DNA of 64,000 bases from Lepidostoma basale (taxonomy: Eukaryota; Arthropoda; Insecta; Trichoptera; Lepidostomatidae), in assembly GCA_022606425.2 (NCBI GenBank), contig JAHDVF020000874.1:310001-374000 (forward strand). Reading direction: 5' to 3'. How positions within the stretch are numbered: the first letter of the stretch is position 1; every line of letters begins with the position of its first letter. A model generated the notes under the pieces. The model did no database searches and was not told the origin of the DNA. It saw nothing but the letters and a program-made list of their open reading frames with translations. Positions 1 through 64,000 of this stretch are shown here, piece by piece. Position numbers and translations under genes: made by a program.

Positions 1-265
<265 letters not shown>

Positions 266-685
266 ATATAACATTGTTTGATGCCATTGTTCATTTGAAA
301 AACATTATGTCATAACTTAAACATGTCTCTGAACAGTGTAATAAAGTGTTATGATTCTGAGTGCAATTATGATTATTCAAATAAGTATTTGACTTTTTAA
401 TTATGTATTATTAATTAAATATTTTTTTACTAATTTAAAAAGCAATTAAAAAATAAGACAATATTACAAATTGTCAAATAAATTTAACGTCCGGTCCAAT
501 CTTTGTTTGATTTCCTTTGTTTTGAGTTAATGGACCCCAATAAGAGCTTTACATTAGTATTTTGAATTTATTCATTTGTACAAAAGCATAAATGTTCCAA
601 AAGAAATCATTTAAATATCTGTCAAAACTGACACATTTGTAAAAACATATTATAAGATTTTTAATATTTATATTTATTTACAATA

Positions 686-730
686 TATCAACTGATGAAG
701 GGCTTGTGTGTCCGAAACATGTTTTTTTTA
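686..730 (+). ncRNA. Hammerhead-like motif, family beta (degenerate)
   Basis: CTGATGA at 692-698, one extra A, then a weak stem II (GG at 700-701 with CC at 712-713), GAAA at 714-717 and ACATGTT, which gives a 2-bp stem III (AC..GU) with predicted cleavage after 723. Stem I is only two A-U pairs. It lies in a repeat whose 3' part (about 800-840, 'acacaaagtaatggcgaat') recurs near 18310-18350, 40850 and 42880. Core matches are seen in the sequence; ribozyme activity is inferred and doubtful for this copy. Confidence 0.45.
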
Positions 731-854
731 ATCTTTATTACTCACTTTTGAGTGTTGTATACAATGTATTATATATAAAAAAGAAACATTAAGCATCTAC
801 AACACAAAGTAATGGCGAATATATAAGAAATTATGTAATTGTTTAAAAATATTG

Positions 855-1395
855 CAGTGGAATGGGGAATGTTGTAATTACATAAAGCGTACGCTTAACC
901 CAACCAATGACAGGTCATAAGTCCTGTAAACACCTTGATCATCCATGTTCAGTTTCCAGTTTACGTCTTCGTCTCTATTGAGATACAATTAAAATTTGAA
1001 TTAACCACCCTTTGGTGTAAATCCAGGATTTCGTATACAGGTATAAGTATACATTCACAAATATTTGTTCTTCAAATATTCTGGTCAAATTCTTTGGCAT
1101 ATAGAATGGAATAATACTCCTAGCGGCTTCTAACAATATGTTAGGCGACAGCCTTCGCATTGTGTTAATAAGGTAGTTTGCTAAATGCCGAAAATCATTC
1201 TCCATAGATAGTGGGTCGGTTGTATAGGTTAATTCTTGAAAAAATTCACAAGTGCAACCAAATCTACATAGATGGCTGACTGAAACTGACACGTGAAGAT
1301 AAATATGGATTTTGAAGTATATATATATACATCTTCCAAAAATTTGTCATGCATGATCACAATAACAAAGGTGGAATGGGGAATGTTGAACAATT
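855..1395 (-). repeat. Repeat family F, unit bounded by direct repeats
   Basis: A dispersed non-coding repeat found about ten times in this window. Read on the minus strand it contains 'ttgtatctcaatagagacg', a hairpin ACAGG..CCTGT with the phrase 'gacttatgacctgtc', 'cattccccattccacc' and 'acgccatctatg'. Here one unit of about 0.5 kb is flanked by the same phrase 'aatggggaatgttg' at about 863 and 1376, as if cut from a head-to-tail multimer. The 105-codon open frame inside it has no recognisable domain. Class unknown: MITE, SINE and Penelope-like LTR are all possible. Confidence 0.7.
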
Positions 1396-2200
1396 AAAAT
1401 AAAAATATTGCGTTTGCCCGTATTTTAGGAAACCGTAAATTTGACACCCCCGTATTTTATCTTTGTGTCAACAATCAAACTGAAGTACAGGTATACAAAC
1501 AGTTGTTATGATACGAATACAGTTGATTATTTACTCGTTCCAAAGCGGAAACTAATGTGAGATGACGGAATTATAGCGTACATAGAAGGTAGACGGAGAA
1601 CAACCCATTTCAACTTATCACCGGCCTGCAAACTTTGGTAGGAAAACATTAAATTTGATGTTCAAAGGGCAGGCAGACATTTCGTGAAATTATAAAGCCG
1701 TAGTCTCTTCTTACAAAGGTCCTTTGAAAAGTTTTCTCAGCTTTATTGACAAGACGTTCACGTGGGTAGTTGAGAGATGGAAATCTTTTGTATCTTAGTA
1801 ATTGTACGTACTCCGAAGTTCCGCTTTTTGATTGTAGTCGTTTTATCGCCAGACTTCTTAAGAATGGGGAAACTTGACGTTTAAGGAAATGTCTCCATGA
1901 ATATTCAAGAAATTTAATGCGGTCAATTCATCTTGCCTTACTGCACTTAGCGTGAACTGGATTATAGCAATTAAATTCTTATTTTTAAGTGAGAATTTTC
2001 TCCCCACTGCCGATAAGAAACAGAAAGTTTCCCTTTGCAAAAAGTTAATTTATGTATTAAAGATAAAACGGCAAATTTAAAAACATAGACTTTGAACAAT
2101 TGCAATGGCATTATAAAAATCTTCTAGTGAAAAATAAATATTAACATTTTTTACTCTCATATGAAGCACATTATTTGTAACATTAAAAAAGGAGATTGAC
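1396..2200. other. No gene recognised
   Basis: AT-rich sequence with only short open frames and no family signature that I can identify. A 60-codon minus-strand frame near 1858-2040 has no recognisable motif. Confidence 0.5.
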
Positions 2201-2204
2201 CTAA

Positions 2205-2770
2205 AAAATGTGAAGTGTTTTAACATTGTAGCATATCGCACGCTAAATAGTAAACTAACCGATTATGGTTTAGGTCATAATTGAGTTATCATTAGACAGA
2301 GGCTTGTGTTAACGCTATCCATCTATTTTTCACAATGTTAACGCTATCCATTCGTAATACGATAATGGTTCACAATGTTAACGCTATTCGTACGTGTTTT
2401 TCGACTGTTTTTGTTAAAACACCGACTCATGTCAGATTGAGCAAAACTAGCTTTTTTGAGTTAAGCCAGTGTTTTATTAAGCGTGCGATACATACAAGTT
2501 CCAACAATTTGTCAGACGTGGTGGTCGTAAGAAGGGCAAATGGGGAATGTTATTAACATAAAGTGATCGCTTAACCCAACCAATGACAGGTCATAAGTCC
2601 TGTAAACGCCTCGACTACGATAGTCTGTTTCCAAAAAAAAAAAATACAATTTACATCTTCGCCTCAATTAAGATACAATTAATCCTTAAAAATGATTAAC
2701 CCGCGATGGGTAAAATCCAGTATCTGTCTACATTTTTGTATGTATTTGTATACATTAAAAAAAAACGAAT
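2205..2770 (-). repeat. Repeat family F, rearranged, with a short tandem repeat
   Basis: Minus-strand F sequence: 'gaagtgttttaacattgtagcat' type text near 2211 and the conserved block with the ACAGG/CCTGT hairpin near 2585-2610, ending in 'tgtatttgtatacatt' near 2760. Inside, the phrase 'gttaacgctatcc' is repeated at about 2308, 2337 and 2377, replacing the single 'acgccatctatg' of other copies. The 73-codon plus-strand frame at 2335-2556 is made by this repetition and is not judged to be a gene. Confidence 0.65.
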
Positions 2771-3735
2771 TAACCGTCGCGTTGCCATGTGGTCAATTGA
2801 GTTTCCACTGCCAATTTAAAGTTGATTTTCTTAAAACCTATGAACCCTAATATTATAAAAAAAATTGTAATCCTCCATTGAAGTGTTCTCAATATTTCGT
2901 AATAAAAAAAAAAGCAAAAAATTACTTCCTTCATCCCAAAAAAAAATATTTTCTAAGACTGCCCTCACCTTCATTCGTGTTAAGGTAGAATTTGTTTTGC
3001 TAATATTTACAACTTTATCAAAAGTGACAAATACTTACTCGCTGTTTTGAACGTATTATAAATCATATCTTTGGCTTTTTCAATAGGTACGTAATAATAT
3101 CGACTGTTGATGGAAACGCAGAACGCAACTTAATAATATCAGAACTGTGAAAATATTAACACTTTACCAAAAGGGACAAATATTAATACGTACTCGTTGT
3201 CTTGAACGTACTATACATTTTGCCTAGGTGCCTTTATCATACGTAAAATCTCGTAATGTCTCGCCTCGCCGGCTGCGGCGCGCAGACAAGTTTATACCTG
3301 ATGTCTAGTCGATCGTATGCTGTGACGCATTCCATATCAGAAATCGCATGGTTCCAGAAAAAAATTAATAATGATATGTTTTTCAAATAATCCATGTATG
3401 TTATAGATATCGATCTATTCCTAATGAAATTCCCTACAAGATGACATAAATTAAATTTTGATTCATTTAGTCATATGCTTGATATTTAGATAAAGTTAGC
3501 GGTAAACTGAACTTACCACATGGGAGCAAGCGTTTTGTTTTGAACACGGTACGTTAAGGGTTAAAAAAATAATACACTAAACACTCTTTTGTTTTTCTAC
3601 TAGTAGAATATTAAATTGTATTATTTTATTGTACACTGTAAAAAGCCTAATGGGTTTAAGCACTTGTATCAGTATACGAGTAGAACGGAAAATTAACATT
3701 TTCAAAAATTAACATTGAATTCAGAATTTTATATT
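2771..3735. other. No gene recognised
   Basis: AT-rich, many homopolymer A runs, no open frame over 60 codons. A short GC-rich island at about 3260-3295 (ctcgccggctgcggcgcgc) stands out but has no assignable function. Confidence 0.5.
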
Positions 3736-3739
3736 ATTT

Positions 3740-3945
3740 GTTTTAGATTTATTTTGTGGGTGTTGGACAATTGAAGTGTGCGCGGGAGATGCCTATTGGT
3801 GGCGATGAGGTTCGCAACCCATCACACTGCGTTTCCCGCGGGGCGAAAAGAGAAGGATGGAGTGCCGCATCCGTAAAAGTGTGACAGTCCATTCTTTCTG
3901 CCTACCCTTTCGGGGAGACGGCGTGATGGTTAGTTAGTTAACATC
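3740..3945 (+). mobile_element. Hairpin-headed SINE-like element with LINE A tail
   Basis: The left part holds an imperfect inverted repeat: 'gcgcgggagatgc' near 3781 pairs with 'gcgtttcccgcg' near 3829. The right part is the 3' end of LINE A ('gtccattctttctgcc' through 'acggcgtgatggtt') followed by (TTAG)n. Three other copies lie at about 21600, 37665 and 49165 with the same junction, so this is an amplified non-autonomous element rather than a chance fusion. Sharing the tail of LINE A suggests mobilisation by LINE A reverse transcriptase, as for other tail-sharing SINEs. No polymerase III A/B box is evident. Confidence 0.7.
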
Positions 3946-4019
3946 CAATTCTTAAAGATGAAATCTGAAACAATGAATTTTTAAATGCATTTTTTACAAG
4001 TTTTTCTTTGTTTAGTATT

Positions 4020-4245
4020 TATTAAATATTAAGACCTGAAGATAGCGGTATCCTCCGTATATATCGTTATTTTTAATATTTTGTGTATTATAAACAAATT
4101 TTTTTACAATTTCCAAATAATGAAATAAAACGATTTTTGTCAGTCTGTCGATGCCAGCAAGCCAGGTGAAACCGGTCTCTATCGAAATAAAGTCAAAAGT
4201 GGTAGGAGTCAATGGGAAAATCATCGTTTTATTCAATTATTAATA
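4020..4245 (+). ncRNA. Two hammerhead-like units, gamma (decayed) then epsilon
   Basis: Gamma: CTGAAGA at 4036-4042, followed by stem II remnants and 'ccgtatatatcg', where GAAAC is lost. Epsilon: CTGTCGA at 4145-4151, extra T, GCC..GGT stem II, GAAAC at 4168-4172 and CGGTC with cleavage predicted after 4177. Upstream 'ttttgtc' (4135-4141) can pair with downstream GACAAAA-type sequence in other epsilon copies. Both units end in the shared text 'caattatt(a)ataata' seen in related copies. Inferred non-autonomous retroelement fragments. Confidence 0.5.
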
Positions 4246-4569
4246 ATAAAATCGGTTGGTTTTATGTCAAACAAAATGGATATAAATGAAGCTGGAAATA
4301 TGGAGGATTTATTGACAATTGTAACTACCGCAAGCGGACAATGACGATGTGTGCCTGTGTAATCCGGAGTACGGTAGATCCAGTTAAATTAATTGGATAT
4401 CGATACTAATCAAACCGCAATCTAAAATCCGAGCATTAATTCCGTATTGATGAATGGCGTCCATTAGAAAGCAGTTGCAACATATGTTACGCTTTTGTGA
4501 ATGGAATAATGCACCAAGCATAAGCTGCAATTGTTTGAATTTAATAATTAAAAAAATGATTTAATTAAT

Positions 4570-5135
4570 CAATTCAATGTATCAGGCCCATAATGACTTA
4601 CGCAATCGAAGCAAGGACGGACACTGTCAGAACGAAACATGCAGAAGAACAGCAGAAATGAAAGCATTGCGTCATTTCTGCTATTCCATTTCATTGACCA
4701 CCTTTGTGGCCGAGTGGTAAGTGCATTACGGCCACCCCGAAGGTTCCGGGTTCGATTCCCGGCGAGGGTAGTGTAATTGTCACACTGTCCTATGGTCTAG
4801 TGTAGAATTCACGTGACAATAAAATGGCGATAGATTAGCTACCTATCACATGTCACGAGAATCTTTATGATAACTATAATAATACCCTTTACATCGATTT
4901 GGCTCATACTGTCATGATGTAAAGAGTGATTCAACAAAATAAAAATAAATAATATCGTGGGAAGAACCCTTGAAGATAGGTACCTTACGAAAATATTCAC
5001 AGAACCTACAAAATTGATGACATAGTGAGATAGAGTATGCAAATAAGACAATTGTGGAGGGACTTCATTGAGACGATGGACCCAGAGAGAATTCCCAATA
5101 TCGTGATGTACAAGACTCCAGAGGGCTCATAGAAT
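4570..5135 (+). pseudogene. LINE B C-terminal fragment, split by a SINE
   Basis: Plus-strand frames read ITYAIEARTDT.RTKHAE, then after an interruption KIDDIV, RLWRDF and MDPERIPNIVM..TPEGS. These match the tail of the same LINE at 13617-13965 and 30842-31240, which lies after the reverse transcriptase domain and ends in a GRPPKRW motif. A tRNA-SINE sits inside it (4702-4890). 5'-truncated, frameshifted and without a GAA tail. It is a non-functional remnant. Confidence 0.7.
4702..4890 (+). mobile_element. tRNA-derived SINE
   Basis: The head resembles a tRNA gene: A-box-like 'gtggccgagtggtaagtgc' and B box 'ggttcgattcc', ending in 'cggcgagggtag'. The body continues 'gtaattgtcacactgtcc', 'gaattcacgtgacaataaaa', 'tggcgatagattagctacc'. 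Other copies at 17453, 28445, 31980 and 59410 (minus) share both parts. Transcription by RNA polymerase III from the internal boxes is the usual mode for such SINEs. Inserted in LINE B. Confidence 0.85.
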
Positions 5136-5154
5136 ACCTTTACTTTTAGGTCTA

Positions 5155-5640
5155 AATATTTATTGAAAACTATTTCTCACGCTGCTAGTGAACCATTCTC
5201 ATTCGTTCCATATGTCCAAACCATCTCAGAGATCCTTTTTTTAATTTTATCCATGATACATTCATCTGCCTTACATTTCTCTCTTATTTCATTGTTCGGT
5301 ATTCTATCATACAGCGTTTTCCCGCACATCCTTCTTAGTGATTTAATTTCTACGGCGTTTATCCTGCTTTAATCCTTCTTTTGCCAGCTCCAAGCTCACT
5401 TCCATACACGAGAGTTGGCACTGGAACTCCATTGTGTACTGCCATTTTTGCTTCTGTGGATATATTTCTATTTGCAGTAATGACTTTGAGTACGCCACGT
5501 AAGAATATTTAAGTTGTTCTTTGTAAAGGGATCGTATCATCTCGTGGGTCGGTGGCAAATCTCATTGCGGATTCTATTTCCAGTGCAAATAGCTGACATT
5601 TTGCTGCACCGTACTTTAAAGTTTTCCATATTTTACTGCC
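5155..5640 (-). pseudogene. LINE A tail fragment
   Basis: The minus strand reads like other LINE A copies: KYGAAKCQL, LPTLVYGSELGAGKRRIKAG (with changes), ..LRRMCGKTLYDR, then RDGLDIWNE. It covers the region after the reverse transcriptase palm up to the GHMERM motif, and stops before the GRPRKTW part. Several frameshifts; not functional. Confidence 0.75.
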
Positions 5641-5884
5641 GTGGCATCTATCTCCGGAGATGAGCGTCCCCAAACGATGCACGTGCAGCTTGCACGAGAG
5701 GAATACCGAATCATCCAGGTTTACATGTCGTGGAACAAAACCTGATTCGTGTCATCAAAAACAGATTTGAGATATTGGATAAAAATAATGTTTTCGCAGT
5801 CTCAAACGATTTAAATCGTGGGTGTTTAACCGAAAATAATAAGTGTGAATGACATGACAATGTCTGATTTTTAGAAGAATTATT

Positions 5885-6440
5885 ACATTTAATGGGAATG
5901 ACATGAAGCAGCTACAATGGCAGTGCACAATGGTGTTCTTCTACCGACCCTTATGTATGGAAGCGAATCATGGAACTAGAAAAAGAAGAATGAAAGTAGA
6001 ATAAATGCAGTAAAAATGAGATCTCTTAGACAAATGTGCGGATACTCTGTGTATGATAGAGTGTCGAATGAAATTATAAGAAGTGAATGCGGTGCGAATG
6101 ATGGTGTTATGAACAAAATAATGAAAGGATCATTAAGATGGTTTGGACATATAAAAAAAAAGAATGAATGAAGAAAGAATGGTAAAAAAATTATATGTTA
6201 ACGATGTAAATGGAACCAGAAATAGAGGAAGACCGAGGAAAACGTGGCACGATCAAATAAATCAAATTTTGAATGTTGGCCATGTGAGGAGTCAGAGAAA
6301 TCGACGCGCGTGCATGACATGATGTATGAATGTTGAGGAAGCGAGAGAAATATGTCAGGAAAGAAAAGTGTGGCAGTCCATTCTTTCTGCTTACCCCTTC
6401 GGGGAGACGGTGTGATGGTTAGTTAGTTAGTTAGTTGGGA
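5885..6440 (+). pseudogene. LINE A 3' fragment with (TTAG)n tail
   Basis: Reads AVHNGVLLPTLMYGSESWN, MRSLRQMCGYSVYDRVSNE, SECGANDGVMNKIMKGSLRW, FGHI, RMVKKLYVNDVNGTRNRGRP, RKTWHDQINQILNVG, with an A-run frameshift in the GHMERM segment near 6150. Ends 'gagacggtgtgatggttagttagttag', the LINE A terminus. The 5' edge abuts a theta-type sequence ('atgggaatgacatg'). Close relative of the copy at 60795-61445. Confidence 0.85.
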
Positions 6441-6554
6441 ATGACATCTTTAGTCTTTCTAAATCATTGTCAAAAATAGTGAAAATGATTCGCGTTGTTT
6501 ATATATCCGAGCTAATAGGCTGGAACACGGTCCATAAATTTGGTTAAATACACG

Positions 6555-6725
6555 GTTAACAATAAATCAAACTTCGAAGGTTGGGTATGAAAGAACTCGG
6601 AATAATCGACCTGCCTGTATGAATCGCTGTATTAATATGAAGGAAGCTAAAGAGCTGGGTCGGAATAGGGTAGAGTGTCGGTTCATTCTTTTTGCTTACT
6701 CTTGCAATGAAACAGCGTGATGGTT
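6555..6725 (+). pseudogene. LINE A 3' end, diverged
   Basis: Short plus-strand tail: SNFEGWV..RTRNNRPACMNRC, NMKEAKELGRNR..CRFILFAYS then 'aacagcgtgatgg'. More diverged than other copies, so probably an older insertion. Truncated and frameshifted. Confidence 0.65.
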
Positions 6726-7249
6726 TTTTGTTGTTTTGTAAAATAAAACTTATAGAAAACAGACGTTTTTCATTTATTTTAATTGTTTAATATCACTGTT
6801 CAAGGAACATTTATTTGAAAAGGCTTAGCAAAAGATATTAAAAATTATTCTTAGAAAATCCTTAGATTTGAACTCAGCAGAATTTTTTGATGTGAGGAGG
6901 GTCAGTGACCTCTATACGAATAATGTTCCACTGAAGATATAAACTATTATAAAAACTGAAAATAATCACTCTTTGAATCGACCAAGGAGCAAGGGATGGA
7001 TCGTTTTGAGTTTATTTGACAACAATTGTTTAATGCTCTCCCAGAAAAGCTCAGAAATCAAGTATGATAGAAAAAATTTAAACTCTTAATTTAAAAAAAA
7101 ACTGAAAACTTAGTGATAAGAAATTAATGACTTGCAGATACCTGATAAAATCCTGCAGATACTCTTCTCCTTAACCCAAGAAATTTTGTTCGTAAGGGGA
7201 GTAAGAGAAACGAAAATAAATATAAAAATTTTTCACATGTATTTTGGAA

Positions 7250-7625
7250 TGTAACATCTTCTTCTTCTTCTTCTTTTTGTCCTGTCACCTCCGTGGTGCA
7301 TAGGGCCTCAAGGAACCTTCTCCACCCGACTATATCGCATGCCTGATGCCTAATATCATCCCAAGTGAGGCCTGCGGCCTTAACTTCGTCCTGCAGGGTT
7401 CTTCTCCAGGCGGCTCTAGGTCTGCCTCGCTTTCTCTTTCCCCCCATAGGGGACCAGTCTAGTGCACCCTGAGCGATGCAGGCTGGGTTCCGTCTCAGAG
7501 TGTAACCGATCCACTGCCATTTGAGTTTAGCGACTTGTTCTCTAATTGGCTTTTCGCCTACCATAGTCCAGAGAGCGGCATTTGACACTGTTTGGGTCCA
7601 ATAGATTTTGAATATTGAATATTTG
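7250..7625 (-). pseudogene. LINE E C-terminal tail with (GAA)n end
   Basis: Minus-strand frame of 168 codons whose first 120 read FKIYWTQTVSNAALWTM, EQVAKLKWQWIGYTLRRNP, RKRGRPRAAWRRTLQDEVK, AGLTWDDIRHQACD, WRRFLEALCTTEV. This is the post-RT tail of a non-LTR retrotransposon (WIGxTLRR...GRP..WRRTL). The LINE ends in GAA repeats at 7258-7276. A second copy lies at 53385-53745 and a third, short, at 56795-56870. The 3' codons after the GAA run are not part of the element protein. Confidence 0.85.
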
Positions 7626-7629
7626 TACA

Positions 7630-8210
7630 ATTTATATAAATTTAAAAATATAAATATACAATATAATATATAAATCAGCTACATACCCTACAATATTCTA
7701 AATGCATTATATTAATTGAAAAAGTATAATAGAAAAAAAAACATACATAAACACTCAAAGTTGTATTCCGGGAATCACTGTTCCATCGCAAGCAAATATT
7801 TGAATTCTGCAAATGGAAAAACGTTTTGCTGTCAATTTTCTCTTTGTTTAATAAACCAATTTAGAGTGAAATGTTCTATAAACAAGCGAAATGGAATTCC
7901 GTTTTTGAAGTACGTTGCAGTAACATGATATTCGAACATGAGCTATTTTGACTAGAATTGTTCTATGGGTACGTTTCAAAGAATAGCGAAACTAAATAAA
8001 ACAGCCAAATCATGGTGGAAAAAATATTATTTCAGTGAACAGACATGGCTTTAAATAATGGTGAAAGCTCTCTGGGATTCATTAGTTAAATATGATGATC
8101 AATATAATTTTAGTAAATAAATAATGCCAGATCACCAATACCCATTTAAATTCGTGTGCATGTACAATAATAATAAATTCGAATGAAAACGTCTATTTTC
8201 TAGGCGAAAC
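7630..8210. other. No gene recognised
   Basis: AT-rich; the 70-codon plus frame at 7716-7928 shows no motif. Near 8190-8215 'ctaggcgaaacatgcc' resembles the 3' half of a theta-type hammerhead motif. Confidence 0.45.
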
Positions 8211-8219
8211 ATGCCAAAT

Positions 8220-8566
8220 CAGAGGTTCCTAAACTTTTTTGTGCCGTAGACCCCTTGGTGATTTTTTCTATTTTGTATAGACCCCCTGCTTTCCTAATTG
8301 ATTGCTAAAGAAAATTAATCGCTGTCGGAAGAAAAAAAATATATTCTACTGGGGTTAAAAAAAAGGTCGCCAACGATTTCCAGCGTCCGATTTTCCCCAA
8401 GTACCTACCCAACGATTTCGATATTCGTATTGCGTTTCAATATTCGGCTTCAATTTAGTTGATCCATCTCGTGGATCCCCATTAACATCTCATGGACCCC
8501 CATTTTTTTTGTAACGTGTTGTCGTGGACCCCTGGGGGTCTATATAGACCACTTTGGGAATCACTG
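8220..8566. mobile_element. hAT-type MITE
   Basis: Begins CAGAGGTTCCTAAACTT and ends AAAGTGG...GGGAATCACTG, so the termini form the inverted repeat CAG(A/T)GGTTCC.AAA typical of hAT elements; pyrimidine-rich 'gacccc' follows inside both ends. Length 347 bp without coding sequence. Flanking 8-mers tgccaaat and ccctaaat agree at 5 of 8 positions, consistent with a decayed 8-bp target duplication. Confidence 0.75.
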
Positions 8567-8639
8567 CCCTAAATTATAATAAATCTATTAAACTTAAGTT
8601 TTTATTCATATGAACTATTTAATATGGAGTTTTATATCT

Positions 8640-8880
8640 TTATTCAAAATGTTTTTTAGGACCCTGGGAAAATTCGTGTTACTCGTATCTCTGTACCAAC
8701 GTTTCGGAGAACTTTGCAGTCTCCACCTATGACTATAAATTACATGTTACTCGTATCTCCGTGGTCAGGGAGGTCATAATCACCCTGAAGATAGAGACTG
8801 CAATGATCTCCGAAACGCCGGCCTAGAAAGACGAATTACATGAATTTTCCCAAATCCCAAAAAACGTATTGCTACTAACC
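8640..8880. repeat. Hammerhead-like family delta, inverted pair
   Basis: Two arms, about 8650-8735 (minus) and 8785-8872 (plus), are reverse complements of each other around 'tacatgttactcgtatctcc'. Plus arm: CTGAAGA 8785-8791, extra T, stem II AGAGA..TCTCC, GAAAC 8812-8816. Minus arm: stem II GGAGA..TCTCC, GAAAC at 8701-8705, then GTTGGTA giving AC..GT, but its CTGAAGA is mutated. The family recurs at 61865-61899. Confidence 0.6.
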
Positions 8881-8984
8881 GTGGAAATCGCAATTTTCAT
8901 TATTCAAGAAACAATAAATACCATATGTAATATCTAGAGCATGTCTTTAATGGATGAATGACTGATGACGTTGTCTGAAAAGTT

Positions 8985-9085
8985 AGTATGACCTGGATAC
9001 AGAAGGATCAAAACGAGGACGAGTGGAAAAAAATGAAGAAGCATTTATCCAGTAGAGAAAGGAAGATGGCTTAAGAAGAAGAATA
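8985..9085 (+). pseudogene. Possible LINE tail remnant
   Basis: Plus frame reads TWIQKDQNEDEWKKMKKHL followed by a GAAGAAGAA tract. The spacing of W, K and the GAA tail resembles LINE C-termini elsewhere here, but the match is short. Confidence 0.3.
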
Positions 9086-9519
9086 TCCATTTACCTTAAC
9101 AACATATTTGAAATGATCTAGTTTTTTATTTGTTTACTAGAGAATTTTTTTTCTACTATTGGTGATGCGAATATAATAAGAGCTATATTTTTCTTTATAT
9201 GTCAGGGCGGCGGGTCTTTGAGAGTATGTCGATTGAGAATATTTGACCCTGTAATATGTAGATAGCAAGAGCTTTAAGACTGTATTACTTACATTTGATA
9301 AACCCTCACCTCATCATTCCCACAACATAAAATAAAGCTTCTAGAAAAAATACAACGAAATAATTTATTATATATTAAGTTTTATATCATTTTTCAAGAA
9401 AGAATAAATAAATTAATGTGAAGTTCTACTTTATTGTTTGAGAAACTAACATATAAACTAAAAAACCATCAAGTCGTCTCCTAGCATTGGTAAGTAAAAA
9501 TAATAGACGGCCACATTGT

Positions 9520-9830
9520 TATTTTATGACATACTTCTCTAGCTTTTTCCACATTCATTCTTCGTATCATATATACTTTGATTTCTCAAACTCCTTACAT
9601 GGCCGACATTTGATACTTGATTGATTTAATAATATCACGTTTTCCTCGTTTTTTTCTGATTTCTCGTTCTGTATACATCGATAATATATGCTTTTCTTAC
9701 CATTATTTGTTTTCATGTGTCAAAACCATCTTTCCTTTATTTTTTTCATAATATTTACTTTCATTCGCACTGCACTAACTTTTTATATTAGTATTTGACA
9801 CTCCATCATTTTAAGATTTTAACAAATTCT
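9520..9830 (-). pseudogene. LINE A fragment
   Basis: Minus strand shows diverged LINE A text: MNVEKARE, SDFEKS.YMIRRM, VKEFEKSKYI, HMKTNNGKKSIYYRCIQN with the corresponding 'catggccgacatttgatactt' complement. The 3' tail ends near 9520. Many substitutions and frameshifts. Confidence 0.6.
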
Positions 9831-9834
9831 TTTG

Positions 9835-10210
9835 TTTTTGAATGTATACAAATACTTGTAGACAAATACTGGATTTTACCCATTGCGGGTTAATCATTTA
9901 AGTATTAATTGTATCTCAATAGAGACGAAGATGCAATTGGTTTTTTGGAAACAGAATATGGTGGTCGAGGCGTTTACAGGACTTATGACCTGTCTTTGGT
10001 TGGGTTAGTCTTAATGGATGGCGCTAGTGTAGATAGAACTAAAATATGTGAAGTGTTTTTCAACATAGTAGCATATTAAAGGACTTTTCTTTACATCTTT
10101 GAAAAATCAGTCAGACGTGGTGGTCGTAAGAAGGGCGGAATGGAGCATGTTGTATTACATAAAGCGATTGCTTAACCCAACCAATGACAGGCCATAAGTC
10201 CTGTAAACTA
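9835..10210. repeat. Family F foldback
   Basis: Plus-orientation F from 'aatgtatacaaatacttgtag' (9840) to 'ggttgggtta' (10006), immediately followed by minus-orientation F from 'ggatggcgctagtgtagat' to 'ccataagtcctgtaaac' (10206). The parts 'gtttacaggacttatgacc' near 9974 and its complement near 10188-10207 can pair. Same inverted layout as at 38962-39172. Confidence 0.75.
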
Positions 10211-10317
10211 AATGTATAATTATTAATGTTTTAAAACAATCATACAGACAGATCAAACGAAAATAGAGAAACGTTATTCTTAAATATCTCAGTCGTATTT
10301 CTTATGATTGAGGGTCG

Positions 10318-10440
10318 TGTCCATCCTGATAACCATTGACCATGGCATGAAGCCATGCGCTCCTGTCACCCGTCAGTCTCCAGGCTGTATCTAATGAGAG
10401 ACCAGTCAGCACCCTGATTTGATAGGAACAGCGGCTTAGT
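10318..10440 (-). pseudogene. Possible LINE tail remnant
   Basis: Minus frame reads TGDRSAWLHAMVNGYQDGHD PQS, the type of ending seen after the GRP motif in several non-LTR elements. 5' part absent. The overlapping open frames at 10436-10742 have no recognised motif. Confidence 0.35.
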
Positions 10441-11329
10441 GTCGTCCTTGTAGTAGCTTTCCATTTACTTTGTTAATGATGATGAGCTTTTCAAGGTCGT
10501 CCTGATCTCTCCGGGCTTTGTGCCCAAAATACTTTGAGTGCACATCCGCGAGAGTCTTCTTTAATATACACACCTGTAAAGCACAGGTCTGGAACAAATT
10601 CGACAAAACTTTTTGCTTCGAGTATTTTTTTGGTCCCAAGCGAATACCCGACAAAGGCAGAATTAAAAAAACGACTTTAACCACTACTTCGCTATACATT
10701 GTTTGGAACCGAACATTATTAAAATCCTACATGGTTGTGTAGTTCGTATTTCGTTGCCGGAGTTTCAGACTTTAGTATTTAATAGGGAAAGATTGATCGG
10801 AGTGTATAGAAAAAAAAACCTTAATTAAAATAAAGCAGAGAATTAGATGAAACTTTATTTTGCGAAATTAAAACTTTTTTCTACTCCAATAGCTTTGAAT
10901 TTCAATTGAGTGAACAATTTTTACAACAAAACCTACGTAATATTTTATGCTACAAATGTAGAATCGTAAAATAAATTTAGTTTTGTAGGATTCTCACTTT
11001 TACTATCGAATACGTTTAGGAAAAGATTTAATAAAATTTAGATAATTTTCTAGATACATAGGATAAACATCGTATAAATGATAAATCTAAGACAAATGTT
11101 TGTTAAATCTGTATATAATGAGTGTCACATGTATTTATAAAAATAAATTGCAGTGCGATTGAAAGTGTTCTGAAGAAAATAATAACAGGGTAATAAAGAT
11201 ACTTTGGACACACGGAATAAATGGTAAAGATATTTTCTCTTGAGGATGTAAGAACAACAAGAAGAAGAAACTATCCACCAAGGCTCCTAACGATAATCGT
11301 TTAGTCGAGTCCCATTGCATACTTTTAAC

Positions 11330-11450
11330 AATAGAACATAGAAGGTACCACTCCTAACCCGAGGCTGTTATAAGGCGTAGCGGCGCCCTTTCGTCACCTC
11401 GCTCGTACACTTCCTAAGCCATTTCCCCCCATTCGGAAAATTTTATTAGA
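11330..11450 (-). repeat. GC-rich repeat family G
   Basis: Minus strand contains 'tgacgaaagggcgccgct', 'cgccttataacagcctcggg' and 'gtaccttctatg'. Plus-strand copies lie at 47185-47310 and 48735-48870. No coding frame. It abuts the mariner element at 11453. Class unknown. Confidence 0.65.
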
Positions 11451-11574
11451 GAGGATGTCAAAATAAACGCAAGATTTGAATTTGCCGCCTTTTGTGCAGT
11501 AAATTGTTGGCAACACTGAAAAAAAAAACAATTTGGTAGCTGACAGATTAGGGTTAGTAAAAATGTAGCGTTAC

Positions 11575-12115
11575 ACGATACAACAGCGTGTTTTCATTAT
11601 TGAACGATATCTAAAAAAAAATGAAAATTTGGCGGCTGCAGTTCGAAAATTTCATACAAAATATGTCGGAACAGTGTTTTAACTTCGTCAACTGTGAAGA
11701 GATTAATTGAAAAATTCAGGAAAACTGGATCAGTCGGAGACGCTAAACGCACTGGTCGTCCAAAAACAAGACGTTCAAATGTCAATATCGAAGAAGTGTG
11801 TGAGAGTGTTGGTGAAAATCCGTTTGTCTGTACTCTTTCGTTTTGGTGATCAAAATTGGCCTCCTTGATCGTGTAATTTAACACCATTAGATTTATTTTT
11901 ATAGCGTTATTTGAAATTAAGGGTCTATATCAACAAGCTCTCAACCATCCGTGCATTACAGGAGGAAATTAAACGCTGCATCAACGAAATTCAGACACAT
12001 TTTTGCAAAATGGTCATGAACATTATCGACAAAAGAGTGCGTATGTGCCAGCAAAGCCATGGAGGCCATTTGCCCAATGTGTTATTTCATAAATACCCCT
12101 TTACTATGTACTTCA
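11575..12115 (+). pseudogene. Transposase remnant (HTH + C-terminus, core deleted)
   Basis: Translation shows YDTTACFHY..ERYLKKNENLAAA near the start, IEKFRKTGSVGDAKRTGRPK with the following SNVNIEEVCESVGENP, then DQNWPP.SCNLTPLDLFL and IKRCINEIQTHFCK..VMNII. It has several stops and frame changes. In the family the HTH part binds the terminal repeats and the middle part carries the DDE/D catalytic residues; the latter is absent. It could not catalyse transposition. Confidence 0.8.
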
Positions 12116-12151
12116 TGATTCAATAAAAAAAACAATCTGAAGTGTGAAAAA

Positions 12152-12567
12152 CGTTAAAATCTGAACTCTGTATAACTGACAGCTTAAATACAAGAAAATC
12201 CACACTTCGCTCGGCGAACTCCGCGACAATAGGAAGATTAGTTGAGCCGAAGCGTTGCCCCAGTACAAATTTCGGGGATCGAGCGTTTGCGGTAGCCGGT
12301 CTATCAGCTTGGAACAATCTCCCTTCACATCTCAGATGCATAAATGATCCGACAGATTTCAGATCTAAACTGAAAACCCATCTCTTTTATATCTCATACC
12401 CAATTTAAACATTTATACTTTGTTTTACTATATTTTTTAACCGATCGGTTGATAAAAATTTAGATTTTTAGATTTCAAACACGTCTTAATGCGCCCTTGA
12501 GGTGATTACATCACAAAAACGGCGCTTTAAAAGTTAAATTATTATTATTATTATTATTATTATAAAA
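12152..12567 (+). mobile_element. 5'-truncated CR1/L2-like LINE nested in mariner
   Basis: Plus frame encodes a reverse-transcriptase C-terminus: RLVEPKRCPSTNFGDRAFAV, AGLSAWNNLPSHLR, DFRSKLKTHLF then a stop. The pattern RxFxVAGxxxWNxLPxxLR...F+xxLKTxLF is characteristic of CR1/L2-type and related LINEs. The 3' UTR includes the paired 'gcgccc..ggcgct' and the element ends in (ATT)8 at 12540-12563. Flanks 'gaaaaac' and 'aaaac' suit a short target duplication. It interrupts sequence continuous in mariner copy 2. Confidence 0.85.
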
Positions 12568-12619
12568 CTGTGTTTTCTATTTAATTAAAATCTTGCGTAA
12601 ATTCTGAGACACGCTATAT

Positions 12620-12990
12620 TAAAAGTAGTGTATATAAATTTCATACATAAGTATGATTAAATAAACTTTTGGCTTCAAGTGTCTTAGTCCACTAAATGTA
12701 TTGTATTAACTGTTTCTCTGCAAATAATCCCCGGGGAAAGAAGTCATTTAATTGTTCGCTCGGGTAACTTTAGCGGTAATTTTTATCGTCTATGCATTTA
12801 TATGCACAATTCCAGTCCACAGAGAAAACAGTACTCAGCGCTGTGGAGGCAGGAAGATAGCAGAATTAACACAGTTTATTCAATACTAAAAATACTGTAC
12901 AGAAGAAAATTAACAATTGTTAAAGGATGAGTAATCCTCTATTGCGAGATACGTAGTAAGCGCCATAAATTCTTGGCCTGATATAGAAAA
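12620..12990. other. No gene recognised
   Basis: AT-rich sequence without a long frame or recognised repeat. Confidence 0.45.
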
Positions 12991-13365
12991 CATAAACTTT
13001 GTAAGATATTTGCATACATTCAAAATGTTGTACAAAGAAACGGGTCCAAGTTAAAAAGCATAAAAATTGGAGAGCCATTTCCAGGCGTTGTCTAGCAATG
13101 TATGATAATTGCGTAGCCTTTCACATAAGTAGATTGAACAAAAATATGTGAAGTGTTCCTCAACATAGCAGCATATATACATCTTTCAAAAATTTGTCAG
13201 CCTCGGTGGTCGCAAGAAGGGTGGAATGGGAAATGTTGTATTACATAAAGCAATTGCTTAACGCAACCAATGACAGGTCATAAGTCCTGTAAACGCCTCG
13301 AACACCATATTCTGTTTCCAATAAACAATTTACGTCTTCGTCTTTATTGAGATACAATTAATCCC
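12990..13365 (-). repeat. Repeat family F, near-complete monomer
   Basis: Minus-strand unit running from 'gagatacaatt' complement (13365) through 'acttatgacctgtcattgg', 'cattccaccctt', 'tgttgaggaacacttcac', 'ggctacgcaattatc' to 'caacattttgaatg' complement (about 13010). It is a single unit of about 370 bp without a terminal palindrome. Confidence 0.75.
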
Positions 13366-13614
13366 TAAATATAATAATTTTATTTTTAAATATAATACAA
13401 TCTTACTTAACTTCAGTACATTAATTTGAACAATCAATTAATAAATTTTTACCCATGCAAAACGATCTAACGTTTTCCCCTCAAAGTGTCCTATTATAGC
13501 TCTTTGCAACTCACTAACGACCTTAATATGACGCCCCGTGCGGTTTTTTTAAAATATATATTTGTTTTCGTGCGGTAAACAAGAAAATAAATAATAATCA
13601 CTACTAGCCTCATG
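13366..13614. other. No gene recognised
   Basis: AT-rich; nothing identified between F and LINE B. Confidence 0.4.
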
Positions 13615-13965
13615 CATCAGGCCCATAATGACACACGGAATCGAAGAAGGAACAGACACTGACAGAACCAAACATCTCTTAAGAGTAGCAGAAATAAGAA
13701 CATTGCGAGATAGGATACCCAATGAAAAATTTCACGAATCCTGCAAAATTGAAGGCATAGTGAGATGGAGAAGGCAGAAAAGACGATTCTGGAGGGAAAA
13801 CATAGAGAGAATGGATCCAGCAAGAATTCCTAATATCGTGATGCACGAGACTCCAGAGGGCCGTCGACCACCAGGACGACCACCAAAGAGATGGAGCGAA
13901 GGCCGGTCGTCTTCATCACAGGAAAAAAGTTGATATCCTGCATAAACAGATCGCAAGATTTACAG
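13615..13965 (+). pseudogene. LINE B C-terminal tail
   Basis: Plus frame (13628-13933): MTHGIEEGTDTDRTKHLLRV, AEIRTLRDRIPNEKFHESCK, WRRQKRRFWRENIERMDPAR, MHETPEGRRPPGRPPKRW, then EGRSSSSQEKS. This is the tail downstream of the reverse transcriptase of a non-LTR element, with the W+xxxxRM...GRPPKRW signature. Compared with 30842-31240 the YG(I)EARADT segment is shortened. The element ends in GAA repeats that grade into a minisatellite. Confidence 0.85.
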
Positions 13966-14190
13966 TCGGACGAAGAAGAAGAAGAAAAAGAAGAAGAAGA
14001 CTATACAATGGATTCTCCAATTTTTCTACAATCTACAATCAGACGAAGAAGAAGAAGAAGAAGACTCCTAGCCATGCCAAGACTACACAATGGATTCTCC
14101 AATTTTTCTACAATCTACAATCAGACGAAGAAGAAGAAGACTCCTAGCCATGCCAAGACTATACAATGGATTCTCCAATTTTTGAAAACC
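13966..14190 (+). repeat. Minisatellite of LINE B tail, about 2.5 units
   Basis: The phrase 'ctatacaatggattctcc' starts at 14001, 14083 (ctacacaa) and 14159; spacing 82 then 76 bases. Each unit ends in a GAA run of different length followed by 'ctcctagccatgcc'. The 107-codon frame across it is a repeat artefact. Confidence 0.85.
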
Positions 14191-14199
14191 GCATTCCCA

Positions 14200-14850
14200 G
14201 ATGGCAGCTTGTAAAATGGCGGCAGTTTGCACGAGTGAATTGTTGTGCAATAATCGAACGCCTTTTCATATTTGATTTTCAAATATAACCCTTCAATTTA
14301 TCCAACAGTTTAACTATCCTCTTAAATATCAATGAGTAAAATGGCGTCATAATCCCAGAATAATGTGGCCACCACCTTTTTCGTCGATTGAACGACGTTC
14401 GCCTTTCTGGGACGAGCTTCATCGGGTCGCCACGATCCCATCAATTCCATCGATAAAACAGAACCATTGTTTAATATCCTGTGATAATGGACTCCAAAAT
14501 CGGTTTTGTAGTATACATGTTTAAAAATGTTGGTATACATGTTTAAAAACAAGAACGCATTCGATTCGACGTTGACGTTGTTGAGTAGAAAGAAGATGTG
14601 GTACCCATCTTGTACTAACCTTATTCATACCCAAATAGTCACAAAAAATTCGAAAAATACTTGTTTCACGAATATTAGACATCACTTCTAATTCCTTCAC
14701 TTTCAAACTGTGATCTTCTAATATCATTTCTTCAATAATTGAAATTTGTTGAGGCGTTATCATTTTAATTGCCAGATTGAAGCGCTCAACATCTTTTAGG
14801 AATCTTGTCTCGAAAAAAAATATTTTGTCCACTTTTATAGTGGAAAATTA
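14200..14850 (-). pseudogene. mariner transposase remnant, second lineage
   Basis: Minus-strand frames: LKDVERFNLAIKMITPQQIS, IIEEMILEDHSLKVKELE, then TSIFRIFCDYLGMNKVS and RWVPHLLSTQQRQRR, the second HTH and linker WVPHxL of mariner transposases; after a gap GSWRPDEARPRKANVVQSTK, KVVATLFWDYDAILLIDI, which matches the region around the second catalytic Asp in mariner proteins. The joint carries the direct repeat 'gtatacatgtttaaaaa' (14512 and 14534), a likely deletion junction. Non-functional. Confidence 0.8.
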
Positions 14851-15225
14851 AGGTGATAAGCTACCATATATGCCGTCTAAACGTTATTTAATTTGATAAG
14901 GTTTATGCCCTACTTTTGTTAAAAACGTAATGACCGAACGGCACTCAATTTTTGTTAGCTGAGACATTTACATGCACTAGTCACGTTGTCTGGCTGGCTA
15001 CTAAAAACTACTACTCTTCGAGCCGTCATATACATAGTGTAGGCTTCGCACATTTGCAACTATGCCGCAACGGAGTAAGAACACTATTCTACCTTTATCA
15101 AATCAAATCAGATTATTTCATCAACAGATATTACGAAATAAATTTTTAAGACATCTATTGAGAACAGGTAAAATACTTTATTGTGTATAGTATACTACCA
15201 GAAACGTATGAGAGATGGTTCAACA
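14851..15225. other. No gene recognised
   Basis: A 65-codon plus frame at 14952-15149 shows no motif. Nothing else seen. Confidence 0.4.
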
Positions 15226-15228
15226 TTA

Positions 15229-15720
15229 TCAAGACAGGATACTCTTCAGAATTAAGAGTATTTGCCTTCTGAACGTACTTTCACTAATATGAAAGACGTC
15301 GATCTCCGAGGAGACCGCGTCCAGCAGATTAATTGATCTTTCCACCGGTGTCACCAGAAGCAGGTTGGTTCTGGCGGCAGGTAGGTAAAACAATCTATGT
15401 TGTCGCTGTCGGAGATATCTATCAGGGACAAAAAGCCGAACACCCTCCAGCACGGCCGAGTTCTCGAAATGTCCCCTGATTAATCTAAAGAAATGGGTTA
15501 TGAGATGCCCATCTCTTCGAAGCTGCAGAGAGTTGGCCCCAAGCATTCCTAAAATAAACACTGTGGGATAGATCCACGGAGAGCTATCATACTCCCTCAT
15601 GTAGAGATACCTCAGATTTTTTTCTGAACCCTCTCCAGCATAACGGAATATCTCGCTTCGTGACAACTCCATATCACAGAACTACTTTCAAGGCTGCTTT
15701 ATAAGCCTGTTGGGCCGAGA
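15229..15720 (-). pseudogene. Jockey-like LINE C-terminal fragment
   Basis: A 147-codon minus frame contains LRYLYMREYDSSPWIYPTV, ANSLQLRRDGHLITHFFRLI, RGHFENSAVLEGVRLFVP, RYLRQRQHRLFYLPAARTNL, LLVTPVERSINLLDAVSSEI. The L.R....L..YF..L..G....P..L....L.VP...LR....F..P..RTN..+..P..R....LN pattern is that of the C-terminus of Jockey/CR1-group reverse transcriptases from insects. 5'-truncated; a single open stretch, so relatively young. Confidence 0.8.
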
Positions 15721-15959
15721 ATTTATGGCGCTTACCACGTAGTATTCGGAATAAATTGAAATTGCATAGAGAAAAGAAATATCTTTTGCACTATGTATTT
15801 AGTTTTATTCCACTTGATTTTTTATTTCGGCCCGCTGCATCTAAAATTCTTTTAAAAAGTACTATCATGAAATTTCAATTAAAAACATTAATATTTTAAA
15901 GTTGCATAGGTTTATAGTATTTCATTTCGTATCCTAACATAATAATTAAATACAACGTT

Positions 15960-16115
15960 GTATTTTCAATAAATACTTTCACGTTTTGTCTTTATTTTAA
16001 AAGCGAACGGTTTCGCCAGGCTCGCTGGCAGTCTGTCATGGCCAGCGAGCCTGGCGAAAACAGTCGCTGTCGAAATAAAGACAAAAGTGAAAGTATTTAA
16101 AAAACATCGCTTTAT
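15960..16115. repeat. Hammerhead-like family epsilon, palindromic pair
   Basis: Arms of about 60 bases meet near 16036: 'actttcacgttttgtctttatt' at 15976 pairs with 'aataaagacaaaagtgaaagt' at 16074-16095, and 'cgccaggctcgctggc' with 'gccagcgagcctggcg'. Both orientations contain stem II GCCAG..CTGGC and GAAA(A)C with CGTTC or AGTC after it. Neither copy retains a complete CUGNNGA, because the arms meet inside it. Confidence 0.7.
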
Positions 16116-16334
16116 TTAATTTTTATTTAAACATAATTAGAATTTATTTACACTCCCGTTACACATATATTTTCTTCTGTTAATTCACTTTTCTTATTTA
16201 ATTTAAAAAAGAAGCTTGTTTAATTGTTTTCACTCTCATTGTTTTTTAACTACCCCTAAAAGTACACAACCCATTTAATTAAGTATAAATTTCAAATGTC
16301 ACTATTGCCAACCATTTTGTATGAAAATGAAGCT

Positions 16335-16475
16335 TGGAGCTGGTAAAATACGGAAAAAGTAGGATAAATGCACAAAATTAGATCACGAAGAATGTGCAGG
16401 AAAACGATGTATGGTGTGTCTATCCTCTATTTCTACCCCTCCAGGGAACGCCGTAATAGTTAGTTACCTTCTCTG
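16335..16475 (+). pseudogene. LINE A tail fragment
   Basis: Plus text GSLELVKYGKSRINA, KIRSRRMCRKTMYGVS joined directly to the 3' end 'ctacccctccagggaacgcc' and 'gttagtta'. The GHMERM-GRPRKTW part is deleted. It lies tail to tail with the next LINE A copy. Confidence 0.6.
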
Positions 16476-16494
16476 CTCACCATCATGAAAATAA

Positions 16495-16910
16495 AACTAA
16501 CTACGTAACCAACCATCACGCCTTCTCCCTGAAGGGGTAGGCAGAAATAATGGACTGCCACACTTTTCTTTCCTGACATATTTCTGCCGCTTCCTCAACA
16601 TTCATACATCGTGTCATGCACGCGCGTCGATTTCTCTGACTCCGCACATGGCTGACATTCAATATTTGATTTATTTGATCGTGCCACGTTTTCCTCGGTC
16701 TTCCTCTATTTCTGGTTCTATTTACATCATTAACATATAATTTTTTACCATTATTTCTTCATTCATTCTTTCTATATGTCCAAACCATCTTAATGATCCT
16801 TTCATTATTTGGTTCTTGACACCATCATTCGCACCGCATTCACTTCCTATATTTTCATTCGACACTCTATCATACACAGAGTAACCACACATTCACATTA
16901 TGGAAATAAG
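16495..16910 (-). pseudogene. LINE A 3' fragment
   Basis: Minus strand: CGYSVYDRVSNENIGSE, CGANDGVKNQIMKGSLRWF, then RNRGRPRKTWHDQINQILN and RRACMTRCMNVEEAAEICQ, ending at (GTTA)n complement near 16497. A few frameshifts and a lost GHMERM segment near 16770. Confidence 0.8.
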
Positions 16911-17450
16911 GTGTAGTTAATTGATGTTGATATAACGTAGAGTAAAAATAAATCCCACACCTGTTTAAAAAAACACGAAGCGCTCTATTCGATTGAAAAA
17001 AATTGCGATATACAAACGGTGGAAAACTAAAAAATCCGATGATTGATGAAAATTTCGACGTTTTGTTTGAAAATAATTTAAACCGATTGGGGAGAAAATT
17101 GGATTACTTTCTGTTTGTGTTGGTAATGAAATGTTGTTTAATAAACTTCGTGTTTAATAAGCCTTCGAATAATTAATCACGAACCTAATTCGTAATGACA
17201 GTGAAGAAAGCGAAAATGCGAAACTTATCCACTTAAATGGCCCGAAACAAAACTTGTGTTTTAAAAACATAGTCGCTTTCATCTCACAACCAATTATGTC
17301 ATGCTAAATATAGTATTAATACATAATTTATACGAATGAAAAAGTCTGTTTTCTATAAATTTCATTATATTTTTATGGGAATGGCCTTGATAAGTTTTTA
17401 CAAAACGTTTCATAATGCTGAAGCAGTACGAAACATGTTATTTACATAAC
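16911..17450. other. No gene recognised
   Basis: AT-rich. 'gtacgaaacatgtt' near 17424 resembles the 3' half of a hammerhead-like unit, without an upstream core. Confidence 0.4.
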
Positions 17451-17452
17451 TA

Positions 17453-17605
17453 TAACGTGGCATAATGGTTAAAGCTCTGATTCACACAGTCGTTGGTCTG
17501 GTGTAGAATTCACGTGACAGTAAAATGGCGATAGATTGGCTATATATCACACGCCATGAGAATCAATATAATAGCTAAAATAAATTGTACGAGTACACAG
17601 TAATT
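17453..17605 (+). mobile_element. tRNA-derived SINE, internal deletion
   Basis: A-box part 'gtggcataatggttaaagc' is followed, after 'tctgattcacac', directly by the SINE body 'gttggtctggtgtagaattc', 'acgtgacagtaaaatggcg', 'gattggctatatatcac'. The B box and the second half of the tRNA-like head are deleted. Confidence 0.75.
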
Positions 17606-17799
17606 GGGTTCAATCGACCGTTTAATACAATCGAATGTATTTAAAAAAAAATATAATGACAAATTAATTGAAAAATAATTATTTCATATGGAGTTTTATC
17701 TAATACATCATTGTACAAGAAACATTTTTTTAAACTTATATTTGGTACACGGTAACACTTCTTGTAGCAGCTTAAAAATATACGTATTTAGGAAACCGT

Positions 17800-17880
17800 A
17801 TATGTTGTTAAAATTTTATTACATTTTATGGGATTGACATGTTTCGTCGTACTGAGGCATTTTATTTATGACTCGAAACA
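17800..17880 (-). ncRNA. Hammerhead-like fragment, family theta
   Basis: Minus strand has 'gacgaaacatgtc' followed by 'aatcccataaaatgtaataa', matching the 3' half of theta (GAAACATGTC then ATTCCCATAAAATATAATAAAA). The upstream UUGAUAA core is not present. Confidence 0.4.
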
Positions 17881-18149
17881 ATTTTCTAGATACTTTAAAG
17901 GATCTTACGGATCAAAATAAGTTTGACAATAATGATGCAATAATTGAGGTTACGAAAAGTATTAGAAAAATTAATTAATTAAAATGAAATAATCATTGCT
18001 CGTATAAACATGTTTCCTCAGCAGTTTTTGTGAATTCTTGTTTATTTATTTTTATTTGGTAAAACACCATTATAAATAATAATGTAAACGCGAATGTTTT
18101 CACTGTTTTACAAAGATTTTTATTAATTTATATAATATACAATATACAA

Positions 18150-18360
18150 ATATAAATACTTAATGTTTCTTTTTTATATACCTTGTATGCAACACACACT
18201 TTATGTTAAAAAAAAATTAAAAACCAAACATGTTTCGGACACACACGCCCTTCATAAGTGATTGTATATAAATAATAAAAATATTTAAAAAAAACACGAA
18301 TATTATTTTAATAAACTTCCGCAACACAAAGCTATGGCGAATATACAAGAAATATAAATA
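18150..18360 (-). ncRNA. Hammerhead-like motif, family beta (degenerate)
   Basis: Minus strand: CTTATGA (18252-18258, one change from CTGATGA), extra A, GGGC..GTCC stem II region, GAAAC, ATGTTT. The flanking 'cttccgcaacacaaagctat' block at 18308-18328 is the plus-strand sequence shared with 800-820 and 42880, so here the two family parts point in opposite directions. Confidence 0.45.
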
Positions 18361-18409
18361 CTCGTTGCAAATATATATCGCCTTGCGAGGGCATTTTCAA
18401 ACTCAGAGA

Positions 18410-18575
18410 CACGTCAGAGGCACATTAAAATAAATCAAATATTGAATGTCGGCCACGTGATGAGTCAGAGAAATCGACGCATGAATGTTTTAGAAGCGAG
18501 AGAAGTATGTCACGAAAGAATAGTGTGATAGCTCATTCATTCTGCATACCCCTTCAGAGAGACGGCGTGACGGTA
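18410..18575 (+). pseudogene. LINE A 3' end
   Basis: Plus text LKINQILNVGHVMSQRNRR, then MNVLEAREVCHER..HSFCIPLQRDGVT, ending 'gacggtaagttag'. The ACMTRC segment is deleted. Preceded by an eta-type phrase 'gccttgcgagggcattttc' at 18390. Confidence 0.7.
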
Positions 18576-19430
18576 AGTTAGTTTTTTTTATTAAAATCTT
18601 AATTCAAATACTCGTTTGTTTTTTCTTTTTGTATATATATTTTTATTTAAAATTGTTCTGGAAACAGTAGATACAATATGACTTCTTAAAGACTTAATGT
18701 AAGAGGTTCATAAGACAGAACGTTTTTATTCAATCGGATTGTATTTTCCAAGAAACACTTAATATTTTTTAGACTTTTATTTTATTTTGGGAAGAAATTT
18801 CTTAAAACCCATATAAATAAGAAACAAAACATTAAATTATACATAACATAGAAATAAAGAACCCGCAATCAAACCATGAAGGTCATATTACACCCTGTAA
18901 CTTCTCCGTCCGCATTTGTTACACAATATTCGAATACTGCGTATAAAAAGCAGTATTTTTCTGTATAAACAGACATTTATTTTTGCTTTCTGATAGAAAA
19001 ACACGTTCTTGAAACATCCGACAAGATGTCCATTCGCGGCTAATGGAAACTGACAGAAATCTCATTTGATCAGATCGGATAAAATTGGGTAATTGCACGT
19101 CAGTCTGCGGGGACCTTCTAGCTTCTAGTCCGTCTGGTAATGTGGAACATGTCATTACATCACGTATCTGCGTCACGTTACGTGACATGACCTGTCGTTG
19201 TGGGACATGATCAGTAATTTAATACTTTAAATAGACAATGATTTTATATTGATATATAACGTATTATTTTAAAATCAGTAATATTACAAATAAAAGAATT
19301 TATTTTAAATATGTCATCTGTAATCAATGTAAATTTCATTGTATTGCAAACAGAATGCTCATAAATAATTTTAATACCAATATTACATTTTTATTGAAAG
19401 TGAATGTATTACCACTGTGGAATTTCATTG
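18576..19430. other. No gene recognised
   Basis: An 89-codon minus frame at 18919-19188 has no recognised motif; base composition there is somewhat less AT-rich than the flanks. Nothing else assigned. Confidence 0.4.
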
Positions 19431-19469
19431 TAATACACTTTGGAAATTGAAAAGTCCACTAAAATATTC

Positions 19470-19513
19470 AATATCACGACATGTTTCGGAGAAGACCTCC
19501 ATCTTCAGATGTA
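19470..19513 (-). ncRNA. Hammerhead-like ribozyme motif, family gamma (complete core)
   Basis: Minus strand: CTGAAGA (complement of 19502-19508), extra T, stem II GGAG..CTCC with loop GTCTT, GAAA, stem III AC..GT with AT between, C17; predicted cleavage follows the base at 19478. Stem I is ACAT with GTGA (three pairs then a mismatch). Core residues of the hammerhead consensus (CUGANGA, GAAA, UH) are all present apart from one extra base before stem II. Family member at 55936 has a perfect stem I but a mutated GAAA. Best gamma candidate for activity. Confidence 0.6.
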
Positions 19514-19744
19514 AATATATAATAGAAAAATAAACAATGACTTATAAAAACGCATTTAATCGATACAATACAATAAAAAAACAACACATTTAAAAATAAA
19601 AACATGACCTGGACTAATTAATATTTTTAATTGAAATTTCTTGGTAAAAGTTCATTTAAATTAATGTTGTTAAGGCATACAATGTATATTTTTGTAATAT
19701 TTAGTTATATTTTATATGTATGCTATATAAACTGTAACGTGAAA

Positions 19745-20225
19745 TCATTTTATTTAATGTCGGTATTGTATTGGGGTTCGAATTGTCAGTAGGGTCGCGG
19801 CGAGTCACATCTTGCTGGAGGGTGTGATTCTATGAAATGCTGCGAAACGCCCAGTTGCATTCCACCGGCAACACTTCTGACTGGTCCAACTCGTTAGCGT
19901 CCCTGTCGCGAACCCCGGGCAATGGGGTCACACTCATAACCGTGTGATCACAGCAGATAACGAGGGGATGAAAGGCGAGTTTCTGGCGCCTCCAAACCAG
20001 ATCCAACCAGCTAAGGGAAGGTAACCCCGACAGAAAAATCCACCAGAGAAGGCAACGGGAAACCACTCTGGTGTCACTTTTTCCCAGGAATCACTAGGGC
20101 GAGAGTGAACAGGTATAACAAGAGTTCAGAACCTGTTCTTAATGGCGCAGGATAGAGATGCCTTTTCTGTAGTGATCGCCAACGTTGGGGGAACCTGACA
20201 CGGCACCGAAAGAAGGTTGTATATA
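19745..20225. repeat. GC-richer block, unclassified
   Basis: Distinctly richer in G and C than its surroundings; includes 'ggcaacgggaaaccactctg', a phrase I associate with untranslated parts of insect retroelements, but I cannot assign a class. Minus-strand 78-codon frame shows no domain. Confidence 0.4.
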
Positions 20226-20970
20226 TTGTCTATTGAAATAGAAAAATTATGTGTTTACTTCAATAGATGGAAAAACATCTGGGAGTTCACATCGCAAGAG
20301 CGAAACGTTTTTTTCCATAAAATATAATAAAATTTCTAGAAAACGAACGTTTTCATCAATATTAAAAACATAATCATATCGATAAATTTATATTTCAGAA
20401 TTATAAACATATTTCAACGTCACGTTTTAAGATGAGAACGAAACTTTGTAGCAAATTTTCCGACGAAGGCCGGAAACAACAACTTTGGAATTTGCGGAGT
20501 CTCATATATTATTCACCGGTCCGGGGAGACAATGAATGCACAATAAACCCTCCGAAAGCAGCAAGGAAGGGGGTGAGGGTTAAGCCTCTGATGCAATAAC
20601 TTCAGATTTCCCAATGGCTTGCGGTTCATCTCTTGGAGGTTTATCTACAGGGGATGCTGAAATATCGATTCCAGATTTTTAAATGAAATTAACCGGTTTA
20701 GTAGTTTCGCATAAATAATCATTGATGCCTAGCAATTCACATACGAGTATATCATTTAATTAATATCGTTGGATCTCGTTGTTTGATTGTTTATTTCACG
20801 GACGTTTTACGTAACTAATTTTATTTAAAACCAATATCTAGTCAACGTTTATATATTCGGCAATATACAAATAGATCAATCACATCTTTGTCAACGCGAT
20901 TTTATTATAAATATTAGTGTTTTTTTTTATAACCGTTAATGAAAAAACTTTGTTTTTGTATCACAATTGA
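20226..20970. other. No gene; theta-family flank near 20290-20350
   Basis: 20285-20350 reads 'catcgcaagagcgaaacg' then 'ccataaaatataataaaa' and 'agaaaacgaacgttttcatc', the downstream part of theta. No intact core. The rest is AT-rich without a recognised feature. Confidence 0.45.
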
Positions 20971-20974
20971 ATTT

Positions 20975-21026
20975 TATTTTACGACAGGTGTTTCATCAAC
21001 CAATGTTGACATCATCAGGTGTTACA
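20975..21026 (-). ncRNA. Hammerhead-like ribozyme motif, family alpha (complete core)
   Basis: Minus strand: CTGATGA (complement of 21012-21018), extra T, stem II GTCAAC-ATTG-GTTGAT (six pairs, closing G-U), GAAAC (complement of 20990-20994), ACCT, GTC with cleavage predicted after the base at 20983. Stem III is AC..GU. Stem I beyond the first two pairs (C-G, A-U) is weak. Core is intact except for the extra base before stem II. Confidence 0.55.
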
Positions 21027-21599
21027 ATAATATAAACTAACGTGCCGAAACACTATGTGTTTCGGCCAAAACAATGGACTATTATTTTATTGATAACTTA
21101 GAACATAATTTATCTTGAAATCATTATGCTTTATTCCCGCAAAGAGTAGGCAGTAAGTAGTAAGGCAATATACATTGAAACACGTAAACGATAATACGAC
21201 AGTTAAGACAAGACCCGTTTCATTTGGGTATTTACAAATTAGTCATAGCCGCATCCTATTAAGTCTATATATAATGTCATCTCGTTTAGAAGACGTTTAA
21301 ATACAGAAGAACTTCGAAGCTTCTCTATGGAACGTATAGATTTACTTCTGTCAATATAACTGTTTTACTGGATTATTGATAAATTCATTTTGCATACCCT
21401 TCCAGAACAAATGGCATGGTAGTTGGTAGTTTATTGTAATATACGAGTCTATTTTTCAACTTGGATAAAGATTTCAGGTTCTCAATTATTTGAAGAGTTT
21501 AAAATAAAGTTTTCATTTTATAAAACCCCCACAAAAAATTGATTACTTTAAATCGTTGGTTATTTTGTGAATTTATTTTATATCGTTGTATTTTGTATT

Positions 21600-21775
21600 T
21601 TTGTTTTGGATTTATTTTGTGGACGTTGGACGATCTAGGTGTGCACGGGAAATGTCTATTGGTGGTGATGAGGTTCGCAACTCATCACACCGCGTCTCCC
21701 GTGGGAACGAAAAGAGAAGGATGGAGTGCATTCATTCTGCTTACCCCTTTGGAAAAAGGTATGATAGTTAGTTAG
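21600..21775 (+). mobile_element. Hairpin-headed SINE-like element with LINE A tail
   Basis: 'gcacgggaaatgtctattgg' pairs with 'accgcgtctcccgtg' downstream; then 'aaaagagaaggatggagtgc' and the LINE A terminus, here shortened to 'attcattctgcttacccc' and 'tatgatagttagttag'. Same composition as the copy at 3740. Confidence 0.7.
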
Positions 21776-21849
21776 TTTGTTAGATTATATGTATGTTATA
21801 ATACATAGGTTATGAAAAAATATGCATATTTTTTAAATTATTTCATAAT

Positions 21850-22150
21850 GTACAGGTATACCTTCTTCTTCGTTGGCGATCACTGCAGCAAAGTCATCTC
21901 TGTCCTGCGCAACTTGGAACAGTTTCTGAATTCTTGTCATTGTAGTCCACTATTTTATGTTCCGCAGCCAGGACAACTGTCTTCTACCAACTCCCCGACG
22001 TCCCTCCACTTTAGCTAAATATCAGTCGAAGGAGGCGGTATTTTTCTCCCCCTAGTACATGACTCAAATATGAGACCTTTCTAACTTTCACACTCGACAA
22101 CAGCTCTCTATTGGCTCGAACTCTCTGTAGTTCGTCTGCATTATTGACCC
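21850..22150 (-). pseudogene. LINE C C-terminal fragment
   Basis: Minus frame: NADELQRVRANRELLSSVKV, RKVSYLSHVLGGEKYRLL, then after a frame change GRRQLSWLRNMK-type text and EFRNCSKLRRTEMTLLQ. The R+V.YL.HV++GEKY.LL..I pattern is a common post-RT tail in insect non-LTR elements. It ends in GAAGAAGAAGG at about 21858-21868. Confidence 0.65.
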
Positions 22151-22159
22151 TGATAATAT

Positions 22160-22675
22160 GTATATTTAGTTAAATTCACTTTAGTTTATGGCAGAGAGTC
22201 GAAGCCCTAAAAATTCATAAAAATTAAACTCAATATAAACTATATAGGAATTATAAAAAATAAAAATATTTTTGTATTTTATAATGAACCTCAACCAAAA
22301 AATGTTCAATTAAAAACATCTAAATTCTATAGATTAAATGAAAAACCTTTGAATTTAAGTGTTATATAAACAACAGTTCGTCATTTCAATAAATGATATT
22401 ATACTTTAATAGGAGTAGATATTTTAACATACTATCTCTAAGGAGAGAAGAATTCTATCTGTTTGTTAAATAACCACAGTGAATCTCAGTCTGGGGAAAA
22501 TCTTCTACTCTTTTTATTCTTCTGTTGAATAATAGTTCTTCTATCTTCTAAGTAATGTTTCCTCATACATTTTCTACAGGATAGTCCTGAAGTTTATACG
22601 CTTAAAATTTTTCTAATTGAACAAGTTTTCACGAGAATCTTAAACAACAAGATAAGAGAATATTATGAGATACTT
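22160..22675. other. No gene recognised
   Basis: AT-rich, no long frame, no recognised repeat. Confidence 0.4.
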
Positions 22676-22679
22676 CTTC

Positions 22680-23040
22680 TTCATGTTCTTATCCTTTTAG
22701 ACCCTTGGCTTGTCCCTATTGTCAAACTGGCCTCAATTGGGATGCTGATTCCAAGCTATCCCTCCATCTTTTTGAAAGTTTTTCGGGGAGACTGTAGCCA
22801 ACATGATTCTGATGCCTTACAACGTTTGGGATTTATCATGTGAACGTGCGCATTCCAGTGTCTTCTGCGTTGTCTGGTCCATCGGACCCCATCCCACTCC
22901 CACCTTGCAGATTTCGCGGATAGCCGTGTTCCTCACCCAATCTCGAAGAGTCTTTCATGCCATTTCTCTTTCATGCCATTTCCGCATCTCTGTCATTAAC
23001 ACGTTAACTTCCTTCTCCCACCATCCATCCATCATAGTTT
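22680..23040 (-). pseudogene. Probable LINE tail fragment
   Basis: Minus strand: WWEKEVNVLMTEMRKWHERE, KTLRDWVRNTAIREICKVGV, GWGPMDQTTQKTLECARSH, ending in GAAGAAG near 22680. The LRD.+RN..IR.+C+V segment also occurs in LINE B. Frames are broken. Confidence 0.45.
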
Positions 23041-23164
23041 AAGTCTTCGAATACTTTATATTATTATTATTATATTAAAATTATTATGAATTAAAACGTA
23101 TGTTTTTTTAGAAGTTTCATTTTATTTTATAAGAATGACATATTTCAGTGAGTCATTTCCAACA

Positions 23165-23725
23165 AAAACAAACCATCACGCCGTTTCCCCGTAGGGGTAG
23201 GCAGAGAGAATGGACCGCCACACTACTCCATCCTGGCATACCTCTCTAGATTCCTACACAATTATACAGCGAGTCATACACGCATGACTCGGTTGATCGA
23301 TATGAGTCGATTCTTCCGACTTCTAACATGACCAACCTGTAAAATTTGATTAATTTGGTATTGCCGTGTTTTCCTCAGTCTGCCTCGATTCCGTACTCCA
23401 TTTACATCACTACCGTATAATTTCTTAACCATTCTTTCTCCATTCATGCGTTCCATATATCCGAACCAACGCAGCGATACTTTCATAATTTTGTTCATAA
23501 TACCTTCTTCCGCTCCATATTCTATTCTTATATCAGAATTTGAGATTCTGTCGTATATCGTTCTAATGCACATAGGGATCTCATCTCTACCGCACTTATT
23601 CTGCTCTCATCCTTCTTCTGCCAGTTCCATGCTTCGCGTCTATACATTAGAGTTGGGACCAGAACTCCATTGTGAACGACCGTTTTCGCTTTCATTGATA
23701 AATTCTTATTTTCAGTAACTATTTT
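23165..23725 (-). pseudogene. LINE A 3' fragment
   Basis: Minus frames: VVHNGVLVPTLMYRREAWNW, ISALRCPMCIRTIYDRISNS, then EYGAEEGIMNKIMKVSLRWF, GYMERMNGERMVKKLYGSDV, NGVRNRGRLRKTRQYQINQI, ending at the complement of the LINE A terminus near 23172. Largely one open frame, so comparatively recent, but lacking all upstream reverse-transcriptase domains. Confidence 0.85.
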
Positions 23726-23729
23726 AAAG

Positions 23730-24285
23730 CTCCGTTCACTTTTTCATAAATACCATAGTCATTTCCATAAAATATAATAAATTTCAACATAGTATAATTA
23801 AACTTTCATTAAAATAGTTCATGTTTGCGTTTTTGAATCCAACTGTACTTAACAGAAGAAAGGGGGGAAATGTAAAATTTTAAGAATTTTCCAGTCTACA
23901 AGCCATATTTCATACATTACTAGCATTTGTTACTATCCGTGGAACTATTTCACACTTTTAAGATTACGGGCGCTTTAAAAGTGGAGGGAGTGTGTGAGGT
24001 GGGCGTGAAATATAGACTGAATGTAGGTTTTATATGTCCGTGTCAAATTTGAGACATATTTTACAACATGGCAGCCGCAATCAGGCGAAGGGGAATGTAT
24101 GACGGAAATAAAACTGTAAATGTGGTTCCGAGTTTCTCCGTAAATATTGTGGGAAGATTGCCAATACTTTTGTTACCCATTCAACGCTCCTTCTAAAGGA
24201 AATACTTCTAATATTTTTGCACATTAGTTCTATCTAAGTATATTCATAGCCACTTGACTCAAATAAAACTCTTTATTTTTTATTT
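23730..24285. other. No gene recognised
   Basis: AT-rich; 'catttccataaaatataata' at 23759 matches the theta-family flank. Confidence 0.4.
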
Positions 24286-24289
24286 AGTA

Positions 24290-24425
24290 CCGGGTAATTC
24301 TAAAGTTTTAAAATATTTCTTCTGTATTCACCATCACTTTGCGTTGTGCTTTCACATTTGAATATCTTTTTTGAAACATTGTATTATTTTGAACTTTTCA
24401 CAATCATGATTCGGGACACTGAAAT
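24290..24425 (-). repeat. Family beta fragment, hammerhead core deleted
   Basis: Minus strand begins 'tttcagtgtcccgaatcatg', i.e. the end of beta's stem II, a mutated GAAAC and stem III, with CTGAAGA and the first half of stem II lost. The downstream 'acattgtattattttg' and 'caccatcactttgcgttgtg' complement match the copy at 40840-40920. Confidence 0.55.
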
Positions 24426-24439
24426 TTTACATATAAATA

Positions 24440-24985
24440 TAACTAACTAACCATCAAGCCGTTTCCCCGAAGGAGTAGGCAGAAATAATGGACTGCCACA
24501 CATTTCTTTCATGTCACATTTCTCTCGCTTCCTCAACATTCATACTTATGACATTTAAACATACAATTTCATTATAAATAAAACACTTGTTTTTTAACAC
24601 TTGAGTATAATATTTTAAACGACTAGTTTCAAGCTACAGATGCTTCCATCTACAGGTTTCAATATAAACTTCCGAAACTAGTCAATTAAAATATAATACT
24701 CAAGTGGTAAAAAACAAATGTTTTATTTATAATTTAATCATGTCCTACCACAAAATGAATGTCGAAACATTGAATAACATACAATTTCATGATGTCATGA
24801 CTCCTCACGTGGCCGAAATTCAATATTTGATTTATTTGATCATGCCACGTTTTTCTCAGTCTTCCTCTTGTTCTAGTTCCATTAACATCGTTAACGTTTA
24901 CTTTTTTTTACCATTCTTCCTTCATTCATTCTTTCCATGTGTCCAAACCATCTTAATGATCCTTTCATTATTTTATAACTTTAAA
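24440..24985 (-). pseudogene. LINE A fragment interrupted by a foldback element
   Basis: The LINE A terminus starts at 24448; text EEARE..HERNVWQSIISAYSF on the right-hand side of the gap continues with INQILNFGHV-type text from 24800 to HMERMNEGRMVKKSKR near 24930 and KMVWTHGK. The gap 24558-24790 holds the foldback insert. LINE sequence between MNVEEA and the RNRRAC segment is lost. Confidence 0.75.
24558..24790. mobile_element. Foldback element with 15-bp direct repeats
   Basis: Bounded by identical 15-mers aacatacaatttcat at 24558-24572 and 24776-24790. Inside, 24573-24635 and 24683-24745 are inverted copies ('ttataaataaaacacttg', 'cttgagtataatatttta'). Minus strand of the left arm reads CTGTAGA..GCTTGAAACTAGTC, plus strand of the right arm ends CCGAAACTAGTC, so both arms carry the hammerhead-like 3' half GAAAC-TA-GTC. 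Inferred to be a complete insertion with its target duplication. Confidence 0.75.
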
Positions 24986-24989
24986 TAAT

Positions 24990-25205
24990 CTAGAAATTTT
25001 GGGAAAATAAAAAGGCCATTAAAGACAACGAAGATATTATAAACAACCAATTTAATTTAACATCTAGCCCCATAATTGATTTATTTCCCTTGTCTTATAA
25101 TTAAAACTAAACAACAATTTACCCTGCTGATATATAATTTTTTTTCCCCCTTCAATTTTTTACTATCATTTATTGTATAAGTAACAATTCTCTATCATTT
25201 AACTG
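24990..25205. other. No gene recognised
   Basis: AT-rich spacer; 'agccccataattgatttatt' recurs at 41432-41452, so it is part of a beta-family repeat. Confidence 0.45.
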
Positions 25206-25209
25206 TTAA

Positions 25210-25262
25210 AATTCATACACTGAAGAAGGGAAGTTTGTGACCCGAAACATGTTTGTGAAAAG
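25210..25262 (+). ncRNA. Hammerhead-like ribozyme motif, family beta (complete core)
   Basis: CTGAAGA 25220-25226, extra A, stem II GGG (25228-25230) with CCC (25241-25243), GAAA 25244-25247, stem III AC..GT with AT between, H17 = T25253. Stem I: TACA (25216-25219) pairs with TGTG (25254-25257), including one U-G. All catalytic-core positions match apart from the extra base. The copies at 41507 and 40956 (minus) keep the same stem I, so the pairing is conserved in the family. Confidence 0.65.
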
Positions 25263-25389
25263 TGCATAAATTTGTAGTAATAATACAATGTTTCCAAAGA
25301 GTTATTCTTATTTTAAAATATTTTTTAAGGATATCAAAATATGTAAAAATATTCATCTATTTTTCGTGCATATATTCTACTTTCATTTT

Positions 25390-25665
25390 AATTTTGATAT
25401 TTCATTTATTCGTCGGTACAAGAACACCATTGTGTACTGAATTTTAGCTTTTTTGGATAAGCTTTAGTTTTCGATGGAAATTTTTAGCGTACCATTTACT
25501 TTGTTACCTTATTTTAATACCGCTCAACCTTTTTTACATTTGCCCATCATATGTAAAGATACTTCATAAATATACAAATTCATCAACTTGTTCCACATTG
25601 TTACCATTTACCTTTCTTCTTTTTCAAACTCATTACCTTAGACTTGTTCATATTCATCATCAGAT
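25390..25665 (-). pseudogene. LINE A fragment, upstream part of tail
   Basis: Minus strand: DLMMNMNKSKVMSLKKKKG, KW.QCGTS...NLYIYEVSLH, then VNGTLKISIENLSLSKKAKI and QYTMVFLYRR. It corresponds to the end of the reverse transcriptase domain (the NKSKVM segment follows the FADD catalytic box in such proteins) and the region just before YGSE. It extends further 5' than any other LINE A copy here. Confidence 0.65.
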
Positions 25666-25799
25666 CATATCACATGTATACATACCTCATAGATACTAGA
25701 TCTCAGTTTAATTATTTATTTACAGAAATAACGTGTTGCGTCTTGCTAAAGTAAAATTTCCAAAAATATAATAAAACTTTTAGAAAACTGACGTTTAAT

Positions 25800-26330
25800 T
25801 ATATTATATGTATTAAAAATTAACGTTAGCACAATTGATTTTTTTTTTAATAATATGACAATCAGTAGAAGTGACGATATTTATATGTGAGGATATGTTA
25901 GTTCAAGTCAATTTTATCTAAAAATATATTATCCATTAGAGTAGACCACCGACCCCTTTACAAGAAATATATTTCCAATTCCCCCTCTCCTATAAAAGAC
26001 TCAATCAATTATTTAAATAATGTTTAAGATTTTATTTCTAATCACAAAGTGTAAATTAAAAAAGATTATCAAATGTTTTGTGTTTATTATTTCTTTAACA
26101 ATGATTTACAGTTCTACATTAAACATTTAATACGAATCAAATGTCTGTTTTGACATATTTTGCCTTTCTAAGGCATTATGTATTAAAAATTAACGTTAAA
26201 ACAATTCATTTGGTTCTTTTTTAAATTATATTACACAATCAGTAGAAGAGACGATGTTTATATGTGAGGATATGTTAGTTCAACTCAATTTTATCCAAAA
26301 AAAAACTTATCCATTAGAGTCATTTTCCTT
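25800..26330. repeat. Direct duplication, period about 370 bp
   Basis: The text 'gtattaaaaattaacgtt' begins at about 25808 and 26178, each followed by 'caatcagtagaag', 'gacgat', 'tttatatgtgaggatatg' and 'ttatccattagagt'. Between them is sequence shared with the hAT element at 26608 ('acaagaaatatatttcca'). Confidence 0.75.
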
Positions 26331-26607
26331 TTTGGAATAAAAATTTATGGAACTTTTTGGGACACATTAGTTGTTTACGAATGGAGTTAGTGCTATTTGA
26401 GTATGAAGCTGCCAGAAGCTTTTAAAAGCTTAATACATTTCCACGGCGATCGGTCAAAGTGTAATACTAGCAGATACAACTGGATGCCGCACACAAGGCT
26501 ACTATTTTTTGTTTAACAGATCGATCGGTGTGAATCGTAGCATTTGGTCAAGTTTAGCGCAAATGTCTGTAGATTTCTAGATCCTTTAAAATAACAAAGG
26601 TTTTCAC

Positions 26608-27149
26608 CATAGGTTCCCAACCTTTTATAGACCCCCAACCCCCTACAAGAAATATATTTCCAATGCCCCCTCTCCTATAATAGTATCAATCAATTATTAA
26701 AACATTTATTTATTTATAATCACAAAGTGTAAATTAAAAAAGATTATCAAATGTATTGTGTATATTATTTCTTGAACAATGATGTAAAAATCTACATAAA
26801 ATATTTAATACGAATCAAATGTCTGTTTTGAAATATTTTGTCTTTCTAAGGCATTATGAAATGCCTAAAAATGGCAAAATGAACAGACGTAAATAAGACA
26901 CAGTAAATACAATAGATTTGAAAATCTTTAAAATTTCCAATTTTCCAACTAAAGCATTATATTTCCATATAAAGTGTCCATATACGGTATTATTCAAAGT
27001 ATTTTCATTTTCATTTATTAAAATTCATATGCCACGGTTATCCGTCTTGACTACCTCAATACCCCCCATTTACCTTTGACCCGCTACAGACCCCATTGAT
27101 ATCTGCAGCTTTTTCTGGGGGGCGGTAACACCCCCGTTTGGAACATATA
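26608..27149. mobile_element. hAT-type non-autonomous element with perfect 8-bp TSD
   Basis: Ends CATAGGTTCCCAACC and GTTTGGAACATATA (complement TATATGTTCCAAAC) form a hAT-like inverted repeat with flanking 'gaccccc'/'ggggg' text. The 8-mer gttttcac stands at 26600-26607 and 27150-27157. Length 542 bp, no transposase. Related internal sequence lies at 25945-26180. Inside, near 26850, is a 'ctaaggcattatgaaatgcc' text like family theta. Confidence 0.85.
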
Positions 27150-27440
27150 GTTTTCACGCATACATATTAAAAAAAAAATCATGGCCTTAGTTTGGTATAG
27201 AATATGTTCATAATATATCTTAAATATCACTTCTTATTCCATAAAATAATATAACGGTTGTTGTTTGAAAAAATAAGTTAAAAACGTTTAGTTTATTGAA
27301 CAATGATGTAAAATTCCAAATTAAATAATTAATATGAATAAACATGTCCGTTTAGATGTTTTTTATATATTTTATGAACATTATCTTGAGCTTTGGCATT
27401 ATCAAATGCACATTTGAAGTCAAACGTTTTCAAAAATATA

Positions 27441-27807
27441 ATGAAAACTTATAACTAACTAACTAAAACTAACTAACTGATGGTGTCATGAACAAAATAA
27501 TGAAAGGATCATTAAGATGGTTTGGACATATGGAAAGAATGAATGAAGAAAGAATGGTAAAAAAATTATATGTTAACGATGTAAATGGAACCAGAAATAG
27601 AGGAAGACCGAGGAAAATGTGGCACGATCAAATAAATCAAATATTAAATGTCGGCCATGTGAGGAGTCAGAGAAATCGGCGCGCGTGCAAGACACGATGT
27701 ATGAATGTTGAGGAAATGAGAGAAATATGTCAGGAAAGAAAGGTGTGGCAGTCCATTCTTTCTGCCTACCCCTTCGGGGAGACGGCGTGATGGTTATGAA
27801 AACTTAT
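27441..27807 (+). mobile_element. LINE A insertion with 12-bp TSD and inverted tail at its 5' end
   Basis: The 12-mer atgaaaacttat occurs at 27441-27452 and 27796-27807. The insert begins with (AACT)n (27453-27478), the reverse complement of the LINE's own 3' tail, then reads NDGVMNKIMKGSLRWFGHME, RMNEERMVKKLYVNDVNGTR, NRGRPRKMWHDQINQILNVG, HVRSQRNRRACKTRCMNVEE (frame 27488-27790) and ends at 'gacggcgtgatggtt'. The 100-codon frame is intact, but lacks the endonuclease and reverse transcriptase. Confidence 0.9.
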
Positions 27808-27814
27808 GGTTTTT

Positions 27815-28325
27815 ATAAAATATTCGGAATTAAGCAATCCATATTTTTAAAATTTCAAACAATGTATTTTAGAGTAAACCATTAAAAAAAATTAAAACCT
27901 TATTTATTTTGAACTAAAATCAGAAACAAACTACACACAAACAGTAAAAATCTTATAAAGAAAAAGAACAAGAAATTTATACCATTCAAAAACTTTTTTA
28001 ATTTTTTGTTTTATCTATTTTGATTTTTACAATTTTTGAGAAACTTAATAACGAGTATCACACAAAAACTTCACTTGTACTCATTATGTGAACTGGGAAT
28101 TTAGTCTCGAAAATAATTTATCATTCGCTCGCTACCCCTTTGTTACCTGTTGACATGTGGAAATATGGCTGACATAATTCGTAATAAACCTCATTTCATT
28201 TGTGTGTCTCATACCAGATATGAATATAATAGGACAACTTTAACCTCAACCAAAATATTATTTGATTATTTATTTACTTTCCCTTAACTGAATATTTCTA
28301 ATCTTTTTTTAAATGTAAAACAAAA
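27815..28325. other. No gene recognised
   Basis: AT-rich, nothing identified. Confidence 0.45.
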
Positions 28326-28329
28326 AAAA

Positions 28330-28915
28330 ATAACTAATTAACCATTACGCCGTCTCCCCGAAGGGGTAGGCAGAAAGAATGGACTGCCACACTTTTCTTT
28401 CCTGACATATTTCTCTCGCTCCCTCAACGTTCTTCGTGGCAGACGACCTTCGTGGCAGAGTGGTTAGAAGCTCTGACTTCCATATCGAAGGTCCCGGGTT
28501 CAATTCCCGGCGATGGTAGTGTGATTGTCACATTGTCTTTGGTCTGGTGTAGAATTCACGTGACAATAAAATGGCGATAGATTGGCTACCTATCACATGT
28601 CATGAGAATCAATATAATAGCTGAAAAAATAAATTGTATACAGTAATTGGGTTCAAACGACCTGTTGTATACAAAAAAAAAAAAAAACATTCATATATCG
28701 TGTCATGCACGCGTGTCGATTTCTCTGACTCTTTACATGGCCGCCATTCAATATTTAATATATTTGATCGTGCCACGTTTTCCTCGGTCTTCTTCTATTT
28801 CTAGTCTAGTTTGCATCGTTAACGTATACTTTTTTTACTATTCTTTCTTCATTCATTCTTTCCATGTGTCCAAACCATCTTAATAATCCTTTCATTATTT
28901 TGTTAGCTAGCTGGT
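28330..28915 (-). pseudogene. LINE A 3' fragment split by a SINE
   Basis: Minus strand: IMKGLLRWFGHMERMNEERI, VKKVYVNDAN, RRPRKTWHDQIY, RRACMTRYMN on the right side of the SINE, and EGARE..QERKVWQSILSAYPF on the left side, ending at the complement of the tail near 28332. The SINE (28433-28690) divides 'aacattc'. Confidence 0.85.
28433..28690 (+). mobile_element. tRNA-derived SINE, full length with poly(A)
   Basis: A box 'gtggcagagtggttagaagc', B box 'ggttcaattcc', body 'gtgtagaattcacgtgac', 'tggcgatagattggctacc', 'gtaattgggttcaaacgacc' and terminal A13. Target repeats aacgttc / aacattc flank it in LINE A. The first 20 bases 'ttcgtggcag' are partly duplicated at the 5' end. Confidence 0.88.
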
Positions 28916-29059
28916 ATCAACAGACTGGACCAGTCTATTGAACATGTACACATATATACGAGTACACATACGTACATTCATTCACTTACACATACGAGTA
29001 CTTGTATATACATTTTTTTATATATACACACAGGTACAAACACACTTACACAATTATAT

Positions 29060-29480
29060 AAAAAATGGATAGTAAAGTAGGGAAGCGTGTGACTGGCAGT
29101 AGAAAGATAAAAGCAGAATAAATGCGGAGGTGATATCCATTTGACGTATGTGTGATAAAACGTTATAAGACAGAATTTGAAATACTGGCACCAGAAAGTA
29201 ATCTAGAGCAAAAAATTATTATGAATACAATTTTTATTAGATCACTGCTTTGGTTTGGATGTTTGGAACGCATGGATTAATAAAGAATGGTTAAGACAGA
29301 TGACCAAGAGAGACGTTGCGTGACCAAATTATTCAAATTTTAAACGTTGGTCATTTTATCGAATTTACGTGCGTGTATGATCCGTTGTATGAATGTGGTG
29401 GAGGCTAGAGGTGTTTCAGAATATAGTATTGTGATGGTCCACCCTCTCTGCCTCTCCATCCGGAGAAATGGCATGACGTA
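29060..29480 (+). pseudogene. LINE A 3' fragment, diverged
   Basis: Plus text SKVGKRVTGSRKIKAE, then LEQKIIMNTIFIRSLLWFGC, LERMD, MVKTD, TLRDQIIQILNVGHFI, RACMIRCMNVVEARGVSEYS and a terminus 'atccggagaaatggcatgacg'. Frameshifts throughout. Confidence 0.7.
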
Positions 29481-29489
29481 ATCGTGGTT

Positions 29490-30080
29490 GTAAACGGTAG
29501 AATTAAAAAAAAAAAAAAAACGAAAACTTTAACATTCGTTTAACACAAATTTGTATAGTACATACAATCAAAAACAAAAATAACAAAAGTTTCCTTTTAA
29601 ATAATGTATCTTACTTGTAAATAAGTGCATTAAATAAATAATTATAGGAATGGTGGCCTTTGAGAACTTGTTTTCATAAGATTGCATTTTTAGATCAGAA
29701 CACATTTAACAAGTTTGTTATATACTAAAAAGTGCAATACATAAATAAAAAATTAAGATGTTGTTTAATAATCCTCATATTCATTCGCATATTTAAAAAA
29801 CAGATGATTATTTCTAATAAAAGTGTCACCTCCCCTGTTTACATGCGAATAACCAAATTCATTGTTTTGTTCTAAAATATCATCTCGAGCTATTTATACC
29901 AGACTCTGGTACTATTATTTTGTGTCTGTTTATTTCTATGCAATTAAATCTTATCAAATTTGTTGAGTAATATATATGTATAGAATTCGAATGGAAACAA
30001 CTTGCTTGGTTTGATAGCAAACAACCATTGTATTAATAGTATTTTCACTCGTATGCACAGCTGTCAATTAATAAATATTT
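29490..30080. other. No gene recognised
   Basis: AT-rich; no recognised repeat or frame. Confidence 0.45.
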
Positions 30081-30087
30081 TATATTA

Positions 30088-30190
30088 TCCAGACGACCTT
30101 CGTGGCAGAGAAGTAAGAGCTCTAACTTCCATTCCGAAGGTCCCGGGTTCGATTCAACCTTCATTTTCCAGTTCCATGCTTCGCTTCTAA
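30088..30190 (+). mobile_element. SINE head fragment joined to LINE A fragment
   Basis: 30090-30157 is the tRNA-like head ('gaccttcgtggcagag', 'gaaggtcccgggttcgattc') without the body. It is followed by 'ttccagttccatgcttcgc' (minus-strand LINE A, the EAWNW(Q) segment). The head was cut after the B box. Confidence 0.65.
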
Positions 30191-30194
30191 CATA

Positions 30195-30715
30195 AGTTAA
30201 TACATAGATTATCCTTAAAAAGAAATGTTTGTGCGATTACAAATAAATTTATTTAGTTTTACCACCATATGCGATAATGGGGCGAAAGGTGTGCGCCTAA
30301 AATAGATTAACCCCAACGTTCCTACGTTTCAGGCAGAACCGTTAGAATAACAGGTAAAACGGTGTTTTTCGGTGCTTAGATAAGATTAATCACGGCACGT
30401 GTGGTTGTACATGATGGGAGAAAGTGGAACGCGTAGGAATTGTGAATAAAAAATGGTGAACTAACTTTTAACAAGTTTTTTCTAACCAGTCTGGACTCGG
30501 GAATCCAATTTTGTTCGTAATTCCCTAGTCGACAAAAAATCTGGTCACCCCAAGGCAAAGTGCAAACGTCATTAGTAATTACGCACTTTAATGACATTTT
30601 TTTTTTTATGATACAATTAGATAAAAAAATTCTACAAAAACATTTAATAATTTTTTGATTTTATTTTATCTAGTTCGAGATATTAATATTTAAAATAAAT
30701 TAAACACTATATGCA
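30195..30715. other. No gene recognised
   Basis: Less AT-rich at 30260-30600, with a 73-codon minus frame lacking a recognised motif. Confidence 0.4.
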
Positions 30716-30799
30716 TACAAACTACTTTATTTGAGGCAAACAGCGTCAACCGGAGTCTTCAACACAAACTGACACTTCTTTGGGGCTATACACAGTTTG

Positions 30800-31455
30800 T
30801 GTGTATTCCAACATTAAATCTCCATAGACAAGACAAAGAGCATGGTTATATCAAGGCAACCAGTACGATGTAAGCTTGCATTAGACAATAAAATAATAAA
30901 ACAAGTGATGAATTTCAAGTACTTGGGTGTTGATGTATCAAGCAGCAGTGACCTCTACGGAAAAGTAAGTGAACTAACAAACAGAGCCGCCGTTGTGGCT
31001 GGTTGCTTGGCGAATGCTGTTTGGAAAAATAAAAATATGCTAAAGGAGAGTAAGATTCGAATCTACAAGACATGCGTACGATCAATAATGACATATGGAA
31101 TAAAAACGAGAGCTGACACCATCAGAACAAAAAGTCTCCTAAGAACCACAGAAATGAAGACTCTCCGATCCTTTGCGGGAACGACACTCCGAGACAGAAT
31201 AATAAATTCTGAAAAAAGAAAGAACTGCAATGTAGGATAATATATGTCGTGCGATAGGGAATCATGTGGAAAGAGCATGTTCTGAAAGAGTGATAAATAT
31301 AGGCACAAATAAAGTATCAACAGGAACTCGACCTGCAGGAAGACCACCTAAAGATGGCGAGACAGTTGGACATCTGCATCCCAGGAACAGGCCCCGAGAA
31401 AAAACAGGACACAGTCCTAAATAAAGCAGAGGAAGAAGAAGAAGAAGACGTATGT
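30800..31455 (+). pseudogene. LINE B 3' fragment with (GAA)n tail
   Basis: Frame 30842-31240: MNFKYLGVDVSSSSDLYGKV, SELTNRAAVVAGCLANAVW, KESKIRIYKTCVRSIMTYGI, TEMKTLRSFAGTTLRDRII. FKYLGVxxSS and the RIYKTCVRPIMTYG motif mark the thumb/post-palm region of a non-LTR reverse transcriptase. After a frameshift near 31235 come the WKEHVLKE.-type, GRPPK.WRDSW and SASQEQ parts and GAAGAAGAAGAAG at 31430-31447. It is the longest LINE B copy here, but lacks the catalytic FADD box. Confidence 0.85.
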
Positions 31456-31619
31456 AGTATTTTAGTGGATAATAAACAACGTTATCTTTCAATTTCTAAA
31501 GTGTATTTCAATGGAATTCCACAGTGTTAATGCCTAACTTTCAATAAATTGTATTTAATTTCAATTCTACAGAACTGACTCAGTGAAACTCTGGGGTTTT
31601 TTGACTATCTATAAGAAAC

Positions 31620-32285
31620 AAACAAACAAACCATCACGCCGTTTCTCCGCAGGGATAAGGAGAGAGAATGGACCGCCACACTACTCTATCCTGGCAAACC
31701 TCTCTAGATTCCTCCACATTCATACGACGAGTCATACACGCACGTCGATTCCTCCGACTTCTAACATGACCAACATTTAAAATTTGATTAATTTGGTCAT
31801 GTCATGTTTTCCTCGGTCTGCCTCGGCTCCGTACCCCATTTACATCATTAACGTATACTTTCTTAACCATTCTTTCTCCATCCATGCGTTCCATATGTCC
31901 GAACCAATGCAGCGATCCTTTCATAATTTTGTTCATAATACCTTCTTCCGCTCTACATTCCTTTCTTATATATATTATAGTCGACCTTCGTGGCATGATG
32001 GTTAGAGCTCTGACTTCTATACCGAAGATCCCGGGTTCGATTCCCGGCGATGGCAGGGTGATTGTCACACTGTCGTTGTTCTGATATAGAATTCGCGTGA
32101 CAATAAAATGGCGATAGATTGGCTACCTATCACATGTCATGAGAATCAATATAATAGCTAAAATAATTTGTATATAGTAAATGGGTTCAAACGACCTGTC
32201 GTGTACAAGGAAAAAAATAAGATTAAAAAGATATCAGCATTTGATAATTCTGTCATATATCGTTCTACCAAACTGTCTTTTTTTT
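31620..32285 (-). pseudogene. LINE A 3' fragment split by a SINE
   Basis: Minus frame: ERKECRAEEGIMNKIMKGSL, HWFGHMERMDGERMVKKVYV, NDVNGVRSRGRPRKT, then MTRRMNVEESREVCQDRVVW and the terminus near 31630. The SINE (31975-32215) lies between this and 'atcagcatttgataattctg' on its right. Confidence 0.8.
31975..32215 (+). mobile_element. tRNA-derived SINE
   Basis: A box 'gtggcatgatggttagagc', B box 'ggttcgattcc', body 'gatatagaattcgcgtgac', 'tggcgatagattggctacc', 'atgggttcaaacgacctgtc' and a short A-rich end. Nested in LINE A (minus). Confidence 0.88.
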
Positions 32286-32295
32286 TAAATTTCGA

Positions 32296-32340
32296 TTTAC
32301 AGCCGAGGAAACCATGAAAAACCTCGGCTGAAACATTTAG
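32296..32340 (+). ncRNA. 9-bp stem-loop followed by GAAAC
   Basis: CAGCCGAGG (32300-32308) pairs perfectly with CCTCGGCTG (32322-32330), and the last G starts GAAAC, as stem II precedes GAAAC in the hammerhead-like units. The upstream 'ttcgattta' is not a CUGANGA match, so it may be a decayed or different unit. Confidence 0.4.
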
Positions 32341-32344
32341 AATA

Positions 32345-32825
32345 TGACTATAGGAAGAATAAAACTTTGGTCTTTCAGCAGTTTGCCTCCTGGGCGTGGT
32401 AATTCAGCGGCAAGTTAAATTGTAACATGCTAGTTATTGCGTTCAACATAGCCAGCCCGAAATAGTACCGGTACTTAGCTTGCTAAATTGGCGTAGGTAC
32501 AAGTCTAAATGATGATTTGTGTACTCGTATATTCACGGTTAAAATAAAACCTAAAATTGTAGAACAAATTTCGCAACTGAGATTTAAAAACGGAACATTT
32601 AAAAACCTAATTTAGAAAAAATCTGAAACATATGAAAAAAAATACAAGTAAATTTTTCTGAAAAACCTTTTCTATTACCTGAAAATTAGCGACATTTCTA
32701 TATTATGTTTATCTTACTTTAAGAATTGATTTTTTTCAATCGGTCATTTACTAAGTACTTGAATTTCTAGATAATCCATTGTTTTGATGGAAGCACTTTG
32801 ATATTTCAATATTATTAACTGTTAT
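32345..32825. other. No gene recognised
   Basis: AT-rich without assignable features. Confidence 0.4.
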
Positions 32826-32829
32826 ACAA

Positions 32830-33010
32830 AAACTTTTTTCTATAAATATCACAATTGATTATATTTTGCTGTTTTGCTAACCGATGTGAGCTTCGTCAGG
32901 TCTTACAATCAAATGACCTCATTGATTGATCAAATAACCTGGTGATTGTAAGGCCTGACGATGCTAACATCAATTGTGATTTTTATAAAAAAAGGTTATT
33001 TTATTTAAAT
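32830..33010. repeat. Hammerhead-like family alpha, inverted pair
   Basis: Left arm (minus): CTGACGA, extra A, GCTCAC-ATCG-GTTAGC stem II, then AAAAC (G12 lost). Right arm (plus): 'gcctgacgatgctaac' at 32953 leading into 'atcaattgtgat', where the second half of stem II is deleted. Arms meet around 'gacctcattgattgatcaaataacctgg'-type sequence near 32916-32941. Confidence 0.6.
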
Positions 33011-33079
33011 AGCTATTGATTTTCATAACACTCATCTGGAGAAATCAGTTAGATTTTTAAGGAAAAAAATAATAATCTA

Positions 33080-33500
33080 TGAGTTGCATGATGCAACGCC
33101 ACACTGCTTTTTCCCGGCATACCTCTTAACCTTCTTCTATATTCATACATCGTTCGCGCTCGTTTCACGCTCGTAAATTTTTCCCAATTTTGAATGTGGC
33201 CGACTTTTGGTAATTGATCAATTTAGTTATGCCATGTTTTCCACTGCTTCTTTTTCTATTCACACTGCTTGTATTAAAATTTTCAATCATTATTCTCTCA
33301 TTTATTCGTTCCACGTGTAAAACCATCTTGGTGATCCTTTTTTAACTTTACATAGGATACAATATTTTGCCTTATATTCCTTCCTTATTTCATCGTTCGA
33401 TATTATAGCATACATCGCTTGCCCGGCTATTCTTCTTAATGAGCAAATTTATATGGCATTAATCTTTCTTTCATTTCTTTGCCAGCTCTAGGCTTTACTT
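33080..33500 (-). pseudogene. LINE A fragment, strongly diverged
   Basis: Minus text includes RMNERIMIEN, VDFHGRRN-like changes, HDEFDQLPKVGHIQNW and RRMYEC; the 'catgtttt' and 'aaaccatcttggtgatcc' complements match LINE A. Many indels. Confidence 0.55.
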
Positions 33501-33504
33501 CAAA

Positions 33505-34135
33505 ATATAAAATATCAGCATATTTTCAATAGGAAAATAATTTATTATTTATAATTATTGTTGACTATATCTTTTTGTTGTTGATATTTTGTGGCTTAAG
33601 TACATTGCAAATATAATAGATTGTACAAAATGTATTGAACTATTTTTTCTTAAATTTTACTTAGTAAATAAGGAATACTGAACAATAAAAGCAACCGTTA
33701 TTTTTGTACGGAGAATAAAACAATTTCGCCGTCTCGGGGAATGTTGTTTAAAAATACAAGCCTTCAAAATATACTCCAATTTGGGTGGACCTACGCAAAA
33801 ACATCGAATTGCAAAAAACAGGTTTTCTGAACTTATTTAATGACAAAAGCAAATTTAATTGGACGCTAGAAAACAATATTGATCTTTTATTTATTGATGA
33901 TTCGACATGTTGATGATTGTAATATCTCTCAGGCATTTTTACCACTCTTCATAATCTCAATATATAAAATACAAATTTAAGGGACAATAAGAGAAAAAGG
34001 GAAACAAATCACATCTTAATGCAAAATAATTTTAAATTAATTGAAAAGATTACAAAACATATCTGAAATTAATCTTATTATTTTACAGAAATCTCTACTA
34101 ATACTGATGGAAGTTCATTAAAAATAATTAAATAA
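33505..34135. other. No gene recognised
   Basis: AT-rich; a 65-codon minus frame at 33748-33945 has no motif. Confidence 0.45.
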
Positions 34136-34138
34136 AAC

Positions 34139-34414
34139 AATGTTTTTTTCCTGTGCCGCTTCAATAATTTTTTTCCCGGCGACCACAACAATATCGTCGG
34201 CCCATCTCTTCTGTGGCCGACCGACACCCCTTTTGTTTTCCCATGGCTTCCACTTTAAGACTTTGGAAGTCCATCTTGAACATGGCTGTCTGGCTACGTG
34301 TCTTGCCCAATCCAAAGCGGCACAGGATAGAAAAAAATGGAGACAGATGGAAGAGGCCTACATCCAGCAGTGGAGGGAACGCTCGGAAGAAGTAGAAGAA
34401 GATGAATGTTTTTT
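34139..34414. mobile_element. RTE-type LINE end with internal inversion and 10-bp TSD
   Basis: The right piece (plus, 34315-34404) encodes AAQDRKKWRQMEEAYIQQWR, the usual end of RTE-clade proteins, then a GAAGAAG-rich tail. The left piece (minus, 34315 down to 34150) encodes WARHVARQPC, SKVLKWKPWENKRGVGRPQK and RWADDIVVVAGKK, ending in EAAQE, the segment that should directly precede AQDRKKW. The 10-mer aatgtttttt flanks both sides (34139-34148 and 34405-34414). This is the structure expected from twin priming. Confidence 0.88.
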
Positions 34415-34514
34415 AATAACTTCTTCCACGTTTGTCTTTAATTCTTAACCCTGTCACTAGTCAGTCGATGGCAAAATGCATACAAATAATAAAATCAAAC
34501 AAATTTCTCCTTAA

Positions 34515-35757
34515 GGGGGTATTCTGGTCTAGAAATTTGAAAAAATCGTTTTATTTTTTTCTTCATGTTTTCAAAGCTTAATCCTTTGAAAATGTGTTTT
34601 TAAGAGGATTTAAAAAAAAATCAAATTATTTTCGGAGATATAGCTGTTTTAGTGACCCAGCATCCAAACCGGCTCAGCCGGAACGAATCTGACAAAATAC
34701 ATTAGGGACTATCTGTCTACCTGTGATCGAAAATCGAAAATTCTCCTCTGAATGATAATGTATTAAAAATTATAAAGCCAAATAACGAGAGTTTATCGGC
34801 AAAGGAGTTATTAACTCGATGTTTAGGTTCAGAAACCCAAAAGAGTCTCTAAACTCTTTGATTTGGACTTTCGCGCCTCCGGAGCTCAAGTAATTGTAAT
34901 TGCTACAGTTATTGCTGTTTGCATATTCAATGAAGGCTTCATTCCCATTTCAAAAATGTTGACATTTATGGGAATTATAATTGGAAATCTTATTCATTTG
35001 CCGTGAAACGTGACAACTCCCGGATTGAGCGCTCAGAGATTCGAACATCTAACTCGTCAAAGAAGGCCCGTACGGCTCGATTGGAAGACAGAGACGCGGA
35101 AAATGCATTTTTCAAAGTCGAAAAAGGTCCCATGTATGCAGCAGGAATGGCGGATTGAATAAATGTAAGTATAAAATATCACTTTATGACTTAGACTCCG
35201 CGAAACTTTACGCGGAACTTTAAACGCCTTTTTCTCGAAACTATCTTTTATAAAATGGTAGCCACGATTTCTAAAGTTCTACTCAACCGATTTACTTAAA
35301 ATTTGGTCTGGGACTTTTCTATATACTAACCTATCGTACAAACTAACCTTAACCCCTTAATTTAAATTTTTATTATTTAAAAAAAATTCGCAAAACTCAA
35401 AAAAACGTAGTAAAATTTAATTTTTATTTTAGGTAGCTGCCGTTTTGTGAAAAAAAAAATATTTTTCAACTCTTTTAGTTCATACGATAGCGGATTAATA
35501 ATACATATTAACTTTTTTTCAGATTACTATGATGGTTGGAATCGAGGTTACAGTCGCACGCCATTTTTTTGAGACCCCCCACTTCATCGGCAGATAACTT
35601 TTTGAGTTTTCAATTTTTCACTTTTATTTTTATTTTTATGTATTTTTGAAATATTTATAAATATCTGTTAAAAAATGCATGCTAAAAATATTGTTTGCCT
35701 TTTTTACGGCACTTTAAAAAGTACCTAAAATTCATGCCTCTAGACCAGAATACCTCC
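34515..35757 (+). mobile_element. Kolobok-like DNA transposon, TTAA target site
   Basis: TTAA at 34511-34514 and 35758-35761 flanks inverted ends GGGGGTATTCTGGTCTAGA and TCTAGACCAGAATACCTCC. The interior, plus strand, encodes VIATVIAVCIFNEGFIPISK, MLTFMGIIIG and, after a frameshift near 35000, DNSRIERSEIRTSNSSKKAR, DAENAFFKVEKGPMYAAGMAD then stop at 35159. I recognise the xVCxFNxG...GIxxG and terminal GPxYAAGxAD pattern from the 'Mutator-like' transposases of Kolobok-type elements. The catalytic N-terminal two thirds are missing. piggyBac also uses TTAA but has different ends. Confidence 0.75.
34890..35159 (+). pseudogene. Kolobok-like transposase C-terminal remnant
   Basis: Two frames joined by one shift near 35000 (see enclosing element). 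Visible: FNEGFIPISKMLTFMGIIIG, then SNSSKKARTARLEDRDAENA and the terminal YAAGMAD. In family members this part follows the catalytic domain and precedes the stop; here no catalytic residues remain. Confidence 0.6.
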
Positions 35758-35764
35758 TTAAATT

Positions 35765-36285
35765 TCCTTGAATTTGAAAGAATTCATTTCTATACGTTTC
35801 ATATTTCGAATGATTCTGTTAGATGTACTTATATACTCAAGTTTTTACATTGTTTTGGCAATACTAGTTTTGAATGGTAAGGGAAGCTAAAACTTCGAGT
35901 TTATAATGTGAATCTGGCACGTTGCGCAAGGCACGCTTCAAGCGTTGTCGTAAAAGAAACATTGTACAAAAATTATGAATAGGTAAGGAGGATGTTTTTT
36001 CACCGTTTTACTGGGAACAATTTGACGGGGAAGCTGAAATACTTACTCGGATCCCTCCGACATCAGAGCATCGCAGTGGCGTTTTACGAGATTTTTCGAG
36101 AGCGCCTGCTTGAAAGATTTAAATATTTATTTGCGATCCTATACTGCGCTCGCACCCAGGCAGCAAGCAGATTCTGCAAATCAATCTCGATGTTTGCACG
36201 GGACGGCAAAGTGTTAGCAGAAGGTTTTTGCATTGGGATCTGTTCAATAATACAAGATTAAATAAAACAAAGGTGCACATATCGC
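35765..36285 (+). other. Unrecognised 89-codon frame in ordinary-composition DNA
   Basis: Frame 35992-36261: MFFHRFTGNNLTGKLKYLLG, FYEIFRERLLERFKYLFAIL, CARTQAASRFCKSISMFARD. Less AT-rich than the surroundings and free of the repeat families found here. No domain is recognised and no splice or promoter evidence supports it as a gene. Confidence 0.25.
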
Positions 36286-36289
36286 AGAA

Positions 36290-36840
36290 GATACTGAAAT
36301 GCGCATGTGTAGAGGATGAATCTCTCCAAAGAGATGGAGCAAACGCTGGGGGTCAACTTTCCAAGAGAGGCCAATCTGACTAAAGGACCAGACCAAATGT
36401 CTAAAAGAAGAAGAAAAAGAAGAAGGGGAAAAAGAAGAAGAAGAAGAAGAAGAAGAAGATGAAGAAGAAGAAGAAGAAGAAGAAGAAGAAGAAGAAGAAT
36501 AAAAAAGAAGAGGAAATAGAAGAAGAAGAAGAAGAAATAGAAGAAGAAGAAGAAGAAGATGGAGAAGAAGACGAAGATAAAGAAGAAGAAGAATAATAAT
36601 AAGTAGAAGAAGAAGATGATAAAGAGGAAGAAGAAGAAGAAGAAGAAGAAGAAGAAGAAAACACCGAAATGCGCATGTCCAGAGAATGGATCCGGAATCA
36701 CACACGTTGTCGTGCATTATGGTTAGATTCCTGTTGGCAAGACCATCAAAGATACGAAGTTATAGCTGGGAGTCAACTCTCCAAATGAGGCCAGCTTGAC
36801 TACAGAAACAGACAAAAGGTCTAAAAGAAGAAGAAAAAAT
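36290..36840 (+). repeat. Two tandem LINE 3'-end copies with a 250-bp GAA tract
   Basis: The phrase 'gaaatgcgcatgt' occurs at 36296 and 36666, and 'gtcaactctccaaatgaggcc'-type text at 36352 and 36773, each followed by 'aaaggtctaaaagaagaag'. A purine tract of GAA repeats with scattered GAT, AAT and ATA covers 36408-36660. The poly-Ser/Leu/Phe minus frames of 91-157 codons are translations of this tract, not proteins. Confidence 0.85.
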
Positions 36841-37175
36841 AAAACAAATCTTCTTCTACTTGTATCGGAGATCGAACAAGGGCAGGGTCTTTCATGCGCT
36901 ACTTTCGGTAAACTGTCGTATTTTCTTAAGTCCAAATGATTCGCGAACCCCTTGAAGAAAAATATATTTTAATATGTGCATTATATCCGCGGGATAGTGC
37001 AATCCATGCTGCATATAATATATGTAGTGTCCTTGATGATCTGTGAAATGTACGAATAAGGATCTGGTGTGTGCAACCGGCAGTGCAGTCCAGCTGGTGG
37101 ACTTCTGAGTTGAAGACACATGACGGAGTTGCTATTGACTTTCTATGGCCGTACAATTAACTCTTGTAGAGTTTA
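36841..37175. other. No gene recognised
   Basis: Overlapping 70-76 codon minus frames; nothing recognised. Confidence 0.4.
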
Positions 37176-37179
37176 GGCT

Positions 37180-37415
37180 TCTTGAGGATTTTTTTTTCCA
37201 AGCTTTCCGATCTTGTGCATTTTGCTCTTAGCAGTCCGTTTTGCCCAACCTTGAGAGAAATCAGGCAGAACATTATCCATTAGGCATCAACTTGGCTTTC
37301 CTAGAGCTTTCCGTCTGGTTTTGACGCGTACATGGACTTGATTGCTTCGACTTGGCATACATGCCCGATCCATGCTAGACGATCGGCTCTCACGGTGATT
37401 GTTAAAAGGGTCGGT
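37180..37415 (-). pseudogene. LINE tail fragment
   Basis: Minus strand: RADRLAWIGHVCQVEAIKSM, YASKPDGKL, KLMPNG-type text, LISLKVGQNGLLRAKCTRSE, SLEKK. The WIGHV...GR.+ pattern is a non-LTR post-RT tail, different from A, B and E. Broken by frameshifts. Confidence 0.6.
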
Positions 37416-37659
37416 TGGATTATTTAATACATCTTTTGAATAATTGTCGGAAAGTCATAGGTGATGGTTATTGAAAGGGGAGAGCAAATGACAGTTTGTA
37501 ACATAAGTGTGAAATAAGAGAATTTGGAGCAGGTGAGTGAATTTGTGAGAAAAGTCTGACAACATATGTTCCATCTCAAAGAACATTGTGTGTTAAATTA
37601 TTCTTATTATGTTATTTTATTTTATATCATTATATTTTATATCATTATATTTTATATTA

Positions 37660-37885
37660 TTTGTTTTAAATTTATTTTGTGGATGTTGGGCGATCGAAGT
37701 ATGCGCGGGAGATGCCTATTGGTGGCGATGAGGTTAGCAACCCATCACACCGCATCTCTCGGTGGCGAAAATAGAAGAATGGAGTGCCGAATCGGTTAAA
37801 GTGTGGCAGTTCATTCTTTCTGCCTACCCTTTCGGAGAGACGGCTTGATGGTAAGTTAGTTAGTTAGTTAGTTAGTTAGAGTGAC
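37660..37885 (+). mobile_element. Hairpin-headed SINE-like element with LINE A tail
   Basis: 'gcgcgggagatgcctattgg' at 37703 with 'accgcatctctcggtgg', then 'gagtgccgaatcggttaaag', 'gtggcagttcattctttctg' and 'gacggcttgatggtaagttag' plus (TTAG)5. The copy is directly followed by other DNA and a LINE A copy in the same orientation. Confidence 0.75.
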
Positions 37886-37909
37886 AACGAACACACACAA
37901 AGTATTTAA

Positions 37910-38465
37910 GTAGCATGTTCACAGCGGATGACCGAACGGATAGTGATGTCGAAAGAAGGGTTGGTGCGGGTAACAAAGTGAATGGAGCTTTAAAAATAGT
38001 TATTGGAAACAAGACAATCAACGAAAGCGAAAATGGCCTTTCACAATGGAGTTCTGGTCCCAACCCTAATGTTTGGAAGCGAAGAATGGAACTGGCAGAA
38101 GAAGGATGAAAGCAGAATAAATGCTAACTAAGAAAGGAATGTAGAGCGGAAGAAGGTATTATGAACAAAATTATGAAAGGATCGCTGCGTTGGTTCGGAC
38201 ATATGGAGCGCATGGATGGAGAAAGAATGATTAAGAAAGTATACGTTAATGATGTAAATGAAGTACGGAGTCGAGGCAAACCAAGGAAAACATGGCATGA
38301 TTAAATTAAATCAAAATTTAAAGGTTGGTCATGTTAGAAGTCGGAAGAATCGACGTGCGTGTATGACTCGCTGTATGAATGTGGAGGAATCTAGAGAGGT
38401 ATGTCAGGATAGAGTAGTGTGGCTGTCCATCTCTCTGCCTACCCCTACGGGAAACGGCGTGATGG
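37910..38465 (+). pseudogene. LINE A 3' fragment
   Basis: MFTADDRTDSDVERRVGAGN, KVNGALKIVIGNKTINESEN, then LMFGSEEWNWQKKDESRI-type text, ECRAEEGIMNKIMKGSLRWF, GHMERMDGERMIKKVYVNDV and RRACMTRCMNVEESREVCQD. The ERRxGAGNKVNGALK segment belongs to the region between palm and YGSE. Terminus 'gaaacggcgtgatggtt'. Frameshifts at about 38010, 38110 and 38290. Confidence 0.85.
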
Positions 38466-38559
38466 TTTTTTGTTCTGTGGTTTGGTTTTTGACTTATTTT
38501 TATTGTAACCTTGCATACTATAATGTAACTCTAAATACAAGTAATGTAATAAATGATCA

Positions 38560-39185
38560 ATTGTATCTCAATAGAGACGAATATGCAAATTGGAAACAGA
38601 ATATGGTTGATCAAGGTGTTTACAGGACTTATGACCGGTCATTGGTTGGGTTAAGCGCACGCTTTATGTAATACAACATTCCCCATTCCACCTTTTATTT
38701 TCTTATGACCACCATGTCTGACAAATTTTTGGAAGTTGTATATATCTTAATCTCCAACACCAACCTTTACATGGTAGTTTATTCAATCTACACACTAACG
38801 CCATCTATGAAAATTGTATTTTTAAGCATTAAGCAGAAGAATTTTTTTAACGCAATGTGAAAGGCTACCGCCATTTACCGCATTGCTAGAAACCGCCTGG
38901 AGATGTCATTCCAATCTATATGCAATAATTTTGACCAGTTTTTGTTTTTTACAATATTTTTAATGTATACAAATACTTGTAGACGAACAACTGGATTTCA
39001 CCCATTGCGGGCTATCAATTCAAGAATCAATTGTATCTCAATAGAGACGAAGATGCAAATTGTTGTGCGTTAATTTGCATCTTCGTATCTATTGAGATAC
39101 AATTGATTATTGAATTGATAGCCCGCAATGGGAGAAATCCAGTTGTTCGTCTACAAGTATTTGTATACATTCAAAATGTTGTAAA
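38560..39185 (+). repeat. Family F: 460-bp unit, second unit start, then palindrome
   Basis: 'ttgtatctcaatagagacga' occurs at 38571 and again at 39031, a 460-base period, so a complete unit is followed by the start of a second. That second start turns back on itself: 38962-39060 and 39075-39172 are reverse complements over about 98 bases with a 14-base spacer. Confidence 0.85.
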
Positions 39186-39635
39186 AAAGTAATAAATGAT
39201 ATATTTATCTTAGCCAAGAAACATATTTTTTCACGAACCACCCGGAGTTCCCGTTGGCGGACAAAGCATTGGATTCGTCTGAGTTTCACATGTCTGTCAT
39301 TTTTCACAACAGCTACACCCGCCCCCGGAAGTAACTATCCCCGATGCAAGCAGGTGTGTGCTCCAGGGCTACAGGGTGGTCGTGCCACTTGCACGTGCTA
39401 CAGCTCAAAACTTTCCCAGTTCGGAAAGGAATACGATGATTTTCAAACGTTTTGAACCTAATGCAACAATACAAAAGAGAGGATTCATAATATTTGGAAA
39501 TTTTGAACAGTCAGCTGTCTGTGTTGAATTCAAAAGATCTCTTCAAATGTTTTCCGAAAAGTTTCTTTATATTATTCCCGCTAGAAATCATTCATTGAAA
39601 GAAACATATGAAATTTAAATGATACATTAATTGTT
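39186..39635 (+). other. Unrecognised 86-codon frame
   Basis: Frame 39358-39618 (VPLARATAQNFPSSERNTM, IFKRFEPNATIQKRGFIIF, FKRSLQMFSEKFLYIIPARN) has no recognised domain. It sits between two F copies and has ordinary composition. Evidence for a gene is lacking. Confidence 0.25.
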
Positions 39636-39639
39636 TAAA

Positions 39640-40165
39640 TTTTTAATTGTATCTCAATAGAGACGAAGAAACAAACTGGAAACTGAATATGGATGATCAA
39701 GGTGTTTACAGGACTTATGACCTGTCATTGGTTGGGTTAAGCGCACGCTTTATGTAATTACAACATTCCCCATTCCACCATTGTTATTATGATCATGCAT
39801 GATATATTTTTGGAAGTTGTATATATACTCCAAATCCATACTTATCTTCACGTGTCAGTTCCAGTTAGCCATCTATGTAGATTTGATTGTACTAATTAAT
39901 TTTTTAAGATTAATCTATACAATCCACCCACTAACGCCATCTATGAAGAATGATTGTTTTAGCATTTAGCAAACTACTTTATTAACACAATGCGAAGAGG
40001 CTACCGCCTCCTAGCGCACTGTTTTAGAAGTCGCCTGGAGGTATCACTCCTATTTTATACGCCAAAGAATTGACCAGAATATTTACAAATATTTGTGAAA
40101 TGTATACTTATCTCTGTATATATCGTATACAGAGATAAGTATACATTTCACAAATATTCATTAAT
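39640..40165 (+). repeat. Family F unit ending in a short palindrome
   Basis: A unit from 'ttaattgtatctcaatagag' (39642) through 'caacattccccattccacc' to 'ggctaccgcctcctagcgc' and 'gaccagaatatttacaaat'. It ends in inverted arms of about 33 bases, 40093-40125 and 40131-40163. The palindrome is at the same end of the unit as at 39060 but its arms are three times shorter. Confidence 0.85.
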
Positions 40166-40214
40166 TGTTTATAAAAAAAACATGTAAAAATCCATAATAT
40201 ATAATTAATATATA

Positions 40215-40545
40215 ATTAAGAGCGGAAGAAGGTATAATGAACAAAATTATGAAAGGATCGCTGCGTTGGTTCGGACATATGGAACGCATGGATGAAGAAA
40301 GAATGGTTAAGAAAGTATACGTTAATGATGTAAATGGGGTACGAAGTCGAGGCAGACCGGGGAAAACATGGCATGACCAAATTAATCAAATTTTAAAGGT
40401 TGGTCATGTTAGAAGTCGGAGGAATCGACGTGCGTGTATGACTCGTTGTATGAATGTGGAGGAAGCTAGAGAGGTTTGCCAGGATAGAGTAGTGTGGCGG
40501 TCCATTCTCTCTGCCTACCCCTGCGGGGAAACGGCGTGATGGTTT
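40215..40545 (+). pseudogene. LINE A 3' end with intact 100-codon frame
   Basis: Frame 40237-40539: MNKIMKGSLRWFGHMERMDE, ERMVKKVYVNDVNGVRSRGR, PGKTWHDQINQILKVGHVRS, RRNRRACMTRCMNVEEAREV. It is the cleanest A tail of the 'VRSRGRP' subtype. Lacks everything upstream; starts inside the protein, so no true start codon. Confidence 0.85.
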
Positions 40546-40569
40546 GTTGTTGTATAATTAATACTGTTG

Positions 40570-40695
40570 AAATTATAATTTATGGGAATGATACATTTCA
40601 CAAGTCTAAGGCATTATCAAATTTTTGATAATGCCTTAAGTAGGCAAAACATTCATTCGTCATTATTATAAATTATAATAAAATATATTAAATTT
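40570..40695. repeat. Hammerhead-like family theta, inverted pair
   Basis: Centre 'aaggcattatcaaatttttgataatgcctt' (40610-40640). Minus: UUGAUAA, extra U, GCCUU.., GUGAAAUGUAUC then ATTCCCATAAA; stem I AAU/AUU. Plus: UUGAUAA, extra U, GCCUUAAGUAGGC, AAAACATTC. Both have U3 and A8 in place of C3 and G8. Confidence 0.6.
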
Positions 40696-40839
40696 AAGTA
40701 TTTTTTTTTCATATTAAATTTAAATGAAACAGAAAAACCAGAAATAATTGTGTTAAGATGAAAAGCAAATGAAACCCAAATTATTTTTTTTCAGAATGAA
40801 AATGTATTTTTAAAGCAATTGTACTTTCCTTTTCTTCTA

Positions 40840-41010
40840 TGTTCGCCATCACTTTGTGTTGTGGATTCACATTTGAATAACTTTTTGGAAACATTGTATT
40901 TTTACAACACTTTTTTGCACTTTTCACAAACATGTTTTGGGACACAAACTTTCCTTCTTCAGTGTATGAATTTTAATAGTTAAATGAAAGAGAGTTATTA
41001 CTTCCATACT
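40840..41010 (-). ncRNA. Hammerhead-like motif, family beta, left arm
   Basis: Minus strand: CTGAAGA (complement of 40956-40962), extra A, GG-AAAGTTTGTGT-CCC stem II region, AAAAC (G12 mutated), ATGTT then TGTG; stem I TACA/TGTG retained. Inverted relative to 41440-41600, 500 bases away. Confidence 0.55.
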
Positions 41011-41014
41011 AAAT

Positions 41015-41435
41015 AACGAATTCATTATTTAGTATGTAAGTTATTACTTACATATTAAATAAAGAAAGTGGTGAGAGAGGGAAAATGTTATTGAGTTGAA
41101 ATTATGAGACATGGGAAATAAATCAATTATGGGACTTGAGGTTTAATTCAGTTGTTTGTTTATAATATCTACGTTGTTATTAATGACCTTTTAATTTAAA
41201 GATTATACAAAATTGTATTTCTATTATTTATGTGTAAAATTTCAACGCCGTTATCTTATTTTAACGAGTGATTTCTCTCTTTGAGATGATTTGCAAATTC
41301 TGAAAAGTTATAATATTTTGAGATAAGCTACTTAAATGTTCTTAAATTCGTAAATTAAAATGTCGCGTTGTTATACCAAATTAAAGTTGAGCAATCATTG
41401 CATTTTATACATAGGTAAAACAAACTTCTAGTCCC
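41015..41435. other. Spacer between beta arms, no gene
   Basis: AT-rich. 'ttatttagtatgtaagttattactt' near 41020-41055 is locally repetitive. No frame. Confidence 0.45.
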
Positions 41436-41439
41436 ATAA

Positions 41440-41605
41440 TTAATTTATTTCCCCTGTCTTATAATGAGTTATAACTCTCTTTTATTTAATTGTTAAACTT
41501 AATACACTGAAGAAGGGAAGTTTGTGTCCCGAAATATGTTTGTGAAAAGTGCAAAAATGTGAAAATACAATGTTTCGATACAATGTTGTCTTTTTAATTT
41601 TTTGG
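41440..41605 (+). ncRNA. Hammerhead-like ribozyme motif, family beta, right arm
   Basis: CTGAAGA 41507-41513, extra A, stem II GGGA (41515-41518) with TCCC (41527-41530), GAAA 41531-41534, TATGTT, stem I TACA (41503-41506) with TGTG (41541-41544). The longest stem II of the beta copies. Position 15.2 is U, giving U-G with 16.2, still pairable. Confidence 0.62.
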
Positions 41606-41694
41606 TTTATCTGGTATCAATGATTTATGTAACGATGTAAGTAAATTATAAAATACCGTAATCGTTGGTAGATCTTTTTTCCTTATGAACAATA

Positions 41695-42235
41695 TCTTCT
41701 TCTTCTTCTTCCTCATAGTTTAGGTCGTGTGGACTGTTTGTGACGGTGGGCTGTCCTGGGATGATGATGTCCAGCCATGTCTCCATCTCTTCGGCGGCCT
41801 TTCTGGTAATCTCTAGCTGCTTGGGTTTTCATCTTTAACCATTTTTGGAATTTTTGTATTCTCCATGCGGTCCACGTGGTCTTTCCAAAAGCGCCTTCTG
41901 CTTCTTCCCCATCTCAACACCACAGTCTTCAACACCACAGACAGACCTTATCGTTTCATTTCTGATCCGATCTCTGAGGGTTTTGCCTGCGATGGAGCGT
42001 AGGGTTCGCATTTCTGCTACTCTAAGAAGATAATTAGTTATATTTGTATCGGCTCTGACCTCTTATCCATACGCCATGTTGGGGCGAACGCATGCCTTGT
42101 ATATCTTTACTTTACCTTCGGTTGGCATGTGTTTGTTCCTCCATATGGTGTCGCGCAAGCAGCCAGCCACGGCTGTCGCTTTGTTGGTTTGTGCTCGCAC
42201 CTCGTCGTGTAGAACAATATATTTTAGATTAAATT
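41695..42235 (-). pseudogene. LINE B 3' fragment
   Basis: Minus frames: VLHDEVRAQTNKATAVAGCL, RDTIWRNKHMPTEGKVKIYK, ACVRPNMAYG, then LRRVAEMRTLRSIAGKTLRD, RIRNETIRSVCGVEDCGVEM, WKDHVDRMENTKIPKMVK, RPPKRWRHGWTSSSQDSP and (GAA)n at 41698-41710. Frameshift near 42055. Confidence 0.85.
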
Positions 42236-42239
42236 GATT

Positions 42240-42370
42240 AAATAATAATTCAATAAAACGATATTGTGAATAACTACTACCAGCTAGCCTGGCGAAATAG
42301 TCACTGTCGAAATAAATCAAAAGTGGAAGTATTATATAATAGTTAAAAAAACATCGTTTAATTTTATTAT
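42240..42370 (+). ncRNA. Family epsilon fragment
   Basis: 'cagctagcctggcgaaatag' then 'tcactgtcgaaataaatcaa', the 3' half of epsilon with GAAAC mutated to GAAAT. 'caataaaacgatattgtg' at 42251 and 'aaacatcgtttaatttt' at 42348 are inverted terminal texts of the family. Confidence 0.55.
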
Positions 42371-43145
42371 TATTTAAAAGGGCTTTCCTTCAAGATATCT
42401 CAACAAAATCATTTGATTATTTGAGAGTTCATGTTAAAATTTGTACATGAAGCTTAGGTTGAGGCTGCATAAAGGTTGGATGGAACCAAAATATTTCTGC
42501 AAAAATAAAAAGAATGTTTTGTGAAAATACGAAGTGTTATTCAATCTATTCAAATGTGATTCCAAAACATAACGTGTAGGCGAATATAAAAGAAAAATAA
42601 TATACATGTTTTAAATGTATGAGTATTGTTGTTTAACTTTTAAGAGTGTATTAAATTTGAATAAATCTAGTTACACTTTGTATTACAACACGTTTTATTT
42701 TTACTGAACTCAGACATGTTTCAGTTACAAGTAACGTTTATCATTGTAAACAATTAAAAAAATTAAAATAAATTTAATAGGTTAAAATTGTATAAATTGA
42801 TAAAGATTGCTTGTATAAAAATAAAAAGTGTTGTAATACAAAGTGTTACTATATTTATTCAAATATGAATCCACAACACAAAGTGAAGGCGAATATAGAA
42901 GAAATTCTTAGTGTATTAAATTGTTCGTATTATTTATATTTAGTGACAGATATGAATAAATCGTCCGCTTTATAAAAAATGCAAACTCTAATGGAAGTAA
43001 TTTGTTTTGACTTGTTGTGGGATGTCAAATGCAAAAAAAGTTAAATCGTAATTTATGTACGTTATCAATACTAAATTATTTAAAAAAAAGCTAACCTTTA
43101 ATCATATTTTTGTTATGTTTAAAGTTTTCTGTAGGTAAACAGAAT
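42371..43145. repeat. Beta-family flanks; otherwise unassigned
   Basis: 'tattcaaatatgaatccacaacacaaagtg' at 42858 and a diverged version at 42551 match the block beside beta units at 40850 and 24340. Minus strand at 42700-42745 reads 'aatgataaacgttacttgta' then ACTGAAACATGTC, a hammerhead-like 3' half with stem GTTAC/GTAAC and a poor core. Confidence 0.5.
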
Positions 43146-43149
43146 AATA

Positions 43150-43435
43150 TCAGTGTAATAGTTATAATAATAAACGTGAATGTTTAATGGTTTTACTATG
43201 TTTTTATTCATATAATCTCTAATACAAATATCAGTTACAAATTTGTTTCGCCTTGCGAGGGCATTTTCAAACTGCCAAAAGCAGCAAACATTTTCAAAAG
43301 CAGTTTGAAAATGCCCTCGCAAGGCGAAACAAATTTGTAACTGATATTTGTATAAGAGATTATATGAATAAAAACATAGTAAAACCATTAAACATTCACG
43401 TTTATTATTATAACTATTATAATGGAGTTTTACCA
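43150..43435. repeat. Hammerhead-like family eta, long palindrome
   Basis: Arms of about 125 bases, 43154-43281 and 43305-43430, nearly perfect reverse complements. Each arm carries the same unit: stem I CAGU..ACUG, UUGAAAA, extra U, stem II GCC-CUCGCAA-GGC, GAAA, stem III AC..GU within ACAAAUUUGU, H17 = A. On the plus strand: core 43305-43311, GAAA 43326-43329, cleavage after 43339, stem I 43301-43304 with 43340-43343. Identical peptide text in frames of both strands is only a consequence of the palindrome. Confidence 0.7.
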
Positions 43436-43439
43436 AACT

Positions 43440-44115
43440 AAAACCTCGACAATTAATAATATCAGTGTAGGTTGTAGGTACAACCCATAAAAGCACACCC
43501 ACGAATGGAGAAATTCAGAACAAAAATATAATCCGCAGCGCTAATGAAAGACGCAACATTTTTCTCTTCTTTTGACGTGTCCTTCTGCCGGGCGAGTACG
43601 CGAAAGATTACAAAGCGTAAACACAATAACAAAGGTTGCTGCAACGATTTTCTCATCACATGACGTCACACGCTCTCGTGTTACGTCACCGCACCCTTTA
43701 CCATTCTCGCCCTCTGCTAATGTGAATTCTTTTTTTGGAGAATAAATTACTGCATCGGATTATGAATAAAACTAACTTATAATATTATGTATAATATTCC
43801 GAAATAGAAACGTTTTAAAAAGTTTATTTACATTAACACAGGATAGTAGAATATAATAAAATTATTTTGTTATTATTCCATATCTTTGCAGTTCTAATGG
43901 ATGGAAAAACGAATAAGGCGACGCCAACCAAATGGACCAAGATATATAATATATTATATTTAAATTCAGTAATAATAAAAACATAAGAACGAAATTTTCA
44001 AACGTTATGTATTAATATGTCACCTATAATAAAATAACATTGATACCGATGTTTGATTTCAGTAAATTAAATTTTACATAATTATTTCCAGATTATTTTT
44101 GTATAGAATCAAGTT
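43440..44115. other. No gene recognised
   Basis: Slightly GC-richer part at 43560-43700, with a 65-codon minus frame of no recognised motif. The remainder is AT-rich. Confidence 0.4.
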
Positions 44116-44119
44116 TAAC

Positions 44120-44260
44120 ACCCTTGATCTGTATGTATATAAAGTACTCAGTTTGCAAAAGTGTCACCAGTCTGTCGATGCCAGCGAGCATGGCGAAACC
44201 GGTCGCTGTCGAAATAAAGTAAAAGTGGAAGTAGTCTGTTATTGAACTGGTATTCGCCAA
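44120..44260 (+). ncRNA. Hammerhead-like motif, family epsilon
   Basis: CTGTCGA 44172-44178, extra T, stem II GCCA (44180-44183) with TGGC (44191-44194), GAAA 44195-44198, stem III AC..GT around CG, C17 = 44204. Stem I: CAGT (44168-44171) with GCTG (44205-44208), one U-G pair. A6 of the consensus is U in every epsilon copy, so either the family tolerates it or all copies descend from a defective parent. Confidence 0.55.
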
Positions 44261-44514
44261 CAATTTTATTCGCCAACAACTTCAAAAAGTAAGCTCATAT
44301 AATGTAACAGAGATCAACAATAAAACCATCAGATTGTCGATGTCACCAACAAATAATTAATAAGTCTTTATAATATATTCTAAGTTATCTCTTTTATAAT
44401 AAAAAAAACATATGAAGGTGATTTCATAATAATGCTATGGTCTTACAAAACCTTTTTTTATTTATTTTTATTTTAGATATTAATACTTGTGGAAGTAAGA
44501 TAAACATTTTTTTG

Positions 44515-45090
44515 AATCCTAAATATAAATTAGAATTAAACACTTTTAAAAACGTTGTATTATATAAAACTACTTTAATTTGAGTCAGGAGCGTCAATCG
44601 GTTTCACTTTGTAACGAGCTTCGTCAAGGCGTCAAAATAAAGTGGTTATGTACAACGTTTTTAAAAGTGTTAAATAACTAACTAACTAACCATCACGCCG
44701 TCTCCCCGAAGGGGTAGGCAGAAAGAATGGACTGCCACACCTTTCTTTCCTGACATATTTCTCTCGCTTCCTCAACATTCATACATCGTGTCATGCACGC
44801 GCGTCGATTTCTCTGACTCCTCACATGGCCGACATTCAATATTTGATTTATTTGATCGTGCCACGTTTTCCTTGGTCTTCCTCTATTTCTGGTTCCATTT
44901 ACATCATTAACATATATTTTTTTACCATTCTTTCTTCATTCATTCTTTCCATATGTCCAAACCATCTTAATGATCCTTTCATTATTTTGTTCATGACACC
45001 ATCATTCGCGCCGCATTCACTTCTTATATTTTCATTCGACACTCTATCATACACAGAAGTGTTAAATTCTAATATTAAATATGTCAAACG
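44515..45090. repeat. Foldback element containing a LINE A insertion
   Basis: Arms 'aattagaattaaacacttttaaaaacg' (from 44530) and 'cgtttttaaaagtgttaaa' (44656) plus 'ttctaatatta' (45068) pair once the LINE is removed. The centre (44588-44635) reads on the minus strand UUGACGAAGC..GUGAAACCGAUUGAC, a relative of the hammerhead-like units. Hence a foldback interrupted later by LINE A. Confidence 0.75.
44676..45056 (-). mobile_element. LINE A 3' fragment with 11-bp TSD
   Basis: The 11-mer aagtgttaaat flanks it at 44665-44675 and 45057-45067. Minus frame: VYDRVSNENIRSECGANDGV, MNKIMKGSLRWFGHMERMNE, ERMVKKYMLMM (frameshift in a T run), then TKENVARSNKSNIEC-type text and RRACMTRCMNVEEAREICQE. It ends in (AACT)n complement at its left. 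One complete insertion, 5'-truncated. Confidence 0.9.
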
Positions 45091-45775
45091 ACCAAATAAA
45101 AGCTTCTTTCCAAAGTCTTAAATTAGAATTAATATTTTTAGGAAAACTATGTTATTTCATTACAATAATAGTTTATTTACAATTATTTTTTTTGAAATAT
45201 TGATGTATTATGTTTACACTTTTATTAGGTAGAATTATTTTATCATTATGAAGTATATATAAAATTTATATCATTCTTCCAAAGATGAAGGTAGATAGAA
45301 AGATGAAGAAGTCGACATACATAAATAGTTTCAAATGAAAAATGTTTTAATTTATATATTTAAAAAAAACGGATATCTTTATCATCTTTACATTCCGACC
45401 AGAGCAAAATTAAAACATTCAAAATGATTTTTTTGAAAATAAATTCAAGCCACCAATTTGGTTCTAAACGATGCGCTGCAGTAAGAAATTATTTTGGATT
45501 TCAGTAATGCAGAGTTATCCGGGAAACAGAATACTGCAAAGTTAATAAGAAACGAACTGTTTCTCTAGAAAGTACACAAGCCACAATTTCCATACTAATG
45601 CCTGCCTGTATGTAGGTCACTGACTATTCACAACTTGTAGGCAAGCTGAAAAAATGTAAAAAGCGCACGCTACAAAAATAAACTTGCCCAAGAAAATGAA
45701 ACAAAACAAAAAGGAGAGAAAATTATAATACATTAAAAAATATTTAATGAAAACTCGGTTTTACAATTAATGTGT
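45091..45775. other. No gene recognised
   Basis: AT-rich; nothing identified. Confidence 0.45.
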
Positions 45776-45779
45776 AAGA

Positions 45780-45900
45780 ATTTACAAATACTTGTTACAA
45801 ATTTGTTTCGCTTTGCAAGGGCATTCACAAATTCAAATGTCCTCGCATGGCGAAACAAATTTGTAAAAAAATATTTATATATTTTTATGTATAAATGAAA
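45780..45900. repeat. Family eta, short palindrome
   Basis: 'acaaatttgtttcgctttgc' (45798-45817) pairs with 'gcatggcgaaacaaatttgt' (45846-45865). Each arm holds GAAACAAATTTGT; the UUGAAAA core is partly retained in the plus arm as 'attcaaatgtcc'. Much shorter arms than at 43150. Confidence 0.6.
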
Positions 45901-45964
45901 AATAACTGTAAAACTGATTAAAGCAATCGCGTTTTGATTATATGTATTACAATATAATCAAGTT

Positions 45965-46085
45965 TTACAACATTTGGTTTTTTGAATGTATACAAATACT
46001 GGATTTTACCCATTACGGGTGTATTAATCATTAAGAATTAATTGTATTGAAGATGTAAATTATTTGGAAACAGAATATAGTTTTA
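45965..46085 (+). repeat. Family F fragment
   Basis: 'gaatgtatacaaatactgg' through 'acccattacgggtg', 'aagaattaattgtatt' and 'ttggaaacagaatatag'. Short, with an internal deletion of the 'ctcaatagagacg' part. Confidence 0.65.
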
Positions 46086-46134
46086 GAAACTAAAAACCGC
46101 AACTATCAATAAAAGATTACGTTATATCGGAATA

Positions 46135-46480
46135 CTTTTCTCGATTCATCAATATTCATACATCGTGTCATGTATGTACGTCAATTTATCCGACTCATCA
46201 CGTTGCCCACTTTCAATATTTAATATTTTTGATCGTGCCACGTTTTCCTCGGTCTGCCTCAATTTCTAGTTCCATTAAAACCGTTAACATATACTTTTCT
46301 TACTATTCTTTTTTAATTCATTCTTTTCAAACCATCTTAACATTACCTTCATTATTTTGTTCGCAACACTTCGTCGCACCGCATTCACTTATTATATTTT
46401 CACCCAACACTTGATTATACGTAGATTTTCCACACTTTTTAAAAAGAGATCTCATTTCTACTGCATTTATTCTACTTTTT
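46135..46480 (-). pseudogene. LINE A fragment
   Basis: Minus strand: AVEMRSLFKKCGKSTYNQVL, GENIISECGATKCCEQNNE, then LEIEADRGKRGTIKNIKY and MTRCMNIDESRK. Two large indels; GHMERM is shortened. Terminus not preserved. Confidence 0.65.
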
Positions 46481-46484
46481 TTTT

Positions 46485-47180
46485 TTTTGCTTGTTCCGTT
46501 TTAAATTGATTCTAATCGATCGAACGATCGTTCTTTCGGTGATGAAGGTAAGAAATATTTTAAACATATCGAGAAAAATAAACTCAAAAGTGGGAAAAAC
46601 ATTATTTCTTTTCTTAAAAAAAATAATGATTCGTACAGAATTATATGCTACGTTCATAAATATTATCTTATTGTTTATTTTTCTTCTTCTTCTAAGAAAT
46701 GTAAAGTCATTTCAAGTCCCCCGACGTTGGATCGGTTTTGAGGCGCCGAAGATGCGCCATACACCCTCTTCCTGTCTGCTATGACCCTAATGGTAAGGTT
46801 TGATCACATTGCCGGGACTCACGGAGCACTCTAGGTCGCAAAGGAGTCGGACTTACTGGAAGTCTTGCAAAGATCTTATTAAACGTTCACTAGTTTGTCA
46901 TGTATATCATATTCAAAACTCTCCACTTCTAACTCTTCTTCCCATGTCTACTAACTCTACTGTTTTTTTTTTCCTAAACCCAACATTTATTCTCTTCTAC
47001 CCCCAACCGTGTCCTGCCTTGCTTACACTATTAATTTAAAGATTTTCCCTTTATATTCCCTTACAGATAAGATAATTGTATTGGCTGTATATACCGTATA
47101 TTTGTGTTTGTCAGTGCGGGGCAAAGAAAGGAAAAAAGCCTGGTGTCTCTTTGATTTTCGTAAATGAAATAACAATTGAT
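46485..47180. other. No gene recognised; GC-richer part 46710-46880
   Basis: A frame at 46800-47039 contains HSRSQRSRTYWKSCKDLIKR, possibly a retroelement tail, without a family match I can name. The 97-codon frame at 46491-46784 shows no motif. Confidence 0.35.
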
Positions 47181-47184
47181 TAAT

Positions 47185-47310
47185 GTCACTCCCGGATAGA
47201 CGGGGAAGGGCCTAGGAACCGAATTAGCGAGGCTGACGAAAGGGCGTCGCTGCGCCTTATAACAGCCTGGAGTAAGCGGTGGGTACCCTTTCTATGTCTA
47301 TGTTGTCATA
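47185..47310 (+). repeat. GC-rich repeat family G
   Basis: 'cccggatagacggggaaggg', 'ctgacgaaagggcgtcgctg', 'cgccttataacagcctgg', 'gtaccctttctatgtc'. Match to 11330-11450 (minus) and 48735-48870. Confidence 0.65.
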
Positions 47311-47845
47311 CCAGGCGGCTTTTCACGGCATTTTATAGGTATCTACATAGCTTACCGCAGGGTATCTTGCACCCCAGCAATAGTAGTAAGTAAGCACTCC
47401 CAGTAATTAAGAGGTTTGGTTGTGTATAATTTATGTTTTTTGTAATTTATTTAGAGTGAATTGAAATCTGTAATAACATGAGTATTGCATACTCGGAGCA
47501 TGCTAGGAAACGCGGACCTCATCAACACCTTACCCGGGAAGATACGACTTGGAATAATTTTGTATTTATAATTCGCTGGACTTGAAAGTTTTCATCTTGA
47601 TATAGTAAATATTCCCTACTTACACTTTCATTCTCTTTGCTCACGGCAGACTCTTCCAGCTGCGAATATTTCAACCATATTTGTTTAGGTCTCACTGAGA
47701 CTTTTTCGCAAGGGACCGGATCAAGAGAGGGAACTTAAAACTTTTACTTAAACAAAAACTGTTTAATTTGGAACACTCTTTATAATAGGTAGCACAATTT
47801 ATTTAAATAGTCCATTGTTTTGTTCGAAACATTATGATATTGAAC
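47311..47845. other. No gene recognised
   Basis: Mixed composition; nothing identified. Confidence 0.4.
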
Positions 47846-47849
47846 ATTG

Positions 47850-48250
47850 TTAACATTCAAAACACTGTTATATATCACAATTTATTTTCATTTAGAGAGT
47901 GTCGCGACAGCTGTTTCGCCCACCGATGTTTGAATCATCAGGTGTTACGATAAAAAGTTACAAATGAAAAGACTGAAAAGAGGCAAAAAACTCATTAGTG
48001 TGGTTAGTCATAGTAAAAATTGAGTATTATTTAATTAAATGAAGTATATTTCGCAAACTTAATTTTTACTATGACTAATCACACTAATGAGCTTTTGCCC
48101 TATAAATAGTAAGTCTTTCATTTGTAACATTAGTTTATTGTGACACCTGATGATACCAACATTGGTTGGCGAAACAGCTGTCGCAACACTCAGTAAATAA
48201 AAATAAATTGTGATTAATAACAGTGTTTTAAATTTTAACAGTAACAATTT
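47850..48250. repeat. Hammerhead-like family alpha, long foldback
   Basis: Arms 47860-48030 (minus) and 48060-48245 (plus) with a short loop near 48031-48058. Plus arm: CTGATGA 48147-48153, extra T, stem II CCAAC-ATTG-GTTGG (plus A/C ends), GAAAC 48171-48175, AGCTGTC, cleavage predicted after 48182. Minus arm: CTGATGA (complement of 47935-47941), weaker stem II, GAAACAGCTGTC (to 47906). Both keep the full core text; stem I is only partly paired. Confidence 0.65.
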
Positions 48251-48254
48251 ATTT

Positions 48255-48320
48255 ATTTAATTCTATAAAATTCTTGCAACAACTGTTTCGGCAACCAATG
48301 TTAGCATCATCAGGTCTTAC
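48255..48320 (-). ncRNA. Hammerhead-like motif, family alpha, single
   Basis: Minus strand: CTGATGA (complement of 48307-48313), extra T, GCTAAC-ATTG-GTTGCC (five of six pairs, one C-C mismatch), GAAACAGTTGTT. The shared end text 'aaataaataaattgttac' follows. It lies head to tail with the foldback at 47850-48250. Confidence 0.55.
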
Positions 48321-48439
48321 AATCAACTCAGTTCAAATACCGAATATTAGTCGATCAAATTTTTGTTTTATATGAGTACAAAATATGATGTCAGTTGGCA
48401 TTTATAAGACCGGAGGTAAGATGCAGCGTGGGAAGATCG

Positions 48440-48600
48440 CGGCTTTGTTAGCTGGACGATGTTTTGAAGGATCTGCAATTGTTGGGAGTCAGATCTGTGG
48501 AGTGGAAATCTAGGGCTCAGGAAAGGGTCAGCTGGAGAATTTTTTGGAGATGGCCTAGATAGACCCAGAACTCTGGAGTTAGAGAGAAGAAGAAATAAAA
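48440..48600 (+). pseudogene. Possible LINE 3' end with GAA tail
   Basis: 'gggagtcagatctgtggag' and 'aggaaagggtcagctggag' resemble the tandem LINE ends at 36350 and 36770; the plus frame reads RWKSRAQERVSWRIFWRWP. It ends 'gagagaagaagaaataaa'. Confidence 0.4.
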
Positions 48601-48734
48601 TAAATTAAATCTTCTTATTCTTTATATGTTGTATTGCTATGTGTGTACGGCGGGACATATAATAGATAGAGAGTAGCGTAGCTTAAATGTGGTATGGGTC
48701 CTCCTTGGTTGCAGATATACATATATTATTATTA

Positions 48735-48870
48735 CAATTTTTTAACGTAAGTCCCGCATGGATGAGGGATGGGCCTAGGGAGTGCACGAGTGAAGCTGAC
48801 GAAAGGCGCCGCTGTGCCTATAACAGCTTCGGGTTATTGGAGGGAGCCCTCTATGGCTCGGCCATATATA
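48735..48870 (+). repeat. GC-rich repeat family G
   Basis: 'cccgcatggatgagggatgg', 'gctgacgaaaggcgccgctg', 'cctataacagcttcggg', 'gagccctctatgg'. Third copy of G; the following 48880-49150 is GC-richer DNA of unknown nature. Confidence 0.65.
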
Positions 48871-48879
48871 TTCTTTAAT

Positions 48880-49155
48880 GTAGACCTTGTGGCCTGTTTC
48901 TCAAGGGTGATTGGCCTCTTGCGAGGTTGATTCCCTGCTGTCGATCCATTTATTTTGTCTGTCCGAGGGTCTTCTGCCTTGTGATTGACCGTGCAGGATA
49001 ATGTGAGGGAGTCTAGATGGACCCATTTTCCTCATGTGTGCATGCTAATGCCTCCTCTTTTACCTCCGTCACCTAACGACATCTTCTATTTGGCATATTT
49101 TCTTCATTCGGTCACGCAGTGTCTTGCCAAAATATTAAAATATGTTAGAATGTAT
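48880..49155. other. No gene recognised
   Basis: A plus frame (48985-49317) covers this and the next element, but shows no motif. Confidence 0.35.
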
Positions 49156-49159
49156 ATAA

Positions 49160-49335
49160 AAAAAGAAGTGCGCGCGGGAGATGCCTATTGGTGGCGATGG
49201 GGCATCACACCGTGTCTCCCGCGAGAGCGTAAAGAGAAGAATGGAGTGCCGCATCGGTTAAAGTGTGGCAGTCTATTCTTTCTGCCCACTTCTTCGGAGA
49301 AACGGCGTGATGGTTAGTTAGTTAGTTAGTTAGTA
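49160..49335 (+). mobile_element. Hairpin-headed SINE-like element with LINE A tail
   Basis: 'gcgcgcgggagatgcctattgg', of which the first part pairs with 'accgtgtctcccgcgag'; then 'agaagaatggagtgccgc', 'gtggcagtctattctttctg', 'gaaacggcgtgatggttag' and (TTAG)4. Fourth copy of this element; the central 'gaggttcgcaac' is deleted. Confidence 0.75.
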
Positions 49336-49935
49336 CGTATATAAAAGAAAATATGTTTGATTGAAATTTCTTTGTAGAAGTTAATTTTAAATAATGATAC
49401 GTAATCCGGAGCTGGTGTGAACCTTTACCAGGCACCAGGCACGGGGCAGTAAAATCGTTTCATTGCTGCCCCTTGAATTAGTAATGCCCGCAGTAACCGC
49501 GTCAGGTATAAAGCTGACAGAGTGATGTGCATGAAAAAACTACGAGAAAAGGGGTTGTTTTACACCCTACTTTGTTTGAATTTTCTTGAGTAATTACCCG
49601 GTCTTATTGCTTTGAAAATACACCACCCTCAATATGCATGAATTTGGGCTCCATGGTAAAGTATTCATTCATATTACGGTAAATTTTACAGCAAATACTA
49701 GTGACAAATTAAGTTATTTAAGCATAACATTTTACAATCATTTATAAAAAAAAATGCAATTAAATTGCAAAAGATGGATGAAAGTACAATAAATCAGTAT
49801 AAATGAGATCTCTTATACGAATGTGTGAAAAATCTGTGTATGAAAGAGTAAAATGTAACCTTATTCTATCTTGTCAACCCCATCTTCGTTTAAACACGAG
49901 GTAAATGAGTCATATAAACAGCAGTGTGTTTGATT
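49336..49935. other. No gene; LINE A scrap at 49780-49860
   Basis: 'agatggatgaaagtacaata' to 'atgagatctcttatacgaatg' and 'ctgtgtatgaaagagt' is a short plus-strand LINE A piece. The rest, including a GC-richer part at 49395-49560, is unassigned. Confidence 0.45.
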
Positions 49936-49939
49936 TTTT

Positions 49940-50030
49940 GCTAATTTGATAATGCCTTGCAGGCGACACATGTCATTCACATAAAATATAATAAAACTTT
50001 TAGAAAACAGACGTTTTCATTGGTATTAAA
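49940..50030 (+). ncRNA. Hammerhead-like motif, family theta
   Basis: TTGATAA 49946-49952, extra T, stem II GCCT (49954-49957) with AGGC (49961-49964), GACA in place of GAAA (49965-49968), stem III AC..GT, C17 = 49974. Stem I AAT (49943-49945) with ATT (49975-49977). Then the theta flank 'cataaaatataataaaac'. U3 and A8 replace C3 and G8. The A13 change probably inactivates this copy. Confidence 0.55.
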
Positions 50031-50283
50031 CATTGTTTAATATAAGTTAGTAATTATTTTTCACTTAACTATTCATATTATTAGTAAAGTAAGTTAGTAT
50101 TATAGTACGCATTGGTTTGTCTTAAAGTCCTTCCTTATTTTTTGGTTCGGTATTCTATCTTACCTAGTCATTACGCAAAATATTTTAAGTAATTACTTAA
50201 TTCATATTTTTAATTGCAATTTCTTGGTAGAAGTTCCTTTTAAATAATGAAAACAAAAAAAATGCGATTTTTTTTATTTTCAT

Positions 50284-50910
50284 ATATTAAGTGTGCTTCC
50301 ACTTGTATTTAGACAAGACTAAAGACTAAAGTCTTCAACCAGTGCGTTTTGCCAGTCATGATGTACGGAGCCGAGACGTGGACATTGACAAAAGGTCTAG
50401 TCTACAGATTCAAGGTTGCCCAGCACGCCATGGAAAGAGCCATGCTTGGAATAACCTTGAGGGACAGATTTAGAAACGAATTTATTCGACAACAAACCAA
50501 GGTGACTGAGGTGGCTCTACGGATATGTGGGCTGAAATGGCGGTGGGCTGGCCATATTTGTCGGAGAACCGACAGCCGATGGGGAAGACGGGTTCTGGAG
50601 TGGAGACCGCGTACAGGATTCCGTAGAGTTGGACGTCCCCCTGCCCGCTGGACCGACGATCTGAAGAGGATTGCTGGACATGGATGGATGGGAGCGGCAA
50701 TGGATAGGGGGCGGTGGCGGGCTTTAGGAGAGGCCTACATTCAGCAGTGGATGACAGACGGCTGATAATGATGATGACTTGTATTTAACGTCGACGGGTT
50801 TCGGCAGCTTGCTTATATCTTTTGATCATAGATGCCCCCGAAGATGGCAGCAAGCTGCTGAAACCGGTCGCCGTTAAACACAAGTGGAAGCAACCTTAAT
50901 ATATAAAAAT
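50284..50910. repeat. Hammerhead-like family zeta foldback with nested RTE
   Basis: 'tatattaagtgtgcttccac' (50284) pairs with 'gtggaagcaaccttaatata' (50883). Without the LINE the arms are contiguous with 'cgacgggtttcggcagcttgc' (minus unit) and the plus unit CCGAAGA 50838-50844, extra T, stem II GCAGC-AA-GCTGC (50847-50858), GAAA 50860-50863, CCGGTC, cleavage predicted after 50869. U4 is C, so the core is imperfect; stem I is weak. Confidence 0.65.
50312..50776 (+). mobile_element. RTE-type LINE 3' end with 11-bp TSD
   Basis: The 11-mer acttgtattta flanks it at 50301-50311 and 50777-50787. Frame 50349-50765: MPVMMYGAETWTLTKGLVYR, FKVAQHAMERAMLGITLRDR, LKWRWAGHICRRTDSRWGRR, VLEWRPRTGFRRVGRPPARW, TDDLKRIAGHGWMGAAMDRG, WRALGEAYIQQWMTDG then stop. 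The AETWTL, MLGI.LRDR, RWAGH, GRPPARWTDD and EAYIQQW motifs are those of the RTE clade C-terminus. The tail is (TGA)n. Open throughout, so the insertion is recent. It lacks the endonuclease and catalytic palm. Confidence 0.93.
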
Positions 50911-50914
50911 AAGT

Positions 50915-51190
50915 ACATTTTGTGTTTATATATTTTTGTTTTCATTACCATTAAATAAGTAATCACATTTTTAATTTTCGGTTCCATGCTTCACTTCTAT
51001 AATATTATCTGCTATATTTACTTCAGACAAAATAATGTATTCATATCGCAGCAATGACTTTGAGTAAACAATTTACTCTGTTTATACGACTAAATACTGT
51101 TGGCTCAGAACTTAAACCAGGTCATTCGAAATTTGGCGGTTTTGAGTTATTAATATCAACGGATTGTTCAACGAATGGGATTTCCAATGC
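50915..51190. other. No gene recognised
   Basis: AT-rich; 'ttccatgcttcacttctat' at 50982 is a LINE A scrap (minus). Confidence 0.4.
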
Positions 51191-51193
51191 TAT

Positions 51194-51930
51194 GAATAGG
51201 TTTCTTAAAATACTGTTTCTCACACTTCAAGTAGATATTTGAAGTAAATATTTTGGAGCTGAAAGCGCCATTTTCTCTTCTTCTTCTTTTTATATTGATC
51301 GGAGGTCACTAGGGATTGTTTGTGCAGAGTTATCAGCCTCTTAGAATGTGGACACCAAGCTCTCTATCCATCTTTTGGTGGTCTTTTTTTCTTTTTCTTT
51401 TTTTCATTTATATTTTTAAATAGTCCATTGTTTTGGCCAAAACACATTAATACTTTAATATTATTGACTGTTAAAATTTAAAACTCTGTTAATGGTATCA
51501 CAATATTATTTTTTTATATTTACAATATTTTCTTCGTTTATGTGGAGATTTTTGACAACTGTCCGAATAGGTTTCATAAAATACTGTTTCTCACACTTCA
51601 AGAAGATATTTGAAGTAATTATTTTGGAACTAAAAGCGCCATTTTCTCTTCTTCTTCTTTTTACGTATTTAATGTCGGTCACGTGAGGAGTCGAAGAAAT
51701 CGGTGTGCGTGCATGACAAGATGTATGAATGTGACGGAAGCGAGAGCAGTATGTCAGGAGAGAACAGTGCGGCTTTCCATTTTTTTTGCCTACCTCTCCG
51801 TTGAGACGGCGTGATGGTTAGTTAGTTAGATCTTTTTATATTGATCGGAGGTCGCTAGGAATTGTTTATTCAGAGTTAACAGCTTCTTAGAATTTGGACT
51901 TCTAGCTCTCTATACATCTTTTGGTAGTCT
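51194..51930. repeat. Direct duplication, period 371 bp, LINE A in second copy only
   Basis: 'gaataggtttc(t/a)taaaatactg' at 51194 and 51565, continuing to 'gccattttctcttcttcttc' in both (51268-51288 and 51638-51658) and then 'tatattgatcggaggtc' at 51290 and 51838. In the second copy a LINE A end separates the last two parts. The region after 51285 is itself a minus-strand LINE tail with a GAA end. Confidence 0.85.
51662..51832 (+). mobile_element. LINE A 3' end inserted in duplication
   Basis: Plus text FNVGHVRSRRNRCACMTRCM, NVTEARAVCQERTVRLSIFF, AYLSVETA then 'ggcgtgatggttagttagtt'. The 8-mer tcttttta lies on both sides (about 51655 and 51830), in keeping with a target duplication. Confidence 0.75.
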
Positions 51931-51934
51931 TTGG

Positions 51935-52250
51935 GCGTCCATTCTTTCCACATTATCTCTCCAATATCATCTTCATTGTCTCCCCCATCTGACAACATCC
52001 TAGATATCACACATTTCTCGATCGTGGTGTTTCATTCTCTGTCGGGTTTGTCGTACCTTTTCTTAGAACACTTAATTTCTGGTGTAATATTATTAAACAC
52101 TTTGATTTTGTTTAAACACCACTTAATTTTGTTTTATCGAACCAACCGATATTGCTCCCACTGGAGCTTCGTTAGGGTTACAAAAAAAACTGCAGTGAAA
52201 ATGGTGTAAAAACAAAATAAGAGTGTTTTCAATTATTTTTATATACAACG
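51935..52250. other. No gene recognised
   Basis: A 92-codon plus frame at 51931-52209 overlaps LINE-like and other repeat text; no domain recognised. 'cgaaccaaccgatattgctcc' near 52139 is alpha-like. Confidence 0.4.
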
Positions 52251-52254
52251 TTTT

Positions 52255-52570
52255 GAATTTATACAAATATTTATAGACAAATACTGGATTTAACCCATTG
52301 CGGGTTAGTCATTTTTATTGATTAATTGTATCTCAATAGAGACGAAGATGTAAATTGTTTTTTGGAAACCGAATATGGTGATCGAGGCGTTTACAGGACT
52401 TATTTTATAGGTTAAGCGATCGCTTTATGTTAACAACATTCCCCATTCCGCCCTTCTTACGACCACCACGTCTGACAAATTTTTGGAAGATGTATATATG
52501 CCACCATGTTGAGAAACACTTCAATTTTTTTAGTTCAATCTACACTAGCACCATCCATAAACCTATACTT
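52255..52570 (+). repeat. Repeat family F
   Basis: From 'caacgttttgaatttatac' through 'cattgcgggttagtcatt', 'ttgtatctcaatagagacg', 'gtttacaggacttatt' (hairpin half deleted), 'caacattccccattccgccc' and 'gttgagaaacacttc' to 'actagcaccatccat'. Confidence 0.7.
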
Positions 52571-52654
52571 TTGAGTTAGGTAGTTATAATATTGAGTTCA
52601 TGATATAAACGTATTTAGATACTTGTACTTATTGTATATCCATTTTCATATATA

Positions 52655-53359
52655 GGATGTCCTAAAATTAAAGCTAGATTTGAATTAAATAGAAAACACA
52701 GTTTTTAGTCTTTAGATTGTTTTTTTTTATTGAATCATAAAGTACCTACGTATAGGGCTATTTATGAAATTAAACATCGGGCAAATGGCCTCCACCGCTT
52801 TGTTGGAACATACGCACTCTTTTGTCGATAATTTTCGTGACAATTTTGCACTGGTGTGGCTGAATTTCGTTGATGCAGCGTTTAACTTTCTCTTTAAATG
52901 CATGGATGGTTGTCAGTTTATTGACATAGACCTTTGATTTCAAATAACCATAAAGAAAGATATCTAATGGTGTTAAATCACACGATCAAGGGGGGAAATT
53001 CTGATCACCGAAACGAGAGAGTACAGACAAACGGATTTTCACCAACACTCTCACACACTTCTTCGATATTGACATTTGAACGGCTTGTTTTTGGACGACC
53101 AGTGCGTTTAGCGTCTCCGACTGATCCAGTATCCCTGAATTTTTCAATAAATCTCTTCACAGTTGACGAAGTCAAAACACTATTCCCATCATATTTTTGA
53201 GATATTGTTCAATTATGAAATCACGTTGTTGTATCTTGTAACGCTCCATTTTAACTAACCGTAAACTGCCAGCTACCAAATTGTCTTTTGTCGTTGTTGC
53301 CAACAATTTACTGCACAAAAGCCGGCAAATTCAAACCTCGCTTAAATTTTGGGACACCC
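52655..53359 (-). mobile_element. Internally deleted Tc1/mariner-type element, copy 2
   Basis: Ends GGATGTCCTAAAATTAAAGC (left) and complement AGGGTGTCCCAAAATTTAAGC (right) form the inverted repeat, with TA at 52653-52654 and 53360-53361. Minus strand: ERYKIQQRDFIIEQYLKNMM, RFIEKFRDTGSVGDAKRTGR, SNVNIEEVCESVGENPFVCT, then straight to LTPLDIFLYGYLKSKVYVNK, LTTIHAFKEKVKRCINEIQP, GGGHLPDV. The core catalytic domain is absent at exactly the same place as in copy 1. Confidence 0.88.
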
Positions 53360-53384
53360 TATGTTCTTCTTTGTCTTCTTCTTC

Positions 53385-53750
53385 TTTTTGTCCTGTCACA
53401 CCTCCGTGGTGCATAGGGCCTCAAGGAACCTTCTCCACCCAACTCTATCGCATGCCTGATGCCTAACATCATCCCAAGTGAGGCTTGCGGCCCTAACTTC
53501 GTCCTGCAGGGTTCTTCTCCAGGTGGCTCTAGGTCTGCCTCGCTTTCTCTTTCCCCCCATAGTGGACCAGTCTAGTGCACCCTGAGCGATGCAGGCTGGG
53601 TTCCGTCTCAGAGTGTGACCGATCCACTGCCATTTGAGTTTAGCGACTTGTTCTCTAATTGGCTTTTCGCCTGCCATAGTCCAGAGAGCGGTATTTGACA
53701 CTGTTTGGGGCCAATAGATTTTGAATATTGAGCGAAGGCACCTATTTATA
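53385..53750 (-). pseudogene. LINE E C-terminal tail with (GAA)n end
   Basis: A 119-codon minus frame reads FKIYWPQTVSNTALWTMAGE, EQVAKLKWQWIGHTLRRNPA, GGKRKRGRPRATWRRTLQDE, SLTWDDVRHQACDRVGWRRF, LEALCTTEV. About 90 percent similar by eye to 7250-7625. It lies immediately beside mariner copy 2. No upstream reverse transcriptase. Confidence 0.87.
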
Positions 53751-53754
53751 TACA

Positions 53755-54240
53755 CCTGGAGTTTACCATTATATAAGTAAAATTACCCTTTATAAGTAAA
53801 AACGCATATTCTAATAACATTTTGAAAAAAATTCTTTATAGAATTCATTTTAGGATTTATACGAATATCTTTGTTGCGTCATAAACCCGAGATCCTGATA
53901 AATGAAAAAATGTTAACTCTGACAAATATTGTTTACAGGCACTAATCATTTGACAAATATCGCCTTTGCCAGAAGTAACAGTGATGTATTGAAATTTTAT
54001 TTTCCTGCATTATAAATTATCTTTTTACGCGTAAGAAACGAGGAATCGTAAAGGACATCCAAATGAACACAGATTTTCCAGGAAAGTAAAATGGCTTAAA
54101 TTCCAAACCATATTTCTTTCTGTTTTTATATCCTTAAGCCGTGTTTTCAGTAGCATATGGTTGCGTTCAAATCAAAATGAGATATTCGTATCACCTACAC
54201 ATTTATTACATGTCTCCATCAATTAATATTTTAAGGCAGC
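53755..54240. other. No gene recognised
   Basis: AT-rich; nothing identified. Confidence 0.45.
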
Positions 54241-54241
54241 T

Positions 54242-54405
54242 TCAGAAAAAATGCAGTCTGAAAAATCGATGAGCGTGCGTGTTACGACGTATAAATGAAG
54301 AGGAAGTTGGAAAGGTATGCCAGGATAGAGGAATATGGCGTTTAATACTCTTTGCCCACCTACCCGGCAAATGCCGTGATTCTAAGTTAGTTAGATAGAG
54401 AATCT
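54242..54405 (+). pseudogene. LINE A 3' end, diverged
   Basis: Plus text CSLKNR.ACVLRRINEEEVGK, VCQDRGIWRLILFAHLPGKC, R then 'gtgattctaagttagttag'. Older copy. Confidence 0.65.
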
Positions 54406-54409
54406 GTAT

Positions 54410-54785
54410 TATTCTGGTTTGTATATAATAAAATAGTTTATCCACATAATTTATTGAAATCTAAGGCATTAACACTGGAATTCCATAGAAATTCACGTAT
54501 ATGTTTTTTTCAAATTACAAATTTACTATCGTACCTGTATTATTATTGTTTGATATTAATTATTAGTTCTTATTGCTAAAAAATAGTTATCAGTATGTCA
54601 TCTACGTCTCTTAGGTATACTTTTTAGCCCTTCGTGTTTAACAGAGATATAGGACAAGGCCAAGGTAAATTAAAACTCTTGAATATCTTAAAATATACTA
54701 TATTATGATAAATCTTAACACTAGCATACAAATTTATCCTTAAAACTAAGGAAAAAAGAAATTACAAAAAAACGATATAATCTAA
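54410..54785. other. No gene recognised
   Basis: AT-rich; nothing identified. Confidence 0.45.
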
Positions 54786-54789
54786 TAGA

Positions 54790-55640
54790 TTAAAAAAAAC
54801 TATCTAAACTAATAGTTTAGGGGTTGTCGATCAACTGTAGTGTCAGGACGTATAATAACCATATCGACTAACCTATCCGAAGAAACTATTCGTGCTGGTC
54901 TTCTGCATCCAATAAGCAGGCGGCAGCTCCGGGAGAGATGGCCCTTCAGGTATAGGGCGCACGATGAGCGAGGATGCTTCCTATGCCCCTTGCGTCCAGC
55001 GCGTGCACGGCGATACAGAAGGAGGTAGCCCCTTTGGTGGAAGAGCTCACGATGGGCGAGGACGATTCGCTGCTGCTTCGCCCCCAAATCGAAAGTCTTG
55101 TCAAGGATGGAGTAGCACGGCACAACAGTCACAAGTTTATTATTAACGCGAAGATAACACTTTCACTGCGGCACTAGCGTGACGGTTATTAATTTTTATT
55201 TATATATTGTCCCTTAAATTTTAATTAAATTAGTTGTCTAGTTGCACGGTGGTGCTGCCTACTGGCTGCTTCCACGCGCGGTCGTCCACTGCCTGCCTAT
55301 ATTTTTGTTCGACAACCCCTCTGATCTGTAATCTAAACCACATGTTATTCCTCATTGGTCCGCTCAACTGAGCGCTGGACACATTTGGTGCGTGCGGGAA
55401 GAAAGACCGAGAATACCGGCGAGTCCATCTCTTGGTTCGGGGTGAAATTGACACGTGTGGCAAATTCCAAGTGCACCCCACAACCCGATACAATGGACTC
55501 GTCCACCCGTGGCTCGACGCAAGAAAACGTGCTAACAGGCCAATACCAGGTACTAGCAGGTACATGCAGCATCCGTTGGCGTGCCTATCTCAAAGTCGCC
55601 AAAGAGCTTAATTTCTGTCACTTCGGTGCGCATAACAAGT
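54790..55640. other. GC-richer block, possibly an LTR-type remnant
   Basis: Two parts, 54830-55180 and 55235-55640, of clearly higher GC than the flanks, separated by an AT stretch. Minus frame 54809-55132 contains ILDKTFDLGAKQQRIVLAHR and ALYLKGHLSRSCRLLIGC; plus frame 55355-55648 contains VARVANSKCTPQPDTMDSST-like text. I recognise no conserved domain. Sequence such as this occurs in LTRs of insect retrotransposons, but I see no clear LTR ends or second copy. Confidence 0.3.
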
Positions 55641-55681
55641 ACTTATAACAACTAGCCCAGGTAATTTTTTAAAATTTAAAT

Positions 55682-55712
55682 GTATTGGACTTGGACTTGG
55701 ACTTGGACTTGG
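55682..55712 (+). repeat. (TTGGAC)n microsatellite
   Basis: Four and a half consecutive TTGGAC units at the start of a 98-codon frame (WTWTWTW), which is therefore not good evidence for a gene. Confidence 0.9.
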
Positions 55713-55924
55713 ATCTTCTGGCTTACAGAGGTTCAGCTCATGTGGCTATTCCTCTTACGTCTGATGGGAACATTGTTGGAAGGTGATTTGGTGGGTTGTA
55801 AGTTTATGCGGGGGCATGATTTGTGTGGCCCGGAGTGTTCCTCTGAAGGAGATTTGTTCCTTTGTATTGCATCGAATTTTAAATGCGTTTTTCATATTAG
55901 TCTTTGCTTGTTTAGTTTTTATTA

Positions 55925-56065
55925 CATATTTACACCTGAAGATGGAGGTATCCTCCGATACATGTCGTGTTTTTGAATATTTTGTGGATCATAAACAAAG
56001 TTATTTTCAATTTCTAAAGTGTCTTTACATAATCTAATGATTTCATTGAAATCTTTCGATATTAA
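55925..56065 (+). ncRNA. Hammerhead-like motif, family gamma
   Basis: CTGAAGA 55936-55942, extra T, stem II GGAGG-TAT-CCTCC (55944-55956, five pairs), GATA in place of GAAA, stem III AC..GT with AT between, C17 = 55966. Stem I ACAC (55932-55935) with GTGT (55967-55970), four Watson-Crick pairs. Downstream 'ttgaatattttgtggatcat' and 'ttcaatttctaaagtgt' match 19440-19475 (minus). Helices are perfect but A13 is U, so probably inactive. Confidence 0.6.
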
Positions 56066-56094
56066 ATAATAATCGATAATTGAATAAATCGATG

Positions 56095-56215
56095 TTGTTT
56101 TCATTAACTGTTTTCACTTTTGTCTTTATTTCGATTTCGTCGCTGTCAAAATAACGACAAAAGTGAATGTAGTTATTACTCGTAGAAGAAAAAATCGTTT
56201 TATTCAATTATTCGT
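56095..56215. repeat. Family epsilon mini-palindrome
   Basis: 'cacttttgtctttatttcg' (56116) faces 'aaaataacgacaaaagtg' (56148-56166), around 'atttcgtcgctgtc'. Only the outer stem I portions remain; the ribozyme-like centre is gone. Ends in 'aaatcgttttattcaattatt'. Confidence 0.6.
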
Positions 56216-56284
56216 TTATTTACTATCGTAGGCACAACGTAAACCTCAGTATCGATATAGATAAGCATTTTCTTAGAGTTATAA

Positions 56285-56755
56285 TATCAAAGGAAGTAAA
56301 AATAACGCTTCACAACGGAGTTAATGTAACAACTTTGATGAATGGAAATGAAGCATGGAAAATAAGGATGAGAGCAGAATAAATGCGGTAAATATGGGAT
56401 CGCTAAGACGAATATGAATTTAATTGGAATTTATAATGCTGATATAAGGAAGGAATGTAGAGGAAGAAAGCATATTATTATGAACAAAATTATGAAAAGA
56501 TCACTGCGTTGGTTTTAACATATGGAACGCATGGGTAAAGAAAGAAAGGTTATGAAAGTACATGTTAATGATTTGAATGAAGCACGGAGTCGCGGGAGAC
56601 CGAGGAAAACGTCGGCCATGTTAGAAGTCAGAAAAATCGACGTGAGTGTATGACTCACTGTATGAATGTGGAGGAAGCTAGAGAGGTGTGTCAGGGTCGA
56701 GTAGTTTGCCGGTTCATTATCTCTGCTAACCCCTTCGGGAAAACGTTGTTGTTTA
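56285..56755 (+). pseudogene. LINE A 3' fragment
   Basis: Plus text EVKITLHNGVNVTTLMNGNE, AWKIRMRAE, NMGSLRRI, ECRGRKHIIMNKIMKRSLRW, F, MERMGKERKVMKVHVNDLNE, ARSRGRPRKT, RRECMTHCMNVEEAREVCQG. The INQILxVG segment is deleted between RKT and 'cggccatgttagaag'. Terminus present. Confidence 0.8.
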
Positions 56756-56794
56756 ATATTTGTTGATGTTGAAATAAATATTTAAAAGTTTATA

Positions 56795-56875
56795 TCTTCT
56801 TCTTCTTCTTTTTGTCCTGTCACACCTCCGTGGTGCATAGGGCCTCAAGGGATCTTCTTCACCCGACTAGACTAT
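56795..56875 (-). pseudogene. LINE E 3' end, short
   Basis: (GAA)n complement at 56796-56810, then complement of RRSLEALCTTEV text up to 'cacccgacta'. Only about 25 codons remain. Confidence 0.75.
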
Positions 56876-56919
56876 ATAAACTTATTTAAATTTTATAATT
56901 TTAAAAAGTCCATAGGTTT

Positions 56920-57060
56920 GGCCGAACACAATGATATTACAACATTTTTAATTGTTAAATTTTAAAACGTTGTTAATGCTATCACAATAATTTTTTTTAT
57001 ATTTCGCGACAGCTGTTTCATCAACCGGTGTTACAATATTTTGACAACTGTCAAAACTTG
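56920..57060 (-). ncRNA. Family alpha unit, core deleted
   Basis: Minus strand: 'tgtaacaccggttgatgaaac' then AGCTGTCGCG. Stem II's first half and CTGATGA have been lost between 'acac' and 'cggttgat'. The downstream text to 'cattaacaacgttttaaaat' matches other alpha copies. Confidence 0.55.
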
Positions 57061-57071
57061 TCAATAATAAT

Positions 57072-57180
57072 TAAATAAAACGATGTTTTTTTTAACTACT
57101 TCCACTTTTGTCTTTATTTAGACAGCGACCGGTTTCGCCAGGCTCGCTGGCATCGACAGACTGGTAACACTATTGTAAAC
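57072..57180 (-). ncRNA. Hammerhead-like motif, family epsilon (best copy)
   Basis: Minus strand: stem I CAGT with GCTG, CTGTCGA (complement of 57153-57159), extra T, stem II GCCAG-CGAGC-CTGGC, GAAA, AC-CG-GT, C17 at 57127. Then 'taaataaagacaaaagtggaag' and the end text 'cgttttatttaattatt'. All three helices are intact; the only core deviation besides the extra base is A6 to U. Confidence 0.6.
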
Positions 57181-57465
57181 TTAGTCCTTTATATACATAC
57201 AGATCAGGGGTGGTAAACATGATTCTATACAAAAATAATCTTCAAATATTTTTGTAAAATTTTCTGAATTTAATTATTGGTATTACAGGTATTCTTGGAG
57301 GTTCGTATTTAATACAATGGGTTTTAGTTTTTATTATCTCTTACATATTCATATATAATGTGTGAAAAAATGGTAATTTTGTTTTTATTGTTACTGAATT
57401 TAATTAATTATTATTTAAAATGAACTTCCATCAAGAGATTTCAGTAAAATCATTTGATTATCTTA
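57181..57465. other. No gene recognised
   Basis: 57180-57260 shares 'tatatacatacagatcaggg' with 44110-44150 in inverse orientation, so it belongs to the epsilon repeat. The rest is AT-rich. Confidence 0.45.
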
Positions 57466-57469
57466 AAAA

Positions 57470-57695
57470 CTTGTCAACTAACTAGCTAACTAACTAACCG
57501 GTAGACAGATAGGATGGATCGCCACACTGTTCTATCCTGACATAATTCTCGCGCTCTTCTATATTCACATATCGTGACATGCACGCTCGTCGATTCACAC
57601 TACTTGTATATATCTGTTTAACCATTCTTCCCTCATCCATTCGTTCCATAGGTCCAAACCATCTTAGTGACCCTTTCTTTATTTTATTTATCATC
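57470..57695 (-). pseudogene. LINE A 3' fragment
   Basis: Minus frame: MINKIKKGSLRWFGPMERMD, EGRMVKQIYTSSVN, RRACMSRYVNIEERENYVRI, EQCGDPSYLSTG, ending in (GTTA)n complement. About 40 codons (NG..GRPRKTW..HVRS) are deleted. Confidence 0.8.
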
Positions 57696-57699
57696 AAAA

Positions 57700-57790
57700 C
57701 ATTATTGTAACACCTGATGACGCCAACATCGGTTGGCATAACAGCTATCGCGAAAAAAAAATTGTGGTACCGTTAACAGCGTTTATAATC
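57700..57790 (+). ncRNA. Hammerhead-like motif, family alpha
   Basis: CTGATGA 57714-57720, extra C, stem II GCCAAC-ATCG-GTTGGC (six pairs, 57722-57737), then ATAAC in place of GAAAC, AGCTATC. The extra base is C here rather than U or A. The core is damaged at G12-A13. Confidence 0.5.
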
Positions 57791-57794
57791 TTAA

Positions 57795-58340
57795 CAGTTA
57801 TTTATACAATCGTGTTTATTTACTAAATGTTTGCACATGTTATATAATGATTGAAATCTTGTATGGTTTCCAAAGGTTTCGTTTTTCCTTAATTTAACTC
57901 AACATCAAATCTCTCTGTATAGCCTAGACGTGTAAAGGGTTTAAGCGGCTATAGTTTCTCAATATGGTTAAAGGATTACATTTTCACAAAGTTTTTTTTC
58001 TGGATTGCCGTTACCAGCGCGCTACACGCAGCCATTGGATAATGAGCACCCGGCTTTAGCTGTTTACACAACCCCCGTAAGGTTTTTCTTTTGGCCGGCA
58101 AACGAAAAGTGTTGTTTGTCACGCTAACTCAGGATAGAATGGATCCATTGAATGGGAGAGGTAGTTGAGGAATTCAAAAGGTGAAAACGCTAAGGGATTT
58201 TTCATAATGAAAAGAAAGAAAGGCCGCGAGGAAGAACAGTGAATCAAAAATTCTACTCTTAGACACTTTTACATTAAAAACTTATATCTTATCTTTATGT
58301 TTCTTGAGTGCGCGATTTAAAAATATTAAAAGAATTTTTT
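57795..58340. other. No gene recognised
   Basis: GC-richer at 58000-58190 without a recognised feature. Confidence 0.4.
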
Positions 58341-58344
58341 GTGC

Positions 58345-58495
58345 TATTCAATACTTCTTCTTCTTCTTCTGTTTTATTTAGGACTGTGTCTTATTATTTC
58401 TCGAAGCTATTCCTGGGATGCAGATGTCCAACTGTCTCGCCATCTTTTAGGTGGTCTTCCTGCAGGTCGATTTCCTGTTGGTACCTTATTTTTTG
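58345..58495 (-). pseudogene. LINE B 3' end with GAA tail
   Basis: Minus strand: KVPTGNRPAGRPPKRWRDSW, TSASQE then a stop and GAAGAAGAAGAAG complement at 58350-58362. Matches the end of the 30800-31455 copy. Confidence 0.75.
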
Positions 58496-58604
58496 TTGTA
58501 TTCAATACTTAAGTTTATGTAAATAAATTCAGTGTTTTATTTTGTTTAAAAATACCAAGAGAATTCTGTCTTCGTAATGTTGGATTATTAATTTGAACTA
58601 ACTA

Positions 58605-59020
58605 TAATAACTAACCGTCACAACGTCTCCTCGAAGGGGAAGGCAGACATAATGAACTGCCGCACTGTTCTGTTTTTACGCACTTCTCTCGATTCCTCAA
58701 TATTCATACATCGTGTCATGCACGCACGCCGATTTATCTAGCGACTCCTTTAGTGCGAATAAAAATGTTATATTCAATATTTGGACGCATGGAAATAATG
58801 AATGATGAAATAATGAATGATGAAATAATGAAAAAATAAACCATATATTTTAACCGTTAAATGTCGGTCATGCGAGGAGTCGGAGAAATCGATGTGCGTG
58901 CAAGACATGATGTATTAATGATGAGAAAAAGTGAGAAAAGTATGTAAGGAAGGAACAATATTGCAGTCCATTTTGTCTACCTATCCCTCCGGGAAGATGG
59001 CGTTATGGTTAGAGAATTAG
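58605..59020. pseudogene. Two LINE A ends, converging orientation
   Basis: 58612-58760 (minus): terminus, then KNRTVRQFIMSAFPFEETL and RRACMTRCMNIEESREVR complement. 58860-59010 (plus): NVGHARSRRNRCACKT, KVCKEGTILQSILSTYPSGK, then 'gatggcgttatggttag'. Both diverged, 5' ends missing. Confidence 0.65.
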
Positions 59021-59039
59021 TTTTTAATTTAGATACAAA

Positions 59040-59530
59040 CAAACAAACCATCACGCCGTTTCTTCGACGCAGTAGGCAGAGAAAATAGACCGCCACACTA
59101 TTCGATTCTGAAACACCTCTAGCTTTCTACACATACATATAATGAGTCATACACACAGGTCGATTCTTTTTTTTTTTTATTGTATACAACCGGCCGTTTG
59201 AACCCAATTATTGAATAATTATTTTTTTTGCAATTATTATATATTGACTTTCATGACATGCGATTGGTAGCTAATCTATCACCATTTTATTGTGAATTGT
59301 ACACCAGTCCAAAGATAGTGTGACGATCACACTGCTTTCGCCGGGAATCAAACCTAGGACCTTCGGTATTGTAGTCAGAGCTATAATCGCTCTGCCACGA
59401 AGGTCGTCATTCCGACTTTTAACATGGCCGACCTTTAGTATTTGATTAATTTGGTCAGGTCAAGTTTTCCTCTGCCCCCTATGACTTCGAAATCCATTCA
59501 CATCGTTAACGTATACTTTATATATGTTAT
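59040..59530 (-). pseudogene. LINE A 3' fragment split by a SINE
   Basis: Left of the SINE: terminus 'aaccatcacgccgtttcttc' and RRSIFSAYCVEET-type text; right: VKVGHVKSRN, LTKLIKY and VYVNDVNGFRSHRGQRKT complement. SINE at 59168-59412 divides 'cgattc'. Confidence 0.75.
59168..59412 (-). mobile_element. tRNA-derived SINE
   Basis: Minus strand: head 'gacgaccttcgtggcagagc', B box region 'ggtttgattcccggcg', body 'gtgatcgtcacactatc', 'caataaaatggtgatagatt', 'attgggttcaaacggccgg' and a poly(A) end (T11 at 59168-59178). Flanks attc on both sides. Confidence 0.87.
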
Positions 59531-59534
59531 TAAC

Positions 59535-60150
59535 CACTTCAACACCGTAAGGCCACTGGTGGCCGCTACGTAGGCGCACCATCAATACCGTAAGGCTACT
59601 TTGCATAAAACATATTTCCAGTAAAAATCAAATAAAAAAATGTGTGGGTCGCTAGCCACATTTATACACTATCTTGCAAGAAATATGAACCTTCTGACGT
59701 TGGCCAATCCTATTGAAAAAGGGATTTTTGTAATTGTCGACCACTAGGGTTACCACTTATAGTGAGATTGATATAAAGGATCACAAGGATATCACTTAAA
59801 GAATTAAATTTCAAGTGATAATAGACAAGAACTGATACAGCATAATTTGATTTTTTAATGTTTGCTTTGAATAAATATTTATTTTTTTAAATGTAAAAAT
59901 TATATTTATTTACGCTTTTGACAACCCTGAAAGAAAAATCAATTCAACGAAATTTCGATAATGCCACTTGACAAATTTAAACTTGATATATCATTTTATA
60001 GGAAAACTTTAAAGATAATGAAATTTTTTTTTTAATAATTAAAAACATGCGGTATGTGAGTGTTCCTAAGCTTAAATAATCACGGTACTTAAAATGTTCA
60101 AGCAAAAAAAAAAAGTATTATATATATTTATTTACTTGAAATAGTACACA
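59535..60150. other. No gene; possible TTAA-bordered MITE start at 59527
   Basis: 'ttaaccacttcaacaccgtaag' with 'ccactggtggccgctacg' has the look of a piggyBac-type terminus (TTAA, then an internal CCACTGGTGG palindrome), but I find no matching right end. The rest is AT-rich. Confidence 0.3.
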
Positions 60151-60154
60151 TGTA

Positions 60155-60740
60155 CACAACACATGTTCTAATAAAAACAATTAAACATTTAATTATAATA
60201 ATAAAGTTACATTGTAAGGTTATATTACATTATAAGGTTACATTTTGTTCACATATTTATTTAATTCTATTAAAAAAAAAAATGCTCTGCGCACTTTTGA
60301 TATCCTCCGGTATATATTCATAAATATTAAATGCTTTATACATAAGAGAAATCTGAGCTTTGTTTTTTTTCTGAATGGGAGCCTTATTTTATTTTTCTTT
60401 CATGTTTCATATTGATGTTCATGTTGGTTACTTTTTATATTCCTTAAAAATTCTTAGGAGGTGTGCCCATTAACAATTTTGTGAATTAGTAATAAAACGT
60501 TGAATGTAATAATTTTTTGAAATGGTGTAATTTTTAGCTCTTTAAGCATCACTTTAATTCTGGCATATCTGTTTCTTCTCAAAATTATTCTCATTGCCTT
60601 ATTCTGGAGTATGGTTAATCTTCTCATATCTTCTTCATTTTCTGAAAATAGTATGCTGCTACAGTAATTGATATGAGGAAGAATGATTGCGTTATATACA
60701 GTTACAGTTATAGAATACAATTATTTTATAAGCTTAAATC
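60155..60740 (-). pseudogene. LINE reverse-transcriptase C-terminal fragment (Jockey/CR1 group)
   Basis: Minus frame 60454-60720: VYNAIILPHINYCSSILFSE, MRRLTILQNKAMRIILRRNR, YARIKVMLKELKITPFQKII, TFNVLLLIHKIVNG. The PHxxYCxxIxF, LQNKAMRIIL and RYARI..ML..L...P...+I motifs are those following the palm domain of LINE reverse transcriptases of the Jockey/CR1 group. Downstream 60170-60240 has short repeats of 'ttacattgtaaggtta'. Truncated at both protein ends. Confidence 0.8.
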
Positions 60741-60789
60741 AACTGGTCTAAATAATGTCTAAAATGACATGCAGGAGTATTAAAATACA

Positions 60790-61465
60790 AATATATAAAA
60801 CTAACTAACTAACTAACCATCACGCCGTCTCCCCGAAGGGGTAGGCAGAAAGAATGGACTGCCACACCTTTCTTTCCTGACATATTTCTCTCGCTTCCTC
60901 AACATTCATACATCGTGTCATGCACGCGCGTCGATTTCTCTGACTCCTCACATGGCCGACATTCAATATTTGATTTATTTGATCGTGCCACGTTTTCCTC
61001 GGTCTTCCTCTATTTCTGGTTCCATTTACATCATTAACATATAATTTTTTTACCATTCTTTCTTCATTCATTCTTTCCATATGTCCAAACCATCTTAATG
61101 ATCCTTTCATTATTTTTGTTCATGACACCATCATTCGCACCGCATTCACTTCTTATATTTTCATTCGACACTCTATCATACACAGAATATCCACACATTC
61201 GTCTAAGAGATCTCATTTCTACTGCATTTATTCTACTTTCATCCTTCCTTTGCCAGTTCCATGCTTCGCTTCCATACATAAGGGTCGGTAGAAGAACACC
61301 ATTGTGCACTGCCATTCTAGCTTTTTTGGATAGGTTTTTGTTTGCGATGACAACTTTAAGTGCACCATTCACTTTGTTTCCTGCCCCAAGCCTTCTTTCA
61401 ATATCCCTCTCCACTCTCCCATCTCTTGTAAACATACTACCCATAATACAAATATATTGTTTGCT
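60790..61465 (-). pseudogene. LINE A, longest 3' fragment
   Basis: Minus frames 61064-61474 and 60820-61110: MFTRDGRVERDIERRLGAGN, KVNGALKVVIANKNLSKKAR, MAVHNGVLLPTLMYGSEAWN, WQRKDESRINAVEMRSLRRM, CGYSVYDRVSNENIRSECGA, NDGVMNK then one A-run frameshift, MKGSLRWFGHMERMNEERMV and onward to GETA. (AACT)n complement at 60800-60818. Upstream endonuclease and catalytic palm absent. Only one frameshift, so young. Confidence 0.9.
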
Positions 61466-61469
61466 TAAA

Positions 61470-61825
61470 TACACAATGTGAAAAATATGTTTTTGATCGA
61501 ATGCATTTGGACAATATTTAAACGAACAATAACTGAAAATTCAATATTTGATGGTCAAACAGTTTCCTGTTAGATCTGGCTGGTGAAACCAGAAATTTTT
61601 AATTAATATGCAACTGTGAATTCAAACGGAACGCAAATAATTAAGCTCAATTTATAAATTGTATTTACAAACCAGATTACTGTAGGATAATTTATATATC
61701 CAATAGTTAATTAAAAAAACATTCATGTATATTTCAATATGATAAAATAAATGGCATATTTATTCACATCAAAGTCCTCTTTGTAGCTTTTCATCACATA
61801 TCTACCAATAACATAGTTTTTTTTA
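61470..61825. other. No gene recognised
   Basis: AT-rich spacer without assigned features. Confidence 0.4.
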
Positions 61826-61829
61826 GGTT

Positions 61830-61920
61830 TATTAGAAGATTCGTGTAACTTCTCCTTCTCGATTGACATTTCGGAGATCTATGCAGTCTCCATCTTCAGG
61901 GTAGTTATATATGTGTAGTG
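61830..61920 (-). ncRNA. Hammerhead-like ribozyme motif, family delta
   Basis: Minus strand: CTGAAGA (complement of 61893-61899), extra T, stem II GGAGA-CTGCATAGA-TCTCC, GAAA (61869-61872), then TGTCAATC. If stem III is AU..AU around GUCA, C17 follows; other delta copies have AC..GU at the same place, so the 15.2-16.2 pair changes from C-G to U-A. Stem I is weak (C-G then mismatch). Confidence 0.55.
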
Positions 61921-62082
61921 GATAATGTATGTTTAACTTCTTCTACGCTGTACCGTGTCACCGGCAATGTGAGAGTAAAATAGAAACAACCCCGATTCAG
62001 TTTTTAATTAAAAATTAACACAATTCCAATGAGTAATATAAAAATAAATAGAACGATTGTAGCTGGTGATATTTTGAAAAAA

Positions 62083-63482
62083 AAAATTCAATGGCGATTA
62101 CATTTTTATCATTATTAGTCACAAATCACCACGTTCAGAAATGTCAAGTCTATACATTTTCATAGAAAGCAAATTTTATGCTAAACTCCCACGCATAGCC
62201 AAATACGACCAAGGCAATGAAATGAAATGATTAATATATTTTTATTTCATATTGTTCACAACCATACTCAAATTCAAAGCGAAATAAAACATCATTTTTC
62301 AAATTCAGATACAGCAGAATCGACAATTTAGAAGAGGAACTCACTCACAAATTAACAAGAACTAAAAGTAAAATTCCCTAATGGATTTTTAGAGTTCGGG
62401 CTTCAAAAATCAATACTAGCACTTCTACCCTTGATTATGGGAAACACTACGTTTTCAAATATTTTTGTGAATGTATACTTATACTTGTATACGAAATTCT
62501 GGATTTTCACCAAAGGGTGGTCAATTCAAATTTAATTGTATCTCCATAGAGAGGTCATAAGTCCTGTAAACACCTTGATCATCCATATTCAGTTTGCGTC
62601 TTCGTCTCTATTGAGGTACAATTAAATTTGAATTGACCACCCTTTGGTGAAAATCCAGAATTTCGTATACAAGTATAAGTATACATTCACAAAAATATTT
62701 GTAATTATTCTGGTCAACTCTTTGGCAATTATAATGAAATAATACTCCTGGCGACTTTTAACAATACGTTTATAGGCTTAATAAAAAAAATTCAATGGCG
62801 ATTACATTTTTATCATTATTAGTCACAAATCACCACGTTCAGAAATGTCAAGTCTATACATTTTCATAGAAAGCAAATTTTATGCTAAACTCCCACGCAT
62901 AGCCAAATACGACCAAGGCAATGAAATGAAATGATTAATATATTTTTATTTCATATTGTTCACAACCATACTCAAATTCAAAGCGAAATAAAACATCATT
63001 TTTCAAATTCAGATACAGCAGAATCGACAATTTAGAAGAGGAACTCACTCACAAATTAACAAGAACTAAAAGTAAAATTCCCTAATGGATTTTTAGAGTT
63101 CGGGCTTCAAAAATCAATACTAGCACTTCTACCCTTGATTATGGGAAACACTACGTTTTCAAATATTTTTGTGAATGTATACTTATACTTGTATACGAAA
63201 TTCTGGATTTTCACCAAAGGGTGGTCAATTCAAATTTAATTGTATCTCCATAGAGAGGTCATAAGTCCTGTAAACACCTTGATCATCCATATTCAGTTTG
63301 CGTCTTCGTCTCTATTGAGGTACAATTAAATTTGAATTGACCACCCTTTGGTGAAAATCCAGAATTTCGTATACAAGTATAAGTATACATTCACAAAAAT
63401 ATTTGTAATTATTCTGGTCAACTCTTTGGCAATTATAATGAAATAATACTCCTGGCGACTTTTAACAATACGTTTATAGGCT
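62083..63482. repeat. Tandem duplication, offset 704 bp
   Basis: 62083-62778 and 62787-63482 are apparently identical (for example 'ttcaatggcg' at 62087 and 62791, 'tataggct' at 62771 and 63475). Each unit contains an F-type palindrome: 62473-62545 region pairs with 62600-62685 ('cttatacttgtatacgaaat' with its complement). No divergence seen by eye, so it is either very recent or an assembly artefact. Confidence 0.9.
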
Positions 63483-63835
63483 ACAGCCTTCGCATTGTGT
63501 TAATAAGGTAGTTTGCTAAATGCTGAAAATCATTCTCCATAGATGGCGTTAGTGGGTCGGTTGTTTAAGTTAATCTTGAATAGATTCACAAGTGCAACCA
63601 AACCTACATAGATGGACAATTGAAACTGACACGTGAAGATAGGTATGGATTTTGAAGTATATATACATCTTCCAAAAATTTGTCATGCATGATCATAATA
63701 ACAAAGGTGGAATGGGGAATGTTGTAATTGCATGGAGCGTGCGCTTGGCCCAACCAATGACAGGTCATAAGTCCTGTAAACACCTTGATCATCCATATTC
63801 AGTTTGCGTCTTCGTCTCTATTGAGATACAATTAA
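63483..63835 (-). repeat. Repeat family F
   Basis: Minus-strand unit from 'cagccttcgcattgtg' through 'tggcgttagtgggtcgg', 'acatcttccaaaaatttgtc', 'gtggaatggggaatgttg' and 'acaggtcataagtcctg' to 'ctattgagatacaatt'. It continues the last copy of the tandem duplication, so the two together make one multimeric F insertion. Confidence 0.75.
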
Positions 63836-64000
63836 ACTACGTTTTCATGTTATGCACAACGATATACCCATTGAAATGTGAATGAGAATATTCCGATGTA
63901 CGTGCAACCCATCTTGTTTTATGGTATAGTAACACGTCCCCGACAAATGTCGGATGCCATTAAAATATAATTATACTATAACATTTACATACACAGAAAG
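63836..64000. other. No gene recognised
   Basis: Short right-hand end of the window; no feature identified. Confidence 0.4.

Follow-up and report, generated by a model that had tools for sequence, protein, structure and literature searches.

A putative reduced hammerhead design common to about ten families of short mobile-element remnants in Lepidostoma basale

Do the short dispersed repeats in one stretch of the Lepidostoma basale genome carry hammerhead ribozymes, and if so, what kind of element brought them there? The stretch, which we call the window, is 64,000 nt long (assembly GCA_022606425.2, contig JAHDVF020000874.1, positions 310,001-374,000, forward strand). A preliminary description had proposed that at least eight repeat families in it share a hammerhead layout and that they represent many parallel lineages. 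As judged from the sequence, about ten families of short mobile-element remnant have one reduced hammerhead design (Table 1).

We scanned both strands for yTGANRA followed by zero or one base, stem II, GAAA, and a 2-bp stem III. This strict motif occurred at eight sites, on both strands, versus none in each of 12 dinucleotide shuffles, which excludes a chance origin and bears out the claim of a shared layout. All eight sites have exactly one extra base after the core, as had been described, although the scan also permitted none. If five of six core positions sufficed, there were 19 sites, versus 0-4 per shuffle (mean 1.7); 13 of these belong to the described motif families, five to an unrelated palindromic repeat, and one looks like chance. 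The stem II sequences that had been named for alpha, beta, gamma, delta, epsilon, eta, and theta are all present in the window. For scoring, we used 26 copies from ten families (these seven plus iota, kappa, and lambda), which is a set of 29 minus three decayed copies (eta 45838, alpha 32899, and lambda 40625). Iota (61899 on the minus strand and 8785 on the plus strand) may be the family that was previously called zeta. Of the "many parallel lineages," what stands is several parallel families (ten scored in 64 kb). Two same-strand alpha copies (47941 and 48313) lie 372 bp apart, with an opposite-strand copy in between.

Table 1. Motif copies and associated features in the window.
Feature	Positions	Strand
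Alpha motif, stem II GTCAAC/GTTGAT, GAAACACCTGTC, all features	20978..21023	-
Alpha motif, stem II CCAAC/GTTGG, 10.1-11.1 mismatch, palindrome ACAGCTGT	48142..48187	+
Alpha motif, decayed in part	48273..48318	-
Alpha motif, decayed in part	47901..47946	-
Alpha motif, C at base 10, GAAA decayed	57709..57754	+
Alpha-like decayed motif adjoining dyad	32864..32904	-
Beta motif, stem II GGG/CCC, stem III ACATGT, all features	25215..25260	+
Beta motif, right arm of inverted pair, all features	41502..41547	+
Beta motif, left arm of inverted pair with 41502..41547	40922..40967	-
Gamma motif, stem II GGAG/CTCC, stem III ACATGT, H17 = C, all features	19471..19513	-
Gamma motif, GATA replaces GAAA	55931..55970	+
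Gamma motif, decayed	4031..4072	+
Delta motif, U6 core, GAAACCGGTC	4140..4181	+
Delta motif, stem I CAGT/GCTG, U6 core	44167..44208	+
Delta motif, stem II GCCAG/CTGGC, U6 core	57123..57164	-
Delta head-to-head pair, dyad centre = motif start	15939..16126	.
Epsilon head-to-head pair; motif 50838 (+), stem II GGCAG/CTGCT	50777..50885	.
Eta head-to-head pair; motifs 43305 (+) and 43270 (-), both all features, U3-A8	43156..43419	.
Eta head-to-head pair, decayed	45773..45887	.
Eta motif within element interrupted by theta	18363..18405	-
Theta motif, stem II GGGC/GTCC, stem III ACATGT, all features	687..727	+
Theta element, motif at 18258, tail inverted at 5' end	18161..18349	-
13-bp direct repeats flanking theta element 18161..18349	18148-18160, 18350-18362	
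Iota motif, GGAGA/TCTCC, stem III decayed	61863..61904	-
Iota dyad with motif 8785 (+)	8645..8871	.
Kappa dyad with motif 24655 (-), stem III ACTAGT	24571..24733	.
Lambda motif TTGATAA-T-GCC..GGC, ACATGT, GACA replaces GAAA	49941..49981	+
Lambda-like decayed motif adjoining short dyad	40607..40659	.
Tail of theta 692	799..830	+
Tail of beta inverted pair	40831..40862	-
Tail of beta 3' fragment	24316..24347	-
Beta/theta-type tail, no recognised motif upstream; decayed motif near 42570-42600	42873..42904	+
Unrelated palindromic repeat (GTATAC), relaxed scan	1060, 62465, 62692, 63169, 63396	
Chance-like site, relaxed scan	1165	

Positions 3 and 8 are C-G in 20 of the 26 copies, U-A in five, and mixed in just one, versus 84 mixed forms among the 216 yTGANRA words in the window; exchange of C3-G8 and U3-A8 is reported for natural hammerheads in section 8 of PMC3088659. 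At position 6, T replaces A in six of the 29 copies, four of them delta. The extra base (base 10) is A or T in 24 of 26 copies. In this respect the copies resemble the plus-strand hammerhead of CChMVd, which has one extra base between A9 and G10.1, where A is natural, U is better, and C or G is harmful (sections of PMC3705267); CChMVd, however, is a plant viroid and an unrelated element. Every tested feature is kept in seven scored copies from five families, with the type I core CUGANGA (or its U3-A8 form), GAA, A15.1-U16.1, H17, and the stems all complete. At least one feature is missing in the other 19 copies, and no scored copy of delta, epsilon, or kappa is complete.

Stem II is present and covaries between families as had been claimed (0.411 versus 0.150 in shuffles; reached by none of 500), yet one base separates it from A9. 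Stem I was left out of the motif scan, so its pairing is independent of how the sites were selected. In register next to C3 and H17, the family mean is 2.40 of 4 pairs; out of register, it falls to 0.88 and 0.92 when the arms are moved by one base to either side, and no shift between -4 and +4 gives more than 1.54. When the arms of stem I were permuted among eight families, 17 of the 40,320 arrangements reached the observed pairing. Pairing is weakest in alpha (1.6), iota (1.5), and epsilon (1.0), and 1.1-2.1 is unpaired in two of the 26 copies. Because stems I and II differ between families and still pair, selection probably acted while the families diverged. Stem III is palindromic in nine families, which fits dimers; a stem III closed within a single molecule was not found, as most families have two or no bases between its C-G pair. 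In predicted folds of the free monomer, stem II took its hammerhead register in four of eight families tested (alpha, beta, theta, and iota), while other hairpins were favoured over it in gamma, delta, eta, and kappa; predicted dimers frequently adopt structures other than a double hammerhead. Overall, the candidate stem I, core, A/U at base 10, stem II, GAAA, and palindromic stem III lie in hammerhead register across families.

A covariance model (R1) trained on ten copies of alpha, delta, epsilon, and eta, with stem II only, matched gamma (E = 0.019 and 0.21) and one beta copy (E = 0.41) and identified two families absent from the original list, kappa (E = 0.02) and lambda (E = 0.11). Theta, iota, and the other two beta copies were unmatched in the window at E up to 10. 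For comparison, we used 98 kb of viral contigs that were chosen for carrying CTGAWGAWGG..CCGAAAC. The best R1 match in these had E = 0.5, so the beta match is not significant alone. In viral contigs, the matches listed for a broad pattern look like chance, and a stricter pattern had none. A second model (R2), trained on the 24 R1 matches at E up to 0.5 and again with stem II only, also matched theta 692 and the two remaining beta copies (E = 0.03-0.081), with iota still unmatched in the window. With the Rfam hammerhead models, run without a Penelope-hammerhead positive control, neither the window nor any of three short stretches (51, 56, and 71 bases) gave a match at E up to 10. The preliminary description had named such an outcome beforehand as the first of two parts of its own refutation, and the result goes against it. 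It is not decisive because the extra base and the absent stem III hairpin deviate from the canonical consensus. Rfam did place microRNA families on the eta and delta dyads (mir-9261, E = 3.2e-11; mir-2765, E = 2.6e-5), and a restricted search gave 35 rows for the eta dyad and nine for the delta dyad, all of them microRNA families except for two and one, respectively. Since all scored below gathering scores and matched as generic long hairpins, we rejected microRNA genes and consider these matches to be artefacts of the palindromes.

Reduced hammerheads of Penelope-like retrotransposons were reportedly described by Cervera and de la Pena in 2014 and by Lunse, Weinberg, and Breaker in 2017. Sections of two reviews (PMC7761336, PMC6466107) describe them as having a palindromic stem III and acting as dimers, and they agree with the earlier statement that minimal type I hammerheads of Penelope-like elements are a known type. 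Our motif copies are like those described there in being type I, in their near-absent and palindromic stem III, in their pseudo-LTR placement, and in their numerous dispersed copies; the known dimeric ones also have no closed stem III. The motif families belong to this already known class.

The anatomy of the copies can be compared with two Penelope systems. In sections of PMC3846280, Penelope families of Adineta vaga are described with an optional 31-bp tail, 8-10 bp flanking repeats, and inverted head-to-head pseudo-LTRs with palindromic junctions; unlike for our copies, the word hammerhead does not occur in the text of that paper. In the window, a 32-bp tail occurs at either end of beta- and theta-type copies but is not obligatory, and there are two alternative 3' ends. 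In five places the sense 3' end falls at one and the same tail site, and at the 5' end of one theta element the tail is inverted. The theta copy at 18258 has a 13-bp flanking repeat. For ten other pairs, the longest words common to the flanks are 6-8 bp, near background, and flanking repeats around head-to-head pairs gave no clear signal. Dyad centres lie at the ribozyme's 5' edge in ten of 29 copies (8 loci), versus nine of 600 random sites. The tails, the 13-bp repeat, and the head-to-head pairs point the same way as the earlier assignment to reduced type I hammerheads of Penelope type. The other system is PAc (Poseidon of Anolis carolinensis), in which a hammerhead lies upstream of an AC-rich region with a tail where reverse transcription starts, and whose ribozyme requires the element's protein in vitro (PMC11167929). 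PAc is a coding element, whereas no coding region was found in our copies: neither a reverse transcriptase nor a GIY-YIG domain was found with Pfam on ten of 391 open reading frames of at least 50 aa or with a regular-expression scan. (Of two YIGKT words in six frames, one falls at 41408, between the arms of the beta pair, and we take it to be chance.) The non-autonomous nature that had been proposed for the lineages is not upheld; the copies may be solo pseudo-LTRs derived from coding Penelope elements that lie elsewhere in the genome. PAc is cut 26 bp after its start codon, versus 25 nt from A9-T-G in gamma, and its layout raised the idea that the extra base is the U of a start codon. This is not general: frames from A9-T-G are open for 11-31 codons in gamma, delta, and alpha, but for just 4-9 in eta, epsilon, iota, and kappa, and beta and theta carry AAG instead.

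We consider it likely that the motifs are reduced type I hammerheads, or decayed remnants of them, in the pseudo-LTRs of short Penelope-like retrotransposon copies. Inverted arms, tails resembling terminal repeats, and the lack of an Rfam hammerhead match would also suit relics of MITEs (DNA transposons) whose palindromes are protein-binding or cruciform sites rather than ribozymes. That explanation is improbable, since stem sequences are replaced with pairing kept, unpaired core positions are conserved with the 3-8 pair compensated, and the tail is not always present, can sit at either end, and comes with two alternative 3' ends. Even less probable are metazoan non-LTR retrozymes, whose tandem units are non-autonomous and spread in the form of small circular RNAs. 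Like our copies, they have type I hammerheads in small non-coding repeats, and retrozyme-like repeats occur in insects among others, but as described in sections of PMC7229834, they are head-to-tail tandem repeats with mostly canonical ribozymes, and neither is seen in the window. None of 22 tandem-repeat rows in the window covers a motif copy, and the copies are dispersed or head-to-head, so the retrozyme link in the preliminary description is not upheld.

It is also very unlikely that the motifs are former ribozymes that are inactive in every copy, with a layout that is inherited and unselected. The 19 incomplete copies and the U6 that is fixed in delta fit such relics; the covarying stems, with the selection that they imply, and the seven intact copies do not. 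As regards the present copies, this explanation overlaps with the Penelope-like one: most copies in the window look inactive.

If these are Penelope-like reduced hammerheads, then, since most families have a stem III that is not long enough to close within a single RNA, two RNAs or two units would pair via the stem III palindrome, and the resulting double hammerhead would cleave after position 17. Based on published Penelope biochemistry, reverse transcription would begin in the AC-rich tail downstream, which could account both for the inverted arms and for there being two alternative 3' ends. A more speculative and rather doubtful proposal is that the double hammerhead belongs to the machinery of integration, tethering two templates besides cleaving. 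The palindromic stem III would keep two element RNAs together, the Penelope protein would cut both target strands and prime one cDNA per RNA at the tail, and both cDNAs would extend to the ribozyme's 5' edge and be joined there. Such joining would yield head-to-head insertions with dyad centres within 30 nt of C3, as seen at eight loci from seven families. If this two-template model is true, then the dimeric ribozyme has a structural job, as a template tether, beyond cleavage, and the A/U inserted at base 10 would be conserved in the group and rate-setting.

Reduced hammerheads can be dense, with about ten families in 64 kb, and the lack of a match between these families and current Rfam hammerhead models suggests that annotation has a blind spot here. 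Through the dyads at the edge of the motif, the role of the Penelope ribozyme can be linked, in a testable way, to the peculiar inverted structure that Penelope insertions have, and the position of the dyad centres at the ribozyme's 5' edge is the most promising lead.

A descriptor scan found 8 motif sites in the window and none in each of 12 dinucleotide shuffles, which bears out the layout claimed in the preliminary description, including its one extra base: exactly one extra base precedes stem II at all eight sites. Further members were identified with BLAST and a covariance model, giving 26 scored copies from ten families (29 in the full list, with three decayed copies); our evidence comes from this one 64-kb window and from papers. 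The names iota, kappa, and lambda are our own. Every feature is kept in 7 of the 26 copies (alpha 1, beta 2, gamma 1, eta 2, theta 1). R1, a covariance model that holds stem II only and was trained on alpha, delta, epsilon, and eta, recovers gamma, one beta copy, kappa, and lambda in the window at E = 0.019–0.41; with the limit set at E = 10 it still misses theta and iota. In viral contigs totalling 98 kb, it reaches E = 0.5 at best. R2, trained on 24 matches of R1 itself (E up to 0.5), additionally recovers the theta copy at 692 (E = 0.081) but not iota, again in the window. Because R1 misses both families and R2 misses iota, theta and iota rest on the descriptor scan and BLAST.

Stem I was excluded from the search criteria. 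With the register set by position 2.1 beside C3 and 1.1 beside H17, we scored its first four positions in 24 copies of eight families (all but kappa and lambda). The family mean was 2.40 of 4 in register, versus 0.88 and 0.92 one base off and at most 1.54 for any shift from -4 to +4. If the 3' arms were swapped among families, the mean was 1.46, and 17 of 40,320 permutations reached the observed value. Stem I is weak in alpha (1.6), iota (1.5), and epsilon (1.0). For stem II, 86.5% of cells pair (65.5% in shuffles), and the covariation proposed from the sequence was found (0.411 versus 0.150), with 0 of 500 shuffles as high in either measure, although the model alignment leans towards the tested helix and the four pairs changed on both sides are not unusual (reached in 85 of 500 shuffles). 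On the other side, the Rfam search that had been proposed as a check was negative: no hammerhead model matched at E up to 10, either in the whole window or in the stretches around gamma, delta, and alpha. In free folding of monomers, stem II formed in register in four of eight (alpha, beta, theta, and iota), and gamma, delta, eta, and kappa favored other hairpins.

From A15.1 to U16.1, the sequence reads as a perfect palindrome in one or more scored copies in each of nine families (alpha, beta, gamma, delta, epsilon, eta, theta, kappa, and lambda) and in the iota fragment at 8728; it is imperfect in six other copies that we checked. Where the C-G pair encloses either no base or two, a hairpin can hardly form, so it is natural to interpret stem III as pairing from one RNA to another. 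In alpha and eta, stem III could be closed within one RNA. One paper (PMC6466107) states that double hammerheads, for which Penelope-like retrotransposons are named, require the loop of stem III to contain a palindrome, along with a tandem arrangement. We saw no tandem arrangement of motif copies in the window. In all eight cases tested, co-folding two copies is more favorable by 3.6–6.9 kcal/mol than folding the two separately; because dimers are often predicted to adopt other structures, this gain is no evidence for a hammerhead dimer as such.

In a folded hammerhead, C3 and G8 form a pair. Positions 3 and 8 are C-G in 20 of the 26 copies, U-A in five, and mixed in one; across the whole window, 84 of 216 yTGANRA words are mixed. 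The U-A pair in eta and lambda may be one common change. Counting against the fold, 6 of 29 copies, of which four are delta, carry T at position 6. The extra base is T in 19 of the 26 copies, A in five, and C and G in one each. According to Perreault et al. (PMC3088659), the exchange of C-G for U-A occurs in natural hammerheads and is active in vitro. As described in PMC3705267, the plus hammerhead of the plant viroid CChMVd has, like the window motifs, one additional base between A9 and stem II (an A before G10.1), so a single inserted base is compatible with a ribozyme; U at this place gives 3–4 fold more trans-cleavage, and C or G is harmful. Against this, Perreault et al. discarded candidates with any mispairing beside the core and describe them as mainly cryptic mutants in repeats.

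We file the window motifs under a class already known from reviews, the minimal type I hammerheads. According to these reviews (PMC7761336, PMC6155905), many animal genomes hold thousands of them. In most, the non-conserved portion of helix III is missing; some lie in Penelope pseudo-LTRs, and cleavage as dimers is possible.

Coordinates of features in the window
Feature	Location	Remarks
Dyad loci (8)	eta two; delta, epsilon, alpha, iota, kappa, lambda one each	self-spanning inverted repeat
Copies ending in or near ACAACACAAAGTGATGGCGAATATAGAAGAAA	692, 40962, 24.3 kb, 42.5 kb (decayed), 42.9 kb	beta/theta type
tRNA-like heads of SINE-like elements	4700-4770, 28446-28518, 31984-32055	pass Rfam tRNA threshold; downstream DNA common to them
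DNA related to tRNA-headed SINE-like elements	about 59237-59409 (-)	
Repeat family with LINE-like ORF fragments	5910-6436, 16491-16894, 44672-45058, 60799-61187	several copies 92-99% identical
Palindromic repeat TTGTGAATGTATAC..GTATACGAAAT	1060, 62465, 62692, 63169, 63396	passes relaxed motif scan

The evidence on tails covers the beta and theta types only: these copies have a common sense-direction end in or near ACAACACAAAGTGATGGCGAATATAGAAGAAA at five places. The theta copy at 18258, which sits within an eta element and is flanked by 13-bp direct repeats, has no 32-bp tail at the 3' end; instead, the tail stands inverted at its 5' end. Penelope elements of Adineta have optional tails, 8–10 bp flanking repeats, and inverted head-to-head pseudo-LTRs with palindromic junctions (PMC3846280). 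In PAc, the Poseidon element of Anolis carolinensis (PMC11167929), such a tail is explained as reaching from one reverse-transcription start site to a second one within an AC-rich stem loop; the hammerhead lies upstream, and its cut site is 26 bp after the start codon, as compared to 25 nt from A9-T-G in gamma. In the same study, the PAc ribozyme cleaves only when the protein is present, no RNA ends were detected at its cut site, and its mutants leave insertion in vitro unchanged. We found no RT or GIY-YIG domain with Pfam (on 10 of 391 ORFs) or with a regular-expression scan of the window. By eye, ATGs in or near tails open short, similar frames (43420-43460, 18050-18100, 40831-40862; M-E/V-FYQ-T/I-K in eta and MANIEE in beta), which are possibly Penelope ORF starts.

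Judged by its ORF fragments, the window comes from an animal, probably an arthropod. It is AT-rich (GC 29–38% in 4-kb steps) and rich in repeats and short ORFs, with tRNA-like stretches; the heads at 4700, 28446, and 31984 look like parts of SINEs. Some elements are young, given the identity among several LINE-like copies. The palindromic repeat in the table lacks the core and was taken as unrelated. In two places, 3979-4242 and, with different spacing, 55862-56212, a gamma copy has delta DNA after it, perhaps by repeated insertion or as an old composite. The 700 bp at 62079-62778 recur with 100% identity at 62783-63482, with 4 bases between; this reflects either recent duplication in tandem or an error of assembly.

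Dyads (inverted repeats) are centered between -30 and +5 of C3 in 10 of 29 copies, versus 9 of 600 random sites. Comparison of the flanks gave no clear direct repeats around such pairs; the longest words shared at ten pairs were 6–8 bp, near background. In PMC3846280, Arkhipova and colleagues attribute head-to-head pairs to self-priming on an antisense template. Cutting and extension of both target strands, described for the PAc protein (PMC11167929), would also permit two cDNAs to be joined. A limited literature search yielded no paper that appears to treat twin priming and inversion in Penelope. Rfam miRNA families match the eta dyad at 43235-43340 and the delta dyad at 15994-16076, below threshold, and palindromes of the eta and delta type could pass for miRNA genes.
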